Virus record (IMG/VR): IMGVR_UViG_3300036790_000386
Location: 1-64,000 of that record
Strand: one strand, 5' to 3'
Origin: a virus
DNA length: 64,000 bases
Below, one piece after another: positions 1 to 64,000 of this stretch. A program made the translations under genes and the position numbers. Numbering within the stretch: position 1 is the stretch's first letter; each line of letters begins with the position of its first letter. Under the pieces are notes generated by a model. The model saw only the letters and a list, made by a program, of their open reading frames with translations. It was not told the origin of the DNA and made no database searches.

Positions 1-759
1 GGAGCCGATAAAAAGGAAACATTTGAGCGATTAATTAAAGAAGGCAAGCTTGGCTATTTTGCCCTCATCCGCAATCTGCGCAACATGAGCGAAGCACATT
101 GTGATTTTTCTTTGGTTCATGAAGCAATTCTCGCTCGTAAAAATGGAGCAGATAAGCTTCTACCATTTCGCTTCATCGCAGCTGCTCAACATGCACCTGA
201 ATTTGCTCTCGCTCTAAGCACTGCGATGCAAGAGTCAGTAGCTGAGTTGCCAACTTTTACAGGTAAAACAACAGTCCTAATTGATGTATCAGGTTCCATG
301 GATGGAAAGCTTTCAGCCAAGTCTGATATGACACGTCTATTAGCGGCAGCTGGTCTTGGTGTTCTTATTAAGTCTGATTTCAAGCGTGTTTTCACTTTTT
401 CGCAGGAACTTGTTGAAGTAGCTGCTTATGATGGTTTGGCTGGTGTTCGTGAAATTTCTGAATCTCAACGACACGGTGGCACAGCACTCTTTCAAGCTGT
501 CTCTCAACTCAACTCATCTATTGAATATGACCGCCTAATTATCATTACAGATGAACAAGCCACAATCAACCCATACCCAGGATTTCCGTGGCAAACAACG
601 CATAATAACAGGTTGCCCGATCCACACCCAAATTCCAAAGGCTACATGATCAACGTAGCTTCCGCTAAACATGGTGTTGGTTACAATAAATGGATTCATC
701 TTGATGGATTTTCTGAATCTGTTATTCGTTGGATTTATGAAACTGAAAACTTCGTCTAA
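1..759 (+). CDS. Ro60-like TROVE domain protein (5' end outside window)
   Basis: The frame is open from base 1, so the gene starts before the window. The first codons read as the end of the TROVE HEAT-repeat ring (KEGKLGYFALIRNLRNM), followed by a von Willebrand A domain. The metal-binding (MIDAS) signature DVSGSM lies near base 283, the GGT threonine near 475 and the ITDE aspartate near 549. Ro60 proteins bind misfolded RNAs and Y RNAs, and bacterial forms help RNA-degrading enzymes. A phage copy could act on host or phage RNA during infection, which is inference. The next gene starts about 50 bases on, on the same strand. Family call is strong; role is not shown. Confidence 0.88.
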   Translation, partial: GADKKETFERLIKEGKLGYFALIRNLRNMSEAHCDFSLVHEAILARKNGADKLLPFRFIAAAQHAPEFALALSTAMQESVAELPTFTGKTTVLIDVSGSMDGKLSAKSDMTRLLAAAGLGVLIKSDFKRVFTFSQELVEVAAYDGLAGVREISESQRHGGTALFQAVSQLNSSIEYDRLIIITDEQATINPYPGFPWQTTHNNRLPDPHPNSKGYMINVASAKHGVGYNKWIHLDGFSESVIRWIYETENFV

Positions 760-810
760 TTTTAGCTTAACCTTTAACAAAAGGTTTATTTAGAGTTGAG
801 AACCGATTAA

Positions 811-1239
811 ATGGTAAAGATTTCCATATTTGACATTACATTTAATGCTCCAGATAAAAAACTTGCTGGAGATATCATCAATGCTCAAGATGCTAAGGTT
901 CTCAATTTTATGTGGCGGAAAGGCGCAGCTAAAGCCTTAAAAGTCTATGCAGAAAATCACCCTTCCGCTACCGAAGTTGACTTTCAAATACAACTCCCTC
1001 ACATTCCTCTCAATTTCACCCTTTCTGACATCGAAATCGAAAACGAAGCCATTAACATCGCATACGAAACAATAGCAACAAGATTGCGCAATGATGGCCT
1101 GCCAGTCCCGCCGGGTATATTAACCCACGCAAGAGAACTGGCCTCAATATCCCTCCCCATCCAACAACAAGCTAAAAGAAAAGTTCTAGCACGTTATACT
1201 GTAGTCAATTCTATTCTACAGGTTTTAAACGGAGGCTGA
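811..1239 (+). CDS. Hypothetical protein, 142 aa
   Basis: I do not recognise this protein. It is soluble, with mixed alpha/beta composition, a helical C-terminal half and no cysteine motif, signal peptide or membrane segment. It begins with a clear ATG and ends 4 bases before the next ATG, so it is probably co-translated with it. Its place between the TROVE gene and a run of small proteins suggests an early accessory role; no function can be assigned. Confidence 0.75.
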   Translation: MVKISIFDITFNAPDKKLAGDIINAQDAKVLNFMWRKGAAKALKVYAENHPSATEVDFQIQLPHIPLNFTLSDIEIENEAINIAYETIATRLRNDGLPVPPGILTHARELASISLPIQQQAKRKVLARYTVVNSILQVLNGG

Positions 1240-1243
1240 AGTC

Positions 1244-1528
1244 ATGAGCTTACTTCTTCAACAAGCAACTGCAATTCTAGAAGCGGCTTGTGACGCCAAA
1301 ATTGGCATGATTGTTAAATTCGATTTTACAGATTCACCAAAACTTTCTCTCTATCAAGTCACCAGATATCTTTATAAAGTAAGAAAAGAATTAAACCTGC
1401 CATTTATCATGATGAGAGCCTCGCCAGATAATCCTGACACTGAAATGTGGCTTTTCAAAACAAAAGAAGAACACGAGGCGCCAAAAAAGACACCAACAAA
1501 AGAATTAAATATAAACGATATAGAATAA
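1244..1528 (+). CDS. Hypothetical protein, 94 aa, with shared acidic C-terminal peptide
   Basis: Not recognised. The protein has a small alpha/beta body followed by a charged linker rich in E, K, P and T, and ends in KELNINDIE. That ending resembles the C-termini of five other early proteins here (pattern hydrophobic-x-L/I-x-D-hydrophobic). An ATG preceded by GGAGGC gives a good ribosome binding site. Such a flexible tail looks like a docking peptide for a common partner; this is inference from the pattern only. Confidence 0.75.
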   Translation: MSLLLQQATAILEAACDAKIGMIVKFDFTDSPKLSLYQVTRYLYKVRKELNLPFIMMRASPDNPDTEMWLFKTKEEHEAPKKTPTKELNINDIE

Positions 1529-1541
1529 AAGGTAATTAAAA

Positions 1542-1739
1542 ATGCCTAAAATTAGTGATGAACCATTACTTCGTATGCAAGTCCGTATTTTCAAGCGAGA
1601 TAAAAATCGTTTAGATAATCTTTTCAAAGATAATATTGGCTTAAACGAAGGTATTAGAAAAATCATTCGACTCTTTCTTAATCAAAGTGAAGAAAAAATT
1701 AGACAAATCATCGATAGCATTGATTTAGAGGATCTTTAG
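1542..1739 (+). CDS. Ribbon-helix-helix-like DNA-binding protein, 65 aa
   Basis: Residues about 9-16 (LRMQVRIF) form a basic beta-strand, followed by two helices (KNRLDNLFKDN and LNEGIRKIIRLFLNQ) joined by a glycine turn. This is the layout of Arc/MetJ-type repressors, which bind DNA as dimers. A C-terminal helix leads into the ending SIDLEDL, which matches the short C-terminal motif of other early proteins. It may regulate early genes. The fold is inferred from the pattern. Confidence 0.6.
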   Translation: MPKISDEPLLRMQVRIFKRDKNRLDNLFKDNIGLNEGIRKIIRLFLNQSEEKIRQIIDSIDLEDL

Positions 1740-1796
1740 ATGCTTGGATTTTGGATTTTTGTGTGCGTATGCATATTTTATTTTAAGCTGAAATAA
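1740..1796 (+). CDS. Possible 18-aa hydrophobic micropeptide
   Basis: The ATG directly follows the TAG stop of the preceding gene, so re-initiation is plausible. The peptide is almost entirely hydrophobic and aromatic with a KLK end, like a single short membrane segment. No independent ribosome binding site is seen, and the length gives weak coding evidence. Confidence 0.2.
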   Translation: MLGFWIFVCVCIFYFKLK

Positions 1797-1814
1797 TTTC
1801 AGGAGCTTTTAATT

Positions 1815-2156
1815 ATGTCGGATGAAGAAATTAGATCAGAACTAAGTTTAGTTGATGATCAAATATCGGTTGATAATTCACCTCTGCTCCAAGCTGACCC
1901 AAAAGCGCTCGATGAACTATTTTCGCGCATAGATAAAAGCCTTAAATTAGATCAAATCCCAGACTCTGATACCATTGATCAAGTAGTCATGGTTCTACGC
2001 CGCCAGCGAGCTAAATTTATCTCTGAAGAAGCCATTAAAGTTCCCGGCACTAGAGGTAGGGGCAATAGCACAAAAGTCGGTGAAGCAGCAACTAAAGTCA
2101 GAAGCAATAAAACCGTTAAAAGCGTTAAAGAAGCTCTTTCATTGGATGATCTATAA
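1815..2156 (+). CDS. Hypothetical protein, 113 aa, ends in SLDDL
   Basis: Not recognised. The N-terminal half is acidic with amphipathic helices; the middle is basic and glycine-rich (GTRGRGNSTK), probably disordered; the C-terminus is KEALSLDDL, one of the recurrent tails in the early region. A good AGGAG site precedes the ATG. Its last base is shared with the ATG of the next gene (TAATG), indicating coupled translation. The tail and basic linker suggest a protein that docks onto a nucleic-acid complex, but this is inference. Confidence 0.75.
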   Translation: MSDEEIRSELSLVDDQISVDNSPLLQADPKALDELFSRIDKSLKLDQIPDSDTIDQVVMVLRRQRAKFISEEAIKVPGTRGRGNSTKVGEAATKVRSNKTVKSVKEALSLDDL

Positions 2157-2419
2157 TGACCGAATATAAACCAGTCGCTGAAGATTTCAGTTCTATCGCC
2201 AAGGCTCTTAAAGAAATTGAAGCTGAGAAGACAAAACAATTCAGTCAAACAGAAACAGAAACACAAACCAGCCTATGCTTTGTATGCAACGGAACTAAAT
2301 TCATAAATAGAGGCTACCCTCCAACGCCTTGTGAAGCTTGTACAGGCAAAGAAAAAGAAGAAAAATGGGACAATTGCTATGATGGCATTTGTTTCAAAAC
2401 TACCACTCACGTTCCGTAG
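2156..2419 (+). CDS. Small zinc-finger protein, paralogue of the protein at 15990
   Basis: The N-terminal segment (EDFSSIAKALKEIEAEK) is followed by two Cys-x2-Cys knuckles (CFVC and CEAC) that probably bind one zinc ion. The protein encoded at 15990-16193 has the same layout: EDF-x2-IAK-x-LK, then paired CxxC. The two are paralogues. The zinc fold suggests a nucleic-acid or protein-binding adaptor of unknown target. Start overlaps the previous stop. Confidence 0.7.
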   Translation: MTEYKPVAEDFSSIAKALKEIEAEKTKQFSQTETETQTSLCFVCNGTKFINRGYPPTPCEACTGKEKEEKWDNCYDGICFKTTTHVP

Positions 2420-2449
2420 CTTTAGAGTTAAACACCCATAGAGGTCAAT

Positions 2450-2698
2450 ATGACCAAGTTTATTTTGCAAGTTGGCGAACCTCCAACCAGCCCAGAATCT
2501 AGAGGCAAAGAATCCAAAGTAGGATATGTCGATCTTTATTCTGGTGACTGTTTGCGCATTAACAACGAAGTTCTATTTGTTCAAAATATTGGTTATGATC
2601 CAGCAATTGGAAAAGTAACTCTAACAGTTGAACGTAAACCAGTTGCAACTTTAAAACAATTCTGGACCAGTTTATTTAAGGTAAAAAATGAAACTTAA
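2450..2698 (+). CDS. Hypothetical protein, 82 aa
   Basis: Not recognised. The sequence alternates short predicted beta-strands (VGYVDLYSGDCLRI, EVLFVQNIGYD, KVTLTVERKP), compatible with a small beta-barrel. No catalytic motif, signal or membrane segment. A GAGG site precedes the ATG and the 3' end overlaps the next gene by 11 bases. Confidence 0.65.
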   Translation: MTKFILQVGEPPTSPESRGKESKVGYVDLYSGDCLRINNEVLFVQNIGYDPAIGKVTLTVERKPVATLKQFWTSLFKVKNET

Positions 2699-2930
2699 AT
2701 ATTTACCAAGAACACTTGAAACTAAATTGAGTTATTTAGTAGAAGAGTGTGGTGAAGTTCTTGCTGCTGTCGGAAAAACTCAGCGTTGGACTTTATTCAG
2801 CGTAAACCCAGAGCCAGGAGCTAGCAAAGAAACTAATGCTGATTGGATTCTCAGGGAACTTGATGATTTAGAGTTAGCTATATCATTAGCTCGCTCTGCT
2901 ATAAATGAAGCAAAAAATGACAAGCGCTGA
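2688..2930 (+). CDS. MazG-like nucleotide pyrophosphohydrolase, 80 aa
   Basis: An all-alpha MazG-like enzyme: residues about 17-24 give EECGEVLA, matching the E-E-x-x-E metal-binding helix, and ELDDLELAI later supplies the second acidic motif. Such enzymes convert (d)NTPs to (d)NMPs plus pyrophosphate and often clean or bias the nucleotide pool during phage infection. It is shorter than canonical MazG and lacks a tandem second domain. A second MazG-like gene lies at 4971 and a dATP/dGTP diphosphohydrolase-like gene at 39038. Confidence 0.65.
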   Translation: MKLKYLPRTLETKLSYLVEECGEVLAAVGKTQRWTLFSVNPEPGASKETNADWILRELDDLELAISLARSAINEAKNDKR

Positions 2931-3867
2931 AATAACCCTTAACAACAAAGCCTTCTCAAAAACTTTACCTTTTTTACAGGTTGCTTGGGACAGTAGTTCT
3001 TTAGGTGCTCTGAAAACTTGCGCTCGCTACTACTTCTATAACATCATACACGGCTACCAGCGCAAAGCTGAAAATGTTCATTTAATTTTCGGTTCTCTGC
3101 TTCACACCGCTCTAGAACAATACGAACATCAAAAATCTGCCGGCCAACTTCATAATGAAGCAGTCAAACATACTGTCCGCCTGATGTTTGAGATGACTTT
3201 TGATAAAACAATTAAACGTCCATGGTTTTCTGATGAACCAACAAAGAATCGCGAAACTTTAATTCGCACTGTTGTTTGGTATCTCGATAAATTTGAACGT
3301 GATCCGATGAAAACGGTGCAGCTTGCCAACGGCAAAGCCGCTGTTGAACTCAGTTTTAGACACGAAATAGATTTAAGCTCCGAAATCACAGGCGAAAATT
3401 ACATGCTTTGTGGTCACTTAGATCGTGTTGTGGAATGGCAAGACGCAATCTTCGGATGCGATCACAAAACAACTAAATCTGGGATTTACCAAGATTTTTT
3501 TGAAAAATTTTCTCCCGATAACCAGATGACTTTATATATATTTTCTGGACAAGTTGTGCTTGAATTACCAATCAAAGGTATGGTTATTGATGGTATTCAA
3601 GTAGGAGCAACATTCGCCCGCTTCCAGCGAGGGGTCACAACAAGAACAAAGTCTCAGCTAGAAGAATGGTATAAAGATCTTGGATTTTGGCTTCGACAAG
3701 CTGAAGTATTTGCCGAAGAAGAACATTACCCTATGAATGAAAAATCTTGCAGCAATTTCGGCGGATGTCCCTTTAGAGAAGTTTGCAGTGTTTCACCGGA
3801 ATCAAGGCAATCTCTACTGGATCATCTTTACACCAAACGCATTTGGGACCCCCTAACCCCACGCTAA
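2905..3867 (+). CDS. PD-(D/E)XK nuclease, Cas4/RecB-like
   Basis: The order of motifs fits the RecB/Cas4 nuclease family: an N-terminal cysteine (LKTCARYY, residue ~38), the helix GSLLHTALEQYE, the metal-binding aspartate in GHLDRVVEW, the catalytic core CDHKTTK, a glutamine in DNQMTLY, and a C-terminal triple cysteine cluster SCSNFGGCPFREVC. The four cysteines probably hold an iron-sulfur cluster. Such nucleases act as 5'-3' exonucleases in phage recombination. The RecA-like ATPase at 5515 is a plausible partner. The start is uncertain: ATG at 2905 or 2917, neither with a strong binding site. Confidence 0.85.
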   Translation: MKQKMTSAEITLNNKAFSKTLPFLQVAWDSSSLGALKTCARYYFYNIIHGYQRKAENVHLIFGSLLHTALEQYEHQKSAGQLHNEAVKHTVRLMFEMTFDKTIKRPWFSDEPTKNRETLIRTVVWYLDKFERDPMKTVQLANGKAAVELSFRHEIDLSSEITGENYMLCGHLDRVVEWQDAIFGCDHKTTKSGIYQDFFEKFSPDNQMTLYIFSGQVVLELPIKGMVIDGIQVGATFARFQRGVTTRTKSQLEEWYKDLGFWLRQAEVFAEEEHYPMNEKSCSNFGGCPFREVCSVSPESRQSLLDHLYTKRIWDPLTPR

Positions 3868-3905
3868 AAATAAATAAAATTTTTATTGTTTAAGGATAAC
3901 TAAAA

Positions 3906-4199
3906 TTGCCCTATATCAAACAAGAAAAGCGTAATCAAATTGACGATGATTTGGAGTCTCTAATAGAAACTATCCGTACTAATTCAACCAACACAGATGT
4001 AGCAGGAAATCTAAATTACACAATCACAAAACTTCTACTGAAAACCTACAGCATTCCAGAAAACCAAAACTACAGAATTTACAATGAAATGGTCGGTATT
4101 CTAGAATGCATTAAACTCGAACTTTATTCGATGTTTGTTTCACCCTACGAAGACAAGAAGATCAAAGAAAATGGACCAGTTATCCCAACTACAGAATGA
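3906..4199 (+). CDS. DUF6899 family protein (TTG start)
   Basis: The sequence closely follows a common small phage family: MPYI at the N-terminus, LNYTITKLLLKTY in the middle, and GILECIKLELY followed by PYEDKKIKENG at the C-terminus. Family function is unknown. No ATG fits; a TTG at 3906 sits 8 bases after AAGGAT, and the following residues match the family N-terminus, so TTG is chosen. The 3' end overlaps the next gene by 29 bases. Confidence 0.8.
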   Translation: MPYIKQEKRNQIDDDLESLIETIRTNSTNTDVAGNLNYTITKLLLKTYSIPENQNYRIYNEMVGILECIKLELYSMFVSPYEDKKIKENGPVIPTTE

Positions 4200-4395
4200 A
4201 AAAATCAGAGTTGTAGCAACCTACCAAGAGCAATCCACTTTCAATACAGACCTCACGTGGAACTATAGATTGCTTTCAGATGGTGTCTGTGAAGTTTGGT
4301 CACAGGCATGCAGAAGGTGGTTCCATTATAATTTCACGCGCGCGTTGCGCGCCTCGCCGCCTTCGGCGGCTCGCACAAACACAAAGAAAAAATAA
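4171..4395 (+). CDS. Hypothetical protein whose C-terminus is made by repeat element A
   Basis: Residues 1 to about 54 form a small beta-rich domain (RVVATYQ, YRLLSDGVCEVW, RRWFHYNF) of unknown function. The last ~20 residues (TRALRASPPSAARTNTKKK) are encoded entirely by the double-hairpin element A, and the stop codon lies in its tail. The ancestral protein probably ended near base 4335, so the element supplied a new basic C-terminus. ATG 4171 is chosen over 4135 because the upstream part only overlaps the preceding gene. Confidence 0.6.
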   Translation: MDQLSQLQNEKIRVVATYQEQSTFNTDLTWNYRLLSDGVCEVWSQACRRWFHYNFTRALRASPPSAARTNTKKK

Positions 4396-4416
4396 AACTT
4401 TATTACACCAGGCCCC
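4338..4416 (+). repeat. Double-hairpin element, copy A
   Basis: Hairpin 1 pairs 4338-4343 with 4347-4352 (GCGCGC, loop GTT). After the spacer CTC, hairpin 2 pairs 4356-4361 (GCCGCC) with 4365-4370 (GGCGGC), loop TTC. The conserved tail begins TCGCACAAACACAAAG and ends TTACACCAGGCCCC at 4416. It overlaps the 3' end of one gene and its tail ends 3 bases before the ATG of the next. The left flank TATAATTTCA is shared with copy E. Confidence 0.9.
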
Positions 4417-4419
4417 AAC

Positions 4420-4614
4420 ATGTCAAATAAGCGAAGGTTAGCTTTAAATAACGGCGATCGTGTCAAACACACAAAAACTAAAGCTGTCGGCACTTACACT
4501 GGAATGAAATCTTTTGTCATCGGTGAAAAGCGCAGCAATCGTTGGTGGATAGTGTGGGACGGTGAAGTTCAACTAAGGTCTCATACTCAAGATGAACTCG
4601 AACGAATCAAGTGA
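4420..4614 (+). CDS. Hypothetical basic protein, 64 aa
   Basis: A small basic protein with alternating strands (GDRVKHTKTKAVGTYTG, RWWIVWDGEV), resembling a KOW/SH3-like barrel of the kind found in small nucleic-acid-binding phage proteins. This is a fold guess, not a family match. It starts directly after element A and is the first gene of the cassette bracketed by elements A and B. Its stop overlaps the GTG of the next gene. Confidence 0.65.
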   Translation: MSNKRRLALNNGDRVKHTKTKAVGTYTGMKSFVIGEKRSNRWWIVWDGEVQLRSHTQDELERIK

Positions 4615-4787
4615 GACGCATTGCTGAATTTGAGTGTTTAAATTGTCACTATAAATGGCAACAACCAGCCGGCCCAACACAATGTGCAAGGTGCGGTCAT
4701 CTCTATATTAAATGGATAAATTACAATGAAGCAAAGCCAGAATTACCTAAAGGAAGCCTTTCAAGCTTTGTTAGCTGGCGACACTGA
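4611..4787 (+). CDS. Small zinc-ribbon protein, 58 aa (GTG start)
   Basis: A GTG overlapping the preceding TGA opens a 58-codon frame. It contains FECLNCHYKW, then GPTQCARCGHLYIKW: two Cys-x2-Cys knuckles about 15 residues apart with the conserved GPTQC-x2-CGH-x-Y-x-KW core of a zinc-ribbon family common in phages and sometimes misnamed HypA-like. That match is strong evidence the frame is real despite its size. Function unknown; probably zinc-dependent nucleic-acid binding. It overlaps the next gene by 62 bases. Confidence 0.75.
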   Translation: MRRIAEFECLNCHYKWQQPAGPTQCARCGHLYIKWINYNEAKPELPKGSLSSFVSWRH

Positions 4788-4938
4788 TAAGAGAGATGAT
4801 CTGTGCGCGAAATCAAAACTTGCACAAGAAGCGGAACTAAAGGCAGAGGCAATAGCTATAATTTTATCTATAGATTTTTATGTTTACGCAGATGGCACTG
4901 CAATCATAACAAAAGAAATGTATGCCGCGGCTCATTAG
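4726..4938 (+). CDS. Hypothetical helical protein, 70 aa
   Basis: Mostly helical and alanine-, lysine- and glutamate-rich (YLKEAFQALLAGD, KSKLAQEAELKAEAIAIIL), ending in a short strand region. Not recognised. The first 62 bases overlap the zinc-ribbon gene in another frame, and no strong ribosome site precedes the ATG, so the start or the gene itself could be wrong. Confidence 0.45.
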   Translation: MKQSQNYLKEAFQALLAGDTDKRDDLCAKSKLAQEAELKAEAIAIILSIDFYVYADGTAIITKEMYAAAH

Positions 4939-4970
4939 GCAGAGAATTAAAAAATTAAAGGAAACTAATA

Positions 4971-5402
4971 ATGTCTGATAAAGAAATACCTATCAAACAA
5001 TACCAGGCCGAAGCTGAAGCAACAAAATCCAACATGTTTATTGTCCCCGGCCATGATAATGTATTGTATAGCCTTCCGATTGATGTTCTCCACGCAGCTT
5101 TTGGCCTGTCCACAGAAGCAAATGAAGTTCTTGATATAGCCAAGAAAGCTATGTTTTATGGTAAAGTTATCGATTGGGTCCACATGGATGAAGAAGTTGG
5201 TGATATACTTTGGTATGTTGCTATCTACTGCAATTCTAGGGGTAAAACTTTCGAGGAACTTTGCAAGACAAATAACACCAAACTGAAGACTCGTTTTCCA
5301 GACAAGTTTACACAGTTTCACGCAATTAATCGTCAGTTAGATATTGAGCGAGAGGTTCTTGAAGAATTAAGTGCCACTGCTGAAGATGTTAAGGGCCAAT
5401 GA
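4971..5402 (+). CDS. MazG-like nucleoside triphosphate pyrophosphohydrolase
   Basis: The central helices carry the MazG metal-binding residues: HAAFGLSTEANEVLDI (E-x2-E) around residue 45 and DEEVGDILWYVA (E-x2-D) around residue 75. A conserved KLKTRFPDKF and a final INRQLDIEREVLEEL helix follow, typical of a phage/bacterial MazG-like family. It hydrolyses NTPs or dNTPs to monophosphates; in infection it may limit starvation signalling or shape the dNTP pool. It is the last gene in the cassette between elements A and B, and has an AAGGAAACT binding site. Confidence 0.8.
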   Translation: MSDKEIPIKQYQAEAEATKSNMFIVPGHDNVLYSLPIDVLHAAFGLSTEANEVLDIAKKAMFYGKVIDWVHMDEEVGDILWYVAIYCNSRGKTFEELCKTNNTKLKTRFPDKFTQFHAINRQLDIEREVLEELSATAEDVKGQ

Positions 5403-5415
5403 AGATAGATCGTTA

Positions 5416-5492
5416 GGGCCTGGTGTAATAAATCTTAATTCTTCTTTGTGTTTGTGCGAGCCGCCGAAGGCGGCGAGGCGCGCAACGCGCGC
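5416..5492 (-). repeat. Double-hairpin element, copy B (inverted)
   Basis: Reverse complement of A. On the plus strand the tail end AGGGCCTGGTGTAATAAA comes first, then hairpin 2 (5460-5465 with 5469-5474), spacer GAG, and hairpin 1 (5478-5483 with 5487-5492). It lies 13 bases after the MazG-like stop and 22 bases before the ATG of the RecA-like ATPase, so it forms that gene's leader. The outer flank (AGTTTCCC when read in element orientation) is shared with copy F. Confidence 0.9.
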
Positions 5493-5514
5493 GGGAAACT
5501 AAAAGGTAAATCAA

Positions 5515-6507
5515 ATGGCCGATGATATTAAACCAGAAGATACTATTCCATCATTAGGCTTTTTGGACGAGATTGAAACATCGCCAGTTAAAGCATTGTT
5601 GTTGGGTGATAGTGGACTTGGTAAAACTGGCGCAATGGCTTCGTTAGTTTGTGCTGGTTATAAGCTCTATATCTTGGACTTTGATATGGGCACGCCGATT
5701 TTAAGAAATGCTCTTGGCAGTTCGCGCTCTCCTTATGCTCAGTATTGCAAAGCTAAAAATATCAATGTTAATGATCATGTGTTTTCGTTACAATTGACTG
5801 AAAAGATGAAAGTGATGGGTGGTAAGCCAACACCTGTTTCTGCTCAAGTCTGGACAAAAGCTGGAAATGCTCTTGAAAATTTTAAAGTAGGTGATCGTAA
5901 ACTTGGCAATATTGGAGAATGGGGACAAGACGTAATTCTTGTTATCGATTCTTTTACCACATTGGGTTTTGCTGCTCTTTGGAATGTACAAGCGATGAAC
6001 AATCGTCTTGGTGCTGATTTCAGTGGCTATGATTGGCAACGTGATGTTGGACAAGCTCAGAATATGATGGAACGCTTGTTGCAGCTTCTTTATTCAAAAG
6101 CAGTTGGGTGCAATGTACTTGTTATTAGTCATATCACTTTTGTTGATGATTCTAAAGGCGTCGCTACTGCTCCTTCTCGTGACCCAGACGCCCCGAATAT
6201 TCAAGTTCGTGGCTATCCTTCTGCTATTGGTCGCTCCCTTAGCCAACGTGTTGGACGCTATTTCAATGATAGTTTCCAATTAGAGATGGTAGGTCATGGT
6301 CCAACAGCAAGAAGGTATATCTATACGCTTCCTCCATCAAATGTTTTGGTTAAATCTTCTGCTCCATTTACGTTGAAGCCGAAGTACACAATTGAAACTG
6401 GTTTAGCTGAAATTTTCGCAGGATTGAGAGGTCAGCCTGAACCAGAGGATTTAATTAGAACTTCTGAGCGTGAAGTGTGGTACAAAGCCACCCGACAGAA
6501 GGACTAA
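5515..6507 (+). CDS. RecA-like P-loop ATPase (Sak4/AAA type)
   Basis: Residues about 29-38 give the Walker A motif LLGDSGLGKTG, and VILVIDSFT near residue 141 gives Walker B; NVLVISHITF follows, typical of RecA-fold ATPases with a sensor histidine. These phage proteins work in recombination and replication, often with a single-strand binding protein; the OB-like gene at 6638 and the nuclease at 2905 fit that set. Length is within the usual range. The leader contains element B and an AAAAGG binding site. Confidence 0.8.
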   Translation: MADDIKPEDTIPSLGFLDEIETSPVKALLLGDSGLGKTGAMASLVCAGYKLYILDFDMGTPILRNALGSSRSPYAQYCKAKNINVNDHVFSLQLTEKMKVMGGKPTPVSAQVWTKAGNALENFKVGDRKLGNIGEWGQDVILVIDSFTTLGFAALWNVQAMNNRLGADFSGYDWQRDVGQAQNMMERLLQLLYSKAVGCNVLVISHITFVDDSKGVATAPSRDPDAPNIQVRGYPSAIGRSLSQRVGRYFNDSFQLEMVGHGPTARRYIYTLPPSNVLVKSSAPFTLKPKYTIETGLAEIFAGLRGQPEPEDLIRTSEREVWYKATRQKD

Positions 6508-6511
6508 CGAT

Positions 6512-6535
6512 ATCAAACTTCTATGAGAGTTTGAT
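6512..6535 (+). terminator. AT-rich hairpin after the ATPase gene
   Basis: ATCAAACT (6512-6519) pairs with AGTTTGAT (6528-6535) across an 8-base loop, followed by TTTTAAG. It starts 5 bases after the stop codon. The stem is AT-rich and the T-run short, so it may be a weak terminator or an mRNA 3' stabiliser. Confidence 0.35.
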
Positions 6536-6552
6536 TTTAAGCAACTTTAATC

Positions 6553-6570
6553 CAGGAGATAAAAATGTAA
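6553..6570 (+). other. Start-stop element: strong ribosome site with ATG-TAA
   Basis: AGGAG at 6554-6558 is ideally spaced from ATG 6565-6567, which is followed at once by TAA 6568-6570. No protein can be made. The next real ATG (6638) has only a weak site, so this could be a translational decoy or regulator, or the remains of a deleted gene start. Confidence 0.4.
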
Positions 6571-6637
6571 ACGAACCGGCTACGCAAATAATTTAATTTC
6601 TTTTTAAGCCTTTTTAATCAAGTGAGCAAATTAAATC

Positions 6638-7072
6638 ATGCCACCAGTAAATGTTTCTGATCTTCTTCGTCAACCAACCGACAAAGCTGAACGTCCTGCA
6701 CTTCTCCCAGATGGTCATTTTACAGGCACAATTCTGCGTCATGAATTTGACAAGAGCCGTCAGAAGAAGACTCCACTGGTTCGTTTCTTTTTGAATCCAA
6801 CTGGTGTTTCGACTGATCTGACTGAAGAGGATATCGAGGGAATCAACCTTAAGACTCTTGAACTTCGGCTTGAATTTTATTTGACACCGAAGTCCATGTA
6901 TCGTTTGGCTGATTTTTTGGATGGTGTTCTTGGCGAAGGGAGCGGTGAAGGCTATGATGAGCGGCTTCCTGAGACTAACGGTGCTAATGTCATTTTTGGC
7001 GTGCGTCAGCGTCTTAATGACGAAGGTAAGCCTATCGGCAACGAAGTTACAACCGTTGTTGGTGAAAATTAA
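6638..7072 (+). CDS. Putative single-stranded DNA-binding protein (OB-like)
   Basis: The region PDGHFTGTILRHEFDKSRQK-then-PLVRFFLNP looks like the first strands of an OB-fold binding protein of the DUF669 kind, followed by LELRLEFYLTPKSMYRLADFLDG. Placement directly after the RecA-like ATPase, with a terminator behind it, fits an SSB or recombination mediator. There is no acidic SSB tail. This is a position-supported guess; it could also be an unrelated replication accessory protein. Confidence 0.45.
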   Translation: MPPVNVSDLLRQPTDKAERPALLPDGHFTGTILRHEFDKSRQKKTPLVRFFLNPTGVSTDLTEEDIEGINLKTLELRLEFYLTPKSMYRLADFLDGVLGEGSGEGYDERLPETNGANVIFGVRQRLNDEGKPIGNEVTTVVGEN

Positions 7073-7084
7073 CTGACTAAACTG

Positions 7085-7115
7085 GAGGGGGAGATTAAAC
7101 TCTCTCCCTCTTTTT
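7085..7115 (+). terminator. Rho-independent terminator
   Basis: GAGGGGGAGA (7085-7094) pairs with TCTCTCCCTC (7101-7110) with one G-T wobble and a 6-base loop, followed directly by TTTTT. It lies 13 bases after the putative SSB stop and ends the first early transcription block. The 160 bases behind it, up to the next gene, are AT-rich and show short palindromes but no gene. Confidence 0.85.
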
Positions 7116-7278
7116 AGCTTTAGATAGTTTACTAGAATATTTTGAATAGAAGTTTCATTAATTCAAAGAAAAATTACAATTGGATTTTATGGAAATGGAA
7201 AGAAAGCTATTTTAGCTTACAATGAGTTAGCTTAGTGGCTTTTTGGGAATAAAGTACCATATAATAAGGTAGCTTTCA

Positions 7279-8775
7279 ATGAAAGTGATTAGTGAAATTT
7301 TTCTATTGGAGCCAACTTTAGTTATAGTTGAAGATCGTCAACGTTCAGTTTTGAATAAAGAGTCTTTGGCTGAATTAAAAGATAGTATTGCACTTTATGG
7401 TGTTTTGTCTCCTATCGTAGTTCGACAATCTGTTAATGGTCCGGTTTTGATTTTTGGTTTGCATAGATTAACAGCTTGTCTTGAGCTTGGTATTTCTGTT
7501 CCTGCTTTTTATTTTGAATCTCTTTCTATTATTGATGCTAAGGTTTTAGAATTAACTGAAAATATTAAGCGCTCTGATTTAAGTTGGATAGATAAAGTTA
7601 AAGCGATTGGCGAAATTCATGCTCTGCATAAAGCTGAAGATAAGAATTGGAACAATACAGCTACTGCAAAAGAGCTAAGCCTGAGTAACACATATATTGG
7701 ACAGGTATTGACTGTATACCCGTTTTTAGGGTCGAAAAAGCTAGAAGCGGCCACTAGCATCACCCATGCATTTAACATCCTTTCTCGTTTAGCTGACAGG
7801 CAGGCTGCGGCAATTGTAGGCGAGATGATAGGGGTATCAAATGATTTCTTTAAAGAAGAGACTGAACGGCCAATATCAATAGAAACTGACAGTGCAGGAA
7901 GTGAGAAATCTACAGAAGTATTATCACTCGCTACTGGAATTTCAAAAAATGATTTTATTGGAGTTCAAGTTTCGAGTAGTAATCGGTCTGTTAAAGTTAA
8001 TGTGTCTAAGGCTGTTTCAACTAAAAATGAAGAACGCAAGTCTGTGCCTGTTCCGCATACTAAGGGTGCTATTTTAAATGAAAGTTTTTTAGAATGGGCG
8101 ACAACATATAGTGGCAGTAAATTTACGCTTGTTCATTGTGACTTTCCTTATGGAGTTTTCCATGGGGCTAATGCTGCTGGCGGGTTTGGTTCTACTTTCG
8201 ATGGTACTGCTAACAGTCAAGAAGCTTTGTATGAGAACACTCAAAAGATTTATTACGATTTACTGGACTCTTTTGTTGTTAATTTTGATAAGTTTGCTTC
8301 TTACAGTTGTCATGTTATCTTTTGGTTTTCGATGAATTTTTATGAAGAAACTAAAGAGAAATTGGAATCAATTGGATTGAGAGTTCAACCTCATCCGTTT
8401 ATTTGGCACAAGAGTGATTCAAAAGGCGTTTCACCTTGGCCTCATGGGCCTAAAAAAATTTATGATACAGCTTTTATTTGCTCGCGCGGTGACAGACAAA
8501 TGATTAAGCAAGGTACTAATGCTTATTCTGGTCCCACGCCTACTAATAAGATTCACCCATCTGAAAAATCAGAAGCTATGTTGAAGTATTTTTTATCAAG
8601 TTACATTGATGAAACAACAACGGTATTTGATCCAACGTGTGGATCAGGAGTTGCACTTCGTGCGGCTGAAGATTTAGGTGCTAAAGAAATGTTAGGGTTA
8701 GAGATTAATTCTGAATATGCTGTTGCTGCAAATCATGCGATGTTGAAAGCAAGGGCATTAAGAAAATTGAAATGA
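7279..8775 (+). CDS. ParB-like domain fused to DNA methyltransferase
   Basis: Residues 1-110 form a ParB/sulfiredoxin-type domain (LIFGLHRLTACLELG, then ELTENIKRSDLSWIDKVKAI), followed by a helical HTH-like segment. A linker leads to an amino-methyltransferase: motif IV is DFPYG (~residue 289, a DPPY variant), motif X IHPSEKSEAMLKYF, and motif I FDPTCGSGVALRAAE near the C-terminus. The order IV-X-I is the beta class, which makes N6-adenine or N4-cytosine. ParB-methyltransferase fusions are known in phages; this one may protect phage DNA from restriction. First gene after the terminator. Confidence 0.85.
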   Translation: MKVISEIFLLEPTLVIVEDRQRSVLNKESLAELKDSIALYGVLSPIVVRQSVNGPVLIFGLHRLTACLELGISVPAFYFESLSIIDAKVLELTENIKRSDLSWIDKVKAIGEIHALHKAEDKNWNNTATAKELSLSNTYIGQVLTVYPFLGSKKLEAATSITHAFNILSRLADRQAAAIVGEMIGVSNDFFKEETERPISIETDSAGSEKSTEVLSLATGISKNDFIGVQVSSSNRSVKVNVSKAVSTKNEERKSVPVPHTKGAILNESFLEWATTYSGSKFTLVHCDFPYGVFHGANAAGGFGSTFDGTANSQEALYENTQKIYYDLLDSFVVNFDKFASYSCHVIFWFSMNFYEETKEKLESIGLRVQPHPFIWHKSDSKGVSPWPHGPKKIYDTAFICSRGDRQMIKQGTNAYSGPTPTNKIHPSEKSEAMLKYFLSSYIDETTTVFDPTCGSGVALRAAEDLGAKEMLGLEINSEYAVAANHAMLKARALRKLK

Positions 8776-9041
8776 AAATTGAAATGAAAATCGAAGATGT
8801 AGTGCCGTTAGGGTATGTTATTGAATTAGAAGGTAAACGACTTGTTTTTGTTGGAAAACTTCCAGGTAATATTCTTAATAGCTATTATGTTGGTTTTAGG
8901 AACTTTGAAGGCAGTGATACTAAACTTAAGCTTTCAAAAGAAGCTATGGAAGCGCTTATTCAACTTTACTCTAAGCTTGAAGCAGCACCTGGTACTGATC
9001 CTTTTCCTGAAAGAGAGAGTTGGGCTGTTGTGGAAGAATGA
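8772..9041 (+). CDS. Hypothetical protein, 89 aa
   Basis: Starts at an ATGA overlap with the methyltransferase stop, so it is probably co-translated. The N-terminal half is beta-rich (GYVIELEGKRLVFVGKLPG) and the C-terminal half helical. Not recognised; no motif. An internal ATG at 8784 is an alternative start. Confidence 0.65.
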   Translation: MKIEMKIEDVVPLGYVIELEGKRLVFVGKLPGNILNSYYVGFRNFEGSDTKLKLSKEAMEALIQLYSKLEAAPGTDPFPERESWAVVEE

Positions 9042-9080
9042 TTTTAAATATAAATTTGTATCAAGAAGGGAATAAAAGCT

Positions 9081-9281
9081 ATGCCAACATTGAAAGATGT
9101 ATTTATAATTGAGATTTTATCTCCGTTTGATCATAAGGTAGATGAAAAATTTCGAGTGATGCCACCTGAAGGTAAAATAAAAACATCTGAGGCTATTGCA
9201 AGATTAATTCATGAAACTTTTTTTACAGATTTAGTTACTGTAAATGTTACGCATGAGAGAAGAGTAGTTGAAGGTGAATAG
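9081..9281 (+). CDS. Hypothetical protein, 66 aa
   Basis: A small acidic alpha/beta protein (DVFIIEILSPF, TSEAIARLIHETFF, VTVNVTHERR). Not recognised. An AAGGGA sequence precedes the ATG. Conserved direction and tight packing support it; no function can be given. Confidence 0.55.
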   Translation: MPTLKDVFIIEILSPFDHKVDEKFRVMPPEGKIKTSEAIARLIHETFFTDLVTVNVTHERRVVEGE

Positions 9282-9350
9282 TGGCTCAGGCTCCAACTAT
9301 CTAGGCAAGTTGTTAATGCAAGTTCGAGCTGAACTTAAAAAGTTAGTTAA

Positions 9351-9470
9351 ATGAAAAGCTTTAGAGAAGAAACGTTAGAACGTCAATTTGCGGCTTCTAT
9401 TTTCTTCTGGTTTAACTTTATTTTTAAGTTGGCAATTTTTATTGCTGTAATAAAGTATATTGTTAAATGA
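9351..9470 (+). CDS. Small membrane protein, 39 aa
   Basis: A 39-codon frame starts at ATG 9351 and its stop overlaps the next ATG (ATGA at 9467). After a charged N-terminus (KSFREETLERQ) there is one long hydrophobic stretch (FAASIFFWFNFIFKLAIFIA) ending in K-Y-I-V-K, so a single membrane span is likely. The start-stop coupling and charge layout support a real gene. Function unknown. Confidence 0.5.
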   Translation: MKSFREETLERQFAASIFFWFNFIFKLAIFIAVIKYIVK

Positions 9471-10639
9471 AAATTCTAATTGTAGGTGAAGCTTACGGCG
9501 ATAAAGAGTCGATGTTTAATCATCCCTTTGTTGGCCCAGCGGGGCGCGAGCTTGCTAATATGCTAGCTGATGCTGGGCTTGCACCTGCTCACAATATGCG
9601 TTGGCCTAATGAATTGGATATGATTGCCCACTGGAAGATGCTTAAGCGAGCTTATAGTATTGAGTTAGCTCTTGTGTTTCCAGTGCAGCCTGAAGATAAT
9701 AATGTAGAATTGTTTTTTGGAGCAAAGAAAGAAGATGTTTGTCTTGATATGGGACCGCTTAAGCCGGGTGCGTATTTAAGGAAAGCTTATAGACCATATT
9801 ATGATGAATTGCACGAGCTAATTAAAACTGAAAAACCGAATCTTGTTATTACAGTTGGAGTTACGCCAACGTGGGCTCTAACAGGACAGCAAAAAATTGC
9901 AGGTATCCGAGGTACTGTAATTTGGAATCCGGTTTTAAAGACAAAGATTTTGCCTACATGGCATCCAGCTGCTGTTTTAAGACAATGGTCATTGCGTGCT
10001 ATTGCTATTGCAGATTTGATGAAGGCCAAGAAAGAATCTGAATATCCTGAAGTTAAACGTACTAAGCGTTATATTTTAGTTGATCCTTCTTTTGCTGAAA
10101 TGAAAGAATGGCTAGACCAACCTGCTAAAATTTTTTCAGTTGATATCGAAACTGGATATGCACTTTTTAGTAAGACTGAAATCGAACGTATGAAAAAGCA
10201 ACAACCTCATCTTGTGAGTTTGTTAGCAGGTCAGATATCGATGATAGGTTTCGCTAGAAGTTCTACAGAAGCAATGGTTATTCCTTTTATGGCTCGTAGA
10301 GAGTTAAAGGAAACTGAAATTGTCGGTGAATTGTTGGTTTCTAAGAGAACACTGAATTATTGGGACAACCCAGATGATGAAATTGAAGCTTGGCGACTTG
10401 CGCTGTATGGCTTAAAGAAACCAGTTCCAAAGCTTTTTCAAAATGGTGTGTTTGATATATCTAGATTGCTTTGTGCTGCGATGAGACTAACTCAGTGTTA
10501 TGAAGATACAATGCTATATCATCATGCACTTTTTCCTGAACTTCAAAAAGGATTAGGTTTCTTAGGCTCTCTTTATACTGATGAACCAGCATGGAAAGGT
10601 ATGTTGCATCACGGTGAATCAATAAAACGCGATGAATAA
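9467..10639 (+). CDS. Uracil-DNA glycosylase fused to polymerase-type 3'-5' exonuclease domain
   Basis: Residues 1-190 resemble family 4/5 uracil-DNA glycosylases: GEAYGDKE at the N-terminus, NHPFVGPAGREL next, and the C-terminal active-site motif PTWHPAAVLR. Residues ~215-390 form a DnaQ-type exonuclease domain: FSVDIETG (Exo I), QNGVFDISRL (Exo II) and YEDTMLYHHAL. The polymerase gene at 10850 lacks this domain, so proofreading is encoded on a separate polypeptide joined to a base-excision domain. The start overlaps the preceding small gene. Confidence 0.8.
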   Translation: MKILIVGEAYGDKESMFNHPFVGPAGRELANMLADAGLAPAHNMRWPNELDMIAHWKMLKRAYSIELALVFPVQPEDNNVELFFGAKKEDVCLDMGPLKPGAYLRKAYRPYYDELHELIKTEKPNLVITVGVTPTWALTGQQKIAGIRGTVIWNPVLKTKILPTWHPAAVLRQWSLRAIAIADLMKAKKESEYPEVKRTKRYILVDPSFAEMKEWLDQPAKIFSVDIETGYALFSKTEIERMKKQQPHLVSLLAGQISMIGFARSSTEAMVIPFMARRELKETEIVGELLVSKRTLNYWDNPDDEIEAWRLALYGLKKPVPKLFQNGVFDISRLLCAAMRLTQCYEDTMLYHHALFPELQKGLGFLGSLYTDEPAWKGMLHHGESIKRDE

Positions 10640-10659
10640 CTTAAATAAGGAATGAACAA

Positions 10660-10842
10660 ATGGATGACTCTGATAGAAAATTATTAGAAGGTAGAATCAG
10701 AACATTAGAAACTTTGGTTTCTGCTTTGCTCCATACTGTTATTGATACTTCTTGTTCAACTGAAGACGAAGTTGAACGATATATGCAAGCATCATATAAA
10801 TTAAGTACTCAAGTAAGAAGCAATAATCAGCATAACGGTTGA
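10660..10842 (+). CDS. Hypothetical helical protein between exonuclease and polymerase
   Basis: A 60-residue helical, charged protein (DRKLLEGRIRTLETLVSALL) that may form a short coiled coil. It sits exactly between the two halves of the split polymerase and might help join them, but that is only suggested by position. An AAGGAATG site precedes the ATG. Confidence 0.55.
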   Translation: MDDSDRKLLEGRIRTLETLVSALLHTVIDTSCSTEDEVERYMQASYKLSTQVRSNNQHNG

Positions 10843-10849
10843 TTATTTT

Positions 10850-12784
10850 GTGTGCATTGAAAGTCTAATTATGCCAATTATTGAAACCAGCGTATTAACA
10901 GGACAAGAAGATACAAGCAATACGCAGGCTTATAATGGCCTTGATTGCATGATGACGCTTGAGATTTTCAATGCACTGTCTCAACTACCTGACCCAAATT
11001 CTGGTGTGATTTATAATTTTTCGCGTGCGCTTCAGGCTCCTGTTATTGAAATGTCTTTGCGTGGTTTTAATGTTAATATGGTAGCCCGTGAAAAGGCTAT
11101 TGCTCAAACTAAAAAGAAAATGGCTGAATTTAATAATATTATTCAGCAATTTTCGCAAGCTATGTGGGACAGGGATATTAACCCTAACTCAAGTATGCAG
11201 CTAAAAGATTTATTTTATAACAATTTCAAAATTAAGCCTGTTATGAAGTATGTCGCCGGCGAAGAGAAAATGCCGATGGACAGAAAAGCAATGGAAAAGC
11301 TAGAGTCTCAATTGTGGGCTCGCCCGATGATCGCAATAGTTTTAGCTTGGCGTGATTTAGCAAGACAACTCCAACTGTTAGAATCAGAGATTGATGATGA
11401 TTGGCGTTTTCGTTCTTCTTTCAATATTGCAGGCACCACTACAGGTCGTTGGTCCAGTTCAAAATCTTCAACTGGCTCTGGGGGAAATGCACAGAATGTT
11501 GCTCCTGGGCTTAGGTTTATATTTACTGCTGATGATGGATTTGATCTTTATGGCTATGACTTAGAACAAGCTGAGTCGCGTGAAGTTGGTTTACTTTGTG
11601 GAATTCTGTTTGGTGATTGGACTTATCTTAATGCTTGTGAACGCGGTGATTTACACACTACTGTCTCTCGCTTAATTTGGCCAAACCTTGGTTGGACAGG
11701 CAATGATAAAGAAGACCGTAAAATTGCGGATCAACCTTATTATCGTGCAATGTCTTATCGAGATTTATCAAAGCGTGGTGGACATGGATGCGTAACAGCA
11801 GACCATGAAGTTTTGACGCCTGATGGTTGGGTTGGTATAGATACCAAACCTGATGTTATCATGCAGTGGAATGGCGCAACAGCTAATTATATTAAAGTAG
11901 ATAAGTGGACTGATAAAACTTATGAAGGTATTTTTCATGAATGGGAAAATGACACTTTATCTATTAACATGACTGACGATCACAGAGTTTATTTTTGGTT
12001 ACCTGGTTCAACGAGAATTGTGGTAGCAACACCAAGCGCGGTGCCGAGTGGTGCTTTAATCCCAACACAGATTATTTCTTATAATTCCACTTTTAGTGAA
12101 ATTAACGATCAAACAACAAAACTTACATATTTTGCAACAAAGCGGGTTTATTGCCCAACAGTTTCAAGTGGCGCTTTTTATATAAGAAGAAACAATAAAG
12201 TTTCAATAACTGGCAATTCTAATTATTTGTTGAAGCCTAAAAATGCTGCCGAACATTTAAAAATTCCTGTTTCTATGGCTGAAGAATTTCAATCAAATTA
12301 TTATAGTGCATTTTCAGCAATCCCTAAATTTCATCAATGGGTTGCAGAACAACTTCAAACAAAAATGTATCTTACAAATGTTTTTGGACGTAGGCGCGAT
12401 TTTTTTGATAGGCCAGATTCAGATGAGACAATTCGCAAAGCTGTAGCATATCTTCCACAATCTGCAACAGGTGACAGACTTAATTTAGGTCTTTATCGTA
12501 TATGGAAACATATGCCTCATGTGCAGTTAGTCGCGCAAGTTCATGATGCTGTCTATTTTCAAGCTCCTAATTCTTATGATAAAAAACTTATTGATACACA
12601 AACTAAAGCATGTCTTGAAGTACCGCTCTATATTGGAGATAGGAAGTATTTAGTCCCATCTGAAGGAAAAGTAGGGTTTAATTGGGGTAACTATTATGAT
12701 GAAAAAGATGCTGAAAGAGATTTAGCTGAAGATCGCCTCCCAAGACCCTTAAATACTAGTGGCCTTAAAAAACTAAAATTTTAG
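10850..12784 (+). CDS. polA: DNA polymerase A (polymerase domain only) with mini-intein
   Basis: A family A polymerase lacking its exonuclease domain, which is encoded at 9467. Motif A is GYDLEQAESREVG (~residue 236), motif B is RDLSKRGGHG joined after splicing to SNYLLKP, and motif C is AQVHDAVYF (~561). The reading frame is interrupted in motif B by a 143-residue intein (residues 314-456); the spliced product would be 501 residues. Start is GTG 10850 or ATG 10871; neither has a strong binding site. It acts in phage DNA replication with the ATPase at 12816. Confidence 0.88.
   Translation: MCIESLIMPIIETSVLTGQEDTSNTQAYNGLDCMMTLEIFNALSQLPDPNSGVIYNFSRALQAPVIEMSLRGFNVNMVAREKAIAQTKKKMAEFNNIIQQFSQAMWDRDINPNSSMQLKDLFYNNFKIKPVMKYVAGEEKMPMDRKAMEKLESQLWARPMIAIVLAWRDLARQLQLLESEIDDDWRFRSSFNIAGTTTGRWSSSKSSTGSGGNAQNVAPGLRFIFTADDGFDLYGYDLEQAESREVGLLCGILFGDWTYLNACERGDLHTTVSRLIWPNLGWTGNDKEDRKIADQPYYRAMSYRDLSKRGGHGCVTADHEVLTPDGWVGIDTKPDVIMQWNGATANYIKVDKWTDKTYEGIFHEWENDTLSINMTDDHRVYFWLPGSTRIVVATPSAVPSGALIPTQIISYNSTFSEINDQTTKLTYFATKRVYCPTVSSGAFYIRRNNKVSITGNSNYLLKPKNAAEHLKIPVSMAEEFQSNYYSAFSAIPKFHQWVAEQLQTKMYLTNVFGRRRDFFDRPDSDETIRKAVAYLPQSATGDRLNLGLYRIWKHMPHVQLVAQVHDAVYFQAPNSYDKKLIDTQTKACLEVPLYIGDRKYLVPSEGKVGFNWGNYYDEKDAERDLAEDRLPRPLNTSGLKKLKF
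11789..12217 (+). mobile_element. Mini-intein in DNA polymerase motif B
   Basis: The intein runs from Cys314 (CVTADHEVLTPDGW, block A) through block B (NMTDDHRVYF, with the T-x2-H) to block F (RVYCPTVSSG and VSITGN). The +1 residue is serine. The C-terminal pair is Gly-Asn rather than His-Asn, a known variant. At 143 residues there is no room for a homing endonuclease. Insertion lies in the finger O-helix between GGHG and SNYL, so the polymerase should be inactive until splicing. Confidence 0.88.
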
Positions 12785-12815
12785 GAGCGGTTTAAATGAA
12801 ACATCAGAGTACAAG

Positions 12816-14006
12816 TTGCGCGATTGGATAGACCAGTATTTAGAAGAAACACAAGGAATGCCTTCGCCAGCTGAGTATCGTTTATGGTCCGCAATAACTA
12901 CTATCAGCGCCGTTATGGAACGAAAGTGTTGGACCTCTGCTTCAGGGGGAGCTTTCTATCCTAATCTTTACACGGTTTTAGTTGGCGGTCCTGGATCTGG
13001 AAAATCTCAAGGTGTTTCTATTGCAAGAAATCTATGGGCTAAAATCAAAGATCTTAATATTGCGCCTGATAGCGTTAGCAGAGCATCTTTGCTTAAAGAC
13101 CTAGCAAAAGCGATCCGCACAGTGACGCTTTCTGACGGCAGACCAAGAATATTTTGTTCGCTTGCGATTGCCTGCCGCGAATTTAATACACTGTTTCCTA
13201 GCTATGACCGAGATTTTGCCGCTGCGATGAATGATTTATTTGACAATCCACCAGAGTATAAATTAACCCGCATTTATTCAGGTGAAACATGTATCAACGC
13301 TCCAACTATGACTATGATTACCGCCGTAACTCCAGACACACTAGGCGACACACTGCCCGAGCCCGCTTGGGGCTCCGGGTTTACCGCGCGTTTGTTGCTG
13401 ATTTATGCGAGCGAAAAACCGGATGTGGATTTTTTTGAAGAACACGATGAAGACAATCAAGATATGTATCGAAGACTTGCTCCACCGTTGAATGACATTT
13501 TTCATTTAAGTGGTAAATTTGAGTGGACTGATGAAGCAAAGAATGAATTAAGAAATTGGAAACAAGGTGGTTTTCAGCCTGTACCTGAACATTCCAGACT
13601 AAGACACTATTTAACTCGTCGCGAAACTCATGTAGCTAAACTTGCAATGATTTCTGCTGTCAGTTCCAAACGAAAGCTTGTTGTTGATGAAAATGACGCT
13701 AAAAGAGCTATTCAATGGCTTATTAAAGCCGAAGCTAGAATGCCCGACATTTTCAGAAGCATGGGACAAAAATCCGATACTCAACTCATTAAAGACCTCC
13801 ACTTCCATATCTACCAACTCTGGGCTTCCGTGGAACGCTCCAAAAGAGTACCAGTCAATGAAAAAGAATTCTACAAATTTTTATCCGAGCGAGTACCGTC
13901 AGAGCGTATTGAAAAAATTCTTGAAATGGCAGTCAGAACTGGAGCTTTCAAAACCGCAGGAAATGGAGATTGCTATGTCCCAAGACCTTTATCTGGACCT
14001 GTATAG
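12816..14006 (+). CDS. P-loop ATPase, DUF3987/primase-helicase-like
   Basis: Walker A is LVGGPGSGKSQG (~residue 60); later motifs RIFCSLAIACREF and MTMITAVTPDTL (sensor-like) and a C-terminal helical region match DUF3987-type phage ATPases, which replace the replicative helicase or load it. Position after the polymerase supports a replication role. The start is problematic: the frame has only TTG 12816, although codons upstream (EYK before LRDW) look like protein, while a strong AGGAG site serves ATG 12796 in another frame that stops after 11 codons. The 3' end overlaps the next gene. Confidence 0.75.
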   Translation: MRDWIDQYLEETQGMPSPAEYRLWSAITTISAVMERKCWTSASGGAFYPNLYTVLVGGPGSGKSQGVSIARNLWAKIKDLNIAPDSVSRASLLKDLAKAIRTVTLSDGRPRIFCSLAIACREFNTLFPSYDRDFAAAMNDLFDNPPEYKLTRIYSGETCINAPTMTMITAVTPDTLGDTLPEPAWGSGFTARLLLIYASEKPDVDFFEEHDEDNQDMYRRLAPPLNDIFHLSGKFEWTDEAKNELRNWKQGGFQPVPEHSRLRHYLTRRETHVAKLAMISAVSSKRKLVVDENDAKRAIQWLIKAEARMPDIFRSMGQKSDTQLIKDLHFHIYQLWASVERSKRVPVNEKEFYKFLSERVPSERIEKILEMAVRTGAFKTAGNGDCYVPRPLSGPV

Positions 14007-14529
14007 TAAACCATACGAATTTGAAAAGAAAACTGAACAACTGTACAGGTTTTCATGGGATGTCGGCATGATAGATATAAATAGTTTTCCACATGGAATA
14101 CACTGCCTTTCACTTGATTATGATAGTTGTTATTATTTGATTAAAATAAGAGTAGCAATACCAGATAATACACCAGAAGGAGATGCTATTATTATGCTTC
14201 GTGAATATTTAAACCAAGAACTTCCTTCTGGGTTTCATGTAGATATTTATATTCAACGTTTCGTTTCTGTGATGGAATATACACCATCTACCTATAACAA
14301 CTTATATCAAGCTCCAACAACTCTTTTTAGTTTTAGTACAGAAAGTAGTAGTAGAGATGAATTTCAAAGGGCAGCAACTTATTTTACAAAAGATATGGGA
14401 TCTTCTTCTCCAAAGCAATTTACCGCACAGCAAGCCATGAATCTTATAGAAAAAATGAAAAAGAATCCTAAGCTTGAAGTTAAACCTAAAGAACCTAAAA
14501 AAGACTTAATTATCGATAGTTTATTTTGA
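13975..14529 (+). CDS. Hypothetical protein, 184 aa, ends in IIDSLF
   Basis: Not recognised. A mixed alpha/beta N-terminal domain is followed by a helix (KQFTAQQAMNLIEKMKK) and a lysine/proline-rich linker ending in KKDLIIDSLF, another version of the recurrent C-terminal peptide. ATG 13975, 6 bases after GGAG, is chosen over the longer upstream frame, which only overlaps the ATPase. Its stop overlaps the next ATG. Confidence 0.65.
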   Translation: MSQDLYLDLYSKPYEFEKKTEQLYRFSWDVGMIDINSFPHGIHCLSLDYDSCYYLIKIRVAIPDNTPEGDAIIMLREYLNQELPSGFHVDIYIQRFVSVMEYTPSTYNNLYQAPTTLFSFSTESSSRDEFQRAATYFTKDMGSSSPKQFTAQQAMNLIEKMKKNPKLEVKPKEPKKDLIIDSLF

Positions 14530-14840
14530 TGCGAACCAAACTTATGCCAGGTCCGGTGCCTTTAAGGCCAATGCATAAAAGTCGTAGAAAATACTTTCCT
14601 TCAAGATCCGCTTCTAATATGGATAGTATTAAAGTAACACCAGAACAACTTGAATGGCTTGATGCTCTTGTGTTAGGTATCTTTACAGATATGTCAAATG
14701 CTGGAGCTACTTTGGCACAAATTCTTGGTTCAATTTATTTATCTGGTTTAAACCATGCTGTAGTGTTAAATCAAGAAAAACATGAATTGTTTAATGAGAA
14801 AGAAAAACCAGATATCATTAAGGAAAGTTGGTGGCTTTAA
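14529..14840 (+). CDS. Hypothetical protein, 103 aa
   Basis: A basic, proline-rich N-terminus (PGPVPLRPMHKSRRKYFPSR) precedes two helices (PEQLEWLDALVLGIFTDM and LAQILGSIYLSGLNHAVVL). Not recognised. The start ATG shares its A with the preceding TGA; a TTG one codon upstream is less likely. Ends directly before the FkbM gene. Confidence 0.6.
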   Translation: MRTKLMPGPVPLRPMHKSRRKYFPSRSASNMDSIKVTPEQLEWLDALVLGIFTDMSNAGATLAQILGSIYLSGLNHAVVLNQEKHELFNEKEKPDIIKESWWL

Positions 14841-15716
14841 ATGAATAGAGTCGAAGATGTTTCAAATATCTATAAACTAGTTAAAGGCAAATATGGTTAC
14901 ATGTTAGCCAATAAATTCGATGTTTTCATTGGTAAATCTATCATTGAATATGGAGAAAACTGCGAAAGTGAGTTGGCAATGTATCGTCAGCTTACAAAAA
15001 ATCTTAATAAAAATATTGTTGAAGTTGGCGCAAATACTGGCACCTTTACAGTACCTCTTGCCAAAATGTTGCAAGACAAAAATTTAGCTGTTATTGCGTT
15101 TGAGCCGCAGCCATTTGTGTTTCAAAATCTTTGTGCAAATTTAGCACTCAATGATATCACTAATGTTGAAGCGTGGCCATTTGCTTGCAGTGATACTATG
15201 GGTCAGCTTTTTTTCAGAATGCCAACGTACGGTAAATCTGGAAACTTCGGTGGTATTCCTTTTACTGAACTTAAAGCTGAACCTAAAATGGCTTCAATAC
15301 CTTGTGTCACATTAGACCATTCTTTAAATGGCACATCTGTTGGACTTTTAAAAGTTGATGCTGAAGGCTTTGAACTTAAGGTTCTTAAAGGTGCAACAGC
15401 TATTATTGATGAAAATCGCCCAATTTTATATGTTGAAAATGATAGACCAGAAAATTCCAAAGAATTGATTGAATTTATTCGAGATTTGAATTATCAATTG
15501 TGGTGGCATCTTCCATTTGTTTTTAATCCAAATAATTTTTTCAAAAATTCAATAAATGTATTTAAAGATAATTTCGCAGCTATTAATATGCTAGCTTTGC
15601 CCTCTGAAATTAAACCTCAAATTTCAAATCTTGATCCTGTTGTAAGTACTGATCTTGAAGATGCAAAACAAATTTTTATAGAAAGATTAAAAAGAGAAAG
15701 TAAAAGCAATGAATGA
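14841..15716 (+). CDS. FkbM-family SAM-dependent methyltransferase
   Basis: The Rossmann-fold SAM site is IVEVGANTGTFTVPLA (~residue 60), followed by VIAFEPQPFVFQNL and the FkbM hallmark LLKVDAEGFELKVLKGA. FkbM enzymes O-methylate sugars or other small acceptors. In phages they often accompany glycosyltransferases; two such genes are at 33497 and 37637, so methylation of a sugar on DNA, virion or host surface is possible (inference). The C-terminal ~80 residues are charged and less typical. Confidence 0.82.
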   Translation: MNRVEDVSNIYKLVKGKYGYMLANKFDVFIGKSIIEYGENCESELAMYRQLTKNLNKNIVEVGANTGTFTVPLAKMLQDKNLAVIAFEPQPFVFQNLCANLALNDITNVEAWPFACSDTMGQLFFRMPTYGKSGNFGGIPFTELKAEPKMASIPCVTLDHSLNGTSVGLLKVDAEGFELKVLKGATAIIDENRPILYVENDRPENSKELIEFIRDLNYQLWWHLPFVFNPNNFFKNSINVFKDNFAAINMLALPSEIKPQISNLDPVVSTDLEDAKQIFIERLKRESKSNE

Positions 15717-15993
15717 AATAAGAGGTTCAGGACGTACTAGACGACAATTAGAAAATGCACCATATAACTCTTATTTTGTTTGGTGCAATGATATCATAGG
15801 TTATCCTCTAGGCATCGCTAAAAGCTTAGGACGTCACGATGTAAACGTAGTTGGAATAGCTTGGTTGACTGAACATCATCTTGAAGGTCTTACTGTTCCA
15901 GTTGTTCTTGATCATTCTGTTATTATAGATTTTATTGGAAATGATATTTTAACTGCTTTGCGAGCCCATTCAGTTTTATTTCCGATAAAATGA
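15709..15993 (+). CDS. Small P-loop-like protein with degenerate Walker A
   Basis: The N-terminus RGSGRTRRQLENAP resembles a Walker A loop in which the lysine is replaced by arginine, followed by a strand (YFVWCN), a helix (YPLGIAKSLGR) and VNVVGIAWL and VPVVLDHSV strands. This looks like a truncated, probably non-hydrolysing P-loop protein of a small phage family. Function unknown. Overlaps the FkbM gene by 8 bases and the next gene by 4. Confidence 0.55.
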   Translation: MNEIRGSGRTRRQLENAPYNSYFVWCNDIIGYPLGIAKSLGRHDVNVVGIAWLTEHHLEGLTVPVVLDHSVIIDFIGNDILTALRAHSVLFPIK

Positions 15994-16193
15994 ATATACC
16001 AGTTTGTGAAGATTTTGAAGCCATAGCTAAGGGCTTAAAAGATCTAGAAGCAGCTAAGAAAGATTACTCTTGCGCTAGATGCAGAGATATTGGTTGGGTT
16101 GAAATTAACGCAGCCAGCAATAAATGGACTACATGCATAGCATGTGGAAATCCTGGAAATAAAGCTAATCCAACAGTATTTTGGAGTGATTGA
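15990..16193 (+). CDS. Small zinc-finger protein, paralogue of the protein at 2156
   Basis: EDFEAIAKGLKDLEAAK is followed by CARC and CIAC knuckles, the same architecture and spacing as the protein at 2156-2419, so the pair arose by duplication. Probably binds one zinc ion. Role unknown; the helix-plus-finger form suggests an adaptor. Starts at an ATGA overlap with the preceding gene. Confidence 0.7.
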   Translation: MNIPVCEDFEAIAKGLKDLEAAKKDYSCARCRDIGWVEINAASNKWTTCIACGNPGNKANPTVFWSD

Positions 16194-16194
16194 T

Positions 16195-16521
16195 ATGGTT
16201 TCAAATGAAGAACGTAAAGCTTTGGTAGCTAAAATTGCAAATGAAACTGCGGATAAAATAATGACATTTGCAGTCAATAATGAGTTCAATATGGCTGATG
16301 CTTTGATTACGTTAGAGTATATTTCTACTGCAATTATAGTTACACTTGCTAGACAATATGCACCAACTAATCCAAAGATGTTTGTATCAGCTATGATGGC
16401 ATCTATATTAACTGGTGTTATTAATAATTCGCGTGACGAGTGTGATTCAACGGGTATTGATCTCGCTGAAGAACTAGGTGAACCAGCGCAGGAAGATCCA
16501 ACAGCTCCAGCTGCTAATTAA
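16195..16521 (+). CDS. Hypothetical helical protein, 108 aa
   Basis: Four predicted helices (EERKALVAKIANETADKIM, MADALITLEYISTAIIVTLA, PKMFVSAMMASILTGVI) and an acidic, proline-rich C-terminus. Moderately hydrophobic but not clearly membrane-spanning. ATG 16195 is chosen because GGAG lies 8 bases upstream; the longer frame only overlaps the zinc-finger gene. Not recognised. Confidence 0.65.
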   Translation: MVSNEERKALVAKIANETADKIMTFAVNNEFNMADALITLEYISTAIIVTLARQYAPTNPKMFVSAMMASILTGVINNSRDECDSTGIDLAEELGEPAQEDPTAPAAN

Positions 16522-16730
16522 TGTTAAAACATTTAACACTTAAATCTATTCTAACTAATAAGATTTTGATTTTATTTTTTCTTATATCACCGGGGCATAT
16601 TGAGGTTCAAACTTATACTATGAATTATTCAATTTGCAAGTTAGCTGTTCGTTATTATGATTATACTATGACTCAGCAGAGAGAATGTATTCTTCATAGA
16701 GGTCAATTGATTTTTGCGAGATGTGATTAA
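16521..16730 (+). CDS. Possible small protein, 69 aa
   Basis: Starts at a TAATG overlap. Residues 9-22 (SILTNKILILFFLI) are hydrophobic enough for a signal anchor, followed by a cysteine-, tyrosine- and arginine-containing tail. Amino-acid composition is less typical than its neighbours. An internal ATG giving 36 residues is an alternative. Low confidence that it is expressed. Confidence 0.35.
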   Translation: MLKHLTLKSILTNKILILFFLISPGHIEVQTYTMNYSICKLAVRYYDYTMTQQRECILHRGQLIFARCD

Positions 16731-16741
16731 AAATCAATCAA

Positions 16742-17329
16742 ATGTCAAATATTGTTCAAATTCCATTGAAGTATAAATCAGCGACGCTTTATTACGCGCT
16801 CGTAGATGAGGAAGATTTTGACTATTTGATGCAATTTGCTCCTTGGTATCTTTCTGTTTCAGCCAAAACATTTTATGTCTATAGCTTGAGCATTGTGCCT
16901 AGGCATGTTGTATTAATGCATCGGTTTTTGCTAAATATTAATGATAGAAAAGTTAAAACTGAACATATCAATGGTAATGGACTGCATAATTATCGATCTA
17001 ATATTAGAATTAAGATTAAAGTTTCTGAATGCGAAAATTATGTACCAAAACATCGCTATGCTCAAAAAATTAAAGATGGCATTTATTATTGTACTTTTTA
17101 CCATAAGTATAAAGTAACCGTTCTTTATAAGAACAGAACAATTAACGTCGGTTATTTTGATTCTCAACATGAAGCTTTAAAAGCGCGCAAAGAACAAGTG
17201 GCTAAACTTGCTAAGTTAGCTTTTAAAGAAGCACTTTCAATAGAAGATCTGTTAAACACTGATGTTGTAAGCACAAAACCTACAAAAGTTAACACCAAAA
17301 GCAAAGTTTTAACTCTTGAAGACCTGTAA
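16742..17329 (+). CDS. HNH endonuclease with AP2-like domain
   Basis: The N-terminal part (YALVDEEDFDYLMQF, then VVLMHRFLL) and the core EHINGNGLHNYRSNIRI follow the phage HNH homing endonuclease pattern, with E in place of the usual D before the catalytic His. The C-terminal part (YYCTFYHKYKVTV, NVGYFDSQHEALKAR) resembles an AP2 DNA-binding domain. A lysine-rich extension ends in KVLTLEDL, the recurrent early C-terminal tail, which is unusual for a homing enzyme. It is free-standing and lies directly before the structured region at 17330. Confidence 0.78.
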   Translation: MSNIVQIPLKYKSATLYYALVDEEDFDYLMQFAPWYLSVSAKTFYVYSLSIVPRHVVLMHRFLLNINDRKVKTEHINGNGLHNYRSNIRIKIKVSECENYVPKHRYAQKIKDGIYYCTFYHKYKVTVLYKNRTINVGYFDSQHEALKARKEQVAKLAKLAFKEALSIEDLLNTDVVSTKPTKVNTKSKVLTLEDL

Positions 17330-17606
17330 CAGAAAACAGATTACGGTTTGGCAACGACTCCCCATTGGGCCAAGCGCTCAGGCGTCTGGCAGACCTTCCA
17401 TGGGTGATAGTGCCAAGGCTCTAGCTAGGGCAGCCCTTGCTTGCCACAGAAGCCGCACCTTGGCAGGAAAAGTGAGCAATTTCAAAGGTTTAGCCCCCTG
17501 CTTCGTGTTCGGATCGACGCGCCCTGCCTCTGTGTCAAAAAGATAGACATTGTGTCTCTAACGTGATAGTCTCGTTTATATACATAATCTTGGAGACATA
17601 CCTAAA
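17330..17606 (+). ncRNA. GC-rich intergenic region, candidate structured RNA
   Basis: This 277-base stretch is clearly richer in G and C than its flanks and has no convincing gene. Clear helices: GCCA/TGGC plus GCGC/GCGT (17369-17390, tetraloop TCAG), an 8-bp stem TGCCAAGG (17411-17418) with CCTTGGCA (17458-17465) enclosing GGCA/TGCC, and AGACA/TGTCT (17545-17557). A T-arm-like segment (GTGTTCGGATCGAC) lies at 17506-17519. The last 40 bases are AT-rich and may hold a promoter for the next gene. It fits no RNA family I can name; a Y RNA for the phage Ro60 protein is one possibility. Confidence 0.5.
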
Positions 17607-17846
17607 ATGTTCGACCTTCGCGCAGTCTCGCTTGAAATTGAACGCCTCGCTTGTGGTGCCGGATCAGCAAAAGTTGATACCATAAACCTTCTTGAAACAA
17701 TTCTTCAAGCAGATTTCAAAAATTTAGAGCTTGCCGCTAAGCTGCGCACTTCTTGGTTTCTTTTGGCGGAAGTTCAACGTCTCATGATTGAAGCTGATAA
17801 CATAGTTATAGCACAAGTGCAGGAGGAAACTATCAATGAAGCTTGA
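17607..17846 (+). CDS. Hypothetical helical protein, 79 aa
   Basis: Almost wholly helical (VSLEIERLACG, TINLLETILQADFKNLELAAKLR, LLAEVQRLMIEADN). Not recognised. GGAG lies 11 bases before the ATG. It is the first gene after the structured intergenic region and overlaps the winged-helix gene by 11 bases, so the two may act together. Confidence 0.65.
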   Translation: MFDLRAVSLEIERLACGAGSAKVDTINLLETILQADFKNLELAAKLRTSWFLLAEVQRLMIEADNIVIAQVQEETINEA

Positions 17847-18102
17847 TATTCAGAAACTCGTTGTAAACGAAGAATATAAGCATCTGACTCTTCGAGCGGC
17901 TGCTATTCTAGTACAGATTCAGCGTGGTAAAGAAACAGCAATAGAAATTTCTAAGATTTTAAATATCGAAGAAGCTGCTACTTGCCGTTCTGTTAATAAT
18001 TTAATCAAACTCGGTTTAGTAAACAGTCGTGTTGATGCAAATGACATGCGCAAACATATTCTTTCCGCAACTCCTCAAGCTTTAGTATTCTTTAATGGAT
18101 AA
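17836..18102 (+). CDS. MarR-like winged-helix protein, 88 aa
   Basis: The pattern LRAAAILVQIQRG, ETAIEISKILNIEEAATC-then-RSVNNLIKLGLVN is a helix-turn-helix with recognition helix, followed by a wing (SRVDANDMRKHILSATP). This resembles the DNA-binding core of MarR regulators without their dimerisation helices. It probably regulates phage or host transcription. An AGGAGG site precedes the ATG. Confidence 0.65.
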   Translation: MKLDIQKLVVNEEYKHLTLRAAAILVQIQRGKETAIEISKILNIEEAATCRSVNNLIKLGLVNSRVDANDMRKHILSATPQALVFFNG

Positions 18103-18107
18103 CTCTA

Positions 18108-18437
18108 ATGCATATGTTTGATGAAAGCAGACCACAAATTAATGGTCTACCTGCTTACGGAAATCCAGCTATTGCAGTTCTACCAAGATTAAACATCACG
18201 CCAAATCGCGGTGAAACTGTCACAATTTCAGTTATCTTAGCGATTGATTGTTTAATTTTTAGTGAATTTAAAGTCTTAGTCTCTGAAGAACGGCTTGAAG
18301 GACTTCTACAGGATTATCGTTCTGACCCTGAAACATTCTTAAAAATTCTTTTTGGTTATGAAAGCCCAAAGAAGTTAACAATGATAGTCAAGCCTCAGAT
18401 TAAAAAAGTTGAACTTGATATAAGTGATTTTCTTTAA
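18108..18437 (+). CDS. Hypothetical protein, 109 aa, ends in LDISDFL
   Basis: Not recognised. A proline-rich N-terminus precedes a beta-rich region (TVTISVILAIDCLIF) and a helix (SEERLEGLLQDYRSD). The last residues, KKVELDISDFL, are another version of the recurrent early C-terminal peptide. The stop overlaps a following ATG (TAATG at 18435-18439). Confidence 0.65.
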   Translation: MHMFDESRPQINGLPAYGNPAIAVLPRLNITPNRGETVTISVILAIDCLIFSEFKVLVSEERLEGLLQDYRSDPETFLKILFGYESPKKLTMIVKPQIKKVELDISDFL

Positions 18438-18541
18438 TGACAAAAGTTCCAGAGTAAGATGGCCGAGGCTACACAGACCGTGAAACTGCTGATCTGAGAC
18501 AAAAAGTAAGACTTACAAAAATTTTCATAATTAAATCTTAA
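18437..18541 (+). pseudogene. Small frame interrupted by one TAA stop
   Basis: ATG 18437 overlaps the previous stop but meets TAA at codon 7 (18455-18457). Without that stop the frame continues for 27 codons of protein-like sequence (DGRGYTDRETADLRQK and on) to TAA 18539. One base change would restore it. It may be a broken gene, a sequencing error, or no gene at all. Confidence 0.35.
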
Positions 18542-18556
18542 GAAAGAATATAATAA

Positions 18557-18754
18557 ATGCGTAAGTTGACTTGTACTACCTGCAATGGATTTGGCACTGT
18601 TCGTCGTTTTGGCTCATGCACTGATTGTAAAGGCAAAGGCCACTTTATAGTAGATACGCCAAACAAAGTTATCACACTAAAATATCATGAAGCATTGATA
18701 ATGGCGCTTAAGGCACAATGTCTATTGCGGCCGGCAACTACTACCGGTGCCTAA
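18557..18754 (+). CDS. DnaJ-type zinc-finger protein, 65 aa
   Basis: Two copies of C-x2-C-x-G-x-G-like knuckles are visible: CTTCNGFGTV and CTDCKGKGHF, the signature of DnaJ cysteine-rich domains. The C-terminal half is a helix (YHEALIMALKAQCLL). Too short to be a chaperone; probably a zinc adaptor. AAAGAA precedes the ATG. Confidence 0.7.
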   Translation: MRKLTCTTCNGFGTVRRFGSCTDCKGKGHFIVDTPNKVITLKYHEALIMALKAQCLLRPATTTGA

Positions 18755-18773
18755 AAAACATAGTATTATTCTT

Positions 18774-18914
18774 ATGCAAGCTATAGATAAGAAGAATGAA
18801 GACAAACCTTATGAGCGTCAGTTTGTCATAAAATACTGTGCCAAATATAATGTTGAAGCAGCATATCCAGTTAACTCAGTTTATTGCACAATATGCAGAA
18901 AGCAACTCTCATGA
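18774..18914 (+). CDS. Small cysteine-containing protein, 46 aa
   Basis: A 46-codon frame between two genes ends in an ATGA overlap with the next start. It has a charged N-terminus (DKKNEDKPYERQF) and cysteines in KYCAKY and VYCTICRKQ, so a small zinc site is possible. No good ribosome site is seen. The coupling to the next gene is the main support. Confidence 0.45.
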   Translation: MQAIDKKNEDKPYERQFVIKYCAKYNVEAAYPVNSVYCTICRKQLS

Positions 18915-19177
18915 AATCTTTCACAGCAGATATTCGTGTTTTGGGCGGTTTGCCTGTAACAATCAAATTTTATATAGCACCGCCAGATCCTGATGTCGGT
19001 ATCTTTAATAGCTATATTGATGATTGGGAAATCATCAGAATCAATGATCGAAAATGCAAAAGCGCTAACTGGCTTATTAAACGTATCGAAGCCAATAAGA
19101 AAGAAGTAGAACGCATTGAAGAAGAATTAATGTGTTCTATTCCTGGACCTGAAGATCGCGATCGCGACGACTATTAA
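18911..19177 (+). CDS. Hypothetical protein, 88 aa
   Basis: Beta-strands at the start (FTADIRVLGGLPVTIKFYI) are followed by PDPDVGIFNSYIDDW and a helical, acidic C-terminus. This resembles a conserved small phage protein of unknown function. ATG 18911 is chosen because it overlaps the preceding stop; an upstream TTG at 18884 is in the same frame but less likely. Confidence 0.65.
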   Translation: MKSFTADIRVLGGLPVTIKFYIAPPDPDVGIFNSYIDDWEIIRINDRKCKSANWLIKRIEANKKEVERIEEELMCSIPGPEDRDRDDY

Positions 19178-19205
19178 TTCAATCTCAAACAAATAAGAAT
19201 TTTTC

Positions 19206-19679
19206 ATGACCATTTTCACATTTTTTGAAGTAAAAACCCTTATCAATGATGCTATTCCTAAAAATGCAGATAAAGATATTGTACGTACTGCATTACTTTC
19301 ACTTATAACACCAAGACTTGAATTAACAATTGAGTGTCTTTCAAAATCAATACAGGATTTAATTCCCGAAAACATTGCAGCAGAAAGTATAATTAATGTT
19401 ATTGTTGATGCTCTTGTTACGCAATCACTTGCGCGTACAGGTTCTGATTATTTAATTCAAAATTTACGCCACATTCAGCAATTAATTTACGTCGAATACA
19501 TGAAAACATTACTATTTGCAATTGCAGATGTTGATGGTTTCAAAAGCACGCATCTTGCAGAACTTAACCGTTTAGCTTTCAGCGATGAAGAAAGTGCGTT
19601 TATCGACCAGAATAGTAAAAATATTATCACTGCATTGATGAATGGTACACAAATATCAGAATTACTCTCTAAAAACTAA
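19206..19679 (+). CDS. Hypothetical helical protein, 157 aa
   Basis: All-helical with many leucines and isoleucines (LELTIECLSKSIQDLI, SIINVIVDALVTQSLA, NLRHIQQLIYVEYMKTLLFAI). Not membrane-like because charged residues recur. Not recognised. ATG without a clear binding site. Confidence 0.6.
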   Translation: MTIFTFFEVKTLINDAIPKNADKDIVRTALLSLITPRLELTIECLSKSIQDLIPENIAAESIINVIVDALVTQSLARTGSDYLIQNLRHIQQLIYVEYMKTLLFAIADVDGFKSTHLAELNRLAFSDEESAFIDQNSKNIITALMNGTQISELLSKN

Positions 19680-19723
19680 ATTAGTAGAATTGTTCTGCTA
19701 ATCAATTAAAGAAAGTTGGATTA

Positions 19724-20023
19724 ATGTCTGAGACTCCGATGAACCTTAAACGGAACGTTTTGCCAATTCCAGGTGGGCTTAAAGCCGTCTATAATTTTAC
19801 TGATGGCACCTTTCTTGGCGAAATTGTTTGTATTACTGTTGGACCAACCGGCCCGCAAAATTTACCTGCTTTATTGCTGGATTTTGCAAATGCACTCAAT
19901 GACGCAGCAAAAGCAGCAAAAGAAGCTAATGATGCAAAAATTGCTAAAGCTAATGAAGGAATGGCAGCTACAGCTGTTTCACTTGATGCTCAATCTGAGC
20001 CAGAAAGTAACTCTGGACCATAA
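19724..20023 (+). CDS. Hypothetical protein, 99 aa, alanine-rich C-terminus
   Basis: A beta-rich N-terminal part (GLKAVYNFTDGTFLGEIVCI) precedes an alanine- and lysine-rich helix (ALNDAAKAAKEANDAKIAKA). Not recognised. The stop codon lies inside the first unit of a 14-bp tandem repeat, so the gene's 3' end may have been altered by repeat expansion. AAAGAAAG precedes the ATG. Confidence 0.6.
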   Translation: MSETPMNLKRNVLPIPGGLKAVYNFTDGTFLGEIVCITVGPTGPQNLPALLLDFANALNDAAKAAKEANDAKIAKANEGMAATAVSLDAQSEPESNSGP

Positions 20024-20054
20024 TTGCTGGACCATAATTGCTGGACAATAATTG
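20013..20054 (+). repeat. 14-bp tandem repeat, three units
   Basis: Units CTGGACCATAATTG at 20013 and 20027 are identical and a third at 20041 differs by one base. The first covers the stop codon of the preceding gene. The repeats probably arose by slippage. Confidence 0.9.
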
Positions 20055-20082
20055 CTGCTCCATTTAAAGCTGGATTTAATTA

Positions 20083-20670
20083 ATGACTAAAGCTATAACT
20101 GAAGATCAAAAATCCCAGTTAAAAGAACTTTGGCTAAAACATACCCCAAAAACTGTAATTGCTAAAAAGCTTAATATGTCTGTTCAAGCAATTTCAACTT
20201 GGGGCGAGTTGCAAAATTTACCTCCATATGTAAAGCGTAAAAATACTCCAGTCTGTGCTAAAGATTGGCCTGAAAGTTTTAAAGAAAAATTTCGTAAACT
20301 TTACTCTAATAAAGATAATACTTATCAAGACATAATTAAAGCTTTAAACGATAAACAGTGCTGCAATTCACGACATATTCGTCTAGCGCTTCATTATTTG
20401 AACATTACACCACAATCTCTTAATAAGGTAGATAGAGATGCCAGAAGGAATCAAAAAGAGCTTCAAGAAATTCAAAAAAGAGCTAAAACTTCGCAAGAAA
20501 AAAAAATTGAAGTGCCGTCTGACGCTCATAATTGGGACACACAAGGAAGATGTCGAATTTGCCTTAAGTGCCAAGAAAAGCAATATAAATCAACCCGTCA
20601 TTGTATCCAAGGTGGACATCTTTTAAGCTGGCTTCCAGCAATATCCCCAACATGCAGCAAAAAGAAATAA
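20083..20670 (+). CDS. Helix-turn-helix protein with C-terminal zinc cluster
   Basis: The N-terminus (LKELWLKHTPKTVIAKKLNM then SVQAISTWG) is a resolvase/GcrA-like helix-turn-helix. A second helical unit (KEKFRKLYSNKDNTYQDII) looks like a repeat of it. The lysine-rich middle leads to CRICLKCQEKQ and RHC, which may bind zinc. Probably a DNA-binding regulator. Ends 4 bases before the next ATG. Confidence 0.6.
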   Translation: MTKAITEDQKSQLKELWLKHTPKTVIAKKLNMSVQAISTWGELQNLPPYVKRKNTPVCAKDWPESFKEKFRKLYSNKDNTYQDIIKALNDKQCCNSRHIRLALHYLNITPQSLNKVDRDARRNQKELQEIQKRAKTSQEKKIEVPSDAHNWDTQGRCRICLKCQEKQYKSTRHCIQGGHLLSWLPAISPTCSKKK

Positions 20671-20674
20671 ATAA

Positions 20675-21310
20675 ATGATAAAATTTCAAAAAATTCTTAT
20701 TTACGGTGTAGTATCGCTGTATGCAACAATGCTGCTTGCAGCTTACACCAATAAACTAAATCTCCATGAAACATTAACACTGACATTTTTGCCAGCTATT
20801 CTTTTGCTTTATTTTTATCCAACAATTTATGCTTTTAAACTTAATAGATCATTTGTCATTCCTGTTTTATTGGTTAATACATTTTTTGGTTGGACTATAG
20901 TTGGCTGGCTATTAGCTCTATATGGCGCAATTAATAAAAAAGAAACAGAAAGCAGTGCTAAGGTTTTAAAAGAAAGACAAGCTGCATTTAATGCGTTAGG
21001 CGCTTTGATGCTTTTTGCAATTTTACTCTTTATTTTGCAATCATTGGGAATTTTTGTTCATAGCTTTAATTTCATGAACCAAGATGCAACAGATTATTTA
21101 TTTTGGGGTCTGTTAATTGGTTTGTATTTTCTTCCAACATACATTGCATATAAATGCAAATCCAACATTATTCAAGTCATTTTTCTGTTAAATATCTTTC
21201 TTGGTTTAACTGGCATTGGTTGGTTATTCTGTGTTGCTCTTGGAATTTGGAGTGGAGCCAGAAGAATTATTATTATAGATAATATAAATCAACTTCATAA
21301 AGAAGATTAA
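20675..21310 (+). CDS. Membrane protein with two superinfection-immunity (Imm-like) domains
   Basis: Two copies of the superinfection-immunity domain are visible. The first is LYFYPTIYAFKLN with VNTFFGWTIVGWLLALY; the second is YFLPTYIAYKCK with LNIFLGLTGIGWLFCVALG. Each has the conserved P-T-I/Y-A and F-x-G-W/L-x-x-x-GW core of the T4 Imm family, whose members block entry of DNA from further phages. Extra hydrophobic helices precede each copy, giving about six spans. A fused tandem form in one protein is unusual; it is otherwise inferred to act at the inner membrane. Confidence 0.75.
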   Translation: MIKFQKILIYGVVSLYATMLLAAYTNKLNLHETLTLTFLPAILLLYFYPTIYAFKLNRSFVIPVLLVNTFFGWTIVGWLLALYGAINKKETESSAKVLKERQAAFNALGALMLFAILLFILQSLGIFVHSFNFMNQDATDYLFWGLLIGLYFLPTYIAYKCKSNIIQVIFLLNIFLGLTGIGWLFCVALGIWSGARRIIIIDNINQLHKED

Positions 21311-21322
21311 GGAGAAACTAAC

Positions 21323-21751
21323 GTGCGCAGAAGTGAAGAAATTGTCAGTAGATACAAAGAATTAAGTAAAAATGAACATGAAGATTCATTTGGAATTCAA
21401 CGGACAAATTTACTAAAATTTTTACCATTTAGTACAATTAAAACATATCTTCGTCCAGATTTTCCAGAAGAAGCTCGTGATATGTGGGACTGGAAGCCAG
21501 TAACAGAAGAAACTGTTAAACAAATCATTTTTGACTATATGCCATTTGCTTGGAAAAAAGCCAACCAACGGCGCAGTGTTCCTGCAATACGCTCATTGGA
21601 GCATATGAAAATCTGGTTATGGTTGCTTGAAGATACTCTTGCAGATCAACTGGAATATTATCAGTTTTACGGCAAAGACAAACTAGAAATGATCTGCAAC
21701 AAGTTCAACTGGTGCTGGGAAAAGTGGGACAATGGTGAAAGATTTAACTGA
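21323..21751 (+). CDS. Hypothetical protein, 142 aa (GTG start)
   Basis: A helical protein rich in tryptophan and aromatic residues (DMWDWKPVTEE, MKIWLWLLEDTLADQLEYY). It resembles small phage proteins of unknown function seen near nucleotide-metabolism genes. GTG 21323 follows AAGGAG closely, which fixes the start. The stop overlaps the next ATG. Confidence 0.7.
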   Translation: MRRSEEIVSRYKELSKNEHEDSFGIQRTNLLKFLPFSTIKTYLRPDFPEEARDMWDWKPVTEETVKQIIFDYMPFAWKKANQRRSVPAIRSLEHMKIWLWLLEDTLADQLEYYQFYGKDKLEMICNKFNWCWEKWDNGERFN

Positions 21752-22194
21752 TGCACATAATTGTAGACATTGATGGTACGCTTGCAGATGGCACTCATCG
21801 CCAGCATCTAATTAAAGGTGGCCCTGATAACATAAATAAATGGAAAGATTATCAAGCTCTATCTCACCTTGATGCAGTTATTGAGCCAATTGCTCATGTA
21901 GTTAGACAGCTTTATTGTGCAAAGAATACTATATTAATTTGCACCGGCCGCCAACAGTTTGAACGAGCCGCAACGGTCAAGTGGCTTGGAGAGAACTCTA
22001 TACCATTCCATGAAATATTTATGCGCACTTCTAACGATTTCAGACACGATGATATTATTAAAGAAGAATTACTGGATTACATGCTTACGCAAGGATTTTT
22101 GCCTCAGCTTGTTTTCGAGGATCGTCAGTGTTGTGTTGATCTATGGAGACGCAGAGGATTAGTTTGTTGTCAGGTAGCTCCAGGTAATTTTTAA
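21751..22194 (+). CDS. HAD-family phosphatase (polynucleotide kinase 3'-phosphatase-like)
   Basis: Motif I is VDIDGTLAD, with HRQHL just after; motif II is LICTGRQ followed by AATVKWLGENSIPF; motif III/IV is VFEDRQCCVDLWRRRGLVC, ending QVAPGNF. This arrangement matches the phosphatase domain of T4 polynucleotide kinase and its stand-alone phage relatives, which remove 3' phosphates or act on nucleotides. No kinase domain is present, so end repair would need another enzyme. Confidence 0.8.
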   Translation: MHIIVDIDGTLADGTHRQHLIKGGPDNINKWKDYQALSHLDAVIEPIAHVVRQLYCAKNTILICTGRQQFERAATVKWLGENSIPFHEIFMRTSNDFRHDDIIKEELLDYMLTQGFLPQLVFEDRQCCVDLWRRRGLVCCQVAPGNF

Positions 22195-22236
22195 AGCACA
22201 ACTCAAACCTAATCTTAAAAAGAAAGCTAAACGTAA

Positions 22237-22659
22237 ATGAGAATCGAAGAAAAACTCTTTTATCTTGAAGAAATGATAAAAGAAATAGGTATAACAATTA
22301 ATTCAAATTGGCCAGATATTTCTCGTGAATTTCCACAGTTAAAGTATAGAACCAAAGAACAAGGTGTTTGGTATTATGGCTACAGATGCGCTATGCGTGA
22401 TATATTTATGTATTTAATTGAAGAAACTGAAGAAGAAAAAGAAAAATCTGAAAAAGATTGTGCGCAGCTTGAAGATCTTGTAACTGAAAATGAAAGACTC
22501 AGAACAGCTTTGCTAACACTTTGGACTAATGATACTATAACTTTTGGATTTGGACATGAACAAGAAACTGCTATAATTCCAGACGCAATTAAAAATTTCG
22601 CAGGAAGTATTTTATATCCAAGCCAAAATAAAATTTCACTTAAGGAGCCAAAAAAATAA
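22237..22659 (+). CDS. Hypothetical protein with coiled-coil segment
   Basis: Residues ~60-90 (EETEEEKEKSEKDCAQLEDL then VTENERLRTALL) form a probable coiled coil. The N-terminal part contains GVWYYGYRCAMRDIF. Not recognised. Its stop overlaps the next ATG (TAATG). Confidence 0.6.
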   Translation: MRIEEKLFYLEEMIKEIGITINSNWPDISREFPQLKYRTKEQGVWYYGYRCAMRDIFMYLIEETEEEKEKSEKDCAQLEDLVTENERLRTALLTLWTNDTITFGFGHEQETAIIPDAIKNFAGSILYPSQNKISLKEPKK

Positions 22660-22928
22660 TGGCTACATATGATGAAGCGAAAGAAGCAGTTAGTGAAGGC
22701 TTTATCGCTAAGCGCGAAGCTTGGGAAGATGATCAGGCGATTGTTTTAGCTTTATTTGGAAATAAATTTGGCTTCCCTGTCTATATTAACGATGGGCGCT
22801 TGCATGATCAAACAGGCTTCATTAAGCGTTATTATGCGAATTCTGATGATAAAGCTGCTACGGATTGGGTGTGGCAAAAGGCACAATATTCGCTTGAAGA
22901 TACAGTTTCACCAAATCTATTAAACTAA
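22659..22928 (+). CDS. DUF2829-like protein (possible Tad2-type anti-Thoeris)
   Basis: The layout YDEAKEAVSEGFIAKREAW at the N-terminus and DKAATDWVW at the C-terminus recalls DUF2829, whose members include Tad2, a sponge that sequesters the Thoeris signal molecule. The middle (FPVYINDGRLHDQTGFIKRYYA) is less standard. The match is from the pattern only, and other roles are possible. AAGGAGCC precedes the ATG. Confidence 0.4.
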   Translation: MATYDEAKEAVSEGFIAKREAWEDDQAIVLALFGNKFGFPVYINDGRLHDQTGFIKRYYANSDDKAATDWVWQKAQYSLEDTVSPNLLN

Positions 22929-22977
22929 TGATTATATTAAAAATCTAAAACTAGAATTGTAGAGTTGGAATTCAGGC

Positions 22978-23892
22978 GTGAAAAAAAATATCGAACAAGC
23001 CACCTTGATGATCCAAGCTTTTGAAAGCGTTGGATGCAACTATTTTACCCTAGTAGCAGAAAAAAATAATGAAACAGTATTTATTCGCCGTGCTGTTGAT
23101 GCAGAATTTATCAAGCTTAATCTCAGAAACGACCTTGAACATGCTGCTAGGGTATCTTGTAATCTGCACCTTCGACCCTATTCTCGATTATATTATTTGG
23201 TGCAGCTTGACGATATTCGCATTTTTCCTTTTTGTGTTTGTGCGAGCCCGCTGGAGGCGGGCGAGGCGACCGCAGGTCGCGTGAATTCACCATTTATCAT
23301 TACAGAAACAAGTTCAAAAAGTTATCAATGTTGGTTAGCTTTAAATAAAAAGTTTACAGTAGACGAAACTAAGATAATTAAAAAGATTTATCAGGCGGAT
23401 TTGGGCGCTACGGGAAGCTGCCGACTGGCAGGTTCAACCAATTTTAAGGAAAAATATTCGCCAAATTTTCCAACCGTTAGAGTTGTTTTTAGTTCTTTAT
23501 ATACTCTAGCGGATTATGAAGAATTATCTACTCAGATAATTCAATTTAATGCGCGGCAAGCCGCGCCTCGGCGGCTTTCAGCCGCCTCGCACAAACACAA
23601 AAAAGAATTTAACAATATTACACCAGGCCCCAAACTAACTAGAACTCTTGCATGGCCTTTTTATTCAAAAGCTATTCAACAGAACGATGGTAGAAGAGAT
23701 GGTTGGGGTCCAGATCGAAGTAGGGCTGATTTTGCTTGGGCAATTATGGCACTGAAATTTGGGCACTCAGTTGAAGAAGTTGCAGCAAAGCTTCAACAGA
23801 TTAGTGATAAGGCAAGAGAGAAATCGGAATACGAAGCGGAGTTGTATGCCTTTAATACGGCACTGCGTGCTTCTGAGGTTTATAATAGGTGA
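22978..23892 (+). CDS. RepB-type primase carrying two in-frame repeat elements
   Basis: Typical RepB/AEP primase motifs are present: YYLVQLDDI, IITETSSKSYQCWLAL, and ADLGATGSCRLAGSTNFKEKY. The C-terminal part (GPDRSRADFAWAIMALKFG) is helical. Two double-hairpin elements lie in frame: C gives CVCASPLEAGEATAGRV between the QLDD and TSS strands, and D gives a ~30-residue insert (ARQAAPRRLSAASHKHKKEF and on) after the primase core. Both inserts lie at likely surface loops and leave the frame intact. The start is GTG 22978 with a weak site. It probably primes replication for the polymerase at 10850. Confidence 0.75.
   Translation: MKKNIEQATLMIQAFESVGCNYFTLVAEKNNETVFIRRAVDAEFIKLNLRNDLEHAARVSCNLHLRPYSRLYYLVQLDDIRIFPFCVCASPLEAGEATAGRVNSPFIITETSSKSYQCWLALNKKFTVDETKIIKKIYQADLGATGSCRLAGSTNFKEKYSPNFPTVRVVFSSLYTLADYEELSTQIIQFNARQAAPRRLSAASHKHKKEFNNITPGPKLTRTLAWPFYSKAIQQNDGRRDGWGPDRSRADFAWAIMALKFGHSVEEVAAKLQQISDKAREKSEYEAELYAFNTALRASEVYNR
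23228..23280 (-). repeat. Double-hairpin element, copy C (inverted, within primase gene)
   Basis: Read on the minus strand, hairpin 1 is GCGACC/GGTCGC (loop TGC) and hairpin 2 is GCCCGC/GCGGGC (loop CTCCA), joined by CTC and followed by TCGCACAAACACAAAAA. Arms differ from copies A, B, E and F yet pair perfectly. The tail stops after this and lacks the CCAGGCCCC end. The insert is translated without a stop. Confidence 0.88.
23551..23631 (+). repeat. Double-hairpin element, copy D (within primase gene)
   Basis: Hairpin 1 is GCGCGGC (23551-23557) with GCCGCGC (23560-23566); hairpin 2 is GGCGGC (23570-23575) with GCCGCC (23581-23586), loop TTTCA; the spacer is CTC. The tail runs TCGCACAAACACAAA to CCAGGCCCC at 23631. 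It is read in a different frame from copy A. Opposite in orientation to C, 270 bases away. Confidence 0.9.
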
Positions 23893-23903
23893 AAATAAAA
23901 GAA

Positions 23904-24449
23904 TTATGGCAATAATAGGTTTGACTCGATTCTGTCAATAACAGAATGCGCCCAAGCAATATCGTCTTCGTCAATTTCGCCAAAATTACCTCCAAATGCT
24001 GATGCAGTCATCGGAAGTTCTTCACCGATTTCTGCTGCTTGCCAGATTACGTCATGCGATAGGTTTGATATACTTACAGCGGTGTGATTGGAGCAAATTG
24101 CATTAATTACCGTATCAACCAAGCTAATTTGCTCAGCTGAAAATATAGAAATATCAGGCTTCTTCAACGAGAAGAATTGCGTTTGGTTGTACACGTAGGT
24201 TGGGATCTGTCGTTCAACTAAAGCCCCTGACTTCACAAGGCGTGCGCGGGAAGCCATAATATCTCTGGGGGTCGGTCCAAATTGGCGCTTGATATACGTC
24301 GCTCCAGTTATAGAACTCCCGTATTCAGCGAAGGCAAACATGTCAGAATACCACAAAACCTTATTAAGTTTTGTAACTCCAAGTTTGTTAGGATTATCGC
24401 ACCGCGCACATATGTAGTGCGTGAGTGTGTCTAATTTCGCATGTTCCAC
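23904..24449 (-). CDS. Panacea (DUF4065) antitoxin-like protein
   Basis: Residues 27-36 (KLNKVLWYSD), 45-48 (SITG) and 58-61 (GPTP) form the Panacea/DUF4065 signature, found in antitoxins that neutralise many unrelated toxins. The C-terminal half is helical with no toxin domain. It stands alone at the left end of the late strand, with its own promoter, and its base composition and codon choice look less AT-rich than neighbours, suggesting transfer. No toxin gene is adjacent on this strand, so it may counter a host toxin-antitoxin defence. Only 11 bases separate its end from the primase gene. Confidence 0.8.
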   Translation of the reverse strand: MEHAKLDTLTHYICARCDNPNKLGVTKLNKVLWYSDMFAFAEYGSSITGATYIKRQFGPTPRDIMASRARLVKSGALVERQIPTYVYNQTQFFSLKKPDISIFSAEQISLVDTVINAICSNHTAVSISNLSHDVIWQAAEIGEELPMTASAFGGNFGEIDEDDIAWAHSVIDRIESNLLLP

Positions 24450-24500
24450 TTGCCTGACTCCGGTAGGTTTGTTCGCTTTTCATTTCGAACTATACACCAC

Positions 24501-24529
24501 ATTATAACAATTATAACGCGATTTGTTAC
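24501..24529 (-). promoter_or_regulatory. Sigma70-like promoter for the Panacea gene
   Basis: On the minus strand, GTAACA (24529-24524) and a consensus TATAAT (24506-24501) are separated by 17 bases. The start site would lie about 45 bases before the ATG. The -10 overlaps a direct repeat of ATTATAAC (plus strand) that could be an operator. A separate AT-rich hairpin (TTGCAT/ATGCAA) lies at 24581-24599. Confidence 0.5.
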
Positions 24530-24671
24530 CTAAATGTCGAGTCGCGGGCTCTTAATTGCGATTCGATGGTAGTGATAAGTTTGCATTTCAGACATGCAAT
24601 ATGATCAATACGCAGCAACGCCTTGGCTGTTTACTGAGTCAAGTATATTGTTACCAAACTGTTTGATTATA

Positions 24672-25034
24672 TTAGAGTAATTTAATTGCTATATGTATGA
24701 TATATTGAGCGATTAGGATAATCCCACAAATGCCAATAGCGAATGTAATCATAGCACGAACCCATGTTCGCCAGTTTGATTTACCTGCTATAAATTGCAG
24801 AGCGCAGTGGTTTGGCTGTACTGCTTTAGCAAGAAATGCGCAGAAAATACACCATCTTAACTTGCGAGGTCCGACGCGACCTTCAGGGGTGTAACCTGCC
24901 CCAATAGCAGCCCTGAGACTTACTGTTTGGCCGGCTTCACCGCCGGTCAAAACATTTATGGTTTCATCAAAAATTATACCATTAGTGTCAAGCTGTTTAA
25001 GATTTTGATTTATATAATTTTTAAATTGTTCCAT
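24672..25034 (-). CDS. Small phage protein with C-terminal membrane segment
   Basis: The central sequence NVLTGGEAGQTVSLRAA and the later QPNHCALQF resemble a widespread small phage family with a GG-x2-(G/D)-x-T-x-S-x-RA motif and an HC pair, whose function is unknown. The C-terminus (AMITFAIGICGIILIAQYII) is one membrane span. ATG 25034 is chosen because GCGAGAA precedes it and the longer frame only overlaps the upstream gene. It is the last gene of the late virion run. Confidence 0.6.
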   Translation of the reverse strand: MEQFKNYINQNLKQLDTNGIIFDETINVLTGGEAGQTVSLRAAIGAGYTPEGRVGPRKLRWCIFCAFLAKAVQPNHCALQFIAGKSNWRTWVRAMITFAIGICGIILIAQYIIHIAIKLL

Positions 25035-25056
25035 AATTTTCTCGCTTAATAAATAT

Positions 25057-25560
25057 TCAGTTTTCGCATTGAACATTCATCGTTACATCACTTGTAGTAC
25101 TAAATGTCACCGAGCCACGCGCGATGAGAAGTGTAGAAAGAGTTGTATTGCCGCCAGCGTTGCCTGTGAGTTGGTAGTCAAAGCTAACTTCTTGTGCTTG
25201 ACAGAGTACACCAGCGCCGCCAACAGAAACGTTTGATGCGAGGTGAATAGAACCGAGACAAATACCAATATCATGGGATGTTAAGCTTAATGCTGTAGAA
25301 TCAGCATAGGTGCCAGTTGGAGGAGAACTAAAAATAACCATATCTAAGCTGGAAGCAAAAGAACCGCTTGCCATATTGACACAGACATTTTGTAATTTAC
25401 CTGAAGATGGAACATTAGTTGTATTGATAAGACCGCCAACGCAATAACCAGCAGAATAAGCTGCGGTTCCTACTACAAGATTCTTAGTGATATTAAAACG
25501 TTTTGGTGCAACAATAGCAGGTTGTGCAGTAATTGGAGTTGGATTTACAGCAGTAGTCAT
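25057..25560 (-). CDS. Putative virion protein, 167 aa
   Basis: Beta-rich, low in charge, with many S, T, V, G and A residues (AAYSAGYCVGGLINTTN, SVSFDYQLTG-like strands). Such composition is typical of phage structural or fibre-associated proteins. The cluster position after the adhesins supports a virion role. Specific function unknown. GGAGATTT precedes the ATG. Confidence 0.55.
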   Translation of the reverse strand: MTTAVNPTPITAQPAIVAPKRFNITKNLVVGTAAYSAGYCVGGLINTTNVPSSGKLQNVCVNMASGSFASSLDMVIFSSPPTGTYADSTALSLTSHDIGICLGSIHLASNVSVGGAGVLCQAQEVSFDYQLTGNAGGNTTLSTLLIARGSVTFSTTSDVTMNVQCEN

Positions 25561-25572
25561 TAAAATCTCCTG

Positions 25573-25935
25573 TTATTGGGCTTGATCTGAAGTTAAGTAT
25601 TGCCATAGAACAGCTTCACTTGTGTCTGAAGCCTGCACTACGCATGTGATGTAGTATTTGACGCCAGGGATCAAATTGCCAATCTGCTGTGCTACAGCTT
25701 GATTATCTAGTCCTGTGGTAGGGCTAGAGGTGACTACGGCCGGGCCAATAAGACGTGACATTGGCGCAGGATCATTAGTCTGACTTGAAGGCGCAATCTT
25801 GCAAGTTACAGATACTATATCGCTCACAGTTAAACTTGGATTTGTTTTAGCCCACATACTTCCAAAGTCAAAAGTAAAAACACGAGTTTCAACTATAGCA
25901 GTAAGAGGCGTTAATGAACCGATACCCTGAGTCAT
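25573..25935 (-). CDS. Putative virion protein, 120 aa
   Basis: Beta-rich with strands such as TRVFTFDFGSM, SLTVSDIVSVTCKI and VKYYITCVVQASD, resembling small immunoglobulin-like virion proteins with a final IPGVKYYI-type strand. Located between the adhesin and another structural-like gene. Family not certain. Confidence 0.55.
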   Translation of the reverse strand: MTQGIGSLTPLTAIVETRVFTFDFGSMWAKTNPSLTVSDIVSVTCKIAPSSQTNDPAPMSRLIGPAVVTSSPTTGLDNQAVAQQIGNLIPGVKYYITCVVQASDTSEAVLWQYLTSDQAQ

Positions 25936-25946
25936 AAAACTATTCC

Positions 25947-28709
25947 TTATTCTGGATTATTTTCATCATTTATATTGTTAGGGCGTGCCCATAAAATAGA
26001 TTTATAGACTGCTCCACGAATCCAGCCTAAAGTGTTGAAAGTTAAACGAAAAATTTTGAAAGTAGTAGATATAGTTTGAGCAGACACAATTGAAACAGCT
26101 ATAATTACAAAGCCACTGAATGCTGTGATTGATTTAATAAATTGATTAGATTGTGTTGTAACAAAGTTTATTGTTGATTTAGAAGTGATCACTAAAATAG
26201 ATTTTGGTGAAATTAAAGTGCTAAGACTTTTATTTAAAGTAAATTGAATATTGATACTGGAGTTTAGGATTGTAGATGCAATAATTGAAATAGCAGAACT
26301 GACAGTAATTGCGTTAACTATCTCAGAGGATAAGATTTTAATAGATTTAAAAGCATTTATAAGAAAATTAACAGATTGAGTAGAGATTATTGAAATAAAA
26401 GTTGTAATTGTTTTTCTAATTTTAACAGATTCTGTTGAAGCAGTAGAGATATTTTTAAGAACTTGTTTTATAAGATTAATAAATTTAGAAGAAGTTATAT
26501 TGATTGATAAAAGAATTACTTTTATTTGAATAGAAGTAATAGATTCTGCGCTAAAAATTTTAATAGATTTAACAATTTGTTTAAGAGTTGAAATTGACTT
26601 AGTGGTAATAATTGAAATATATTTTAATAGAGCTTTTATTAAATTAATAACTTGTAAATTAGATACAAAAATAAGTTTGTGAATTTGCTTGATTAGGTTA
26701 ATAATTTGAGCATCAGTGACAGATGCAGATTGTTGATAAAGATAACCCATTTGAGTTGCAATTGCAATTGCAGTTTCGGAAGAAGTTATAAAGATATATT
26801 TTGAAATTTGTTTTATAGTAGTTATAGTTTGAGTATTTGTATTAGATATTTTTTTACTAATTGCTTTTAATAGATTAATAACTTGAGCATCTATAATAGA
26901 AATATGTTTGGAAATAAGTTTAATCAGATTTATAGTTTGTGTATCTATAGTTGAAATTTGTTTAAAAATTTGTTTGATAAGATTGACTGTTTCAAAGTTT
27001 GTGATCGATTCTAATTGATGATAAATGTAGCCAAGTGCAGTTTCAATAGCATTAACAATATTTGAATTGGAGACAGAGATGCGTTTGCTAATAATTCTGA
27101 TGATGTTGCTGACTTGGGAATTTCCAACAAATATTAATTTAGCCAGCAGCTTGATTGCATTTATTGTTGTTGAATTTGTGACTGAAACAGATTGATTATA
27201 AACAAAACCAGTAATATTTTCAATAGTTTCAGTAGTATTTGTGTTGATGAAAGAAATATATTTATGAACAGTTTTGATAATATTTATGATTTGTGTATTG
27301 GCTATTGAAGTAATATGAGATATTAAACGAATAGAACTAATTGATTCAGCAGTAATAATATTGATATTTTTGTGCATTTGTTTTGTTAAACTAATTGATT
27401 TAGTATTTGAGATGTTGAAAGTCTTATTTGTTTGTTTTATAATTGAAATAGATTCAGAATTTGTAGTATAGATGCGTTTAAGAATTTGTTTGAATAGATT
27501 AATGGATTTTGTATCAAAGATTGAAATTAATTTATGAATTGCTTTTGTAAGATTTATACTTTCAACATCTGCAATTGAAACTGATTGATTGTGTTGAGTT
27601 CCTGACCGAGTTACAGTAGTTGCAACAGAAACTTTTTCTGGATTTGATTGTAGAGTATTATAGTCACCAGCAACTGGAGTAAAAGCTATAGGTGTAAAAG
27701 CTACAGACGCTGCATCAGATATTGTATATGTATTTGCGCCTATTTGAGTTGATATAGAAAGACTGTATTGATTACTGGGAATGGTGTAAGTGAGGACAAT
27801 GATGCCTTGGCCGCCCTGACCGCCAGTCCCGGAGACTGCAACAGTATCGCCACCGGCACCGCCACCGCCACCGCCATATTGGCCGCCGTTGCCGCCATTA
27901 ATATTTGTGCCGGTTGCTTCGGGAGCGTAGCAGCTACCAGCCCCACCACCACCCGAGCCTGCCGTAGCGCCTTCGGTGCTGGCCCATTCAGCACCCGCGC
28001 CGCCGTTACCGGCTGTACCCATATCGCCAGTTGAGGACGGGACGTATGGACCGCCGCCGCCGGCACCGGCCCCGCCATCTCCTCCATTTATGGATGTTGA
28101 AGTGCCACCAGCACCGCCTAGTGTTCCACTGTAACTATTTCCACCAGCGCCACCGATTGTGCTGCTGCCAGCGCCGCCTGCTGTGCCACCACCACCGCCA
28201 CCGCCACCACCACCAGGACCTGGATTAGCGCCGGCACCGGCGAAGCCTTCGCCGCCTGCACCGCCTATACCATTAGGGCCGCCAGCGCCTCCGCCACCGG
28301 AAGCAGCCGAAGCGCCGCTGGTTCCCCCTTGACCGCCAGCATAGGTAATCGTGCCGATCCCGCCCGTTCCACCTGTGCCTCCCGAGGGCTGACCGCCTCC
28401 GGCACTGACTGATGCGGACGACAGTGACGTGCCATTGAACCAAGAGTTGCCACCAGCTGTGCCGGGGAAATTTCCGCTTTCAGCAGCACCACCCGCACCA
28501 CCAGGGCCGACATTAAACGCGTAGGAATTTCCTGGAACAACAGTGACGACGCCATAGGAATACTCGCCACCGCCGCCGCCGCTTACCTGATAACTGTTAT
28601 CGCCGCCCGCGCCGCCGGCAAGCATGGCGACTTGAACAGAGGTCACACCAGATGGCGCAACCCACTCGCCCGCGCCGACAGTGGTTAGGAAAACTACAGC
28701 AGTTGCCAT
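25947..28709 (-). CDS. Giant adhesin: glycine-rich domain plus 18-residue repeat shaft
   Basis: Residues ~1-35 begin with a strand-rich cap (TVGAGEWVAPSGVTSVQVAM). Residues ~36-310 are a glycine-rich domain (GGAGG runs) like the polyglycine receptor-binding domains of tail fibres. From ~370 to 800, 18-residue units repeat (consensus ISI-x3-T-x-SINLIKQI-x-K), broken every ~5 units by a G(F/Y)-x-YxQS-x-S-x-T unit. The C-terminus (TFKIFRLTFNTLGWI) is shared with the adhesin at 29656. It probably binds the host surface. The glycine domain is GC-rich and the shaft very AT-rich, so the gene looks chimeric. Confidence 0.75.
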   Translation of the reverse strand: MATAVVFLTTVGAGEWVAPSGVTSVQVAMLAGGAGGDNSYQVSGGGGGEYSYGVVTVVPGNSYAFNVGPGGAGGAAESGNFPGTAGGNSWFNGTSLSSASVSAGGGQPSGGTGGTGGIGTITYAGGQGGTSGASAASGGGGAGGPNGIGGAGGEGFAGAGANPGPGGGGGGGGGGTAGGAGSSTIGGAGGNSYSGTLGGAGGTSTSINGGDGGAGAGGGGPYVPSSTGDMGTAGNGGAGAEWASTEGATAGSGGGGAGSCYAPEATGTNINGGNGGQYGGGGGGAGGDTVAVSGTGGQGGQGIIVLTYTIPSNQYSLSISTQIGANTYTISDAASVAFTPIAFTPVAGDYNTLQSNPEKVSVATTVTRSGTQHNQSVSIADVESINLTKAIHKLISIFDTKSINLFKQILKRIYTTNSESISIIKQTNKTFNISNTKSISLTKQMHKNINIITAESISSIRLISHITSIANTQIINIIKTVHKYISFINTNTTETIENITGFVYNQSVSVTNSTTINAIKLLAKLIFVGNSQVSNIIRIISKRISVSNSNIVNAIETALGYIYHQLESITNFETVNLIKQIFKQISTIDTQTINLIKLISKHISIIDAQVINLLKAISKKISNTNTQTITTIKQISKYIFITSSETAIAIATQMGYLYQQSASVTDAQIINLIKQIHKLIFVSNLQVINLIKALLKYISIITTKSISTLKQIVKSIKIFSAESITSIQIKVILLSINITSSKFINLIKQVLKNISTASTESVKIRKTITTFISIISTQSVNFLINAFKSIKILSSEIVNAITVSSAISIIASTILNSSINIQFTLNKSLSTLISPKSILVITSKSTINFVTTQSNQFIKSITAFSGFVIIAVSIVSAQTISTTFKIFRLTFNTLGWIRGAVYKSILWARPNNINDENNPE
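26290..27603 (-). repeat. Protein-coding tandem repeats, 54-bp (18-residue) units
   Basis: More than twenty degenerate 54-bp units encode the shaft of the adhesin. Clear consecutive units are QISTIDTQTINLIKLISK, HISIIDAQVINLLKAISK and KISNTNTQTITTIKQISK. Divergence between units suggests old duplication with selection on the amphipathic pattern. Confidence 0.8.
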
Positions 28710-28710
28710 A

Positions 28711-28806
28711 ATGATCTTTCAGGACGGAGCGTGAAATGTCTGATGGCTGCGATACCGTAACAGAAGCAGTTCCAGTTGCGCTTGCAGTGGCAGCTGCTAC
28801 AGTCAT
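28711..28806 (-). pseudogene. Remnant of an adhesin N-terminus
   Basis: ATG 28806 opens a frame starting MTVAAATASATGTASVTVS, clearly related to the first residues of the adhesin at 29656 (MTIASTVESATGTTSVIVS). Homology ends after ~24 residues and the frame then runs out of phase into the adhesin starting at 28709. Both starts are preceded by AAGATCATT, a possible site of recombination that deleted the rest of the domain. Confidence 0.5.
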
Positions 28807-28824
28807 TTAATGATCTTAAAAAGA

Positions 28825-29652
28825 TTAAGAAAGTTCAGCAAGAGTAACGCAAACACCACTTAAACCAACTTCTGAAGCAGTTGTGACAGATTCAGCTTGC
28901 AAGTCTACCCAATAAGTAGAACCTAAACTTAGACCAGCAATAATGCCTGAAATGGAAAAAGGTCTAAAAGTATCAGCTGCGGTAATAGCAACACCATGTT
29001 CATATTTGTGGGTTGGTCCGAATGTCGTACCTTGTAAAGTAGCTCCATTTGATGGAGCAGAGCCAGCAGCGTATGCAAGACGATATTGAATTCCATAGGT
29101 AGCGCTAGTACCAGCTACTGCAAAAATTGAACCATTTACAGTTGCAAGCAAATTTCCAGTTTTTACTGGAACAATTGTTGCAGATAAACCCTGCATAGTA
29201 AACGCAGAAGTGCTAGTGGGTTCAGTTGGATTTACAACAGAACCTTGATAAGTTGCTGCTGCAAGATTCATTGAAGGATCGATAACGCCGCTTGGGTTTA
29301 AAGCAGGGATTAAACCAGCGCTAGTTACACCTGAACTTACTTGAGTTGGACTTAGAATAGAAACTGTTACATTGCATTGGTTTCCTGTAAAACTTACAGC
29401 TGAGTTGTTATTTGAACTTTCAATAACAGAGCGAGTTAATGTACTTACAGTACCAGATGTAAATGCACCAATACCTGTTTCCCAGACGTTAGCAGCAGGA
29501 TCAAATAAAAGATATGGAGTTAGATTGCCACTTGTTATATTACCTTTAAAAATTTCACAGCCAGTTTGAGCTACTCCAGATAAAGTTACTGAAGCAGTGC
29601 CAGAAATTGTAGCTAATTCCCAAACTCTAGCTTTAAATTGTGTAGCTACCAT
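28825..29652 (-). CDS. Tail fibre/appendage protein, 275 aa
   Basis: The N-terminus (FKARVWELATISGTASVTLS then GVAQTGCEIF) is the fold seen at the start of many phage fibre proteins that begin RVxET-x-TGTG. The rest is beta-rich with a C-terminal STYWVDLQAE strand. It lies between the two giant adhesins, so it is probably part of the same tail tip or fibre. Ends 3 bases from the adhesin at 29656 in the gene order. Confidence 0.65.
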   Translation of the reverse strand: MVATQFKARVWELATISGTASVTLSGVAQTGCEIFKGNITSGNLTPYLLFDPAANVWETGIGAFTSGTVSTLTRSVIESSNNNSAVSFTGNQCNVTVSILSPTQVSSGVTSAGLIPALNPSGVIDPSMNLAAATYQGSVVNPTEPTSTSAFTMQGLSATIVPVKTGNLLATVNGSIFAVAGTSATYGIQYRLAYAAGSAPSNGATLQGTTFGPTHKYEHGVAITAADTFRPFSISGIIAGLSLGSTYWVDLQAESVTTASEVGLSGVCVTLAELS

Positions 29653-29655
29653 TTG

Positions 29656-32600
29656 TTAATCTCTACCTTTAACAATAGCATTAAATACTGTGGTGTAAAT
29701 CCATCCCAGTTTATTAAATGTAAATGTAATAAAAGTTGTTGCAAGACTGATTGATTGATTAATGCCGTTTATTGAAATAGCTAATAATAGTGGAACTGTA
29801 TGATCTTTAGTTGTAGAAATAGATTGAGCATCTGAAACTGTAAATATTTCACGTCTAAATTTTGGAGCTTGAGCAGTGCTCAATTCTGTATCTGTGATTT
29901 TAATAATTTTAGATACATTTTTTACAATATTAATTTTTTGATTAAAAGAAAAAGATTCATAATAACTAAAAATTTTATTGATAAGTTTTATTACATGAAT
30001 TGATTGAGTGTTGATTGTTAGATTAATTGAAGAACGAATAATGTGAATAGATTTATTTATAATTTCTGTATTAAATATAGAGATAAGTTTATGAGCTATT
30101 TTTCTAGCAAGAGTAGAATTATATTGTGAAACTGTTAAGATTTTTTGAGCAGATTTAATAATAATAGCTTTATTGGAATTGAAAATATTAAAAGCTGTAG
30201 TATTATGATGAAAATTAGAAGTTTCTTTTATATTTTGTGTATTAACAATTTCTGTTATATTTTTTGGCCAGCGTTTAAAAATGGCGGCAGTAGAGTTAGA
30301 GATAATTTTAATTAGTTTGTTTGTTATAACATTAGAAAATTTAATAGCTTGTCTTTGAGTTACAGAAATAGAAAAAACATCACGTTTGGTTACATTATAA
30401 ATTCTTAGGATTTTTTGAGCATTAGAAACTGCAATTACGACAAGACGATGAACAACTGAATTAGCATTTCCTTTAACAAATTCTTGTGAACTAATGTTAA
30501 ATGTGCGATTATGTTTTGAACTTTTGATTATTTGAATAGATTCAGTAGAAGAAATCTGATATTTTTCAATATGAGTTTTAGTCTGAGAACTAGAAACAGA
30601 TGTAGTGTGAGTTACTACTGGAATTACATCTAAAATATTTTTTAAAATATTAGAGAATTCTTGATTTGTTATTATGAAATATGGAGCAATATGTCCAATC
30701 ATTTTTTGAACAGTTGAGGATGAAGCAATTGAGGAGAGGAGATGCGAAACTGTACTTGGGATTATAACTGTGATTGCTTGAGCTTCAGTAACTAAAAATT
30801 CTTGATTAAGATATTTACTAGAAACTATTTTGGTATTTTCAATATTTGAAATGTTAATTATATTTGTTTGTCCACTTAAAACATGAGTAGCTTGAATATC
30901 AGAAATAGAGAAAATTAACCAAGGAAAAGTTTTTAAAGCTCTGACAAAAGATGCTACATAAAGTGATATTGGGTATTTGACTGATTTTACAGCTAAAGTT
31001 GTATCAGATGATATTAAATTTATGTGTTTAGTTAAATTCGTAAAGAATTTAATAGATTGTATATCAGATATGTAATCTATATTGCTGCGAATAATATGCT
31101 TTGAAGTAAAAGCAACAGTTTCTGTATTAGATGCACTTATAGATTGGTTATATTGCGTACCTGAATTAATATAAGCAATAACAATAATGCCTTGAGCACC
31201 AGCACCACCTACGCCATAGTAGCTTAAACTACCACTAGCTCCCGCGCCACCACCACCATATAGACCACCAGCGCCACCTTCGCCTCCGCCAGATACTGTG
31301 CCAGGCTCATAATAGAAACCACCGCCGCCACCACCGCCAGACCCAACAGCCCCACCAAAGCAATCTACACCATTACCGCCTGCGCCACCGTTTGGAAATT
31401 CAGTATTTGTTTGTGGATTATAAGTGCCACCACCACCTGCGCCTGCGCTGCCAGTGCCTCCATTTTGTGAACCACTAGTGCCACCTATGCCACCAGCAGC
31501 ATCTAAAACACTAATACCACCAGGAGCGCCTATTGAACTATTTGCGTAGATACCTGGTTGACCGCCGCCACCACCGCCGCCGCCTGTACCACCGTAACCA
31601 TTAGTACCAGCTGGAGGTGAACCAGTGCCACCAATACCAAAGGGACCGCCAGCGCCCCCACCACTAGCTGCAACAGCATTAGCACCGACAGCACCATTAC
31701 CACCAGCGTATGTGATACTGCCAATGCCGTTATTACCGCCAGACCCGCCAGATGGTTGACCTCCACCAGCGCTTACAGATGCTGCTGAAATTGAAGTTCC
31801 ATTGAACCAAGAATTGCCTCCAGCAGTTCCTTCCCCATCTACTCCAACAGTTCCTGCCCCACCTGTACCGCCTATTCCTATTTCATAAGGAATTGAACCG
31901 CTTAATAAGAGATTACTACTAGAGCTAAATTGTCCGCCACCACCGCTGGTTCCGTAGTAAGTATTACCACCACCACCACCACCAGCTATAACTTGAATAA
32001 CATTTTGATTACTAAAGTTGGCAGGAACTGTCCAAGATAAATCTAAATTTGTTGAACTTAAAGTAACAACAGTTAAATTATCACCAGAATATGGAACTAA
32101 AGCAATTGTTGCTGTAACCCAATTAACAGCTGAATTTGAAAGCGTTGCTGTAATTGATCCAGTTGCTTCTGCAAGTGGCTGAAAACCAGCAGCAACATAA
32201 ATACTACTTTCGCCAGATCCGCCAAGCTGGTAAGCTTCTTGTTTATAGCCAGTTGTCCAATTAGAAGCAGTTACAGAACCTGACCCAAGAGCAGCACAGA
32301 CGAGAACTATCTCATTTGGATTTCTTGTGGTTACGGATGAGCCAGTTAAGGTTGTTGAGGTTGTCCCTGTATTAGTTGCTGTTACATCGATAGTGCCGCC
32401 AGCGTAGACTTGGCTGTATTCACAAATTACAACTGCTGCTTCAGTTGAACCTAATGTAACAAAAGTATAACTTGCAGGACCAGCAGCTGATAAAACTAAA
32501 TATTGCACTGACATAGAAATGGCAGTAGCGCCTGACCCAGAAGTAGCACTTGTAATTTGTGTCCAGCCTAATAGAGTTGCTGGAATTGTATTGGTGCCAT

Positions 32601-32712
32601 AAGATGATACAGTTGCAATAAGCAAGCTACCTGAATACCAACCTGCTGCTGGAGCAGATACGATAACAGAAGTAGTGCCAGTCGCGCTTTCAACTGTAGA
32701 TGCTATAGTCAT
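29656..32712 (-). CDS. Giant adhesin, paralogue of the protein at 25947
   Basis: Residues 1-210 form a jelly-roll-like domain (SGSLLIATVSSYGT, PASYTFVTLGSTEAAVVIC) with the ending TATIALVPY typical of phage carbohydrate-binding modules. Residues ~265-510 are glycine-rich. The C-terminal half has looser 18-residue units (HINLISSDTTLAVKSVKY, PISLYVASFVRALKTFPW) and the shared ending TFNKLGWI. Together these features suggest a receptor-binding fibre. It uses more GGT/GGA glycine codons than its GC-rich paralogue. Confidence 0.72.
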   Translation of the reverse strand: MTIASTVESATGTTSVIVSAPAAGWYSGSLLIATVSSYGTNTIPATLLGWTQITSATSGSGATAISMSVQYLVLSAAGPASYTFVTLGSTEAAVVICEYSQVYAGGTIDVTATNTGTTSTTLTGSSVTTRNPNEIVLVCAALGSGSVTASNWTTGYKQEAYQLGGSGESSIYVAAGFQPLAEATGSITATLSNSAVNWVTATIALVPYSGDNLTVVTLSSTNLDLSWTVPANFSNQNVIQVIAGGGGGGNTYYGTSGGGGQFSSSSNLLLSGSIPYEIGIGGTGGAGTVGVDGEGTAGGNSWFNGTSISAASVSAGGGQPSGGSGGNNGIGSITYAGGNGAVGANAVAASGGGAGGPFGIGGTGSPPAGTNGYGGTGGGGGGGGQPGIYANSSIGAPGGISVLDAAGGIGGTSGSQNGGTGSAGAGGGGTYNPQTNTEFPNGGAGGNGVDCFGGAVGSGGGGGGGFYYEPGTVSGGGEGGAGGLYGGGGAGASGSLSYYGVGGAGAQGIIVIAYINSGTQYNQSISASNTETVAFTSKHIIRSNIDYISDIQSIKFFTNLTKHINLISSDTTLAVKSVKYPISLYVASFVRALKTFPWLIFSISDIQATHVLSGQTNIINISNIENTKIVSSKYLNQEFLVTEAQAITVIIPSTVSHLLSSIASSSTVQKMIGHIAPYFIITNQEFSNILKNILDVIPVVTHTTSVSSSQTKTHIEKYQISSTESIQIIKSSKHNRTFNISSQEFVKGNANSVVHRLVVIAVSNAQKILRIYNVTKRDVFSISVTQRQAIKFSNVITNKLIKIISNSTAAIFKRWPKNITEIVNTQNIKETSNFHHNTTAFNIFNSNKAIIIKSAQKILTVSQYNSTLARKIAHKLISIFNTEIINKSIHIIRSSINLTINTQSIHVIKLINKIFSYYESFSFNQKINIVKNVSKIIKITDTELSTAQAPKFRREIFTVSDAQSISTTKDHTVPLLLAISINGINQSISLATTFITFTFNKLGWIYTTVFNAIVKGRD

Positions 32713-32724
32713 TTAAAACCTTAA

Positions 32725-32760
32725 GCACAAAATTTCCTGTGCCACAGAGTATGGCACAGG
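32725..32760 (-). terminator. Strong hairpin between late genes
   Basis: A perfect 9-bp stem pairs CCTGTGCCA (32736-32744) with TGGCACAGG (32752-32760), with a 7-base loop. On the minus strand it is followed by AAATTTTG. It lies just after the gene at 32782 and before the adhesin at 29656, so it may lower adhesin transcription or act as a 3' stabiliser. Confidence 0.7.
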
Positions 32761-32781
32761 ATAAAATAAAACAGATTTGAA

Positions 32782-33495
32782 TTAAGTCAGAGTATCGGTG
32801 ATCGTAAAAGCAATCGAATCATTCACATTCAAAGCAATGCCAGCAAAGTCAGCATGAACAAACATATTGCCACCATAGCTTTCAACAAGAGAGCCTGCAA
32901 TAGTTTGCCCTGTTGTTAGAGATGTTGCACTTACACCATTAGTTCCATCACCGCCAATAGTAACTGCTGTGCCAGAAATCCAAGCAGAAGCAGCAGTTGC
33001 AGAACTAAGTTGAGCCCGAGAGATTGTGAAGGTCAAACTGGAGGCGCCTGTGACAAGAATAGTTTCCAGTCCAACTTGAGCATAATAATTAGCAGTCGAT
33101 GGTCCAATTTGTGCAGCTAGTGTCATTGTAGTTGCACCAGAAGCGAGAGAAGCTGCCAATGTTGAAGTATTACTGAGAGTTGTTCCATCAAAAAGACCAA
33201 CTTCAGTAATTGTTTTGGAAGCTGTTGCGCAGGTGATGGTTCCGATAACGCGGAATGTATCGCCAAGGGCTGTTGAAGTAATAAGTGCTGGAGTACCAGC
33301 TGTGCGTGCTTCAGTTGCAGGACCAAACAAATTGATATTAGAGTTGGCGCTACCTGTAACTGTAACGGTATTGTTGACTAAACCTGAACCAACACCCCAA
33401 CCAAGGTTTAGAGCAGTTGTTGCCGAAGCTGATTTAAGCATATTTTCCCAAAGAATTGTGCGACCAGAATAGGTCGCAACCGCAGAAACCGCCAT
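32782..33495 (-). CDS. Putative tail/appendage structural protein, 237 aa
   Basis: The segments LNLGWGVGSG, GPATEARTAGTPALIT, FRVIGTITCATASKTITEVG and GLFDGTT follow a common phage structural family with W-G-x-G, EAR-x-GT and ITEVGLFD signatures. These proteins lie near fibres and form part of the tail or collar. Position before the adhesins and after a TPR-glycosyltransferase fits. Precise location in the virion is unknown. Confidence 0.65.
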   Translation of the reverse strand: MAVSAVATYSGRTILWENMLKSASATTALNLGWGVGSGLVNNTVTVTGSANSNINLFGPATEARTAGTPALITSTALGDTFRVIGTITCATASKTITEVGLFDGTTLSNTSTLAASLASGATTMTLAAQIGPSTANYYAQVGLETILVTGASSLTFTISRAQLSSATAASAWISGTAVTIGGDGTNGVSATSLTTGQTIAGSLVESYGGNMFVHADFAGIALNVNDSIAFTITDTLT

Positions 33496-33496
33496 T

Positions 33497-34849
33497 TTAA
33501 ATTCCCTTCTCGGTTAAAAGATAATTCAAATTTTTTCGGACTTCAACCATAACTGGAGTCCAATCTCCTAAAGTTTTTTGTCTGAAAAGTCTTGTCTTAG
33601 GATACCAAGGGGTTGTTTCCCCTTCTAAGCCCCAAATCCAATATGGATCTGCACAAAGAAGTGTCCAGCATGGAATCTGCAAGACTCCAGCAATATGTGC
33701 AATAGAGGTGCAAACAGTAATAACTAAGTCCATCTCTTGCATAGCAATAGCTGTGCCAACAAGTCCTTCTTTTTCAAGATCAGGAGCCAAGTCAGCACAA
33801 ATTACTCCAGCACTCATGCGCTTAAATTCGTTATAACCAGCCCCACATTGAAAATTATAAAGTTGAATTCGTGAATCTTCTGCTAGAGACAAAAGATTTT
33901 GGAGAGGCATACTTCTATCAGAATTTCTCAGCATTGCTGGATTACCTGTCCAAGCAATACCAACCTTTAATGAAGGCAAATCAGGCGTAGGAAGTCTGCA
34001 TTTAGTATTTTCATCATTTAGGCGTTCAATAAACCAACCTGGATCAGGAGGCAAAGTTTCAAGAGTTGCTCCAAATAGGCCAGGTAAAGATGCAATCCAA
34101 ACAAGATAGTCAATGTCTTTTGGAAAAGGAATGCCAGAAGGTAAAAGTGAAATACCGTGTTTGGTAAAACCCCAAAACAAATTAATTAGAGGTTCAGATA
34201 CAGCCATAGAAATTTTAGCAGTTGGGTATTTTTCCCTAAGAACAGCAACAAATCTTGAATGGAATAAACGATCTCCAATGCCTTGTTCGCATTGGACCAG
34301 AATATGCTTATCTGCTAAATCTTCGCCTTTCCAAAGTGGTGCTGGAAATTCAGGATAAAGAGCAGTGCCACGATGTTCAAAGCGACATTCATAGCCTTGA
34401 AGACCTACATCCCAATGACCAAACTTCATATGGCTAAGAGCTAAATCCCACTTTGCATCAATACCATCTTTAATAGTAAGTGATTTTTTAAGGCACTCAA
34501 CTGATTTCTCATAGTTACCCATAGTTCCATGAGAAACTCCCAAATTGCCCCAATAGGTGTGGTTAGTTGGATCCATTTCAGCTGCTTTAGTCATTAATTC
34601 AATACCTTTAGCATGGTCGCCTAAGCGAAAATACCAAAGGCCCAAATTAGCGGTAGGGTGTGCTAGATTTGGAGCAAGCTCAATTGCACGTTTATACATA
34701 ATAATAGCGGTGCGAAATTGATCTTGATCATCTTGCAAAGCTGAGGCTGCGTCGTTGAGTTTTTTAGCTTGTTCAAGTCTAAGTTCTTCGATAGTAGGTC
34801 CAGCTTCACCGGTTATATTACCGTCAATGACTAAAGTGTTATCTAGCAT
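33497..34849 (-). CDS. TPR protein fused to GT-B glycosyltransferase
   Basis: Residues ~25-170 are tetratricopeptide repeats (PNLAHPTANLGLWYFRLGDH, PTNHTYWGNLGVSHGTMGNY). The rest is a GT-B fold of the OGT/heptosyltransferase-like type: VQCEQGIGDRLFHSRF, VGIAWTGNP, DLVITVCTSIAHIAGVL and a C-terminal PWYPKTRLFRQ. Such enzymes glycosylate proteins or DNA. Embedded among virion genes, it may glycosylate a structural protein. The acceptor is not known. Confidence 0.8.
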   Translation of the reverse strand: MLDNTLVIDGNITGEAGPTIEELRLEQAKKLNDAASALQDDQDQFRTAIIMYKRAIELAPNLAHPTANLGLWYFRLGDHAKGIELMTKAAEMDPTNHTYWGNLGVSHGTMGNYEKSVECLKKSLTIKDGIDAKWDLALSHMKFGHWDVGLQGYECRFEHRGTALYPEFPAPLWKGEDLADKHILVQCEQGIGDRLFHSRFVAVLREKYPTAKISMAVSEPLINLFWGFTKHGISLLPSGIPFPKDIDYLVWIASLPGLFGATLETLPPDPGWFIERLNDENTKCRLPTPDLPSLKVGIAWTGNPAMLRNSDRSMPLQNLLSLAEDSRIQLYNFQCGAGYNEFKRMSAGVICADLAPDLEKEGLVGTAIAMQEMDLVITVCTSIAHIAGVLQIPCWTLLCADPYWIWGLEGETTPWYPKTRLFRQKTLGDWTPVMVEVRKNLNYLLTEKGI

Positions 34850-34864
34850 AGGAACCCCAAAGGT

Positions 34865-35089
34865 TTAGAAAGAGAAAGTTACGAGTTGGCCTTTTGTAAA
34901 TTTAATTTTGGCTTCTTCAACTTCCGAAGGCTTCGAGAAACGAAGAATCATTGAACTATGACCATGAGATTGACAGGTCATTTCAACTTCCAATTCCTGA
35001 ATAATCACAGCTGTTTCCTCACCGCTGACAGTTGCTTTAACTGTTACAGGATTGGTTGAAATGCGGCCAACCTTCATTACGAATTCCAT
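34865..35089 (-). CDS. Hypothetical protein, 74 aa
   Basis: Beta-rich (KVGRISTNPVTVKATV, VIIQELEVEMTC) with a helical insert and a final strand. Not recognised. ATG 35089 is preceded by AAGGAATT, so it is chosen over the longer frame that overlaps the previous gene. Confidence 0.6.
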   Translation of the reverse strand: MEFVMKVGRISTNPVTVKATVSGEETAVIIQELEVEMTCQSHGHSSMILRFSKPSEVEEAKIKFTKGQLVTFSF

Positions 35090-35415
35090 TTTACAATTCC
35101 TTTCAAGAATTGAGCCAGTTTGAATTTCCACAGTTGTAAATTAGAGCCAAAAGTCCATTGATCCAGAAGAACTTTAGTAGGTTCTTTTTGCAAAATCTCT
35201 CGATTAAAATTACATTGAGGGCAAAATTTACCAACTGATTTTCCAATCAATGGGCTTCCAGCTGGCATACAAACCGTCCCCCATTTAGCAAATTTTTCAG
35301 ATTCTTCAACATAAAGTCCCGGAGCTTGGCAATAAAAACAGGCTCGAATAATATTTGCTTGAATAAGCTGGTGTCGAGTTGTAGGTTGAATAGAAGCAGA
35401 AGTAGAAGTAGACAT
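35077..35415 (-). CDS. Zinc-binding protein, 112 aa
   Basis: CFYC and CPQC knuckles about 35 residues apart (ACFYCQAP and KFCPQCNFN), plus a further cysteine in GTVCMPAG, suggest one zinc site. The N-terminus is S/T-rich. Not recognised; placed in the lysis and accessory block. ATG 35415 follows AAGGAAAA. Confidence 0.6.
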   Translation of the reverse strand: MSTSTSASIQPTTRHQLIQANIIRACFYCQAPGLYVEESEKFAKWGTVCMPAGSPLIGKSVGKFCPQCNFNREILQKEPTKVLLDQWTFGSNLQLWKFKLAQFLKGIVKWNS

Positions 35416-35425
35416 AGAATTTTCC

Positions 35426-35797
35426 TTAATCAATAACCTGAAGAACTTGGTCTCCAGAGTCTACAATTGTTTGACGAGTTGATCGCTGAAGAATTATGCA
35501 ACCATCAGATGCTGTATGATTGCATTCTTGATTGTCGCCATGAATAAAAAAATCATCACGATTATACATTTGATTAGTAGGCCACGGAGTCAAAGGAAGT
35601 GCAAGAGGGCCAAGATTATCAACAGGAAATCGGGCTAAACCAATATAATAAACACCTACTGGAATTGGCCCTTCATTTTTAATATTTTGGTCATCTGGGT
35701 TATTAAAATCAGTTAGATTTCCAGAATAGCCTTTATCGACCTCAACATCGTTATCTTTTGTTAAAATCCCCGTCTTTATACTAAAAATCCAAGGCAT
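35426..35797 (-). CDS. DUF2778-like L,D-transpeptidase-fold protein (candidate endolysin)
   Basis: The sequence GPIPVGVYYIG, then LTPWP and FFIHGDNQECNHTASDGCI, matches DUF2778 and related L,D-transpeptidase-like folds; the His of IHGD and the Cys of SDGC would be catalytic. Members cut or link peptidoglycan peptides, and here it is close to a holin candidate, a lipoprotein and a cysteine-peptidase-like gene, so it is a candidate endolysin. There is no signal peptide. Experimental activity not known. Confidence 0.65.
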   Translation of the reverse strand: MPWIFSIKTGILTKDNDVEVDKGYSGNLTDFNNPDDQNIKNEGPIPVGVYYIGLARFPVDNLGPLALPLTPWPTNQMYNRDDFFIHGDNQECNHTASDGCIILQRSTRQTIVDSGDQVLQVID

Positions 35798-35809
35798 AAT
35801 AGAATTTCC

Positions 35810-36481
35810 TTAAGCTTCGATGAGATTCAAATCATAAACATCAAGGACAAAACCGTTATTGAAGAAACTACGATCAACTGGCTGCCACTGACCCCAAGTA
35901 GTAAGATTGTAAACTTCACCATCAAAGCCGTCAAAGCAACCGCAATGATAACCCCAAGAACCTACTGTACCAGCGCCGATCCAAAGTCTTTCATTTTGCT
36001 GTTGAGTAGCTAGGCCCATAACAGTCAAAACATAGCCCTTATCTTCAATAATTTTACGAATTCTATTTTCATCTTTAGGATTAATGGAAGTGGAACTTTG
36101 AAGTTTGTATCCAGCAATTGTATTATCTTCCCACCATACCAAGAACTGATTAATATCAGTACCATTGTCAGTAGAAGTATCACCAGAAACATAGCCAGTA
36201 ACAGCAGAATAAATCTGCAAAGCTAATTCATTTGGAATTGCTGTAAAAATACCTTTGCGTGCAAGTAGTGTTTGAATAACATTGCATGCGCCAGTTGGAA
36301 CACAATCACCAACAGTATCATTGAAACCTTGAACTCGTGGAGTATTAATGATACGCTCCCAAGCTGGAAGCAATTCTTCAAGAGTTAAAAGTTTTGGAGT
36401 AATTTCAAAAGAACGTTTTGGTGTTCTCTTTGCACCTAATTTCATTGCTGCTAACTGAGTAGGCAGAAACATCTCTACCAT
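35810..36481 (-). CDS. Papain-like cysteine peptidase-fold protein
   Basis: The motif FNDTVGDCVPTGACNVIQTL has a Cys after GD at the start of a helix, and GSWGYHCGCFDGFD supplies a His, followed by TTWGQW with a possible third residue. This is the pattern of a C1/C39-like cysteine peptidase found in phages near lysis genes. Target could be peptidoglycan or a protein. ATG 36481 follows AAGGAAA at a good distance; the TTG frame start at 36499 is rejected. Its leader contains element E. Confidence 0.6.
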   Translation of the reverse strand: MVEMFLPTQLAAMKLGAKRTPKRSFEITPKLLTLEELLPAWERIINTPRVQGFNDTVGDCVPTGACNVIQTLLARKGIFTAIPNELALQIYSAVTGYVSGDTSTDNGTDINQFLVWWEDNTIAGYKLQSSTSINPKDENRIRKIIEDKGYVLTVMGLATQQQNERLWIGAGTVGSWGYHCGCFDGFDGEVYNLTTWGQWQPVDRSFFNNGFVLDVYDLNLIEA

Positions 36482-36512
36482 ATTAAATGTTTCCTTCAAT
36501 TTATAATTTCAC

Positions 36513-36590
36513 GCGCGCGTTGCGCGCCTCGCCGCCTTCGGCGGCTCGCACAAACACAAAGAAGGATTAAGATTTATTACACCAGGCTCC
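36513..36590 (+). repeat. Double-hairpin element, copy E
   Basis: Hairpin 1 pairs 36513-36518 with 36522-36527, spacer CTC, hairpin 2 pairs 36531-36536 with 36540-36545, and the tail ends CCAGGCTCC at 36590. Read in the direction of the genes it lies just before the cysteine-peptidase start. CCAGGCTCC pairs with GGGGCCTGG at 36605-36613, possibly a remnant of a second inverted element. Confidence 0.9.
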
Positions 36591-36622
36591 AGAAGATTTC
36601 TTTTGGGGCCTGGAGTTGTAGT

Positions 36623-37150
36623 TTAGGAAAGTGGAATTGGAATTGGCGCAATGATAACTTGTTTCGCGCGGACGAGAGAAGCAGGAGGGGTAACAACTGC
36701 GGCAGCTGGCACGGTAATTGTGGAGAGTCCTGAAATAAAGGCGGACAGAAGCAGCAAGCCGAGAGAGATGGCTGCGCCTGTTGGTCCTGGAAGAATGGTT
36801 GCTGGAATCAATGGAAGAATCTGCCCAATAAGACCAATAACTTCTTGAGCAACCTGATTGACAGTAGCAGAGCCAGAGGTCAATTGTCCAAAAGCGGTAA
36901 CTGCTGTACCAAGCGCAGAGTAAGCAGATGAGATTTCACCGCTGATAGAAGAACTGACGGAAGATTCTGCCAGAGAGACAAAGCTACCAAAAGCTTGGTA
37001 GATTGCTTGAGCTTCAGCCTGTGCAGTAGCAAGATTAACGGTAACACTGGTATTGAGAGGATTACCGTTAATAAGAGAACAACCGGCTAGAGTAGAAGCA
37101 CCAACAGCAAAAGCAGCAAATGTGCCCAAATTACGACGAGTGAATTTCAT
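36623..37150 (-). CDS. Tat-type lipoprotein (candidate spanin or lysis lipoprotein)
   Basis: The N-terminus TRRNLGTFAAFAVGAST-then-LAGC has a twin-arginine motif, a hydrophobic core and a lipobox with Cys25 (LAGC). The mature part is A-, S- and T-rich with helices and a hydrophobic stretch near the end. Placement next to a holin candidate suggests an outer-membrane spanin, but spanins are usually shorter. It may be another lipoprotein. Confidence 0.6.
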   Translation of the reverse strand: MKFTRRNLGTFAAFAVGASTLAGCSLINGNPLNTSVTVNLATAQAEAQAIYQAFGSFVSLAESSVSSSISGEISSAYSALGTAVTAFGQLTSGSATVNQVAQEVIGLIGQILPLIPATILPGPTGAAISLGLLLLSAFISGLSTITVPAAAVVTPPASLVRAKQVIIAPIPIPLS

Positions 37151-37176
37151 TGCTAGATTCCTTAATTGTTGATAGT

Positions 37177-37443
37177 TTAAGTCTTTGGTGTATTATTTTC
37201 TAGAGCAGTAATGCGAGCTTGCAGTGCAGTAAGTGCATCTCCAGAAGATAAAGCTTGTTTGACGCCTTCTTTGAACATGACGCCGGCAACTGCGGATACA
37301 GACATACCGAAAAACATAACGTCCTGCATATAGCCTGGCGCGATATTGAAGCCTGTGATACCAAGAAGCGCAGTCAATGTTGCATAAGTGCTTGGTTCGC
37401 TAAGTCTTTCAGCAACATATTGAACAGAAGCTTTCCAATTCAT
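37177..37443 (-). CDS. Holin-like membrane protein, 88 aa
   Basis: Two hydrophobic segments (TYATLTALLGITGFNIA and VMFFGMSVSAVAGVMF) and a C-terminal coiled helix (ALTALQARITALEN) match small phage holins. It lies next to the lipoprotein and the peptidoglycan-acting candidates. It could form the pore that releases the endolysin. The pattern also fits other small phage membrane proteins. Confidence 0.65.
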   Translation of the reverse strand: MNWKASVQYVAERLSEPSTYATLTALLGITGFNIAPGYMQDVMFFGMSVSAVAGVMFKEGVKQALSSGDALTALQARITALENNTPKT

Positions 37444-37454
37444 AGTTGTAACTC

Positions 37455-37610
37455 CTAGATTAAAAGTTGGATAAAATACAGTTTAGGACTAAACCAACCA
37501 AAAGGCTGAGCTGGCCCCCAAAAGGAGACTTCCAGTTTGTTGTTAGGCGCTGGTAGGGAAGGTGTGTGATTTCTTTTCCACTCATCCATACGAATAACAG
37601 TGGCGTCCAT
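37455..37610 (-). CDS. Small protein, 51 aa
   Basis: A 51-codon frame begins at ATG 37610, after a very good TTGGAGG site 7 bases upstream, and ends just before the holin gene. The peptide contains DEWKRNHTPSLPAPNN and a tryptophan- and proline-rich end (SFWGPAQPFGWFS). Not recognised. The strong binding site and tight fit support a real gene. Confidence 0.65.
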   Translation of the reverse strand: MDATVIRMDEWKRNHTPSLPAPNNKLEVSFWGPAQPFGWFSPKLYFIQLLI

Positions 37611-37636
37611 TTTATCCTCCAATAAGATAAAGCTTA

Positions 37637-38578
37637 TTAGGTGGCACTTGCCATTTGATTTCCATCTTCTTTACGATTAAAAAAATAGTTTTCGATATCC
37701 TTGTTTAACTCGGGTTTGTTCCCTGCTAATTCAACAATACCAAATTCATTAAAAACTAGGTCGGTTTTTGGGTCAAACTCATGTTTTACTAGAATCTCCC
37801 AGCGTTCAGCATACGCCCTGTCTTTTTTTGATCCATGGTAACCGTGAATAATATTGCCTGGAACGTAGCCAATTCTTGGTGCAAATTTTAGAGATTTTGC
37901 TTGCCACTCAATTATAGGACTCATATAGCTTTGAGTTACAGAATATGGAGCACTCTCATGTGCTCGGCCTAGTAAGGACAGAGCCATATGATGATCGCCC
38001 GATCCCAAGATAGCAGTTGTAATAAAACCGCCTGTAGCCTGAAGAAATTCACGACGAGCAATCCAAGCATAACCCGGATGAGCTAACTTGATGCTTTTTT
38101 TAACATGAGATGGAACATTTGGGCCTTGAATAATGGCACGTCGATCTTTAATAGCTTTGCCAAAAGATTCATGTGTTTCAGCTACATTGCCATCAGGACC
38201 AAGATCTTGACAGGTTTCCCAAGCAGATGCAATATCGTGATCTTGAAGAATATCAATTGCATCACGAACCCAATGAGGATTTTGAAAAATGATATCTGCA
38301 TCAAAGAAACCGATATAGTCAGAAGAATTATTTGAAAAAACGTAATCTAAGCCAACTTGAAATTGGCTTTCTTTTTGCCAACAGATTGTGGACGCAGAAA
38401 CTGGAATGTGGTTAATTGCTGTTGAAGTTAAAACGTGTTTTTCACCAACTCGATTGCATTCAACAACAGTTAAATCCACATTGGATTCAAGCATATGGCG
38501 TTCAAATTCAAGATAGCGAAGTAAACGATTTTTGTAGCCTATTGGATTGAAATATGTTGTTATAATTTGGAGACGCAT
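37637..38578 (-). CDS. GT2-like glycosyltransferase
   Basis: The N-terminal IITTYFNPIGYKNRLLRYL and the YIGFFDADIIFQNPHW segment, with an acidic DAD at the usual GT-A position, match family 2-like glycosyltransferases. HPGYAWIARREFLQATGGF follows, typical of the acceptor side. It may decorate phage DNA or surface sugars. Another glycosyltransferase is at 33497 and an FkbM methyltransferase at 14841. Confidence 0.72.
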   Translation of the reverse strand: MRLQIITTYFNPIGYKNRLLRYLEFERHMLESNVDLTVVECNRVGEKHVLTSTAINHIPVSASTICWQKESQFQVGLDYVFSNNSSDYIGFFDADIIFQNPHWVRDAIDILQDHDIASAWETCQDLGPDGNVAETHESFGKAIKDRRAIIQGPNVPSHVKKSIKLAHPGYAWIARREFLQATGGFITTAILGSGDHHMALSLLGRAHESAPYSVTQSYMSPIIEWQAKSLKFAPRIGYVPGNIIHGYHGSKKDRAYAERWEILVKHEFDPKTDLVFNEFGIVELAGNKPELNKDIENYFFNRKEDGNQMASAT

Positions 38579-38586
38579 AAAGTTTC

Positions 38587-39054
38587 CTAACCGTAGAGCA
38601 AGATAGAGCGTGTTAATACAAGCGCATCCGGTAAATTGTTAACCCTGTAGCTGATTGCTTCACGAATCATTGGATGTTCGTGTAAGTTATTTTCATCTTC
38701 CATAGCTACAATAAGAGGCTTGCGATAAGCAAAAGCCCATGCAATTTCCATTACTGTGCCGATAGAAACGGTTGTCGCGCCGAGAAGGTTACATAGAATA
38801 AGATCAGAAGTAGAGCAGTCATAATGATCTCTAGTGTTAATGCCGCGATCGGTTGCTAAAGGATGACAGTCATATGACTGCGTTAAAACACCTTTGTCTT
38901 TTAAAAAGTTTTTCTTACGTAAAGGTGAAAATGCTTGTATTTCTGGCGAAATTGTCTCAAAGATCTTTTGAACACCTTCGCGCCAGTCTACAGCTTGTTC
39001 AAATGTCAGACCAGAAATTGGACCTGCTAAGTATACTTTAAATTTCTGGGTCAT
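38587..39054 (-). CDS. Nucleoside 2-deoxyribosyltransferase-like protein
   Basis: VYLAGPISG at the N-terminus, then CSTSDLILCNLLGA and SIGTVMEIAWA, are the hallmarks of the nucleoside deoxyribosyltransferase/DUF4406 fold, with an acidic residue in MEIAWA as likely nucleophile. Enzymes of this fold exchange or cleave nucleotide bases. Overlap with the dATP/dGTP diphosphohydrolase-like gene just before it suggests linked roles in nucleotide metabolism. Confidence 0.75.
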   Translation of the reverse strand: MTQKFKVYLAGPISGLTFEQAVDWREGVQKIFETISPEIQAFSPLRKKNFLKDKGVLTQSYDCHPLATDRGINTRDHYDCSTSDLILCNLLGATTVSIGTVMEIAWAFAYRKPLIVAMEDENNLHEHPMIREAISYRVNNLPDALVLTRSILLYG

Positions 39055-39595
39055 TGTTTGAACCTATGTTGTAATGTTTTGGTTTTTTGTCTTTATGTGA
39101 CTCTTTGATACGCTTCACATGTGGAGTTAGTTTATTGACAAGTTTAATATATCCACCTTTAACATTGCGATCGTCGTTCATTTTGTCTGCGGCTTCTGCA
39201 TCAATGATGATTGCAATACAAGCCAGAGCGTGAGCAAGATGAGGAACACCAGAATCCGAAGCAAATTCTTCGCCCTCAAACCAAGCATTAAGGTGACGTT
39301 TACAAGCATCGATATAGATAGAAGGTCTAACTCCGATGGCTCTGAAATTGCCTCGACCGTATTTTAATGCTCCGTCCAACATACCTAAACAACCCATCGC
39401 TGTAGCTGTTTCAGGCCAAAGATGTAGTGGTAATTTATCTGAACCAATTATATCTTTTGGATTTGTTGGTTTTAATTCAGGCACAGATAATTGAGCACGC
39501 AACTGGTGCTTTATAGGAATTCGACTTACCAAGTTAGTTCCCCTATTTATTTGTATGTCGTTTATTGCCCTTTTAAAGAACATCTCTTTGGGCAC
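39038..39595 (-). CDS. dATP/dGTP diphosphohydrolase-like protein (DUF5664 type)
   Basis: The conserved block TNPKDIIGSDKLPLHLWP, GALKYGRGNFRAIGVRPS, YIDACKRHLNAWFEGEEF and SGVPHLAHALACIAIII is typical of the phage dATP/dGTP diphosphohydrolase domain, related to MazZ of base-Z phages. No PurZ was found in this window. It probably lowers purine dNTPs or prepares a modified base. The first ~45 residues are poorly conserved. A promoter with a perfect -35 precedes it. Confidence 0.7.
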   Translation of the reverse strand: MPKEMFFKRAINDIQINRGTNLVSRIPIKHQLRAQLSVPELKPTNPKDIIGSDKLPLHLWPETATAMGCLGMLDGALKYGRGNFRAIGVRPSIYIDACKRHLNAWFEGEEFASDSGVPHLAHALACIAIIIDAEAADKMNDDRNVKGGYIKLVNKLTPHVKRIKESHKDKKPKHYNIGSNNDPEI

Positions 39596-39601
39596 ATGCT
39601 A

Positions 39602-39630
39602 TAAATAGAGGATTTGTTTGACTTTGTCAA
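39602..39630 (-). promoter_or_regulatory. Sigma70-like promoter before nucleotide-metabolism genes
   Basis: On the minus strand TTGACA (39630-39625) and TATTTA (39607-39602) are 17 bases apart, just before the start at 39595. A consensus -35 and ideal spacing in a gap between two late-strand genes suggest that this part is transcribed early and separately from the virion genes. Confidence 0.55.
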
Positions 39631-39639
39631 CAAAACTGA

Positions 39640-41049
39640 TCAGTGGCTTTCTTCAAACATTGAAGGATTTACAGTGTTACGCCCTACTTCACCATAATCT
39701 TGGTGTAGAATTATTGATTTCATATCTCGGATCGGGCGATAACCATTGTTATAATGCCAAGCATCTGGTGGCAATAAAACTCTAAAGCTTTCAACCGAGC
39801 AACCATTATAATCTTGTGATTGTTCAATTGTAGACTGAGATTTACGATGGTGTATGTGGCCAGTCCACCAATAACGATGAATTGTTTTACCCCAAAGCTC
39901 AGATTGATCAGTAGCCATAAGTAGCGGTAAACGTTCCATCTTGACATCATGGCCGTGATGGGTGCCAATTAAGACTTTACCAAAGTTAAAGAAATGAAAC
40001 GGTCTTGCACTTGTGTTAACAGTTACACGGGGGTCGTTTTCATAGATATTTTTTAAGCATTCAGCTAAAAAAACTGAAGTATAAATATCATGATTGCCGA
40101 TCTCAGTGATAATTGTAACATGGCTATGTTTTCTCAAAGCTGCGCGGATTAAGTATCTGAGCGCTCTAATTGCGCTACGGATCATTTGAGGATATCTACC
40201 ATCGGAATCAACTCTATTGCGATTCGTCGGGGTGACTGGCTCATGACTATCGTAATGAGTAAAATCACCAAGACATGCAATTAAGGCTTCTACGCAAGCA
40301 GGTGAATTATCAATAAGATAATCGATAGAATTGTATAGAAGCTTTTCGCTAAGCTCAATATTGAAATCGGTGCTGCTTTCTTCTTCTGTTGTTTTAAGAC
40401 CTAAATGAAGATCACTGACAACATAAGCTGCCATGATTTTATTATTAAAGTCTTTAGGGCCGATTGAAATTTCAGCTTTTGGGAGTGCTTCAGCTAGAGT
40501 TTCTGAAAACTGTTTCCAAAGTTTTTCACGATCTACATCTTCTAGTTTTTCTGAAACCCACTGTTGAGTTACTTTCCCTTGCTGATCATAAAGTGTTGCT
40601 GTTTTAACAATTTTCTTTGGATCAGGCAGCTGAACTGTTTCTTCTTTATCTCGGCCTTGAATTTTTGTTTTATTCCAATATTCTTGAACTTTTTTATTTC
40701 CATCATATTTGATAGAAGTTCCTCTAAGAGTTAAGCCATTAGGGATAGGATGAATTAAATCATATTGAGGTGCAAATCCCTGCTGTGCTGATAATCTTTC
40801 TTGTTCAGATTTTTTAGTTCTTTCAAAATCTACGCTAGAGATGCCAACTGACGATAATTTGAAACGAGAAAGAACAGGAATTGGATCATTAACATCTAGT
40901 CCTGCATTTTTAATAAGGCGGATTCTATCACATATTGACCTTCGATTAATATCTAATATTTTAGCAGCAACAAGTCTGTTATAATTGCTCTTTCTCAGAG
41001 TTTCAAGAGTGTATTTTAATACTTCTAGTGTTAAAGGTTTCCCTGACAT
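39640..41049 (-). CDS. HTH-metallophosphoesterase protein
   Basis: Residues ~5-50 (LEVLKYTLETLRKSNYNR then LVAAKILDINRRSICDRI) form a helix-turn-helix. From ~210 a calcineurin-like phosphoesterase follows: DLHLG, GDFTHYDSHEP, GNHD, GTHHGHD and GHIHHRK, giving all five metal motifs. Such phage enzymes cut phosphodiesters in nucleotides or nucleic acids. The linker is charged. Confidence 0.8.
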   Translation of the reverse strand: MSGKPLTLEVLKYTLETLRKSNYNRLVAAKILDINRRSICDRIRLIKNAGLDVNDPIPVLSRFKLSSVGISSVDFERTKKSEQERLSAQQGFAPQYDLIHPIPNGLTLRGTSIKYDGNKKVQEYWNKTKIQGRDKEETVQLPDPKKIVKTATLYDQQGKVTQQWVSEKLEDVDREKLWKQFSETLAEALPKAEISIGPKDFNNKIMAAYVVSDLHLGLKTTEEESSTDFNIELSEKLLYNSIDYLIDNSPACVEALIACLGDFTHYDSHEPVTPTNRNRVDSDGRYPQMIRSAIRALRYLIRAALRKHSHVTIITEIGNHDIYTSVFLAECLKNIYENDPRVTVNTSARPFHFFNFGKVLIGTHHGHDVKMERLPLLMATDQSELWGKTIHRYWWTGHIHHRKSQSTIEQSQDYNGCSVESFRVLLPPDAWHYNNGYRPIRDMKSIILHQDYGEVGRNTVNPSMFEESH

Positions 41050-41100
41050 TTATTAATCTCCACTAAAGCTACGCATGGTAGCAAGCGAAGTCAAAGCAAA

Positions 41101-41340
41101 CTAATGTATTTTATGAAAACTTAAATAGGCAAAGATAAATTCACCTACCCCAGCAAGTAATATAAAAAAGGCTCCCACTTTCATGAAAGCCCAAATAGCT
41201 CCTTTACCTAAAGATGCAATTTCTTTTAAGACAGATAGATCAGATTTAATTTGTTTTAGATCTTCTCTCATATCTTTATCGGATTGTTCTAAAAGTGCAA
41301 GGCGTTCACCATTTGTAAGATCATTCAATTTAGCCTCCAA
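41101..41340 (-). CDS. Small coiled-coil membrane protein
   Basis: Residues ~15-45 (LLEQSDKDMREDLKQIKSDL) form a coiled coil, and ~50-73 (AIWAFMKVGAFFILLAGVG) one membrane span. The pattern resembles XhlA-like or other phage accessory membrane proteins; it could be a second holin component. Position next to the spike gene, away from the lysis block, leaves its role open. Confidence 0.55.
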   Translation of the reverse strand: MEAKLNDLTNGERLALLEQSDKDMREDLKQIKSDLSVLKEIASLGKGAIWAFMKVGAFFILLAGVGEFIFAYLSFHKIH

Positions 41341-41363
41341 TAGTTATTATTTATTTTAAATAA

Positions 41364-42239
41364 TTAAGAAATATTTATATTTCCAGCGCTGATATGTGAA
41401 CCTGAGACAGCAATAGATTGAAAAGCATAGCTGCCTACAATTGTAATTAGATTGGGACTGCTATTGTTAATACTAGATCCAAATTCACAACCACTAAAAC
41501 CTGTAGTACGATGTTGTATAATTTTAATTGGAGAACTAAAGACGCATCCATTAAAAAATGTTACTGCTGCTGTATTATTTCCGTCTTCAATTTCGACACT
41601 GCTTGTGTAGTTTCCAGTAAAATCACATTGTGTAAAATGATTTTCACTCAATGCTTGACCTGAAACAGGAGATCCTTGCAAGAAACCACAATTAGCAGTA
41701 TCACCTTCAGAATCAAATTTAACCCGATGCCACCAATTAGCTCCATTTGAGGTAACTTGAGCGCTCCCAGTAGAATAACCAGCAAAGACATTTTCAAAGT
41801 AACAATCAATACCTTCAGTAAAAATTGCAGAGAATCCATAAAAGGCTGTAACGTCACGAACAAGACAACCAACACAACCAAGAGAAACAGTAAGCGAATT
41901 AGTTTCTGGATTTGGTCCTTGATAACCAAAAATACCGCAATTTTTTATTCCTGAATATAAAGAATTTGGAGCAAATTGCACAGTATTTGTATTGGAGCTT
42001 GCACCACTTTTGTTGGTGCTGGTAAAAACTGTTACTTGTTGACCATCGCCTTCAAATATAACATCAGTTGGGATTACAATGCCTTCTGGTATAAAGAAAG
42101 TTTTAGCAGAATTAAAGCCTGTATAGACCTTACCTCCCCCATTAGCTAATGCAGCATTAAATGCATTTTGAATTGCTGCACTATCGTCAGTATTGCCATC
42201 ACCAACAGCTTGAAAATCTTTTAATGTAATTATACTCAT
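41364..42239 (-). CDS. Pectate-lyase-like tailspike protein
   Basis: The start (LKDFQAVGDGNTDDSAAIQN) is the classic pectate lyase superfamily 3 signature, with FFIPEGIVIPTDVIFEGDG next and later beta-helix coils (NCGIFGYQGP, CEFGSSINNSS). Such tailspikes bind or cut surface polysaccharides, which suits a receptor-binding or depolymerase role. At 291 residues it is short and lacks an obvious head-binding domain, so it probably attaches to another tail part. Confidence 0.72.
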   Translation of the reverse strand: MSIITLKDFQAVGDGNTDDSAAIQNAFNAALANGGGKVYTGFNSAKTFFIPEGIVIPTDVIFEGDGQQVTVFTSTNKSGASSNTNTVQFAPNSLYSGIKNCGIFGYQGPNPETNSLTVSLGCVGCLVRDVTAFYGFSAIFTEGIDCYFENVFAGYSTGSAQVTSNGANWWHRVKFDSEGDTANCGFLQGSPVSGQALSENHFTQCDFTGNYTSSVEIEDGNNTAAVTFFNGCVFSSPIKIIQHRTTGFSGCEFGSSINNSSPNLITIVGSYAFQSIAVSGSHISAGNINIS

Positions 42240-42267
42240 ATATAGCTCCCGTGGAGTATAGTTAAAT

Positions 42268-43947
42268 TTACCACCTTATAATAACAAGTCCATTCGCACC
42301 TGAACCCCAAACTGATGAACTTCCAGCACCAGCAGCACCACCCCCACCTGGAATTGTTGCGGCAGCTATAGCAGAAGTATTTGCTGTACCTCCCAATCCG
42401 CCACGAGGTGCATTTCCTCCTGGTGCATTTGAATTAGATCCATCTAAGTCTGTTCCACTTTGGCCTGAAAGATTTAAATAACCACCAGAACCAGCACCAC
42501 CAGGACCAGGACCAGCAGTGCCCCCTGTACCGCCAGTTGCTGAGCACATAGCGCCAAAGCTACTAGTTCCACCGTTAGCTGAAACAGTAGATCCACCAAG
42601 ACCAACAGTTACAGTGATATGTGCTCCGGAAGTTACAGTAAAGATTCCTAAAGAATAACCACCAGCAGCGCCGCTAGCTCCATTACCGCCAAGCCCTGCA
42701 CCACCACCACTCCACAATTCAACTTCTACAACGGTAACACCAGAAGGAACTGTAAAAGTTCCACTATTGGTAAATACGCTATAATTTGCAAATACACCTG
42801 TAGCAACATATAGATTAGTTCCAGTTACAGATCCAGTTACATCTAAAGTACCACCAATTGTTGTATTATCAGTAACCCCAAGAGAGTTGAGTGTTGTTGT
42901 ACCTGCTACACTAAGATTTCCATTAAGTGTAGTATTACCAGTAACACTTAAACTAGAAGATAGATAAACAGCACCAGTGGTATTAAGAATTCCACTAAGT
43001 GTAGTATTACCAGTAACGCTTAGAGTTCCACCGACTGTTTGATTTAGTGTAACAGCAAAATTTCCAGAAGCACCCATAGTTGAAGCATCTGCTGCTACGA
43101 TTCGAAGATTTGAGCCATCTGGTTCTACTGCAATCCAACCTTTATTTGGAATAGTGATTGATGTTTGACCGTTGCTTGTAGTACCAATAAAGGCACCTGT
43201 TTGTGCTGTAACAATACTAGAATAACCGCTATAATTACCTATAACAACCGGACCATTAGCTGAATTAACGAAGCCGGTGGTAAAAGTTACAGTTAAACCA
43301 TTGGCGCCTACATTGATATTTTTACCACCATCACCAGCTATAACAGAATAATTTTGAGTGATAGTTACAGCACGGTTAGCGTAACCTTTTGCTGTAGTAA
43401 ATCCTGGAGCAAAATTAGTTAGTTGCCATTCTGTACCATCAAATACAAAAGTTGCATAACCATTTGCAATAAGTTCAGTGCCTATCAATGCTGTTTTAGC
43501 AATTGTAGTTACAGCTGCATTGCCATTACCCATCCAATTTAAAGTTGTAGCTCCATTATTAGTTGCAGCAATTTGAACAGTAACAGCTAAACCAGCAACT
43601 GGAGCGGGGAAAGAAAGACCAGCTACTGGAACTGCAACAACAATTGCATTAGCTGTACCTGAATCTATAAAACTATCACCGAGAAGAAGTGATTGCCAAA
43701 ATTGAGACCAAAAATCATCAAGAACGCCGTTGTCTAAAATATTTTGGTTTAATACATTGCCCATATAATTGGCAATTGCAGCTGAGACAAAGCTCGGCTG
43801 GCGAACAGCTTTGTTAACTTGAGTAGATTGTGCAGTGCCTGTAACAAAGCCATTGGTGACAACGGTGTCAACTGCCCAATTAGCTTGCGACTCAACACCA
43901 GCACCATCACCAATAGCAAATGGCAAAAAGTCAATTTCAAGAGTCAT
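42268..43947 (-). CDS. Tail fibre with glycine-rich tip, paralogue of 44603 N-terminus
   Basis: Residues 1-178 are clearly related to the whole protein at 44603 (FLPFAIG, VVTNGF, QVNKAVRQ, SGLSFPAPVAG, ATTLNWMGNG, FDGTEWQL). The middle has fibre repeats (SVTGNTTLSG, VAGTTTLNSLG). The last ~120 residues form another glycine-rich tip (GGAGLGGNGASGAAGG) ending GANGLVIIRW. A host-binding fibre with a tip like those of the giant adhesins. Confidence 0.75.
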   Translation of the reverse strand: MTLEIDFLPFAIGDGAGVESQANWAVDTVVTNGFVTGTAQSTQVNKAVRQPSFVSAAIANYMGNVLNQNILDNGVLDDFWSQFWQSLLLGDSFIDSGTANAIVVAVPVAGLSFPAPVAGLAVTVQIAATNNGATTLNWMGNGNAAVTTIAKTALIGTELIANGYATFVFDGTEWQLTNFAPGFTTAKGYANRAVTITQNYSVIAGDGGKNINVGANGLTVTFTTGFVNSANGPVVIGNYSGYSSIVTAQTGAFIGTTSNGQTSITIPNKGWIAVEPDGSNLRIVAADASTMGASGNFAVTLNQTVGGTLSVTGNTTLSGILNTTGAVYLSSSLSVTGNTTLNGNLSVAGTTTLNSLGVTDNTTIGGTLDVTGSVTGTNLYVATGVFANYSVFTNSGTFTVPSGVTVVEVELWSGGGAGLGGNGASGAAGGYSLGIFTVTSGAHITVTVGLGGSTVSANGGTSSFGAMCSATGGTGGTAGPGPGGAGSGGYLNLSGQSGTDLDGSNSNAPGGNAPRGGLGGTANTSAIAAATIPGGGGAAGAGSSSVWGSGANGLVIIRW

Positions 43948-43966
43948 GGTTTATTGGCCCTTTGGG

Positions 43967-44590
43967 TTACATTGGCAACCAAGTTGCTGTTGGCGTCCCA
44001 GTATAAGTCACAATAATTTTATCATTTTGACTTACAGTTACGCAACCAGTTGTTGTGCCACAAGTAAAAGCAGCAGCGGAACCGCGCTTAATTTGAACAG
44101 TTGTTAGTGTTGTGCCTGCAAGATATAAAGAACCATATGCAGATGCAGTAAAAGTAAAAGGTGAACCAGTTAAAGATATAGTAGAAGGAGCAACTGGAAC
44201 TGAAGGATTACCTAATCCAATGATTCCCCAATTAGCATTTGTTCCGGTTGAATTTGTAAGAACTTCTGCTTCAACGACTGCATATTGCGTGAGATTGAAA
44301 ACAGCAGTTGTACTACTATTGATGGAAGCTCCACTAGCAGGAACTACTGTTGTTCCAGTGCTAGTAGTTGTTAATTGAACTCTAGAACCAACAATAGCAG
44401 TTGTATTTAGAGATATAACGAGATTAACGCTAGTCATCTCTACTAGATTGCCAATATCTGTTAACGTTATAAGATAATTAGCAGATCGTGTATTGACTGT
44501 AACAGCGCGAACATATGTTGGATTTACAGCAACAAAGCCACTTCCATTGACAATAATAGTTTGATTGTCGATGCTAACTGTACTTGACAT
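43967..44590 (-). CDS. Fibre/appendage protein, 207 aa
   Basis: Beta-rich, low-complexity sequence (YLITLTDIGNLVEMTSVNLV, AVVEAEVLTNSTGTNANWG then IIGLG) of the form seen in tail fibre domains. No enzymatic motif. It sits between two paralogous fibre proteins and probably forms part of the same appendage. AGGAAATT precedes the ATG. Confidence 0.6.
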   Translation of the reverse strand: MSSTVSIDNQTIIVNGSGFVAVNPTYVRAVTVNTRSANYLITLTDIGNLVEMTSVNLVISLNTTAIVGSRVQLTTTSTGTTVVPASGASINSSTTAVFNLTQYAVVEAEVLTNSTGTNANWGIIGLGNPSVPVAPSTISLTGSPFTFTASAYGSLYLAGTTLTTVQIKRGSAAAFTCGTTTGCVTVSQNDKIIVTYTGTPTATWLPM

Positions 44591-44602
44591 TAGAATTTCC
44601 TA

Positions 44603-45136
44603 TTAAGAAATATATTGCCACTCAGTGCCATCAAAGCAGAAGCGATAAATACCACCACTAAGAATTGTTGTACTGGATAGCGCGCCTTTAGCTTGAGTTG
44701 TTACAGCAACTGCGCCATGACCCATCCAATTAAGAGTTGTTGCACCTGTATTAGAAGCAGCAATCAACACTAAAATTGAAGTACCAGCAACTGGAGCGGG
44801 GAAAGAAAGACCAGAAGGTTCTGTAATAACGATGGTATTGGCTGAACCAGAATCTGTAAAATAATGGCTTTGCAGCATTGTTTGCCAAAACTGTACTTCT
44901 AAACCTGCAACACTGCCATTATCAAAAACACTAGCATTAAGAATTTGAGAGGCTAAATTTGCCCAAGTAGCTGCAACAACAGATGCCTGACGAATAGCTT
45001 TATTAACCTGGATAGAAAGAGTAATTCCAGATTGAAATCCATTAGTAACTACAGCATCTGATACCCAAGCAGCTTGTGATTCTACGTTTGCACTTCCACC
45101 AATAGCAAATGGAAGAAAATCAACTGTATTTGTCAT
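44603..45136 (-). CDS. Fibre-base protein, paralogue of 42268 N-terminal domain
   Basis: The 177 residues align with the N-terminal third of the fibre at 42268 (shared DFLPFAIG, SQAAW/SQANW, DAVVTNGF, IQVNKAIRQ, ATTLNWMGHG, FDGTEWQY). The N-terminal half probably attaches to the baseplate. The pair shows a duplication within the fibre cluster. Follows DUF2612 gene. Confidence 0.7.
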   Translation of the reverse strand: MTNTVDFLPFAIGGSANVESQAAWVSDAVVTNGFQSGITLSIQVNKAIRQASVVAATWANLASQILNASVFDNGSVAGLEVQFWQTMLQSHYFTDSGSANTIVITEPSGLSFPAPVAGTSILVLIAASNTGATTLNWMGHGAVAVTTQAKGALSSTTILSGGIYRFCFDGTEWQYIS

Positions 45137-45146
45137 AAAAATTTCC

Positions 45147-45962
45147 TTAAGTAGTGGAAACTAAACTAACCCAAGCGCCATGATCTAAACCTGACACAGT
45201 AACATTTTCAGCATCAAGCCCAAATAATGGAGTTCCACCTAAAATACCACCTGGATAGACTGAAGGCATAGCCAAATAAACTGTAACACCAGCTGTGCCT
45301 AAAGCAATTGCACTACTTGAAAAAATAGCAGATACAATCGCATTTGGTTGTTGACCAGTTAAAATAAACATCATTTGCATATTGCCCATATCTTGAATTG
45401 CAATATAGGACAATTCACCAAATAAAGGTGCAATAACAGTTGAAACTACACCATTAACTGTTGCGACTAAAGTTAAAGGTGTTTTACCAGTTTGAAGAAT
45501 AACTACTGGAACATTATCAGCGCCAAAAATTTGATCCCAAGAATTATAGGCTTGTTGAATTGTACCGTTCCAGTGATTTGCTACAACTTTCGCTTCAAGT
45601 AAAAGTCTATAATCACTATCATCAAGTTCAACAAGACCTGATTCTGGTGCTCCAGTAGTAAACCAAATTGCCTGATTAAACCCTAAACCAACTATATTAA
45701 AACTAAAATAAGAATTAATAGCTTCGCTTAGAAATCGTGTTACACCGATCCAAAGACCAACAGTATCAAGTTGTGTTCCAACTGCTTGGTCTAAATCAAA
45801 ATTTGTAGGTAAGCTAAGTAAGACAGCTGTAAGATCAGCAAATGGTTGAACACAAGCAGATATCGTAGCCATAAAATTTGGCTGATTTTGATTTTGAGAT
45901 GGTATTAAATTTGTATATGTAGTTATTGGAGCCGGCACAGTTGCATTTAATGATAAACTCAT
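45147..45962 (-). CDS. DUF2612 baseplate protein
   Basis: The central FDLDQAVGTQLDTVGLWIGV and DDSDYRLLLEAKVVANHWNG, then GTIQQAYNSWDQIF, match DUF2612 baseplate proteins of contractile-tailed phages. It probably joins baseplate J to the fibres. ATG 45962 overlaps the baseplate J stop (ATGA), so the longer frame is rejected. Confidence 0.8.
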   Translation of the reverse strand: MSLSLNATVPAPITTYTNLIPSQNQNQPNFMATISACVQPFADLTAVLLSLPTNFDLDQAVGTQLDTVGLWIGVTRFLSEAINSYFSFNIVGLGFNQAIWFTTGAPESGLVELDDSDYRLLLEAKVVANHWNGTIQQAYNSWDQIFGADNVPVVILQTGKTPLTLVATVNGVVSTVIAPLFGELSYIAIQDMGNMQMMFILTGQQPNAIVSAIFSSSAIALGTAGVTVYLAMPSVYPGGILGGTPLFGLDAENVTVSGLDHGAWVSLVSTT

Positions 45963-47404
45963 GCAACCACCACCGTAACACTTGCAGCTGTGCAAGAAGC
46001 CTCATAATTAAATGGAACGGTTAGATCTGCAACTCCATAAACAATAGCGCCAATTGAAACTGTGTTAGAAACAGGAATAGCTGGACTAAATGTTAAAATA
46101 TTACCATTAACATTTGAAATAGTTGTTTGATATGTTGTACCGCCAGTTAACGTTATGAAAATTACTTCACCATCAACGTAAAGAGAGCCTTCACCGACAG
46201 TGATTGTAGTTGCAGAACCAGCAGCCGTCGCAGTCGTAACCATAAAATCAGTTCTTGCTTGTGCCACCGCATATGGCACAACTAAACTATAAGTATCTGA
46301 AATTAAGTCTAATGCTGATTGAAGTGATCCAGTAGCTGTAGTTGCTGCATCACCATCAAGATTAGCTGGACCCCACAAACGACCACAATAAGAATTTTCA
46401 CCAATAGCAAGCTCATTAACAGCATAAGCTATTGCAGCTTGAATATTAGATGCTGCATTTGAAGTATAACCTGTCAATGGATTAAGATTGACTAGAACTG
46501 CCACTGGTACATAAGCAAGTACAAAGAAATTAATTGTACTTGGGACACCAATAGAATCGTAAACTATTTCAGTTGTTGTTCCATAGGTTGAAACACCTGG
46601 TGATTTATATAGTGCAATTGTTTGAGCAATTTGTGTAGCACTTCCACCTGCAACAACAGCCGTAATTGAATGAGGCGGTGTTCCATTGGCATCTGTACTA
46701 CCTGTATCGTTTTTATACATCGCAACAGCAGTAATGCCGGCAAGATTTTCAAGACCCCCTTGAATACCAGCTAAAACTGTTTGAGCTGGAAGTGAAACTG
46801 ATCCACTCTGACGTTGACGTAGAGTAGCGTCTATTTCAACAGCAGTGCCAACAGAAACTGTATTAGAACCATTAGTTACAGTTTGCCATCCTGGAATTGG
46901 AGTTAAAATAATAGTTAAAGAATTGTTTGGCAGAGTTACATTGCCAGAAGTTGTACTTGTTGCTGTAACTTCGATTGTACCTGAATTTGGAATTACAGTT
47001 CCATTTGGAATTGACCACTGAGTTCCAAGATTCAAATTATCACCAATCAAAGCATTATCAATAGGTGTTCCGGCTTGACCTACAAGAGTAACAATAACTG
47101 AAGAATTTGATGAACTTTCACGTTGTAAACCATTAATTTTGACAACAGAAGAAAGACCAGCACCTATAGCTGTTGCTGGGCTGAATTGATTGTAAACAAA
47201 AATTGCAGTATCATTGCAATCATGAATTGCTTGAGCAATAATACCTAACCACTGGCCATCTTGGCTATCTGGGCCAAGATAAACATCTGAACCATAAATG
47301 GATTGAAAACTGGACTGAAGAGATGCCAGAATCTGATCCATCGTTGGAGCAGAGATGCCGGTCGAACTGACAGTTGCAGCTAACGTTGTTAATGTCTGGC
47401 TCAT
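45959..47404 (-). CDS. Baseplate J-like protein
   Basis: Typical baseplate J features are DGQWLGIIAQAIHD, then GAGLSSVVKINGLQR near the N-terminus, a variable domain (VTLVGQAGTPIDNALIGDNL, TATSTTSGNVTLP), and ENLAGITAVAMYKNDTG in the middle. The protein forms the outer baseplate wedge. An extra domain (EGSLYVDGEVIFITLTGG) near the C-terminus is unusual. Immediate neighbours are also baseplate genes. Confidence 0.85.
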   Translation of the reverse strand: MSQTLTTLAATVSSTGISAPTMDQILASLQSSFQSIYGSDVYLGPDSQDGQWLGIIAQAIHDCNDTAIFVYNQFSPATAIGAGLSSVVKINGLQRESSSNSSVIVTLVGQAGTPIDNALIGDNLNLGTQWSIPNGTVIPNSGTIEVTATSTTSGNVTLPNNSLTIILTPIPGWQTVTNGSNTVSVGTAVEIDATLRQRQSGSVSLPAQTVLAGIQGGLENLAGITAVAMYKNDTGSTDANGTPPHSITAVVAGGSATQIAQTIALYKSPGVSTYGTTTEIVYDSIGVPSTINFFVLAYVPVAVLVNLNPLTGYTSNAASNIQAAIAYAVNELAIGENSYCGRLWGPANLDGDAATTATGSLQSALDLISDTYSLVVPYAVAQARTDFMVTTATAAGSATTITVGEGSLYVDGEVIFITLTGGTTYQTTISNVNGNILTFSPAIPVSNTVSIGAIVYGVADLTVPFNYEASCTAASVTVVVA

Positions 47405-47413
47405 TATCTCTTC

Positions 47414-47797
47414 TCAGGTAGTTGCTGGCGCAATAGTCTGAATAGATGGAAATGTAGTTGTGCCAAATACAGTATTTATATTTGAGCCTGAAACAGAATA
47501 TGTTCGTGTAGATGCTGTATAATTGACATTCCAATTTTCAATATTAATTACACCAGGAACCGCCAATACAGCAGTCTTTAAAATTAATGCACCCATAGTT
47601 AAATTGCCATAACCAGCAATTTGAGTATTATACGGGATGCCCGCTGAAAGATTTAAAAACCACTCTGTTTGCCATAATTTTAAACTGGTGCCAACGATTT
47701 GAGATACAGCAGCTGCACTATCAATAAGATAATTTGCTGAACCTTGCCCAAATGTCATATCACCAGTTGAGCTTAATGTTCTGACCCTAAGAACCAT
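47414..47797 (-). CDS. Baseplate wedge protein, gp25/W-like
   Basis: GDMTFGQGSANYLIDS, QIVGTSLKLWQTEWFLN and GIPYNTQIAGYG match the small lysozyme-fold wedge protein of contractile baseplates (gp25 or P2 W type) without an active site. It lies next to baseplate J as in other phages. ATG at 47797. Confidence 0.7.
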   Translation of the reverse strand: MVLRVRTLSSTGDMTFGQGSANYLIDSAAAVSQIVGTSLKLWQTEWFLNLSAGIPYNTQIAGYGNLTMGALILKTAVLAVPGVINIENWNVNYTASTRTYSVSGSNINTVFGTTTFPSIQTIAPATT

Positions 47798-47830
47798 TGA
47801 ATACCACGCTGCTGCTTAAATAGATGTAAT

Positions 47831-49450
47831 TTATAATTCTGCACTTGCTGTTACTGAGCATTCCATTAAACCTGCTCCTGAAGAGGTTATTAATGCTTGC
47901 AATATACATCCAGTATCAGATTCAAAATTTACAGCACCTGTAGATGCATTAGTGTAAGCTGGAGATATTATACTAACACTAGGAGTTCCTCTCATCATCG
48001 CAGGCCACGTGAACCATTGAAAAATACCACCACCAGGTCCATTATAACCTGGTACGATAACAGTTCCAAATTCACAATAATACCTTTGGCACGAAATAAA
48101 TTCAGTTGCAATGCTACGCCGTTCAAATGATGTAGCAACTGTACCTTTTTCAAGTTGAATATCTGTAGCGCCAATTTCGTTATTAATAGTTTCAGGCCAA
48201 TTTGTACTTGTTGAACTACACAAATAAGAACCACTTTGCCATGAACCAAAAATGGATGTGGCATAAGTTCCAATAGTGTACGCACCTATAACAAGAGTCA
48301 AGCCTGTTGAAGATGAATTAGGAACATTTGCTCCTGATGGTATAGATGTTACAGGAATTACTACTTTTTGAAACGCCCCAGATCCTGTATAGGAGAAGTT
48401 TTGAACAAACGAGTTTGTGCCAGTCCCATCAAGCAAAGCAACGCTATATGTACCATTTACCGTTGCGTAAAAAATAAACGAAATAACAACTGGCTGACCA
48501 ACAAGATCATAGCAGTTGGCTCCTTCAATTCTCTGCTCTATGCCTCCAACATAATTTGTTCCAGTGAAACCAGAACAAGCAGAAATAGCTTGCAAATATA
48601 TAAAATTGTGCGTTGTTACGCTGCCATAACTGCCACCACTTGCTTGACTTTGATAAATGGTCCCAGATACTGCATTATTAATTCCAATAAACCTATCAGG
48701 ACCACCATAAGCTGTTGTACCGTTGGGAAGTGAAACCGTACTTCGCTGAGCTACTCGACAATCACCGTTAATAATTCTATTTTTTAAAGTATTGAACTGG
48801 CTAACAGTTAAGCCCTGACCACTCGCAGTACCTGGTGCAATTTGAACAGTACCACCCCCTGAAATAAGATTCCAAGTAGAAGAAGTTGAACTATATTGCA
48901 ACAATGCTGTATTGCTTGCAACAATTTCACCTCCTTGCAAAGTAGAGCCACCCATAGTTATGTTCTTAGCATCGCCGCCTGCATTAAATGTTGATGCTCC
49001 TATATTTGTATTAGCTGGATTAAACGAAACAAACATTCCATCAGTATAAGTTGTAATTGCAGGAGTTAAAGCAACAACATAAGCGTTAGCTGAGCCTGAA
49101 TCTGTTGCTTGATAATTATATGAATTTTGTTGAATAACATTATTGAAATTAGTTAAAATTCCAGCAGTAACATCAGAATAAATTGTATCTCCTTCAACCC
49201 ATTCTTGTGCAGTTGAACCTTCTTGTCCACGAAGAACAGTAAGATTTAAACCTGATATTGCTGTAACCCAAACAATTTCAAATATGCCAGCAGTTGCTGG
49301 ATGAATAATTGTTAGAGATAAATAAGATCCTGAAGGTATTGCCGGAAATCCAGAAACACTTGCTACAGAAACTGTAGTAACAGCATCATTAATGCCGGAA
49401 GTTAAATCTGTATCAATATTAGTTCCAAAAACAAAAACTTCTGTTGTCAT
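47831..49450 (-). CDS. Tail fibre protein with receptor-binding module, 539 aa
   Basis: The N-terminus (FGTNIDTDLTSGINDAVTTV) and SGLNLTVLRGQEGSTAQEW are common baseplate-attached fibre domains. The middle has LKNRIINGDCRVAQRS and GGPDRFIG, a module frequent in tail fibres followed by a jelly-roll carbohydrate-binding fold. The C-terminus contains FERRSIATEFISCQRYYCEF, typical of this class. It is a probable receptor-binding protein. Confidence 0.75.
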   Translation of the reverse strand: MTTEVFVFGTNIDTDLTSGINDAVTTVSVASVSGFPAIPSGSYLSLTIIHPATAGIFEIVWVTAISGLNLTVLRGQEGSTAQEWVEGDTIYSDVTAGILTNFNNVIQQNSYNYQATDSGSANAYVVALTPAITTYTDGMFVSFNPANTNIGASTFNAGGDAKNITMGGSTLQGGEIVASNTALLQYSSTSSTWNLISGGGTVQIAPGTASGQGLTVSQFNTLKNRIINGDCRVAQRSTVSLPNGTTAYGGPDRFIGINNAVSGTIYQSQASGGSYGSVTTHNFIYLQAISACSGFTGTNYVGGIEQRIEGANCYDLVGQPVVISFIFYATVNGTYSVALLDGTGTNSFVQNFSYTGSGAFQKVVIPVTSIPSGANVPNSSSTGLTLVIGAYTIGTYATSIFGSWQSGSYLCSSTSTNWPETINNEIGATDIQLEKGTVATSFERRSIATEFISCQRYYCEFGTVIVPGYNGPGGGIFQWFTWPAMMRGTPSVSIISPAYTNASTGAVNFESDTGCILQALITSSGAGLMECSVTASAEL

Positions 49451-49452
49451 TA

Positions 49453-50202
49453 TTATGATCCAGGGACAGGAGGTGCAGTTGTACCAGTACCAGGTTTAAC
49501 ACCATTGTGATCATGATTCTGTAGAGTAACAGAACCACCTGTACCGCTACCTGCTGTAACATCGCCACTTGCTGTAACGTTACCATTACTATCAACACTA
49601 AAAAATCCACCAGGAAATGCTAAACTAAAACCAGCAGGAGTTAAACTCATAGTAGCTGCGCTATCTGGAAGTGTTGCTACTAAACCTGATTTGCTAAAAG
49701 TTACTGAAGCTGTGCCATCATCAGAACGAAGCTGAACTGTAGTATCACTAACATTATTAAGCAATCTAGTTGAATTGCGACCGCCTAGCTCAAAAAAGCC
49801 ATCTGAAAGATCATGCTTGCGAAGAGAACCAGAATTATTTGAGGCTAGTGTTGGTTGAACTCCACCAAGAAGCCACCAGTTATCAATACACCTAGATGAA
49901 AATGAAATTGTTCCTTCGTCACCTACAGCGACTGGAAACGTCATTGTATAACCACCACCGGATGGAAACTTAATCGGAACCATTGGCATAAGTGGCATTG
50001 GAAATGGAACCCAACTTACATTGCCGCTAGCGTCAACTTGTCTCAATAATGGTGTTATTGTAGATTGAACTGTAACATGCTGGCCATCATCTTCAATTGC
50101 TGTAACTATACAAGGCAACTTTGTCCACATTCTACTTTGGAGATTGTCCAAAGCAGCATTCATTGCATTTTGTGGGTCTTCCCAGCGTTCATAATTTAAC
50201 AT
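49453..50202 (-). CDS. Central spike protein, gp138-like
   Basis: The N-terminal half (KLPCIVTAIEDDGQHVTVQS, VPIKFPSGGGYTMTFPVAVG then DEGTISFS, DNWWLLGG) and RKHDLSDGFFELGG match the Gp138 OB-fold spike base. The C-terminus HDHNGVKPGTG contains an H-x-H metal site of spike tips. It forms the membrane-piercing needle of the baseplate. Start overlaps the hub stop. Confidence 0.82.
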   Translation of the reverse strand: MLNYERWEDPQNAMNAALDNLQSRMWTKLPCIVTAIEDDGQHVTVQSTITPLLRQVDASGNVSWVPFPMPLMPMVPIKFPSGGGYTMTFPVAVGDEGTISFSSRCIDNWWLLGGVQPTLASNNSGSLRKHDLSDGFFELGGRNSTRLLNNVSDTTVQLRSDDGTASVTFSKSGLVATLPDSAATMSLTPAGFSLAFPGGFFSVDSNGNVTASGDVTAGSGTGGSVTLQNHDHNGVKPGTGTTAPPVPGS

Positions 50203-51299
50203 TAGGAACCACCACCATTTATTCCAGAATATGGTTGAACTTGCTGATAATTTTTTGGATTAGTTGAACCACCAACAGGAACAGCAGAAATAACAACTAA
50301 ATCAGAATACCAATCATTTCCGCGAGAGTCGCCTCGATGCTCTACAACAAGAATAATATAAGTTCCATCAGCAGAAACATCCATAATGTAGTCAGAAATT
50401 CCAGGACCAGGAAAAATTGGCTCTTGAATTCCTTGAATGCTATTGCCTTGCGCAGCTAATGTTTGATTAACTATTGTATTGTTAATTATAACTGGCCGTC
50501 GAATTCCATAAGAAGGATTTAAAAGTGTTCTAACTTCCAATCCATCAGATGTTGTTACTGGAAACCCAACCATACCAGTTAAAGAATTAATAATAAAAGC
50601 TGTTGTATCTGAAATCGATACATTAGATGGAACTAAAACAAACTGTCCATTCTGTATAGACCACTCCATTGGCTGGCCACCAACGTATACAGACTTAGCT
50701 GTATTATCTAAAATTGGAGCAGACAGCCCATATTGAACAGTTGGTCGAGGTTGTATAGGAAGCACAGGGGCAGCAAGAACTTGACTACTAGGAACAGTTG
50801 TATCCCAAGGAGTTAAAGACTGAGCTAATGCTTTAATTCTTCCTTGTGGTGTATTTGCAGATCCTATAAGTGTGCTTGATATAGTTGCATTATTGTAGGG
50901 TCTATCACCATCAGCTGCATCAATTTCTAAAAAGCTATCAACAGCCGTTTCGCCTCCAAATTTAATTTGACGAATTGTTCCATCGAAAATAACACCAAAA
51001 CGGCCATTTAGATAACCAGCAGAAAGTGTAACTCTACGATACTGATTTTTAATCATAGTTACTAAATTATTACTAACATTATAAATTTTAATACTACAAT
51101 AATTTGGAATACTTGCAGTTGTTTGATGTACTTCAAAGACAATATGAAGCTGTTCTTCACCTGGAGCATCAGACCCAGCAGAAATTTGTGTTGCTACATT
51201 AGCTCCAGCCGCTGAATCATAAACAACTACTGACCATTTTCGTAACCATTGGTCTGATACAGTTGAAGTTGATGTTGGAGTTGAATATGCTTGTGACAT
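50202..51299 (-). CDS. Baseplate hub protein
   Basis: LHIVFEVHQTTASIPNYCSI then KIYNVSNN, SAGYLNGRFGVIFDGTIRQ and EIDAADGDRPYN follow the phage hub family (gp27/gp44-like) that sits beneath the tail tube and carries the spike. It precedes the spike gene. The leader contains element F, whose hairpin 1 lies 10 bases before the ATG; a GGGAAA at the edge of the hairpin may be the binding site. Confidence 0.75.
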   Translation of the reverse strand: MSQAYSTPTSTSTVSDQWLRKWSVVVYDSAAGANVATQISAGSDAPGEEQLHIVFEVHQTTASIPNYCSIKIYNVSNNLVTMIKNQYRRVTLSAGYLNGRFGVIFDGTIRQIKFGGETAVDSFLEIDAADGDRPYNNATISSTLIGSANTPQGRIKALAQSLTPWDTTVPSSQVLAAPVLPIQPRPTVQYGLSAPILDNTAKSVYVGGQPMEWSIQNGQFVLVPSNVSISDTTAFIINSLTGMVGFPVTTSDGLEVRTLLNPSYGIRRPVIINNTIVNQTLAAQGNSIQGIQEPIFPGPGISDYIMDVSADGTYIILVVEHRGDSRGNDWYSDLVVISAVPVGGSTNPKNYQQVQPYSGINGGGS

Positions 51300-51309
51300 T
51301 CAGTTTCCC

Positions 51310-51387
51310 GCGCGCGTTGCGCGCCTCGCCGCCTTCGGCGGCTCGCACAAACACAAAGAAGAATTAAGATTTATTACACCAGGCCCC
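51310..51387 (+). repeat. Double-hairpin element, copy F
   Basis: Hairpin 1 pairs 51310-51315 with 51319-51324, spacer CTC, hairpin 2 pairs 51328-51333 with 51337-51342, and the tail ends CCAGGCCCC at 51387. It fills the gap between the plug gene and the hub gene; read with the genes it is the hub leader. The outer flank AGTTTCCC is shared with copy B. Confidence 0.9.
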
Positions 51388-51390
51388 GAA

Positions 51391-51693
51391 CTAAATTTGT
51401 CCAAAATCAGTGGTGAAGTATAAATAGCCATTTGACCCAAAACTTGCGTAAGTTAGCGGAGCATCTGGATCATTTGCAGTTTGAACAAAAAAATCACCGC
51501 CGCCTGCAATATCTAAATAGCCATATTGTCGAAGAAGACCAATACCTGTAACAAGAGCAATACCTGCGACGATTGGGTTGTTAGATGAATCATTGATATC
51601 CATAATCCACTCTTGGCCGATATTATTCCATACAATTTTGAGATTGTAGGTTTCACCTCCGAGGGAGATTGTGAATTGTTGTGGAACACCCAT
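51391..51693 (-). CDS. Baseplate plug-like protein, 100 aa
   Basis: QQFTISLGGETYNLKIVWNN, WIMDINDSSNNPIVAGIALV then TGIGLLRQYGYLD and YLYFTTDFGQI match a small baseplate plug family found between the tape-measure and hub genes of contractile phages. It probably caps the tube. Ends 3 bases after element F. Confidence 0.75.
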   Translation of the reverse strand: MGVPQQFTISLGGETYNLKIVWNNIGQEWIMDINDSSNNPIVAGIALVTGIGLLRQYGYLDIAGGGDFFVQTANDPDAPLTYASFGSNGYLYFTTDFGQI

Positions 51694-51694
51694 A

Positions 51695-52420
51695 TTAACC
51701 TACATTTGGAAAAGTGTTACTAGATAAAGGTACCGTAGAAGCACCTGTTTGAATTGGAATTGTTTGAGCATTTGAGGGGGATGAAGTGGGTGCTGTAAAT
51801 ACACTGTTATAGGAAGAGGAGTTTAAAGCTGAAGGTGGAGTAGTTGTTTGAGCACCATTATTAGTTGTTGGTAGAGATGATTGAGGATTTGATTGGTTAG
51901 CTGGGTTAGACGAGATTGTTGTTGTTTGTGTGTTGACAATGAAGACTTGTTGAAGACTCATTTCAACGCGAAGCGCCCATTCGGATGTTTCATCCGTTTC
52001 GACAACTAAGCTTTGCATGAGTATGTTTTGATAAACACGCTTGCCTGTATAAAGAGTGAATGGTGCACGATCTGCTTGAAATTTAAGCAAATCTAAATAG
52101 ATAGAATTAATATAATAGGGATCAAAGTTAAATGGAGCAGAGTTTGACCAACCTAAACGAAGTTGAACTTGAGCCGGGCGTTTGTAAGCGTGATCTGAGA
52201 TGTTTGCGCCGGCTTCGATTGGGTGTTCAGTTATATAAAGTTCATCTCTGTGTTCTTCGCTTTCTGTTACGTCTGCAACAAAGTATAAGCCTCCAGATGG
52301 GCCGCCTGGAGATTCTGGGCCAATGGCCCGAAAAGGTACTGATGGCGTTAGAAAGACGGGGCCGATAACGGTGCCGCCAATACCTTGACCTGTGTTTGCG
52401 GTTGTTCCAGCACCTGACAT
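51695..52420 (-). CDS. Dit-like distal tail protein
   Basis: VADVTESEEHRDELYITEHP followed by IEAGANISDHAYKRPAQVQL matches the distal tail (Dit-like) family with E-H-P-x-E-x-G-A-x-I-x-DHAY. It links tube to baseplate. The C-terminal ~80 residues are S-, T-, P- and N-rich and probably disordered. Located after the tape measure as usual. Confidence 0.78.
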   Translation of the reverse strand: MSGAGTTANTGQGIGGTVIGPVFLTPSVPFRAIGPESPGGPSGGLYFVADVTESEEHRDELYITEHPIEAGANISDHAYKRPAQVQLRLGWSNSAPFNFDPYYINSIYLDLLKFQADRAPFTLYTGKRVYQNILMQSLVVETDETSEWALRVEMSLQQVFIVNTQTTTISSNPANQSNPQSSLPTTNNGAQTTTPPSALNSSSYNSVFTAPTSSPSNAQTIPIQTGASTVPLSSNTFPNVG

Positions 52421-52421
52421 T

Positions 52422-54566
52422 TTATGTCACTTGTGAATAAAAATTACGGTAGAGAGTTGAATTGGTTCTGCCAACCGCCTTAGCAACCTTTGAGCCAATT
52501 TCAGGCCCATTGACGCCATGAACGTGGACTTCGGTATGTGGACTAAAGGCATAATGTGTATTTCCCATACCAGATATTGGAGCAAGACCATTAATGATAT
52601 GTTTACCAAGATTGTGTAAAGGATCTAAATTAGGGGCAGCTTGGTGCTGGTTAGTTTTATCAAGATGGGATGCTGGTTTATATTCTGTTGCTTTAGCTTC
52701 AGGGATTATACCAAAAGCTGTATGAAGTTGTTTGGTAACAAAATTTGTTAGAGAAGCAGCATATTGAGTGAATGCTGGATCTTTAGCGCGCTCATATTGT
52801 TCCATAGCACGAGCAGCATCTGGTGCAGTTTTTGAAGTTTTAATAGCTGTTAGTGCTGCATTTTCAGTGCTGTTCATCTCATGCCAGATAAGTTCAAGCT
52901 GTTTGTTGAGGTCACCGCCTGTCTGTGTAGCTGCTGATCTACGAGAACCTAGCCACTGAGCTATACCATATGCACCGGATAGTGGATTAACTGCATTTGG
53001 GTTTAAGTTGGATTCTGCGTCTAGGCGAGCTACAACACCAACAGATTGATCTTTTGTTAATCCTTTGGATTCAAAGAATGCAACAGCTTTTTGAATATTT
53101 AGATCTTCTTGTTTAGACCCAATTTTTTGTCCAGCATTAGCTGGAAGTTGATCTTTTTCTTGTGGAGTTGCTGGTCCGGTAGCTGGACTAATCCCTAAAG
53201 ATTGTTCAAGAGCTTTAGCAAGAGTTTGAACTTGATCTTCAAGCGCAGTTTGAGTGCTACCTGATTTTGGTTTAAGTTGAACAAATGGGATATAGCTTCC
53301 GACGCCGCGAAGCCAATTTAGAAAAATAGGCCAAATTCCATCAGCAGCTGCAATTTCAACGTTAGGAGATTGAGTGACACCAGTAAGCCAAGTGTGCATT
53401 GGGTCCCAAATATAAGTTTTGATCCAAGCATTATCTTGTTTGGCTCTGTCAGCTGCTTGTTTGTCGAATTCTTGTTTATTTTGATCTAAATCACTTAAAT
53501 TAGATTTAAAAGTATCTGAAAATAATTTGATCCATGGGCCAAAAATTGCAGCAGGAATTTTATTTATTTGCGCTGTTACTCCGCCAGGTGCTAGTGCTGC
53601 TTCAGTTTTATCGTGTGGTTGAAGCGCCCCAGATGAATAACCTAACATGTTTAAGAGTGCAGCAGTTTTGTTGCCAAAATCCACTAAAGATTGTATGAAA
53701 TGCGTTAATTGATCAAATGCGTGTGGAAGCTGATCTGCAAGACCGTTGATTTGTGTTGTGTGTGTAGAAATATAATCGTTTAATTGGCCTAATAGGTGAA
53801 TTAAAGTTGGAAAAGATTTTAGAGTAAAATCTGCAAGAGTAGCTTGCATTTGAGCATCAAGTGTATCGAGTTGACGCTGCAAATCTACTGCATTTTTTGC
53901 TCCACCTTGTGTTCCAAGATTAAGACCTGTTAGAGTCTTATGGTATTGCTCTATATATGGCGCTGTTTGATTAAGATTTTGGCCTAATTGACGAATAATA
54001 TCAGGATCAATATTGAGAGTACTAAGGAGTGAACGCTCTGCGTATTGCTGTTGTTTGGTGAGACTGTTGTACCATTTAGCTAGATCGTGCAGAGCCTTTT
54101 CAGGATCTGTTTCATTGCCAATAATTTGCTTTAAGAGAGCATCTTTAGGTTGGTCGCGTAAAGCTTTAGAGACAGCTAAAAGTTGATCAGTTAAACCATT
54201 AACGCCAAGGCCAGCCAGTTGCGATTGCAACTGGATTTCCATTAAATCTTGAATGGGAACTTTGAAGGTAGAGTTTAGTTGCTGAGCAGTATAATAAAAA
54301 CCTGTAAAGGTCTTCATTGTACTATCGATGGCTTTAGCTATGCCACCAAGTGCTCCGCCAACGCCTATAGCATAAGTACTAAAACCTAAGAGACTTAAAT
54401 CTAGAATTCCCTTCAAAATCTTTGAAGAGTCTCCAGTTTTGCCTACAAAAGCTTTAAAGCCTGCCGTGATATTGTCTTCACTTTTGGCTAAAGAACTGTC
54501 GTCTACGACGTATTTAATGGAAACGACAAATTCTTTAATTACCTCACCGCCCGTAGTTGCTGGCAT
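52422..54566 (-). CDS. Tape measure protein with tail lysozyme domain
   Basis: Residues ~1-480 are helical with hydrophobic stretches (LSLLGFSTYAIGVGGALGGI), typical of a tape measure. Residues ~490-610 form a tail lysozyme domain: AVAFFESKGLTKDQSVGVVA, NPLSGAYGIAQWLGSR with the Glu in RLDAESNLNP as catalytic candidate. It sets tail length and helps DNA entry through peptidoglycan. At 714 residues it predicts a moderate tail. The start overlaps the stop of the frameshifted chaperone. Confidence 0.85.
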   Translation of the reverse strand: MPATTGGEVIKEFVVSIKYVVDDSSLAKSEDNITAGFKAFVGKTGDSSKILKGILDLSLLGFSTYAIGVGGALGGIAKAIDSTMKTFTGFYYTAQQLNSTFKVPIQDLMEIQLQSQLAGLGVNGLTDQLLAVSKALRDQPKDALLKQIIGNETDPEKALHDLAKWYNSLTKQQQYAERSLLSTLNIDPDIIRQLGQNLNQTAPYIEQYHKTLTGLNLGTQGGAKNAVDLQRQLDTLDAQMQATLADFTLKSFPTLIHLLGQLNDYISTHTTQINGLADQLPHAFDQLTHFIQSLVDFGNKTAALLNMLGYSSGALQPHDKTEAALAPGGVTAQINKIPAAIFGPWIKLFSDTFKSNLSDLDQNKQEFDKQAADRAKQDNAWIKTYIWDPMHTWLTGVTQSPNVEIAAADGIWPIFLNWLRGVGSYIPFVQLKPKSGSTQTALEDQVQTLAKALEQSLGISPATGPATPQEKDQLPANAGQKIGSKQEDLNIQKAVAFFESKGLTKDQSVGVVARLDAESNLNPNAVNPLSGAYGIAQWLGSRRSAATQTGGDLNKQLELIWHEMNSTENAALTAIKTSKTAPDAARAMEQYERAKDPAFTQYAASLTNFVTKQLHTAFGIIPEAKATEYKPASHLDKTNQHQAAPNLDPLHNLGKHIINGLAPISGMGNTHYAFSPHTEVHVHGVNGPEIGSKVAKAVGRTNSTLYRNFYSQVT

Positions 54567-55158
54567 TATTTTCTCCTACTAGGTGACGTAACTGAAGGTT
54601 TTGATGCGCGATATTGATTTTCAATTTTTGCATCAAGGTAGTCATTGGCATCTGCAAAATCACACAGACTGTAGTTAGAATCATTCATGTTCTCCCATCT
54701 AAGCATTCCTGCTTCAACAGGTCGCATAAGAAAATCTAGGCCAGTGCCGGAATCAACTAGATTTACCGTGGACGCACTTGGGAAGCTAAAACTCCAGCTG
54801 CGCCCTGGCCTGGAAAAAAACCGCCGAGGTTTTCCTTAAGAACTGCAACAACAATCTGAAAGATATCTTGTGCTTTTAGATCATCAAACATCAGTTGGTT
54901 TGTATGCTGGGCTGTTAAAGGTGACCAGACACCATCGGCAATCTTCTTGGAAACGATAGCCAAGCAAGGATCTACAATGGCGTCTACATCAGCGTCAGAC
55001 ATTTTAGCAACGTGTTCAGTGAACGCAGCGATAACTTGATCTTCTTCGCCTTTGAAAGCTAGAGAGAGCGGCGCAATGCGTCGCGCAATATGTAATTGTT
55101 GTTTTGGTGTAAGTTTTCCAATCCTGTATGTAGTGCTCTCAATAACAATCTCAGCCAT
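54566..55158 (-). CDS. Tail assembly chaperone, long frameshift product (gpGT-like)
   Basis: The short chaperone frame shares 115 codons, then shifts -1 at seven T (54820-54814) and continues for 82 more codons (SRPGRSWSFSFPS, GLDFLMRPVEAGMLRW, then YLDAKIENQYRASKPS) to a stop at 54566-54568, which overlaps the tape-measure ATG. In other phages the long form binds the tape measure while tube subunits gather. The frame is open without a start of its own, which is strong evidence for the shift. Length would be 197 residues. Confidence 0.82.
54763..55158 (-). CDS. Tail assembly chaperone, short form (gpG-like)
   Basis: 131 residues, mostly helical (LTPKQQLHIARRIAPLSLAF, VDAIVDPCLAIVSKKI, DIFQIVVAVLKENLGG), with the position and size of gpG-type chaperones between tube and tape measure. 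It is the default product when the ribosome does not shift. Followed by the -1 frame described for the long form. Confidence 0.8.
   Translation of the reverse strand: MAEIVIESTTYRIGKLTPKQQLHIARRIAPLSLAFKGEEDQVIAAFTEHVAKMSDADVDAIVDPCLAIVSKKIADGVWSPLTAQHTNQLMFDDLKAQDIFQIVVAVLKENLGGFFPGQGAAGVLASQVRPR
54814..54820 (-). promoter_or_regulatory. Programmed -1 frameshift site (T TTT TTT)
   Basis: Seven T bases on the minus strand give a perfect X-XXY-YYZ slippery site in the chaperone frame (GGT TTT TTT CCA). A G/C-rich stretch follows directly (CCAGGCCAGGGCGCAGC), which could slow the ribosome. Confidence 0.75.
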
Positions 55159-55171
55159 TTAAACGCTCCAA

Positions 55172-55669
55172 TTAAAGCACCGACGCCACAGCGGCATTGA
55201 TGAGGCCAACAAGGCCCTGACCCAACTCAGGCACGATATAGCCGGTGAATTCCCATTCATTCATGTTGCCTTCTGTTGCATAAACAACATCTGGGTGTTT
55301 AGCGAATGCCATATAGACACCGCCAATATTGTCACCCTGAACAGAGTTATTAATAGAAATGACGTTTTTACCCCAAAGAGCAGAACCACCAATACGTTGA
55401 TAGTTGTAAAGAGAAGAAAGCATCCCGTTAACTGGAGATGCTTTCAGAAGACGGACAGTGATGGAACCAGTCATACCAGCGTGAAGGCTGTGCATGATAG
55501 AACCATCAGCGCCTGTAACGATTGTATCCTTTGGATCTGTGTGAGCAAAAGTAATACCTTCAGCAGAAACGCCAGCACCATTTGCAAGACCAAAGTTTCC
55601 CCCTGGTCCTGTAATAGTGGCATTAACGTCCTGAAAGGAATAGGTATATGCACCACTTGCAAGTGTCAT
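55172..55669 (-). CDS. Tail tube protein (DUF3277-type)
   Basis: ASGAYTYSFQDVNATITGPG, GITFAHTDPKDTIVTGADGS, then ITVRLLKASPVNGMLSSLYN match DUF3277 tube proteins of myoviruses. A conserved WEFTGYIVPEL lies near the end. It forms the inner tube inside the sheath. Directly follows the sheath gene and precedes the chaperone. Confidence 0.85.
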   Translation of the reverse strand: MTLASGAYTYSFQDVNATITGPGGNFGLANGAGVSAEGITFAHTDPKDTIVTGADGSIMHSLHAGMTGSITVRLLKASPVNGMLSSLYNYQRIGGSALWGKNVISINNSVQGDNIGGVYMAFAKHPDVVYATEGNMNEWEFTGYIVPELGQGLVGLINAAVASVL

Positions 55670-55705
55670 TTTAGTTACTCCAAACTAAATTGAATTAAAG
55701 CTACT

Positions 55706-57568
55706 TTATTGGTTAATCAACATATTCACGATGATATCGTGAACTGCTCCAGCTTCTTTTCCGAGAATCTGGATAGTCGGAGAAACACGAATATCACGCT
55801 GAGCCGCCGATTGAGTAGAAATTGGAGCAGCCCAAACATAGTAGCCGTTAGAAAGAGTTTGACCAGTTTGAACAGGACCAACAGCAGCTGAAGTCCAAGT
55901 ACCTGCGGCAAGATAGCCATTGTTAACAAATGCCTGGCAAGCGTTCTGGCAAACAGTTACCAGTTGAGCAATGCCTGCATCGGTCTGTGGAATTTTGGTG
56001 CCAGTAGAAACCATAAAGTTGAAGAGATCAGTCTGAATGTAATTAACAAGACCATCAAGACCAAAAATTTCATCAACGAAAGCGCCAGCAGCCATTGTAC
56101 CATTAACAACAATAGCAACACCATTGTTAAAAAGAGCATAATAGTTATAACGCTTGGCGTTAAGCGTAGCAGCGTTGTTTGGAGAAAGCGTTTCGTAACT
56201 GAAGCCAGAAAGCTGCTGCCACATTAAGGTAAGCATGGAATCTTCAGCAGCGAAGTTAACAGTTAGAAGCTTGCCATAGAGGCCGCCTACACCATATGGA
56301 TTCTGAGAACTATACATATAGAACGTGCGCTGATAGCCTTGCGCATGAAGCTCTGAACCAATATCACTGGAACTTTCAGCATTAAGTGCTGAAGCTTCAG
56401 ATGTAGTTAAACCAAAGATATGCGGATTGCCGGTAGTAGCTGTACTTGCTTCAATATATGCTGCAATTGTAAGAGCATCAGCATCTGTAAAGTCTTCATT
56501 ATTGGTGCCTGCTGCAAATTCAAGACCATACCAATAGACGGTAAGATTGTCGAGAATTTCAACAGCTGCAAGTGGAGTTTCAGCTGCAACACCTGAAGAA
56601 GCATAACTTGCAAGTGCACTAGTACAAAGAAACTGAGACGAGATATCTGTACCAGTGCCAGCATTCGTCATGAAACTGACAGAAGAAGTTGTGCCAGTGG
56701 TGCCTGAAGTCAGAATGAATTCTGCTGCATTCAGATTCCAGAGGAAAGTGGCGCTTGTGCTGCCAGCAGTTGTAGCAGTATTGGTATTTGGAAGAGCAGC
56801 GCCAGAAATTAAGCCAGAACCTGGAAGTTGAAAGTGAGTTCCAATAGCAATTGGTGAAAGATTCTGTAAAGTTTCAGCACCAGTTGAGGATGCAATATAG
56901 CAATTCCAAGTTGTGACTTCTGGACCATTTGCAGCTGGACTTGCAACTACAGGAACATTGTCAATAAGAATAAGCTGGCTCGCCTCAGCTGATGGCAAAG
57001 TTTCACCGTTAGCTGTATTATATGTTGTTTTAACATAGTACGTTGTTTGTGCAAGCGAACCACTGGTAGCGGAGGTAATAACAGGCAAAGCTGGAACAGT
57101 AACACCAGCAGACTGAATAGCAGATTGAACGGTGGAAGCAACGCCATTCAGATTGGTCTGAGCGCTGAAGTTCAGGCTAGAGATAATAAAGCTGGAACCA
57201 TCAATCGAAACTTTAAAAGAACCAGCAGCAATTGAGGTCCAATTTGCTATTACTTGGTCAGCAGAAGACAAAGGACCAGATACAAGATCACCACTGGAAG
57301 CAGAAGATGCCCAACGACCAATATAAAGATATGTTGGTGATGGTGTTTGGTCAAAATAGATTTCAGCTGCAAGATATTCAGGTGTTGTGCCTGAAAAATC
57401 GTTTCCAACTTCAGCAAGAGACTGATAAAATCTAATACGCTGATAAGTGTCGATTACGTTACTATCACCAACAATCAGAAGCGTTTGCAGATTAAGAAAA
57501 CTTGCTCCGATTGGAGTCAGCGATGCTGTTACATCGACAACTTGGGTAACAGGAAGACCCTGGGTCAT
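55706..57568 (-). CDS. Contractile tail sheath protein (DUF3383-type)
   Basis: TLLIVGDSNVIDTYQRIRFY, SLAEVGNDFSGTTPEY then AAEIYFDQTPSPTYLYIGRW match the N-terminal part of DUF3383 sheath proteins. The C-terminus QRDIRVSPTIQILGKEAGAV is also conserved. A central insertion (ITSATSGSLAQTTYYVKTTY) looks like an added Ig-like domain. Contraction drives DNA injection. Confidence 0.87.
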   Translation of the reverse strand: MTQGLPVTQVVDVTASLTPIGASFLNLQTLLIVGDSNVIDTYQRIRFYQSLAEVGNDFSGTTPEYLAAEIYFDQTPSPTYLYIGRWASSASSGDLVSGPLSSADQVIANWTSIAAGSFKVSIDGSSFIISSLNFSAQTNLNGVASTVQSAIQSAGVTVPALPVITSATSGSLAQTTYYVKTTYNTANGETLPSAEASQLILIDNVPVVASPAANGPEVTTWNCYIASSTGAETLQNLSPIAIGTHFQLPGSGLISGAALPNTNTATTAGSTSATFLWNLNAAEFILTSGTTGTTSSVSFMTNAGTGTDISSQFLCTSALASYASSGVAAETPLAAVEILDNLTVYWYGLEFAAGTNNEDFTDADALTIAAYIEASTATTGNPHIFGLTTSEASALNAESSSDIGSELHAQGYQRTFYMYSSQNPYGVGGLYGKLLTVNFAAEDSMLTLMWQQLSGFSYETLSPNNAATLNAKRYNYYALFNNGVAIVVNGTMAAGAFVDEIFGLDGLVNYIQTDLFNFMVSTGTKIPQTDAGIAQLVTVCQNACQAFVNNGYLAAGTWTSAAVGPVQTGQTLSNGYYVWAAPISTQSAAQRDIRVSPTIQILGKEAGAVHDIIVNMLINQ

Positions 57569-57607
57569 TTTAGATACCTTTCACCAATTCTTTAATTAAA
57601 AGTTGAT

Positions 57608-58297
57608 TTAGGGACCAGGGACAACAACAGTTGTCTCTCCTGTCATTATACTACTATTACCATCAGAGACTGAAGCAGAAATAGTAGCACCTAAAATATT
57701 TAAAATAGGATATTGACGCAGAATTGCGCGAGTAAATTTGTAGTTTCTATCAACTCGTCTTAACCAAGTATTTTTAATCAGCTGAGGAACAATTGTCTTT
57801 TTGTAATAACTGACAACACCCATAGAAGTTAATTGAAGAATTTCACGATTCTGTGGGATTTGAAGACCGTCTCTCAGCGCTGCATCATATTGATCAGCAT
57901 TGGGGCCGTAAAATGAAACCAATAGATTAAATGTTTCATATTGCTCCATGATATCACGACCACCATTTGCTCCATCGTGCATCACAACAGCCCAACCTGG
58001 GATAAGATCTTGTTCAGTTACGCCAACAGCAGCCCATGTAACATTAGAAGGTGGAAGCACTGGAGGTTCTGGCTGCCAACGAGGCCAAACTAGAGTAGGA
58101 TCTAGTGTAGAAATTCCTGCAACAAGCTGTTGCATAAAATCATCTAGATCCTGCCCCTCCATTGGCTTTGTGCCGTCAGAGTAGCCAGCATCAAGACCAA
58201 GACCAGGAACATCGAATTGAAAGCGAAAAAGACCAGGGCCTGGAGCAACAAATCCCTGTTGAGCCGATGTTTGAGCAATAACAGGGGTATTTGCCAT
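57608..58297 (-). CDS. Neck/terminator protein, gp12-like
   Basis: FNLLVSFYGPNADQYDAALR followed by DGLQIPQNREILQL and TWLRRVDRNYKFTRAILRQY matches the phage neck terminator family that caps the tube at the neck. The N-terminal half is proline- and glycine-rich. ATG 58297, 7 bases after GGAG, is chosen over the longer frame. Precedes the sheath gene. Confidence 0.75.
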   Translation of the reverse strand: MANTPVIAQTSAQQGFVAPGPGLFRFQFDVPGLGLDAGYSDGTKPMEGQDLDDFMQQLVAGISTLDPTLVWPRWQPEPPVLPPSNVTWAAVGVTEQDLIPGWAVVMHDGANGGRDIMEQYETFNLLVSFYGPNADQYDAALRDGLQIPQNREILQLTSMGVVSYYKKTIVPQLIKNTWLRRVDRNYKFTRAILRQYPILNILGATISASVSDGNSSIMTGETTVVVPGP

Positions 58298-58298
58298 T

Positions 58299-58751
58299 TT
58301 AGTACTCCAGTACAACCAATTCTTTGCTAGTGCTGATACCTAGAAGTTTAGTTGTAGTATTACGTTTGACAGCAGCAACAACTAGCGGATCACTAGAAGC
58401 AAGAAGCTTCTGAAGCGCGATGTGAGCAGCAAGCGTAACATTACGATTTTCAGCAGATGCTCGAATTTGCGCTGCTGCGAGAGTGTGCTTTACATGAGCT
58501 TCAGCATCAGATGAAGAACCAACGGCTCCAGCAATAAAACGTTTCTTACGAGCTTCGTTCAGAAGTGGCGCAGCTTTCAGTCGTTCCAGATGCCTTTTAC
58601 TTGCAAGAGCAGCTTCTGCTTTCTTTTCCAATTTTTCGACTTCCAAAAGTAGTGAACGTTTCCCTTCAAGATTCGATGGAGCAGCGTGGATTTCTGCCAG
58701 CTTTTCATGCCACACCGCAGCAGGAAGCATTTTTGGACGCAACATATTCAT
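58299..58751 (-). CDS. Hypothetical helical protein in head-tail region
   Basis: 150 residues, helical and basic (LLLEVEKLEKKAEAALASKR, RLKAAPLLNEARKKRFIAGA). Not recognised. Between the head-closure gene and the neck gene, so a structural or assembly role is likely. Ends one base before the next start. Confidence 0.6.
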   Translation of the reverse strand: MNMLRPKMLPAAVWHEKLAEIHAAPSNLEGKRSLLLEVEKLEKKAEAALASKRHLERLKAAPLLNEARKKRFIAGAVGSSSDAEAHVKHTLAAAQIRASAENRNVTLAAHIALQKLLASSDPLVVAAVKRNTTTKLLGISTSKELVVLEY

Positions 58752-58769
58752 TCTCCATTTTAAAATGCA

Positions 58770-59186
58770 CTAAGAATCAACTCCTTGAGGGGAATTGTCA
58801 ATATAATCAAGTGAAACAGCGATCACCTTAACATAGCCAGGATTATAGTTGGAGTAGTCATCTAATGCTGTGACTAGATATTTATCGTTATTCCAAACTA
58901 TAATATCAGGGCCATAGATATTTGGATCATTAGGTCTTATCGCTGGACCCCGTAAAAGAAAAGGAGTTGTAATTGACAATGCTTTATATTCAGTTTGCAT
59001 GTCAGTTTCGCGCCGCAAAGAGTCAGGCACAAATGGTGTTACAGTCCCACGAGCCGCAATTGGAAGAGATTGTTTAAAAACAGCTCTACCATTAGAATTA
59101 AGTGTTTGTGTTTGTCTGATAACTAAAAAGAAATCAAGAGTTTCAGGAGAAAGAATTGCATCCTTCATATCAAAAGGAACAACCAT
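58770..59186 (-). CDS. Putative head-closure/connector protein
   Basis: Beta-rich protein (ETLDFFLVIRQTQTLNSNG, VIVWNN-like strand IIVWNNDKYLVTALDDYSNY, YVKVIAVSLDYID). This form occurs between the tail-completion and neck genes in related myoviruses and is sometimes misnamed as an isomerase. Probable head-to-tail joining protein; family match moderate. Confidence 0.6.
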   Translation of the reverse strand: MVVPFDMKDAILSPETLDFFLVIRQTQTLNSNGRAVFKQSLPIAARGTVTPFVPDSLRRETDMQTEYKALSITTPFLLRGPAIRPNDPNIYGPDIIVWNNDKYLVTALDDYSNYNPGYVKVIAVSLDYIDNSPQGVDS

Positions 59187-59195
59187 AGCAACTCC

Positions 59196-59807
59196 TTAAG
59201 GAATAATGTTGCGCCCAACTCTACGAAGCAGAGTTTGCGGACTAGCTGGAAGAATTTCTCTAAGTTTATCTGAGAGAAATACTCGTTGATTATTTCTATC
59301 GATCATATATGAAAGCGCATTGCGCATTCGTCCGGTTTCAATAAGTGGTGTTGTTAAAGATATTCCAGCACGTAAACGATACCAAAGCGTTGCACCTGCA
59401 AGACCTCTAACTGCGCCAAATAAAATATAAGCGCGTACAGCATTTCTACCAGTGCGCCCCATAATAATTAAGCTATCTCTAGGTGAACCTTTCGTTAAAA
59501 CTTCTCTTATCGCTGGTCCCAAGAGTCTGATTATCGTTGGCATAGCAGAATAAATACCAGGTATCAGAGTTGGCCGAGGTGGAATATTTAACGCTGGATC
59601 GCCATATTCATTTATGTAAGCAAGTTCAGGATTAGTTGCAGTAACACCTTCACGACGAAGTTCGTCAGTAGCCATTACTTCACGTTCGCGGTATTCATAT
59701 GGATAACCAATTTTAACTTGATATTGCTCAAGTTCTGAAAGCGCAGATCGAATCAAAGACATTTTATCAATAGTAACTTTTGTTCCGATCTGCGTTATAA
59801 CTTTCAT
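59196..59807 (-). CDS. Tail completion/morphogenesis protein (gp10-like)
   Basis: Residues ~45-110 (VKIGYPYEYREREVMATDEL, NPELAYINEYGDPALNIPPR then PTLIPGI) are the conserved core of phage morphogenesis proteins that complete the tail or neck. The C-terminus has a SLTTPLIETGRMRNALSY motif typical of HK97 gp10-like proteins. ATG 59807 overlaps the previous stop (TAATG). Confidence 0.75.
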   Translation of the reverse strand: MKVITQIGTKVTIDKMSLIRSALSELEQYQVKIGYPYEYREREVMATDELRREGVTATNPELAYINEYGDPALNIPPRPTLIPGIYSAMPTIIRLLGPAIREVLTKGSPRDSLIIMGRTGRNAVRAYILFGAVRGLAGATLWYRLRAGISLTTPLIETGRMRNALSYMIDRNNQRVFLSDKLREILPASPQTLLRRVGRNIIP

Positions 59808-60349
59808 TAATAAATTCCTGAACCTGGAGAACCTGGAAGCCAAGGAGGTGGACCAGCCCAACCTGGGCCATTTTGTCCGCCAGTTGGATCACAGCCAATA
59901 CCAATTTGAAGTGGAACTGCACCAACAACACGAGCAAGACGAATAAATCGTCTGCCATACATTGTTAGGTTCCAATGGCCTGCATCTTTTTCAATACCAC
60001 CATTAGAGTCATAGTTTACATTAACACCATTTACAGTACGACCACTAATAGCACCGCCAACTGTGCCTGGAGTTGCATTAATAGAAGATGCATCTTGAGA
60101 CTGAACTTCAAGAGCAAGGTTATGAGCAGTAAAAAGCTCAATACCATGATCCTGTAGAGAGCGAGGGCTAGAAGCTCCAGGTGGAGTATAGGTTCCTGGA
60201 GTTGTATCCCAAAAAGAAGTTCCATAAGCAGTTTGAGTCAGCATAAGATAAGCAATGCTGATCCAATATTGAACAGAAGATTGAAGAAATCTACCTTGGT
60301 TCGAAAATTCAGGATAATCTGCTACAAAATCTTCGTAACCGACGGTCAT
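59807..60349 (-). CDS. DUF4054 head-tail connector protein
   Basis: FVADYPEFSNQGRFLQSSVQ, the AHNLALEVQSQDAS stretch, and WNLTMYGRRFIRLAR match DUF4054 connector subunits. A proline- and glycine-rich C-terminal tail (GPGWAGPPPWLPGSPGSG) is added. The ring attaches to the portal. Order with the next genes is typical of myoviruses. Confidence 0.8.
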   Translation of the reverse strand: MTVGYEDFVADYPEFSNQGRFLQSSVQYWISIAYLMLTQTAYGTSFWDTTPGTYTPPGASSPRSLQDHGIELFTAHNLALEVQSQDASSINATPGTVGGAISGRTVNGVNVNYDSNGGIEKDAGHWNLTMYGRRFIRLARVVGAVPLQIGIGCDPTGGQNGPGWAGPPPWLPGSPGSGIY

Positions 60350-60352
60350 TGG

Positions 60353-61015
60353 TTAATCTTTCCCGTAAGACTCCGGTGGAACACCTGGACCTTCGACTGG
60401 ATAGTCAGAAGGCAAAGAAGAAGGTGTTGAGGTGAAAGTCTCTGTTTCGCCCCAATAACGTTTATTTGCTGAGTTGACCTCAGAGAGGGACAAATCTTTC
60501 TTTTCGTAGGATGGTGCCACCGATGGTTTATCATAGCCAGACTTGCTTATTGACTTATCACTTGGTGAATTTATAAGTCCCATATTTGGGCGATATAGAG
60601 GATCTTCAATGCCTTTTGGCTCCAAGTAGCTGTGGACATTCTGACCTTCACCCATAGCACTCGGCATGGCTGATTCTGTTGGCATATCCATTCTAGAAGC
60701 TTCCATTGGATTTTCCAGCATAGAATGTTCGCCTTGAACAATTGGTCTCTCGCCTGGTTGCCAATTTTCAGGCTGACGATCCCCCCAAAATTCAGCATTT
60801 TTTTGATTTAATCCGCCAAGTGTTTCTGAACTTGGTTGTGTCTGACGAGTTCCATATTCAGGGACAGCTTTCATAGGCCCACCTGCACTTTCATCTGAAT
60901 GGCGAGCTTTATTTAAAGCTGCTGCCACAGCTTGTTTCTGAGGATGACCACTGTGAACCATCTCAGAAATATTGTGTGAAATAGTTTTTTGAGATTTTCC
61001 TTTACTCAGTGGCAT
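60353..61015 (-). CDS. DUF6496-like head-region protein
   Basis: The N-terminus LSKGKSQKTISHNISEMVHS then GHPQKQAVAAALNKAR matches a short phage domain often found near head genes. The remaining ~170 residues are proline-, serine- and glutamate-rich and probably disordered. Function unknown; perhaps a virion or internal protein. Confidence 0.7.
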   Translation of the reverse strand: MPLSKGKSQKTISHNISEMVHSGHPQKQAVAAALNKARHSDESAGGPMKAVPEYGTRQTQPSSETLGGLNQKNAEFWGDRQPENWQPGERPIVQGEHSMLENPMEASRMDMPTESAMPSAMGEGQNVHSYLEPKGIEDPLYRPNMGLINSPSDKSISKSGYDKPSVAPSYEKKDLSLSEVNSANKRYWGETETFTSTPSSLPSDYPVEGPGVPPESYGKD

Positions 61016-61026
61016 CTCTTAATTAC

Positions 61027-61329
61027 CTATTTGGTTGTTGTTTTTGTTGGTTTCAGCATTTCAGCTTGACGCTGAGCTTCTTTTGCTTCCTGTACTGCGG
61101 TATCTTCCGGCTTTACTGGTAAAGAAGCTGCAAGTTGATTATCTTCTGGATTTGGAACAGATGCTGGTTTGATTTTACCATCAACTGGAACTCTCCGACC
61201 AACAAAATCAAAAATTTTATTATGAGCAAGAATTTCGTCATCAACTTCCTGTTTACCAGGACCGTACCATGTAAAAACATTGGCCGGATGTTGGATGCGA
61301 ACTTTTTTCGGGAAAAAGTATTCAGCCAT
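61027..61329 (-). CDS. Small head-region protein, 100 aa
   Basis: AEYFFPKKVRIQHPANVFTW, YGPGKQEVDDEILAHNKIFD then FVGRRVPV forms a small beta domain, with a disordered proline- and lysine-rich C-terminus. Position between the connector and capsid genes suggests a head decoration or joining role. ATG 61329 overlaps the preceding stop. Confidence 0.6.
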   Translation of the reverse strand: MAEYFFPKKVRIQHPANVFTWYGPGKQEVDDEILAHNKIFDFVGRRVPVDGKIKPASVPNPEDNQLAASLPVKPEDTAVQEAKEAQRQAEMLKPTKTTTK

Positions 61330-61729
61330 CAAACTTTACTCCTTGATAGGGATTAGAAATTTTAAACTCAGCTTCATCAATAAGGGTTGAAGTACCTCTA
61401 TATGGCCAAGCACGTTTAATCGCCTCTGCAATTTCTTCTCTATTAACTGACGGGCACTCACGCAGCAATGCTATTACTGCGCGGCGCAAGTTCAGTTCGG
61501 TTAGATCTTCTCGTACAACTTTGATCCAGCCAAGTCGTGGAATCACCAATACAATTAGCTTTGGAAAATCAATTCCTTTTCTCTTTGCATTTTTACGGTG
61601 TTCTTCAATAAACTCCTGAATAGATAGAAGTTCATTGCTGTCTAGATCTTCACCTAACCAAGAAGATAGTCCCTCAGTTAGGCCGACCAATTCCATACAC
61701 ACAGCTGGATCATCTTCATCTTGATGCAC
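61322..61729 (-). CDS. Hypothetical helical protein near capsid genes
   Basis: A helical, acidic N-terminal half (VCMELVGLTEGLSSWLGED, ELLSIQEFIEEHRKNAKRKG) and a conserved-looking LRRAVIALLRECPSVNREEI. Not recognised. Its position suggests a head assembly role. Confidence 0.6.
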   Translation of the reverse strand: MHQDEDDPAVCMELVGLTEGLSSWLGEDLDSNELLSIQEFIEEHRKNAKRKGIDFPKLIVLVIPRLGWIKVVREDLTELNLRRAVIALLRECPSVNREEIAEAIKRAWPYRGTSTLIDEAEFKISNPYQGVKFDG

Positions 61730-61756
61730 GTTAAAATCCTAACCAGTAAGTCAGTC

Positions 61757-62857
61757 TTAGATACCATCGCGATATGCGACAGTTTCAGGATACACAACTT
61801 CCAGCACGCCAAGACGGCAGAAATATGTGGACTTGTGATAGATACCATCGTACTGGATAGGTGTACGCTGAAGCAGAGTCATTGGATAGCGAAGGCGCTC
61901 TGGATCTTTGGTGTAGGCAACCATACGATCGACTGTACCAAGAGTACCAACAGTACCACCAATACCGGCACCAATCAGCCACTTCAATGGAAAGATCTTC
62001 AACTTGGCAACGCCTGAAGAAGTCAGCAGATTGTTTTCAAGAAGATAACGCAGAATAGATACGTTACCAGCAGCAGAGACAATCTGAGTAGAAACATAGG
62101 AATACTGAGCAGGAGGCAGAAGCAGGCGGTTGGGTGGGAATGCCCAGCCAGAGGTTGCCCATGTATTATTCAGAATTTCATTAACGTCATTCAGAATTTC
62201 TGGTGGAGTCTTGTTAACCCATTGAGTGGCATTAGTAGCACCAACAGCAACAGTAGCAACATTGGAAACTTGACCAAGATTTGCACTGGAGTTGTTATAA
62301 TTAACAACACCATATTCAGCAAACTCAGTATCGCCGTAATACACCATTTCGTCAATGTCCATCTGGTGCTTCAGCTGCATACCGAAGAACTTTTGCTGAT
62401 CAATAGGACGACCAACAAGAGCAGATGACTCAAGTTCAAGAATGGTATACTTCAGTTCCATTGACCAGGGACGCAGAGCATGGGGAATCTTAGCAATATC
62501 AACTGAGATACCAGTAATCTGCGTAGTATCTTTGCCGACCCAAGATTTACCGTTGCCAATGCCAACGCCAGAGGTACCGATGTTTGCGCCTGCCGCAGAA
62601 CCATAGGTGGACAGTGTAAAGCTGGACACCTCGTTTGCAATGGTCACATCTTCTCGAAGATCAATATCACGACCCCAAGTAACAGCAGCCAGTGGTTCAT
62701 GCAAACGCAGGTCTAAGCGCTCAAGCTCGCCAACTAGAAATGAACCAGTGGAGTCAGCAACCTTGCCATCTGCCATCTTAACACGCATTGGCAAAGTTTT
62801 GCCTCGCATATTACCTTGCGCATCATGCGAATATTCGCGTCCATCAAAAGTCATCAT
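61757..62857 (-). CDS. Major capsid protein (DUF2184-type)
   Basis: ERLDLRLHEPLAAVTWGRDI, IPHALRPWSMELKYTILELE, MQLKHQMDIDEMVYYGDTEF, PPNRLLLPPAQYSYVSTQIV and LRYPMTLLQRTPIQYDGIYH are conserved in DUF2184 HK97-fold capsid proteins. The strong AAGGAATT site before ATG 62857 fits high expression. It forms the icosahedral shell. Confidence 0.87.
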   Translation of the reverse strand: MMTFDGREYSHDAQGNMRGKTLPMRVKMADGKVADSTGSFLVGELERLDLRLHEPLAAVTWGRDIDLREDVTIANEVSSFTLSTYGSAAGANIGTSGVGIGNGKSWVGKDTTQITGISVDIAKIPHALRPWSMELKYTILELESSALVGRPIDQQKFFGMQLKHQMDIDEMVYYGDTEFAEYGVVNYNNSSANLGQVSNVATVAVGATNATQWVNKTPPEILNDVNEILNNTWATSGWAFPPNRLLLPPAQYSYVSTQIVSAAGNVSILRYLLENNLLTSSGVAKLKIFPLKWLIGAGIGGTVGTLGTVDRMVAYTKDPERLRYPMTLLQRTPIQYDGIYHKSTYFCRLGVLEVVYPETVAYRDGI

Positions 62858-62886
62858 AATTAAATTCCTTTGCCTTTCAATTGGTC

Positions 62887-63417
62887 TTAAAGATTGAACG
62901 CGATTTCAGCAATGCCATTAGAGTCCGCACCTGAATTAAAATAAGTCTGACCATCAGCGCTCAAACCAATGCAACCAGCAGCGGAAGTTGCTTCAAATCC
63001 ACCCTGTGTATGCACGCCCGAAGAAGCCGAGCACCAAACATAAACAGTACCGCCCTTGACTGGAGTACCGACAACTGGAGCCATAATATAGCCAGATTTC
63101 AGTACGTCCATTGCATTGGCTGGAGTTGGCCCATTGCCTGAAGTAAAGCCCTGAGCAAAATCAGCTTCACCCCAGTTTTCAGTTGCAGTAACCTGCTGAA
63201 TAGGAAACTGACGAACCACAACACCAGAAACAGAAGAAGTACCTGTATCACCAAGCTGCATGACACGAAATGTACCAGTTGCAGTATAGATACCGCATGT
63301 GCCAAAATAAATAATAGGATAAGTAGAGTCATTAATATTAGGCTCGATAGAAGCTGGATGCGTGCGGTTCACGTCACCTGCAAACCCCGCTCCCATACGA
63401 TATTGAAACGCAACCAT
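62887..63417 (-). CDS. Capsid decoration/cement-like protein
   Basis: FAGDVNRTHPASIEPNINDS, VMQLGDTGTSSVSGVVVRQF then PIQQVTATENW match a family that lies before the capsid gene and coats the head. Beta-rich with no catalytic motif. AAGGTATTT precedes the ATG. Confidence 0.7.
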   Translation of the reverse strand: MVAFQYRMGAGFAGDVNRTHPASIEPNINDSTYPIIYFGTCGIYTATGTFRVMQLGDTGTSSVSGVVVRQFPIQQVTATENWGEADFAQGFTSGNGPTPANAMDVLKSGYIMAPVVGTPVKGGTVYVWCSASSGVHTQGGFEATSAAGCIGLSADGQTYFNSGADSNGIAEIAFNL

Positions 63418-63453
63418 TTTAAATACCTTTCCTTACGAATGGAATAATTGAAA

Positions 63454-64000
63454 TTAGCGAGTCGAGCCGCCGGTGCCCCAGATTTCGCTGGATTTTTCGT
63501 CGATACGCTTACGCAGATCGGCAAGAGAAGAAACCGTCCCAGCTTGATGGGCTGCCGAGTGTGGATTACCGCCAGTAACCTGAACAAAGGCTTGATTATT
63601 ACGGTCACGGTAGACAGAAGCCAACGCACGATAAGTTGTTCCAATGGAATCGCAAGTCATGCGTCGCATGTCGGCTCCACCAGTAATATTTTCCAAATCA
63701 GTAGCTTTCTCCATATCATGAGAAACATGATTCAAAATACGGCGACGGAAACCGCAAATAGCGGTAACAGCCGAAACTGGATTTGAACGAGAATCAAAAG
63801 TTGGAACGCGAACACCTGGAACAATGATTTCAGCATCAGCTACAACTGCTTCCCAAAGACTCTGGAGACGTACAGCAGCATCAGCAGCGCGACGACGCTT
63901 ATCACCAACTCCAGCATTAACTGCTGAAGAAGAACCGGCTGGAGCTTCTGCACCAAATCCGCGTGGAATTTTCTTTGACGCAACTGTCACCGGACCTGGA
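63454..64000 (-). CDS. Head morphogenesis protein, probably DUF2213-like (5' end outside window)
   Basis: The frame is open to the window edge, so the start lies beyond. The visible 182 residues are helical (RRRAADAAVRLQSLWEAVVA, VSAVTAICGFRRRILNHVSH, GGADMRRMTCDSIGTTYRAL). Position before the decoration protein fits a prohead protease-scaffold of DUF2213 type. Without the N-terminal protease this remains uncertain. Confidence 0.45.
   Translation of the reverse strand, partial: PGPVTVASKKIPRGFGAEAPAGSSSAVNAGVGDKRRRAADAAVRLQSLWEAVVADAEIIVPGVRVPTFDSRSNPVSAVTAICGFRRRILNHVSHDMEKATDLENITGGADMRRMTCDSIGTTYRALASVYRDRNNQAFVQVTGGNPHSAAHQAGTVSSLADLRKRIDEKSSEIWGTGGSTR

Follow-up and report, generated by a model that had tools for sequence, protein, structure and literature searches.

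Bacteria and mitochondria are already known to harbor small palindromic repeats in which the shape is kept while the sequence changes. REPs are short palindromes with a four-base tag at the foot of the hairpin, and are often paired, mainly intergenic and sometimes located in replication genes (PMC3733652). Mitochondrial double-hairpin elements consist of two hairpins, occur between and inside genes, and are thought to be mobile, with no known function (PMC2800124). The RepB' site of RSF1010 spans 40 nt, its hairpin occupying nt 7-27 and its GTG start motif nt 31-33; RepB' contacts the 5' tail and the first GC pair of this ssi site (PMC4434180). In the literature searched, a limited set, we found no description of a comparable element in a phage.

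We analyzed a window of 64,000 nt (the whole stretch of DNA under study) that is part of a virus record of 101,927 bases (101.9 kb). The phage encodes portal, sheath, terminase and tail genes, and its best protein matches are scattered, mostly among Pseudomonadota phages. The record holds ten dispersed copies of an element of ~95 bp, six in the window (A-F) and four outside it (G-J). As in REPs and REPINs, the hairpin foot is tagged, the units are paired, and the copies are dispersed in both orientations, eight of the ten being intergenic; recognition as single-stranded DNA, a trait of REPs, is also proposed for the phage element. Unlike in REPs, the tag is CGAG rather than GTAG, two hairpins in direct tandem are combined with a long invariant tail, and the phage lacks a RAYT. 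With the Rickettsia palindromic elements the phage element shares an in-frame location within a protein gene (copies C and D), but the tag there is CGTC (CGAG/CTCG here), and there is one palindrome as opposed to two hairpins and a tail in ten phage copies. The likeness to mitochondrial double-hairpin elements is one of architecture: two adjacent hairpins are kept while their stem sequence varies, and some copies lie in genes, although the hosts are mitochondria rather than a phage genome and the phage element has an invariant tail and an end motif. A sequence-only reading of the window had likened the element to REPs and Rickettsia palindromic elements. This holds for architecture and for the in-frame habit; true membership is not supported, given these tags and the missing RAYT.

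Copies and anatomy of the element

Table 1. Copies of the element and associated features in the phage record (A-J) and in the related phage G001 (K1-K3).
Feature	Position	Strand	Parts and remarks
Copy A	4324-4421	+	hairpin 1 4338-4352; hairpin 2 4356-4370; invariant tail 4371-4385
Copy A, 3' part		+	AT-rich palindrome 4391-4404; end motif 4401-4416
Copy B	5410-5506	-	end motif 5415-5430; tail 5445-5459; hairpin 2 5460-5474; hairpin 1 5478-5492
RepB'-like (RSF1010-type) primase ORF	22978-23892	+	304 aa; open through copies C and D
Copy C	about 23231-23287	-	tail 23231-23245; hairpin 2 23246-23262; hairpin 1 23266-23280; no end motif
Copy D	23537-23636	+	hairpin 1 23551-23566; hairpin 2 23570-23586; tail 23587-23601; end motif 23616-23631
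Copy E	36499-36595	+	hairpin 1 36513-36527; hairpin 2 36531-36545; tail 36546-36560; end motif 36575-36590
Inverted imperfect end-motif copy adjoining E	36605-36620	-	
Copy F	51296-51392	+	hairpin 1 51310-51324; hairpin 2 51328-51342; tail 51343-51357; end motif 51372-51387
Copy G	69318-69418	+	outside window; exact 15-mer TCGCACAAACACAAA
Copy H	76500-76597	+	outside window; exact 15-mer TCGCACAAACACAAA
Copy J	84201-84300	-	outside window; TCGCACAACCACAAA where others carry the 15-mer; found by covariance model only
Copy I	87148-87249	+	outside window; exact 15-mer TCGCACAAACACAAA
K1	L143:12540-12622		G001; one main hairpin after CGAG tag
K2	L144: about 10834-10934		G001; nested hairpin
K3	L144: about 17748-17828		G001; one main hairpin after CGAG tag

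All six copies that the sequence-only reading had described in the window were recovered, as was the end motif in five of them (A, B, D, E and F, but not C). Each window copy comprises, in order, hairpin 1 (a GC stem of 6-7 bp), CTC, hairpin 2 (6 bp) and the 15-mer TCGCACAAACACAAA without mismatch. The window holds six exact occurrences of this 15-mer, against a chance expectation of 3.5 even with three mismatches allowed. The end motif is TATTACACCAGGCCCC or a one-base variant; with at most three mismatches it was found seven times, versus 0.18 expected. In element orientation, TTTATAATTTCA or a near variant precedes hairpin 1 in five copies (shifted in J); after the hairpins come CTCGCACAAACACAAA, a partial palindrome rich in AT (AATAAAnnTTTATT and variants) and then CACCAGGCCCC. 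The third, AT-rich palindrome is located between the invariant single-stranded tail CTCGCACAAACACAAA and the CCAGGCCCC end. On the complementary strand, CGAG is present at the 5' foot of the hairpins in all ten copies.

A covariance model was built from nine copies, and its scan of the remaining phage record, a check that had been proposed from the sequence alone, identified the tenth copy, J. Over their full lengths, copies A, B, E, F and H share 81-93% identity, and B and F include 88 nt at 99% complementarity. By eye, the flanks of A, B, E and F show no mutual relation, and neither the terminal inverted repeats nor the target duplications typical of MITEs were seen there. Four observations go beyond those of the earlier reading: the third, AT-rich palindrome, the copies in the primase gene, the four copies in the rest of the record, and the element at the F site of the relative.

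Genes of the early region run on the plus strand, whereas the minus strand carries those located between about 24 kb and about 78 kb. About 95% of the window (a rough estimate) lies under main-strand ORFs, yet the copies are mostly intergenic: A, B, E, F, G, H, I and J are located between genes, whereas C and D are inside a gene, in frame.

Covariation of the hairpins

The shape of the hairpins is conserved while the sequence of their stems varies. Across nine copies, 7 of the 12 stem pairs are altered on both sides, a count reached by 1 of 500 shuffles, and the proportion of paired cells is 92.6% (75.9% in shuffles). The covariation score is 0.426, compared to 0.127 in shuffles and 0.016-0.086 in slid controls, and none of the 500 shuffles scores as high. 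This bears out the earlier proposal that structure, rather than sequence, is kept. The hairpins are identical in five copies (A, B, E, F and H), so the number of independent hairpin sets is six (main type, C, D, G, I and J). Hairpin 1 of G (GCCGCC-TTC-GGCGGC) is the hairpin 2 of the main type and, judged from such correspondence, the hairpins look like interchangeable modules.

Searches for copies and for mobilizing enzymes

The searches in other genomes reach close forms of the element only, and their output may leave out near-identical records. In IMG/VR, the exact 15-mer was found in 42 stretches, in none of which is it preceded by the hairpins, and a gapped tail pattern matched 84 stretches, all attributed to chance on inspection. 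A structural pattern gave 15 matches in 85,000 prokaryote (GTDB) genomes, again all chance on inspection, and the covariance model had no match in 14 of the genomes concerned. The same model, run on 78 sources that are mostly distant portal relatives, returned one chance-like match. Searches of phage records (50,697) and of annotated phages by blastn yielded no convincing copy, and no Rfam family matches the element. We identified no Y1/RAYT transposase in the phage record (PF01797 has no match there; the controls matched in 10 of 14 genomes), although a RAYT may be supplied by the host, and no reverse transcriptase was found in the record.

Proposed reading as a dispersed palindromic element

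We put at about even the chance that the repeat is a palindromic element carried by the phage and dispersed in its genome, non-coding and similar to REPs, Rickettsia palindromic elements (RPE) and double-hairpin elements, which acts through a folded single strand. It would spread within the genome as a short sequence, as do REP, RPE or mitochondrial double-hairpin elements, with an enzyme provided in trans that acts, while the phage replicates, on the single strand in its folded form. Surviving copies would be those landing in gaps or in permissive protein loops, and the hairpin shape would be maintained by selection or recognition. The earlier suggestion of a dispersed, mobile-type module is borne out as to dispersal by the ten related copies, which are found at non-homologous places and in both orientations. 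Counting against the reading are the absence of Y1/RAYT and reverse transcriptase from the phage record, the fact that no terminal inverted repeats or target duplications were seen by eye, the element at the orthologous F site of a relative (see below), and the non-random orientation in the late region, where all four copies of this phage and all three of the relative point in the same direction.

The question bears on how palindromic repeats that lack a transposase spread. Ten copies of different ages, some of them inside a primase gene, together with the diverged copies of a relative, would offer a compact experimental setting for following spread and function directly.

Copies within a putative primase gene

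Copies C and D are located in an ORF for a putative RepB'-like primase. The match to RSF1010 RepB' structures is weak (phmmer E 0.008 for PDB 3h20 and 0.32 for 3h25), and that to Pfam RepB_primase_C (1.1e-3 for the whole protein, 1.1e-4 for a C-terminal piece) is below the curated cut-off. In an alignment with four plasmid RepB proteins, the catalytic triad (DD and D) is retained. Copy C lies directly after the catalytic DD, where the four homologues have a shorter, different stretch, and D occupies a variable stretch preceding the C-terminal helical domain. Going by this alignment, insertion into the primase gene is probable. An AlphaFold model of the primase made without an alignment was uninformative (pLDDT 34), and no relatives of the primase were confirmed in IMG/VR or in the phage collection.

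It is possible, if unlikely, that the copies are single-strand initiation sites, so that the RepB'-like primase would recognize the hairpin and its conserved flank and prime at ten sites on both strands. In favor of this, C and D lie inside the primase gene itself, mutually inverted, about 300 bp apart and with their tails outward. They resemble what appears to be an inverted ssi-like pair in the IncQ plasmid pDN1, the sites of which were located by their inverted repeat and not from annotation. As in ssiA and ssiB of RSF1010, an inverted pair combines a hairpin with conserved single-stranded flanks, and a putative RepB-type primase, weakly matched here, is encoded by the same genome; among the nine aligned copies of the phage element, hairpin 2 always closes at its base with a GC pair, and the tail is invariant. 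C/D are also near the maximum of the cumulative GC skew (about 24-27 kb) and J/I near its minimum (about 84-87 kb), but GC skew in this record also tracks gene direction. Beyond the weakness of the primase match, the comparison with RSF1010 sets two sites of a single hairpin each, one per strand, against ten copies with two hairpins. The 3' tail of the element strand, CTCGCACAAACACAAA, does not carry a GTG start motif where ssi sites have it, and the complement has a GTG after hairpin 1 in only about half of the copies. We regard as doubtful the idea that a 102-kb phage holds an enlarged ssi system of the IncQ type, with about ten priming sites that spread within the genome as they are used and two of which lie in the primase gene. 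If the primase reading were true, it would represent plasmid-type hairpin-directed priming in a phage.

Folding and orientation of the two strands

Folded as single-stranded DNA, copies A, G and I show the two hairpins on either strand, with z of -2.0 to -2.6 for the element strand of these three copies. As RNA, the element strand has the double hairpin as its best fold in A and G; in I, hairpin 2 is present and hairpin 1 is rearranged (z -1.6 for A, -3.1 for G and -2.4 for I). The complement RNA of A, G and I does not have the two hairpins as its optimal fold; its z values are 0.05, -0.51 and 0.09, respectively. Loops on the complementary strand are often GNA or GNRA (GAA, GCA, GTAA), and their complement is often UNCG. 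Both are stable loops, so the loops do not settle the strand.

An improbable alternative is that the element is a leader RNA, the 5' untranslated region of the next gene, which would act on translation, RNA stability or antitermination. The model for this is the HK022 put RNA, a double stem-loop. Copies B, E, F, G, H and J, as well as K1-K3 of G001, are located between genes in one orientation relative to the following gene; for most of them the start codon is between a few bases and a few tens of bases away. The sense strand of the gene downstream of B, E, F, G, H and J (not A or I) is the element's complement, which is thus the coding-sense strand for most copies. In the three copies folded as RNA this strand folds poorly, which speaks against a leader RNA: the gene-sense double stem-loop is not their best fold, and it is the opposite strand that folds well. 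K2 is an exception, with good folding of both strands (gene-sense RNA z -3.0), whereas K1 folds no better than shuffles. Further, three copies (A, D and I) are antisense, and two (C and D) are intragenic. The functional RNA that had been suggested from the window is therefore unsupported as a gene-transcribed module, given the best folds of the gene-sense RNA in three copies.

Copies in a related phage

A portal search identified one close relative, IMGVR_UViG_3300032770_000051 (G001, 40 kb), the record of which covers the late region only. Its portal shares 76-79% amino acid identity with that of the window phage, the aligned blocks mostly share 65-77% nucleotide identity, and the two phages are colinear from 38.6 kb in the window to about 78 kb in the record. 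The sequence-only reading had turned to relatives for further copies, and G001 carries three diverged ones, K1-K3. They were ranked with a two-part tail profile, derived from the window phage's copies and scanned over G001, with 20 Markov shuffles as the control. K2 (30.4) and K1 (27.5) rank first and second in G001 and are above chance, as the best shuffle reached 24.4; K3 (20.2) ranks third but is within the shuffle range on score alone and is tied to K2 mainly by a near-identical tail, CACAGACACAGGGAAAAATTCCCCC. The covariance model did not find K1-K3 convincingly in G001 (E 2.9 for K2).

K1 occupies the orthologous site of F: the flanks align on both sides, the hairpins differ, and both elements precede a conserved baseplate gene. 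That this site is occupied in both phages, although their nucleotide sequences differ by ~30%, suggests some role in addition to selfish spread. K2 is near the position of G, beside the corresponding small ORF; orthology of G and K2, suspected from this common neighbor, was not upheld, as the elements did not align. K3 has a site of its own, and at the G001 site corresponding to H no element is visible. Because the G001 copies are partly at orthologous and partly at different sites, the element appears to have spread, and at least one of its sites appears to be old.

K2 and K3 lie directly before accessory genes (HNH endonuclease and MT-A70 methylase, respectively) that are absent there in the window phage, as might be expected of recombination linkers for module exchange between related phages. 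We consider such linkers very improbable, since F and K1 precede a conserved gene and the comparison is with one relative.

Terminator and promoter motifs

We give hardly any credence to terminator or promoter repeats scattered between operons: the copies are mostly intergenic, have GC hairpins and in several cases carry TATAAT at the left end, but the element orientation is mixed, A, B and F have no terminator-like T-run on either strand, and no promoter-like site was found in the F and E regions, with one minus-strand match reaching the end motif of A. Copy E resembles a terminator only via the extra inverted end motif adjoining it, which can pair with the end motif of E itself in a terminator-like hairpin of 14 pairs.

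Predicted genes

The terminase large subunit encoded by the whole 101,927-base record (G000) carries ~344 additional residues (35-378), which are sited at the ATP-binding motif and within which a LAGLIDADG domain was identified. The terminase of a related phage (IMGVR_UViG_3300032770_000051) is 678 aa long and is without this stretch. The additional residues are very likely an intein.

The DNA polymerase is split between two ORFs, which match successive parts of PHROG 17 (548-790, then from 808) and are separated by a small ORF for which no known family was matched. The gene for a protein with a SocA-like antitoxin domain adjoins the RepB'-like primase gene.

Genes and repeat-associated features (window coordinates unless stated; L051 and L052 are stretches of G000)
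Feature	Position	Strand	Remark
ParB N-terminal domain fused to N6/N4 DNA methylase	7279-8775	+	
DNA polymerase, two ORFs	9467-10639 and 10850-12784	+	PHROG 17 matches
SocA-like antitoxin (Panacea) domain gene	23904-24449	-	
Hairpin at copy E	36582-36613		14 pairs
Terminase large subunit	G000 72449-75517 (L051:8950-12018)	-	1022 aa
Copy J with apparent double left end	G000 84201-84329 (L052:1202-1330)		

GC skew and repeat copies

Cumulative GC skew, calculated over the whole record, reaches its maximum at ~24-27 kb and its minimum at ~84-87 kb, near the inverted pairs C/D and J/I of the double-hairpin element. Gene direction switches in the same regions as these extremes, and the two causes are inseparable.

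The end motif of copy E is followed by an imperfect inverted copy of itself, with which it forms a terminator-like hairpin; the inverted motif may be all that is left of another element that lay in the opposite orientation. Copy J apparently has two successive left ends, TATAATTTCAC and TTAATTTCCC, and may represent one element adjoining the remnant of another.
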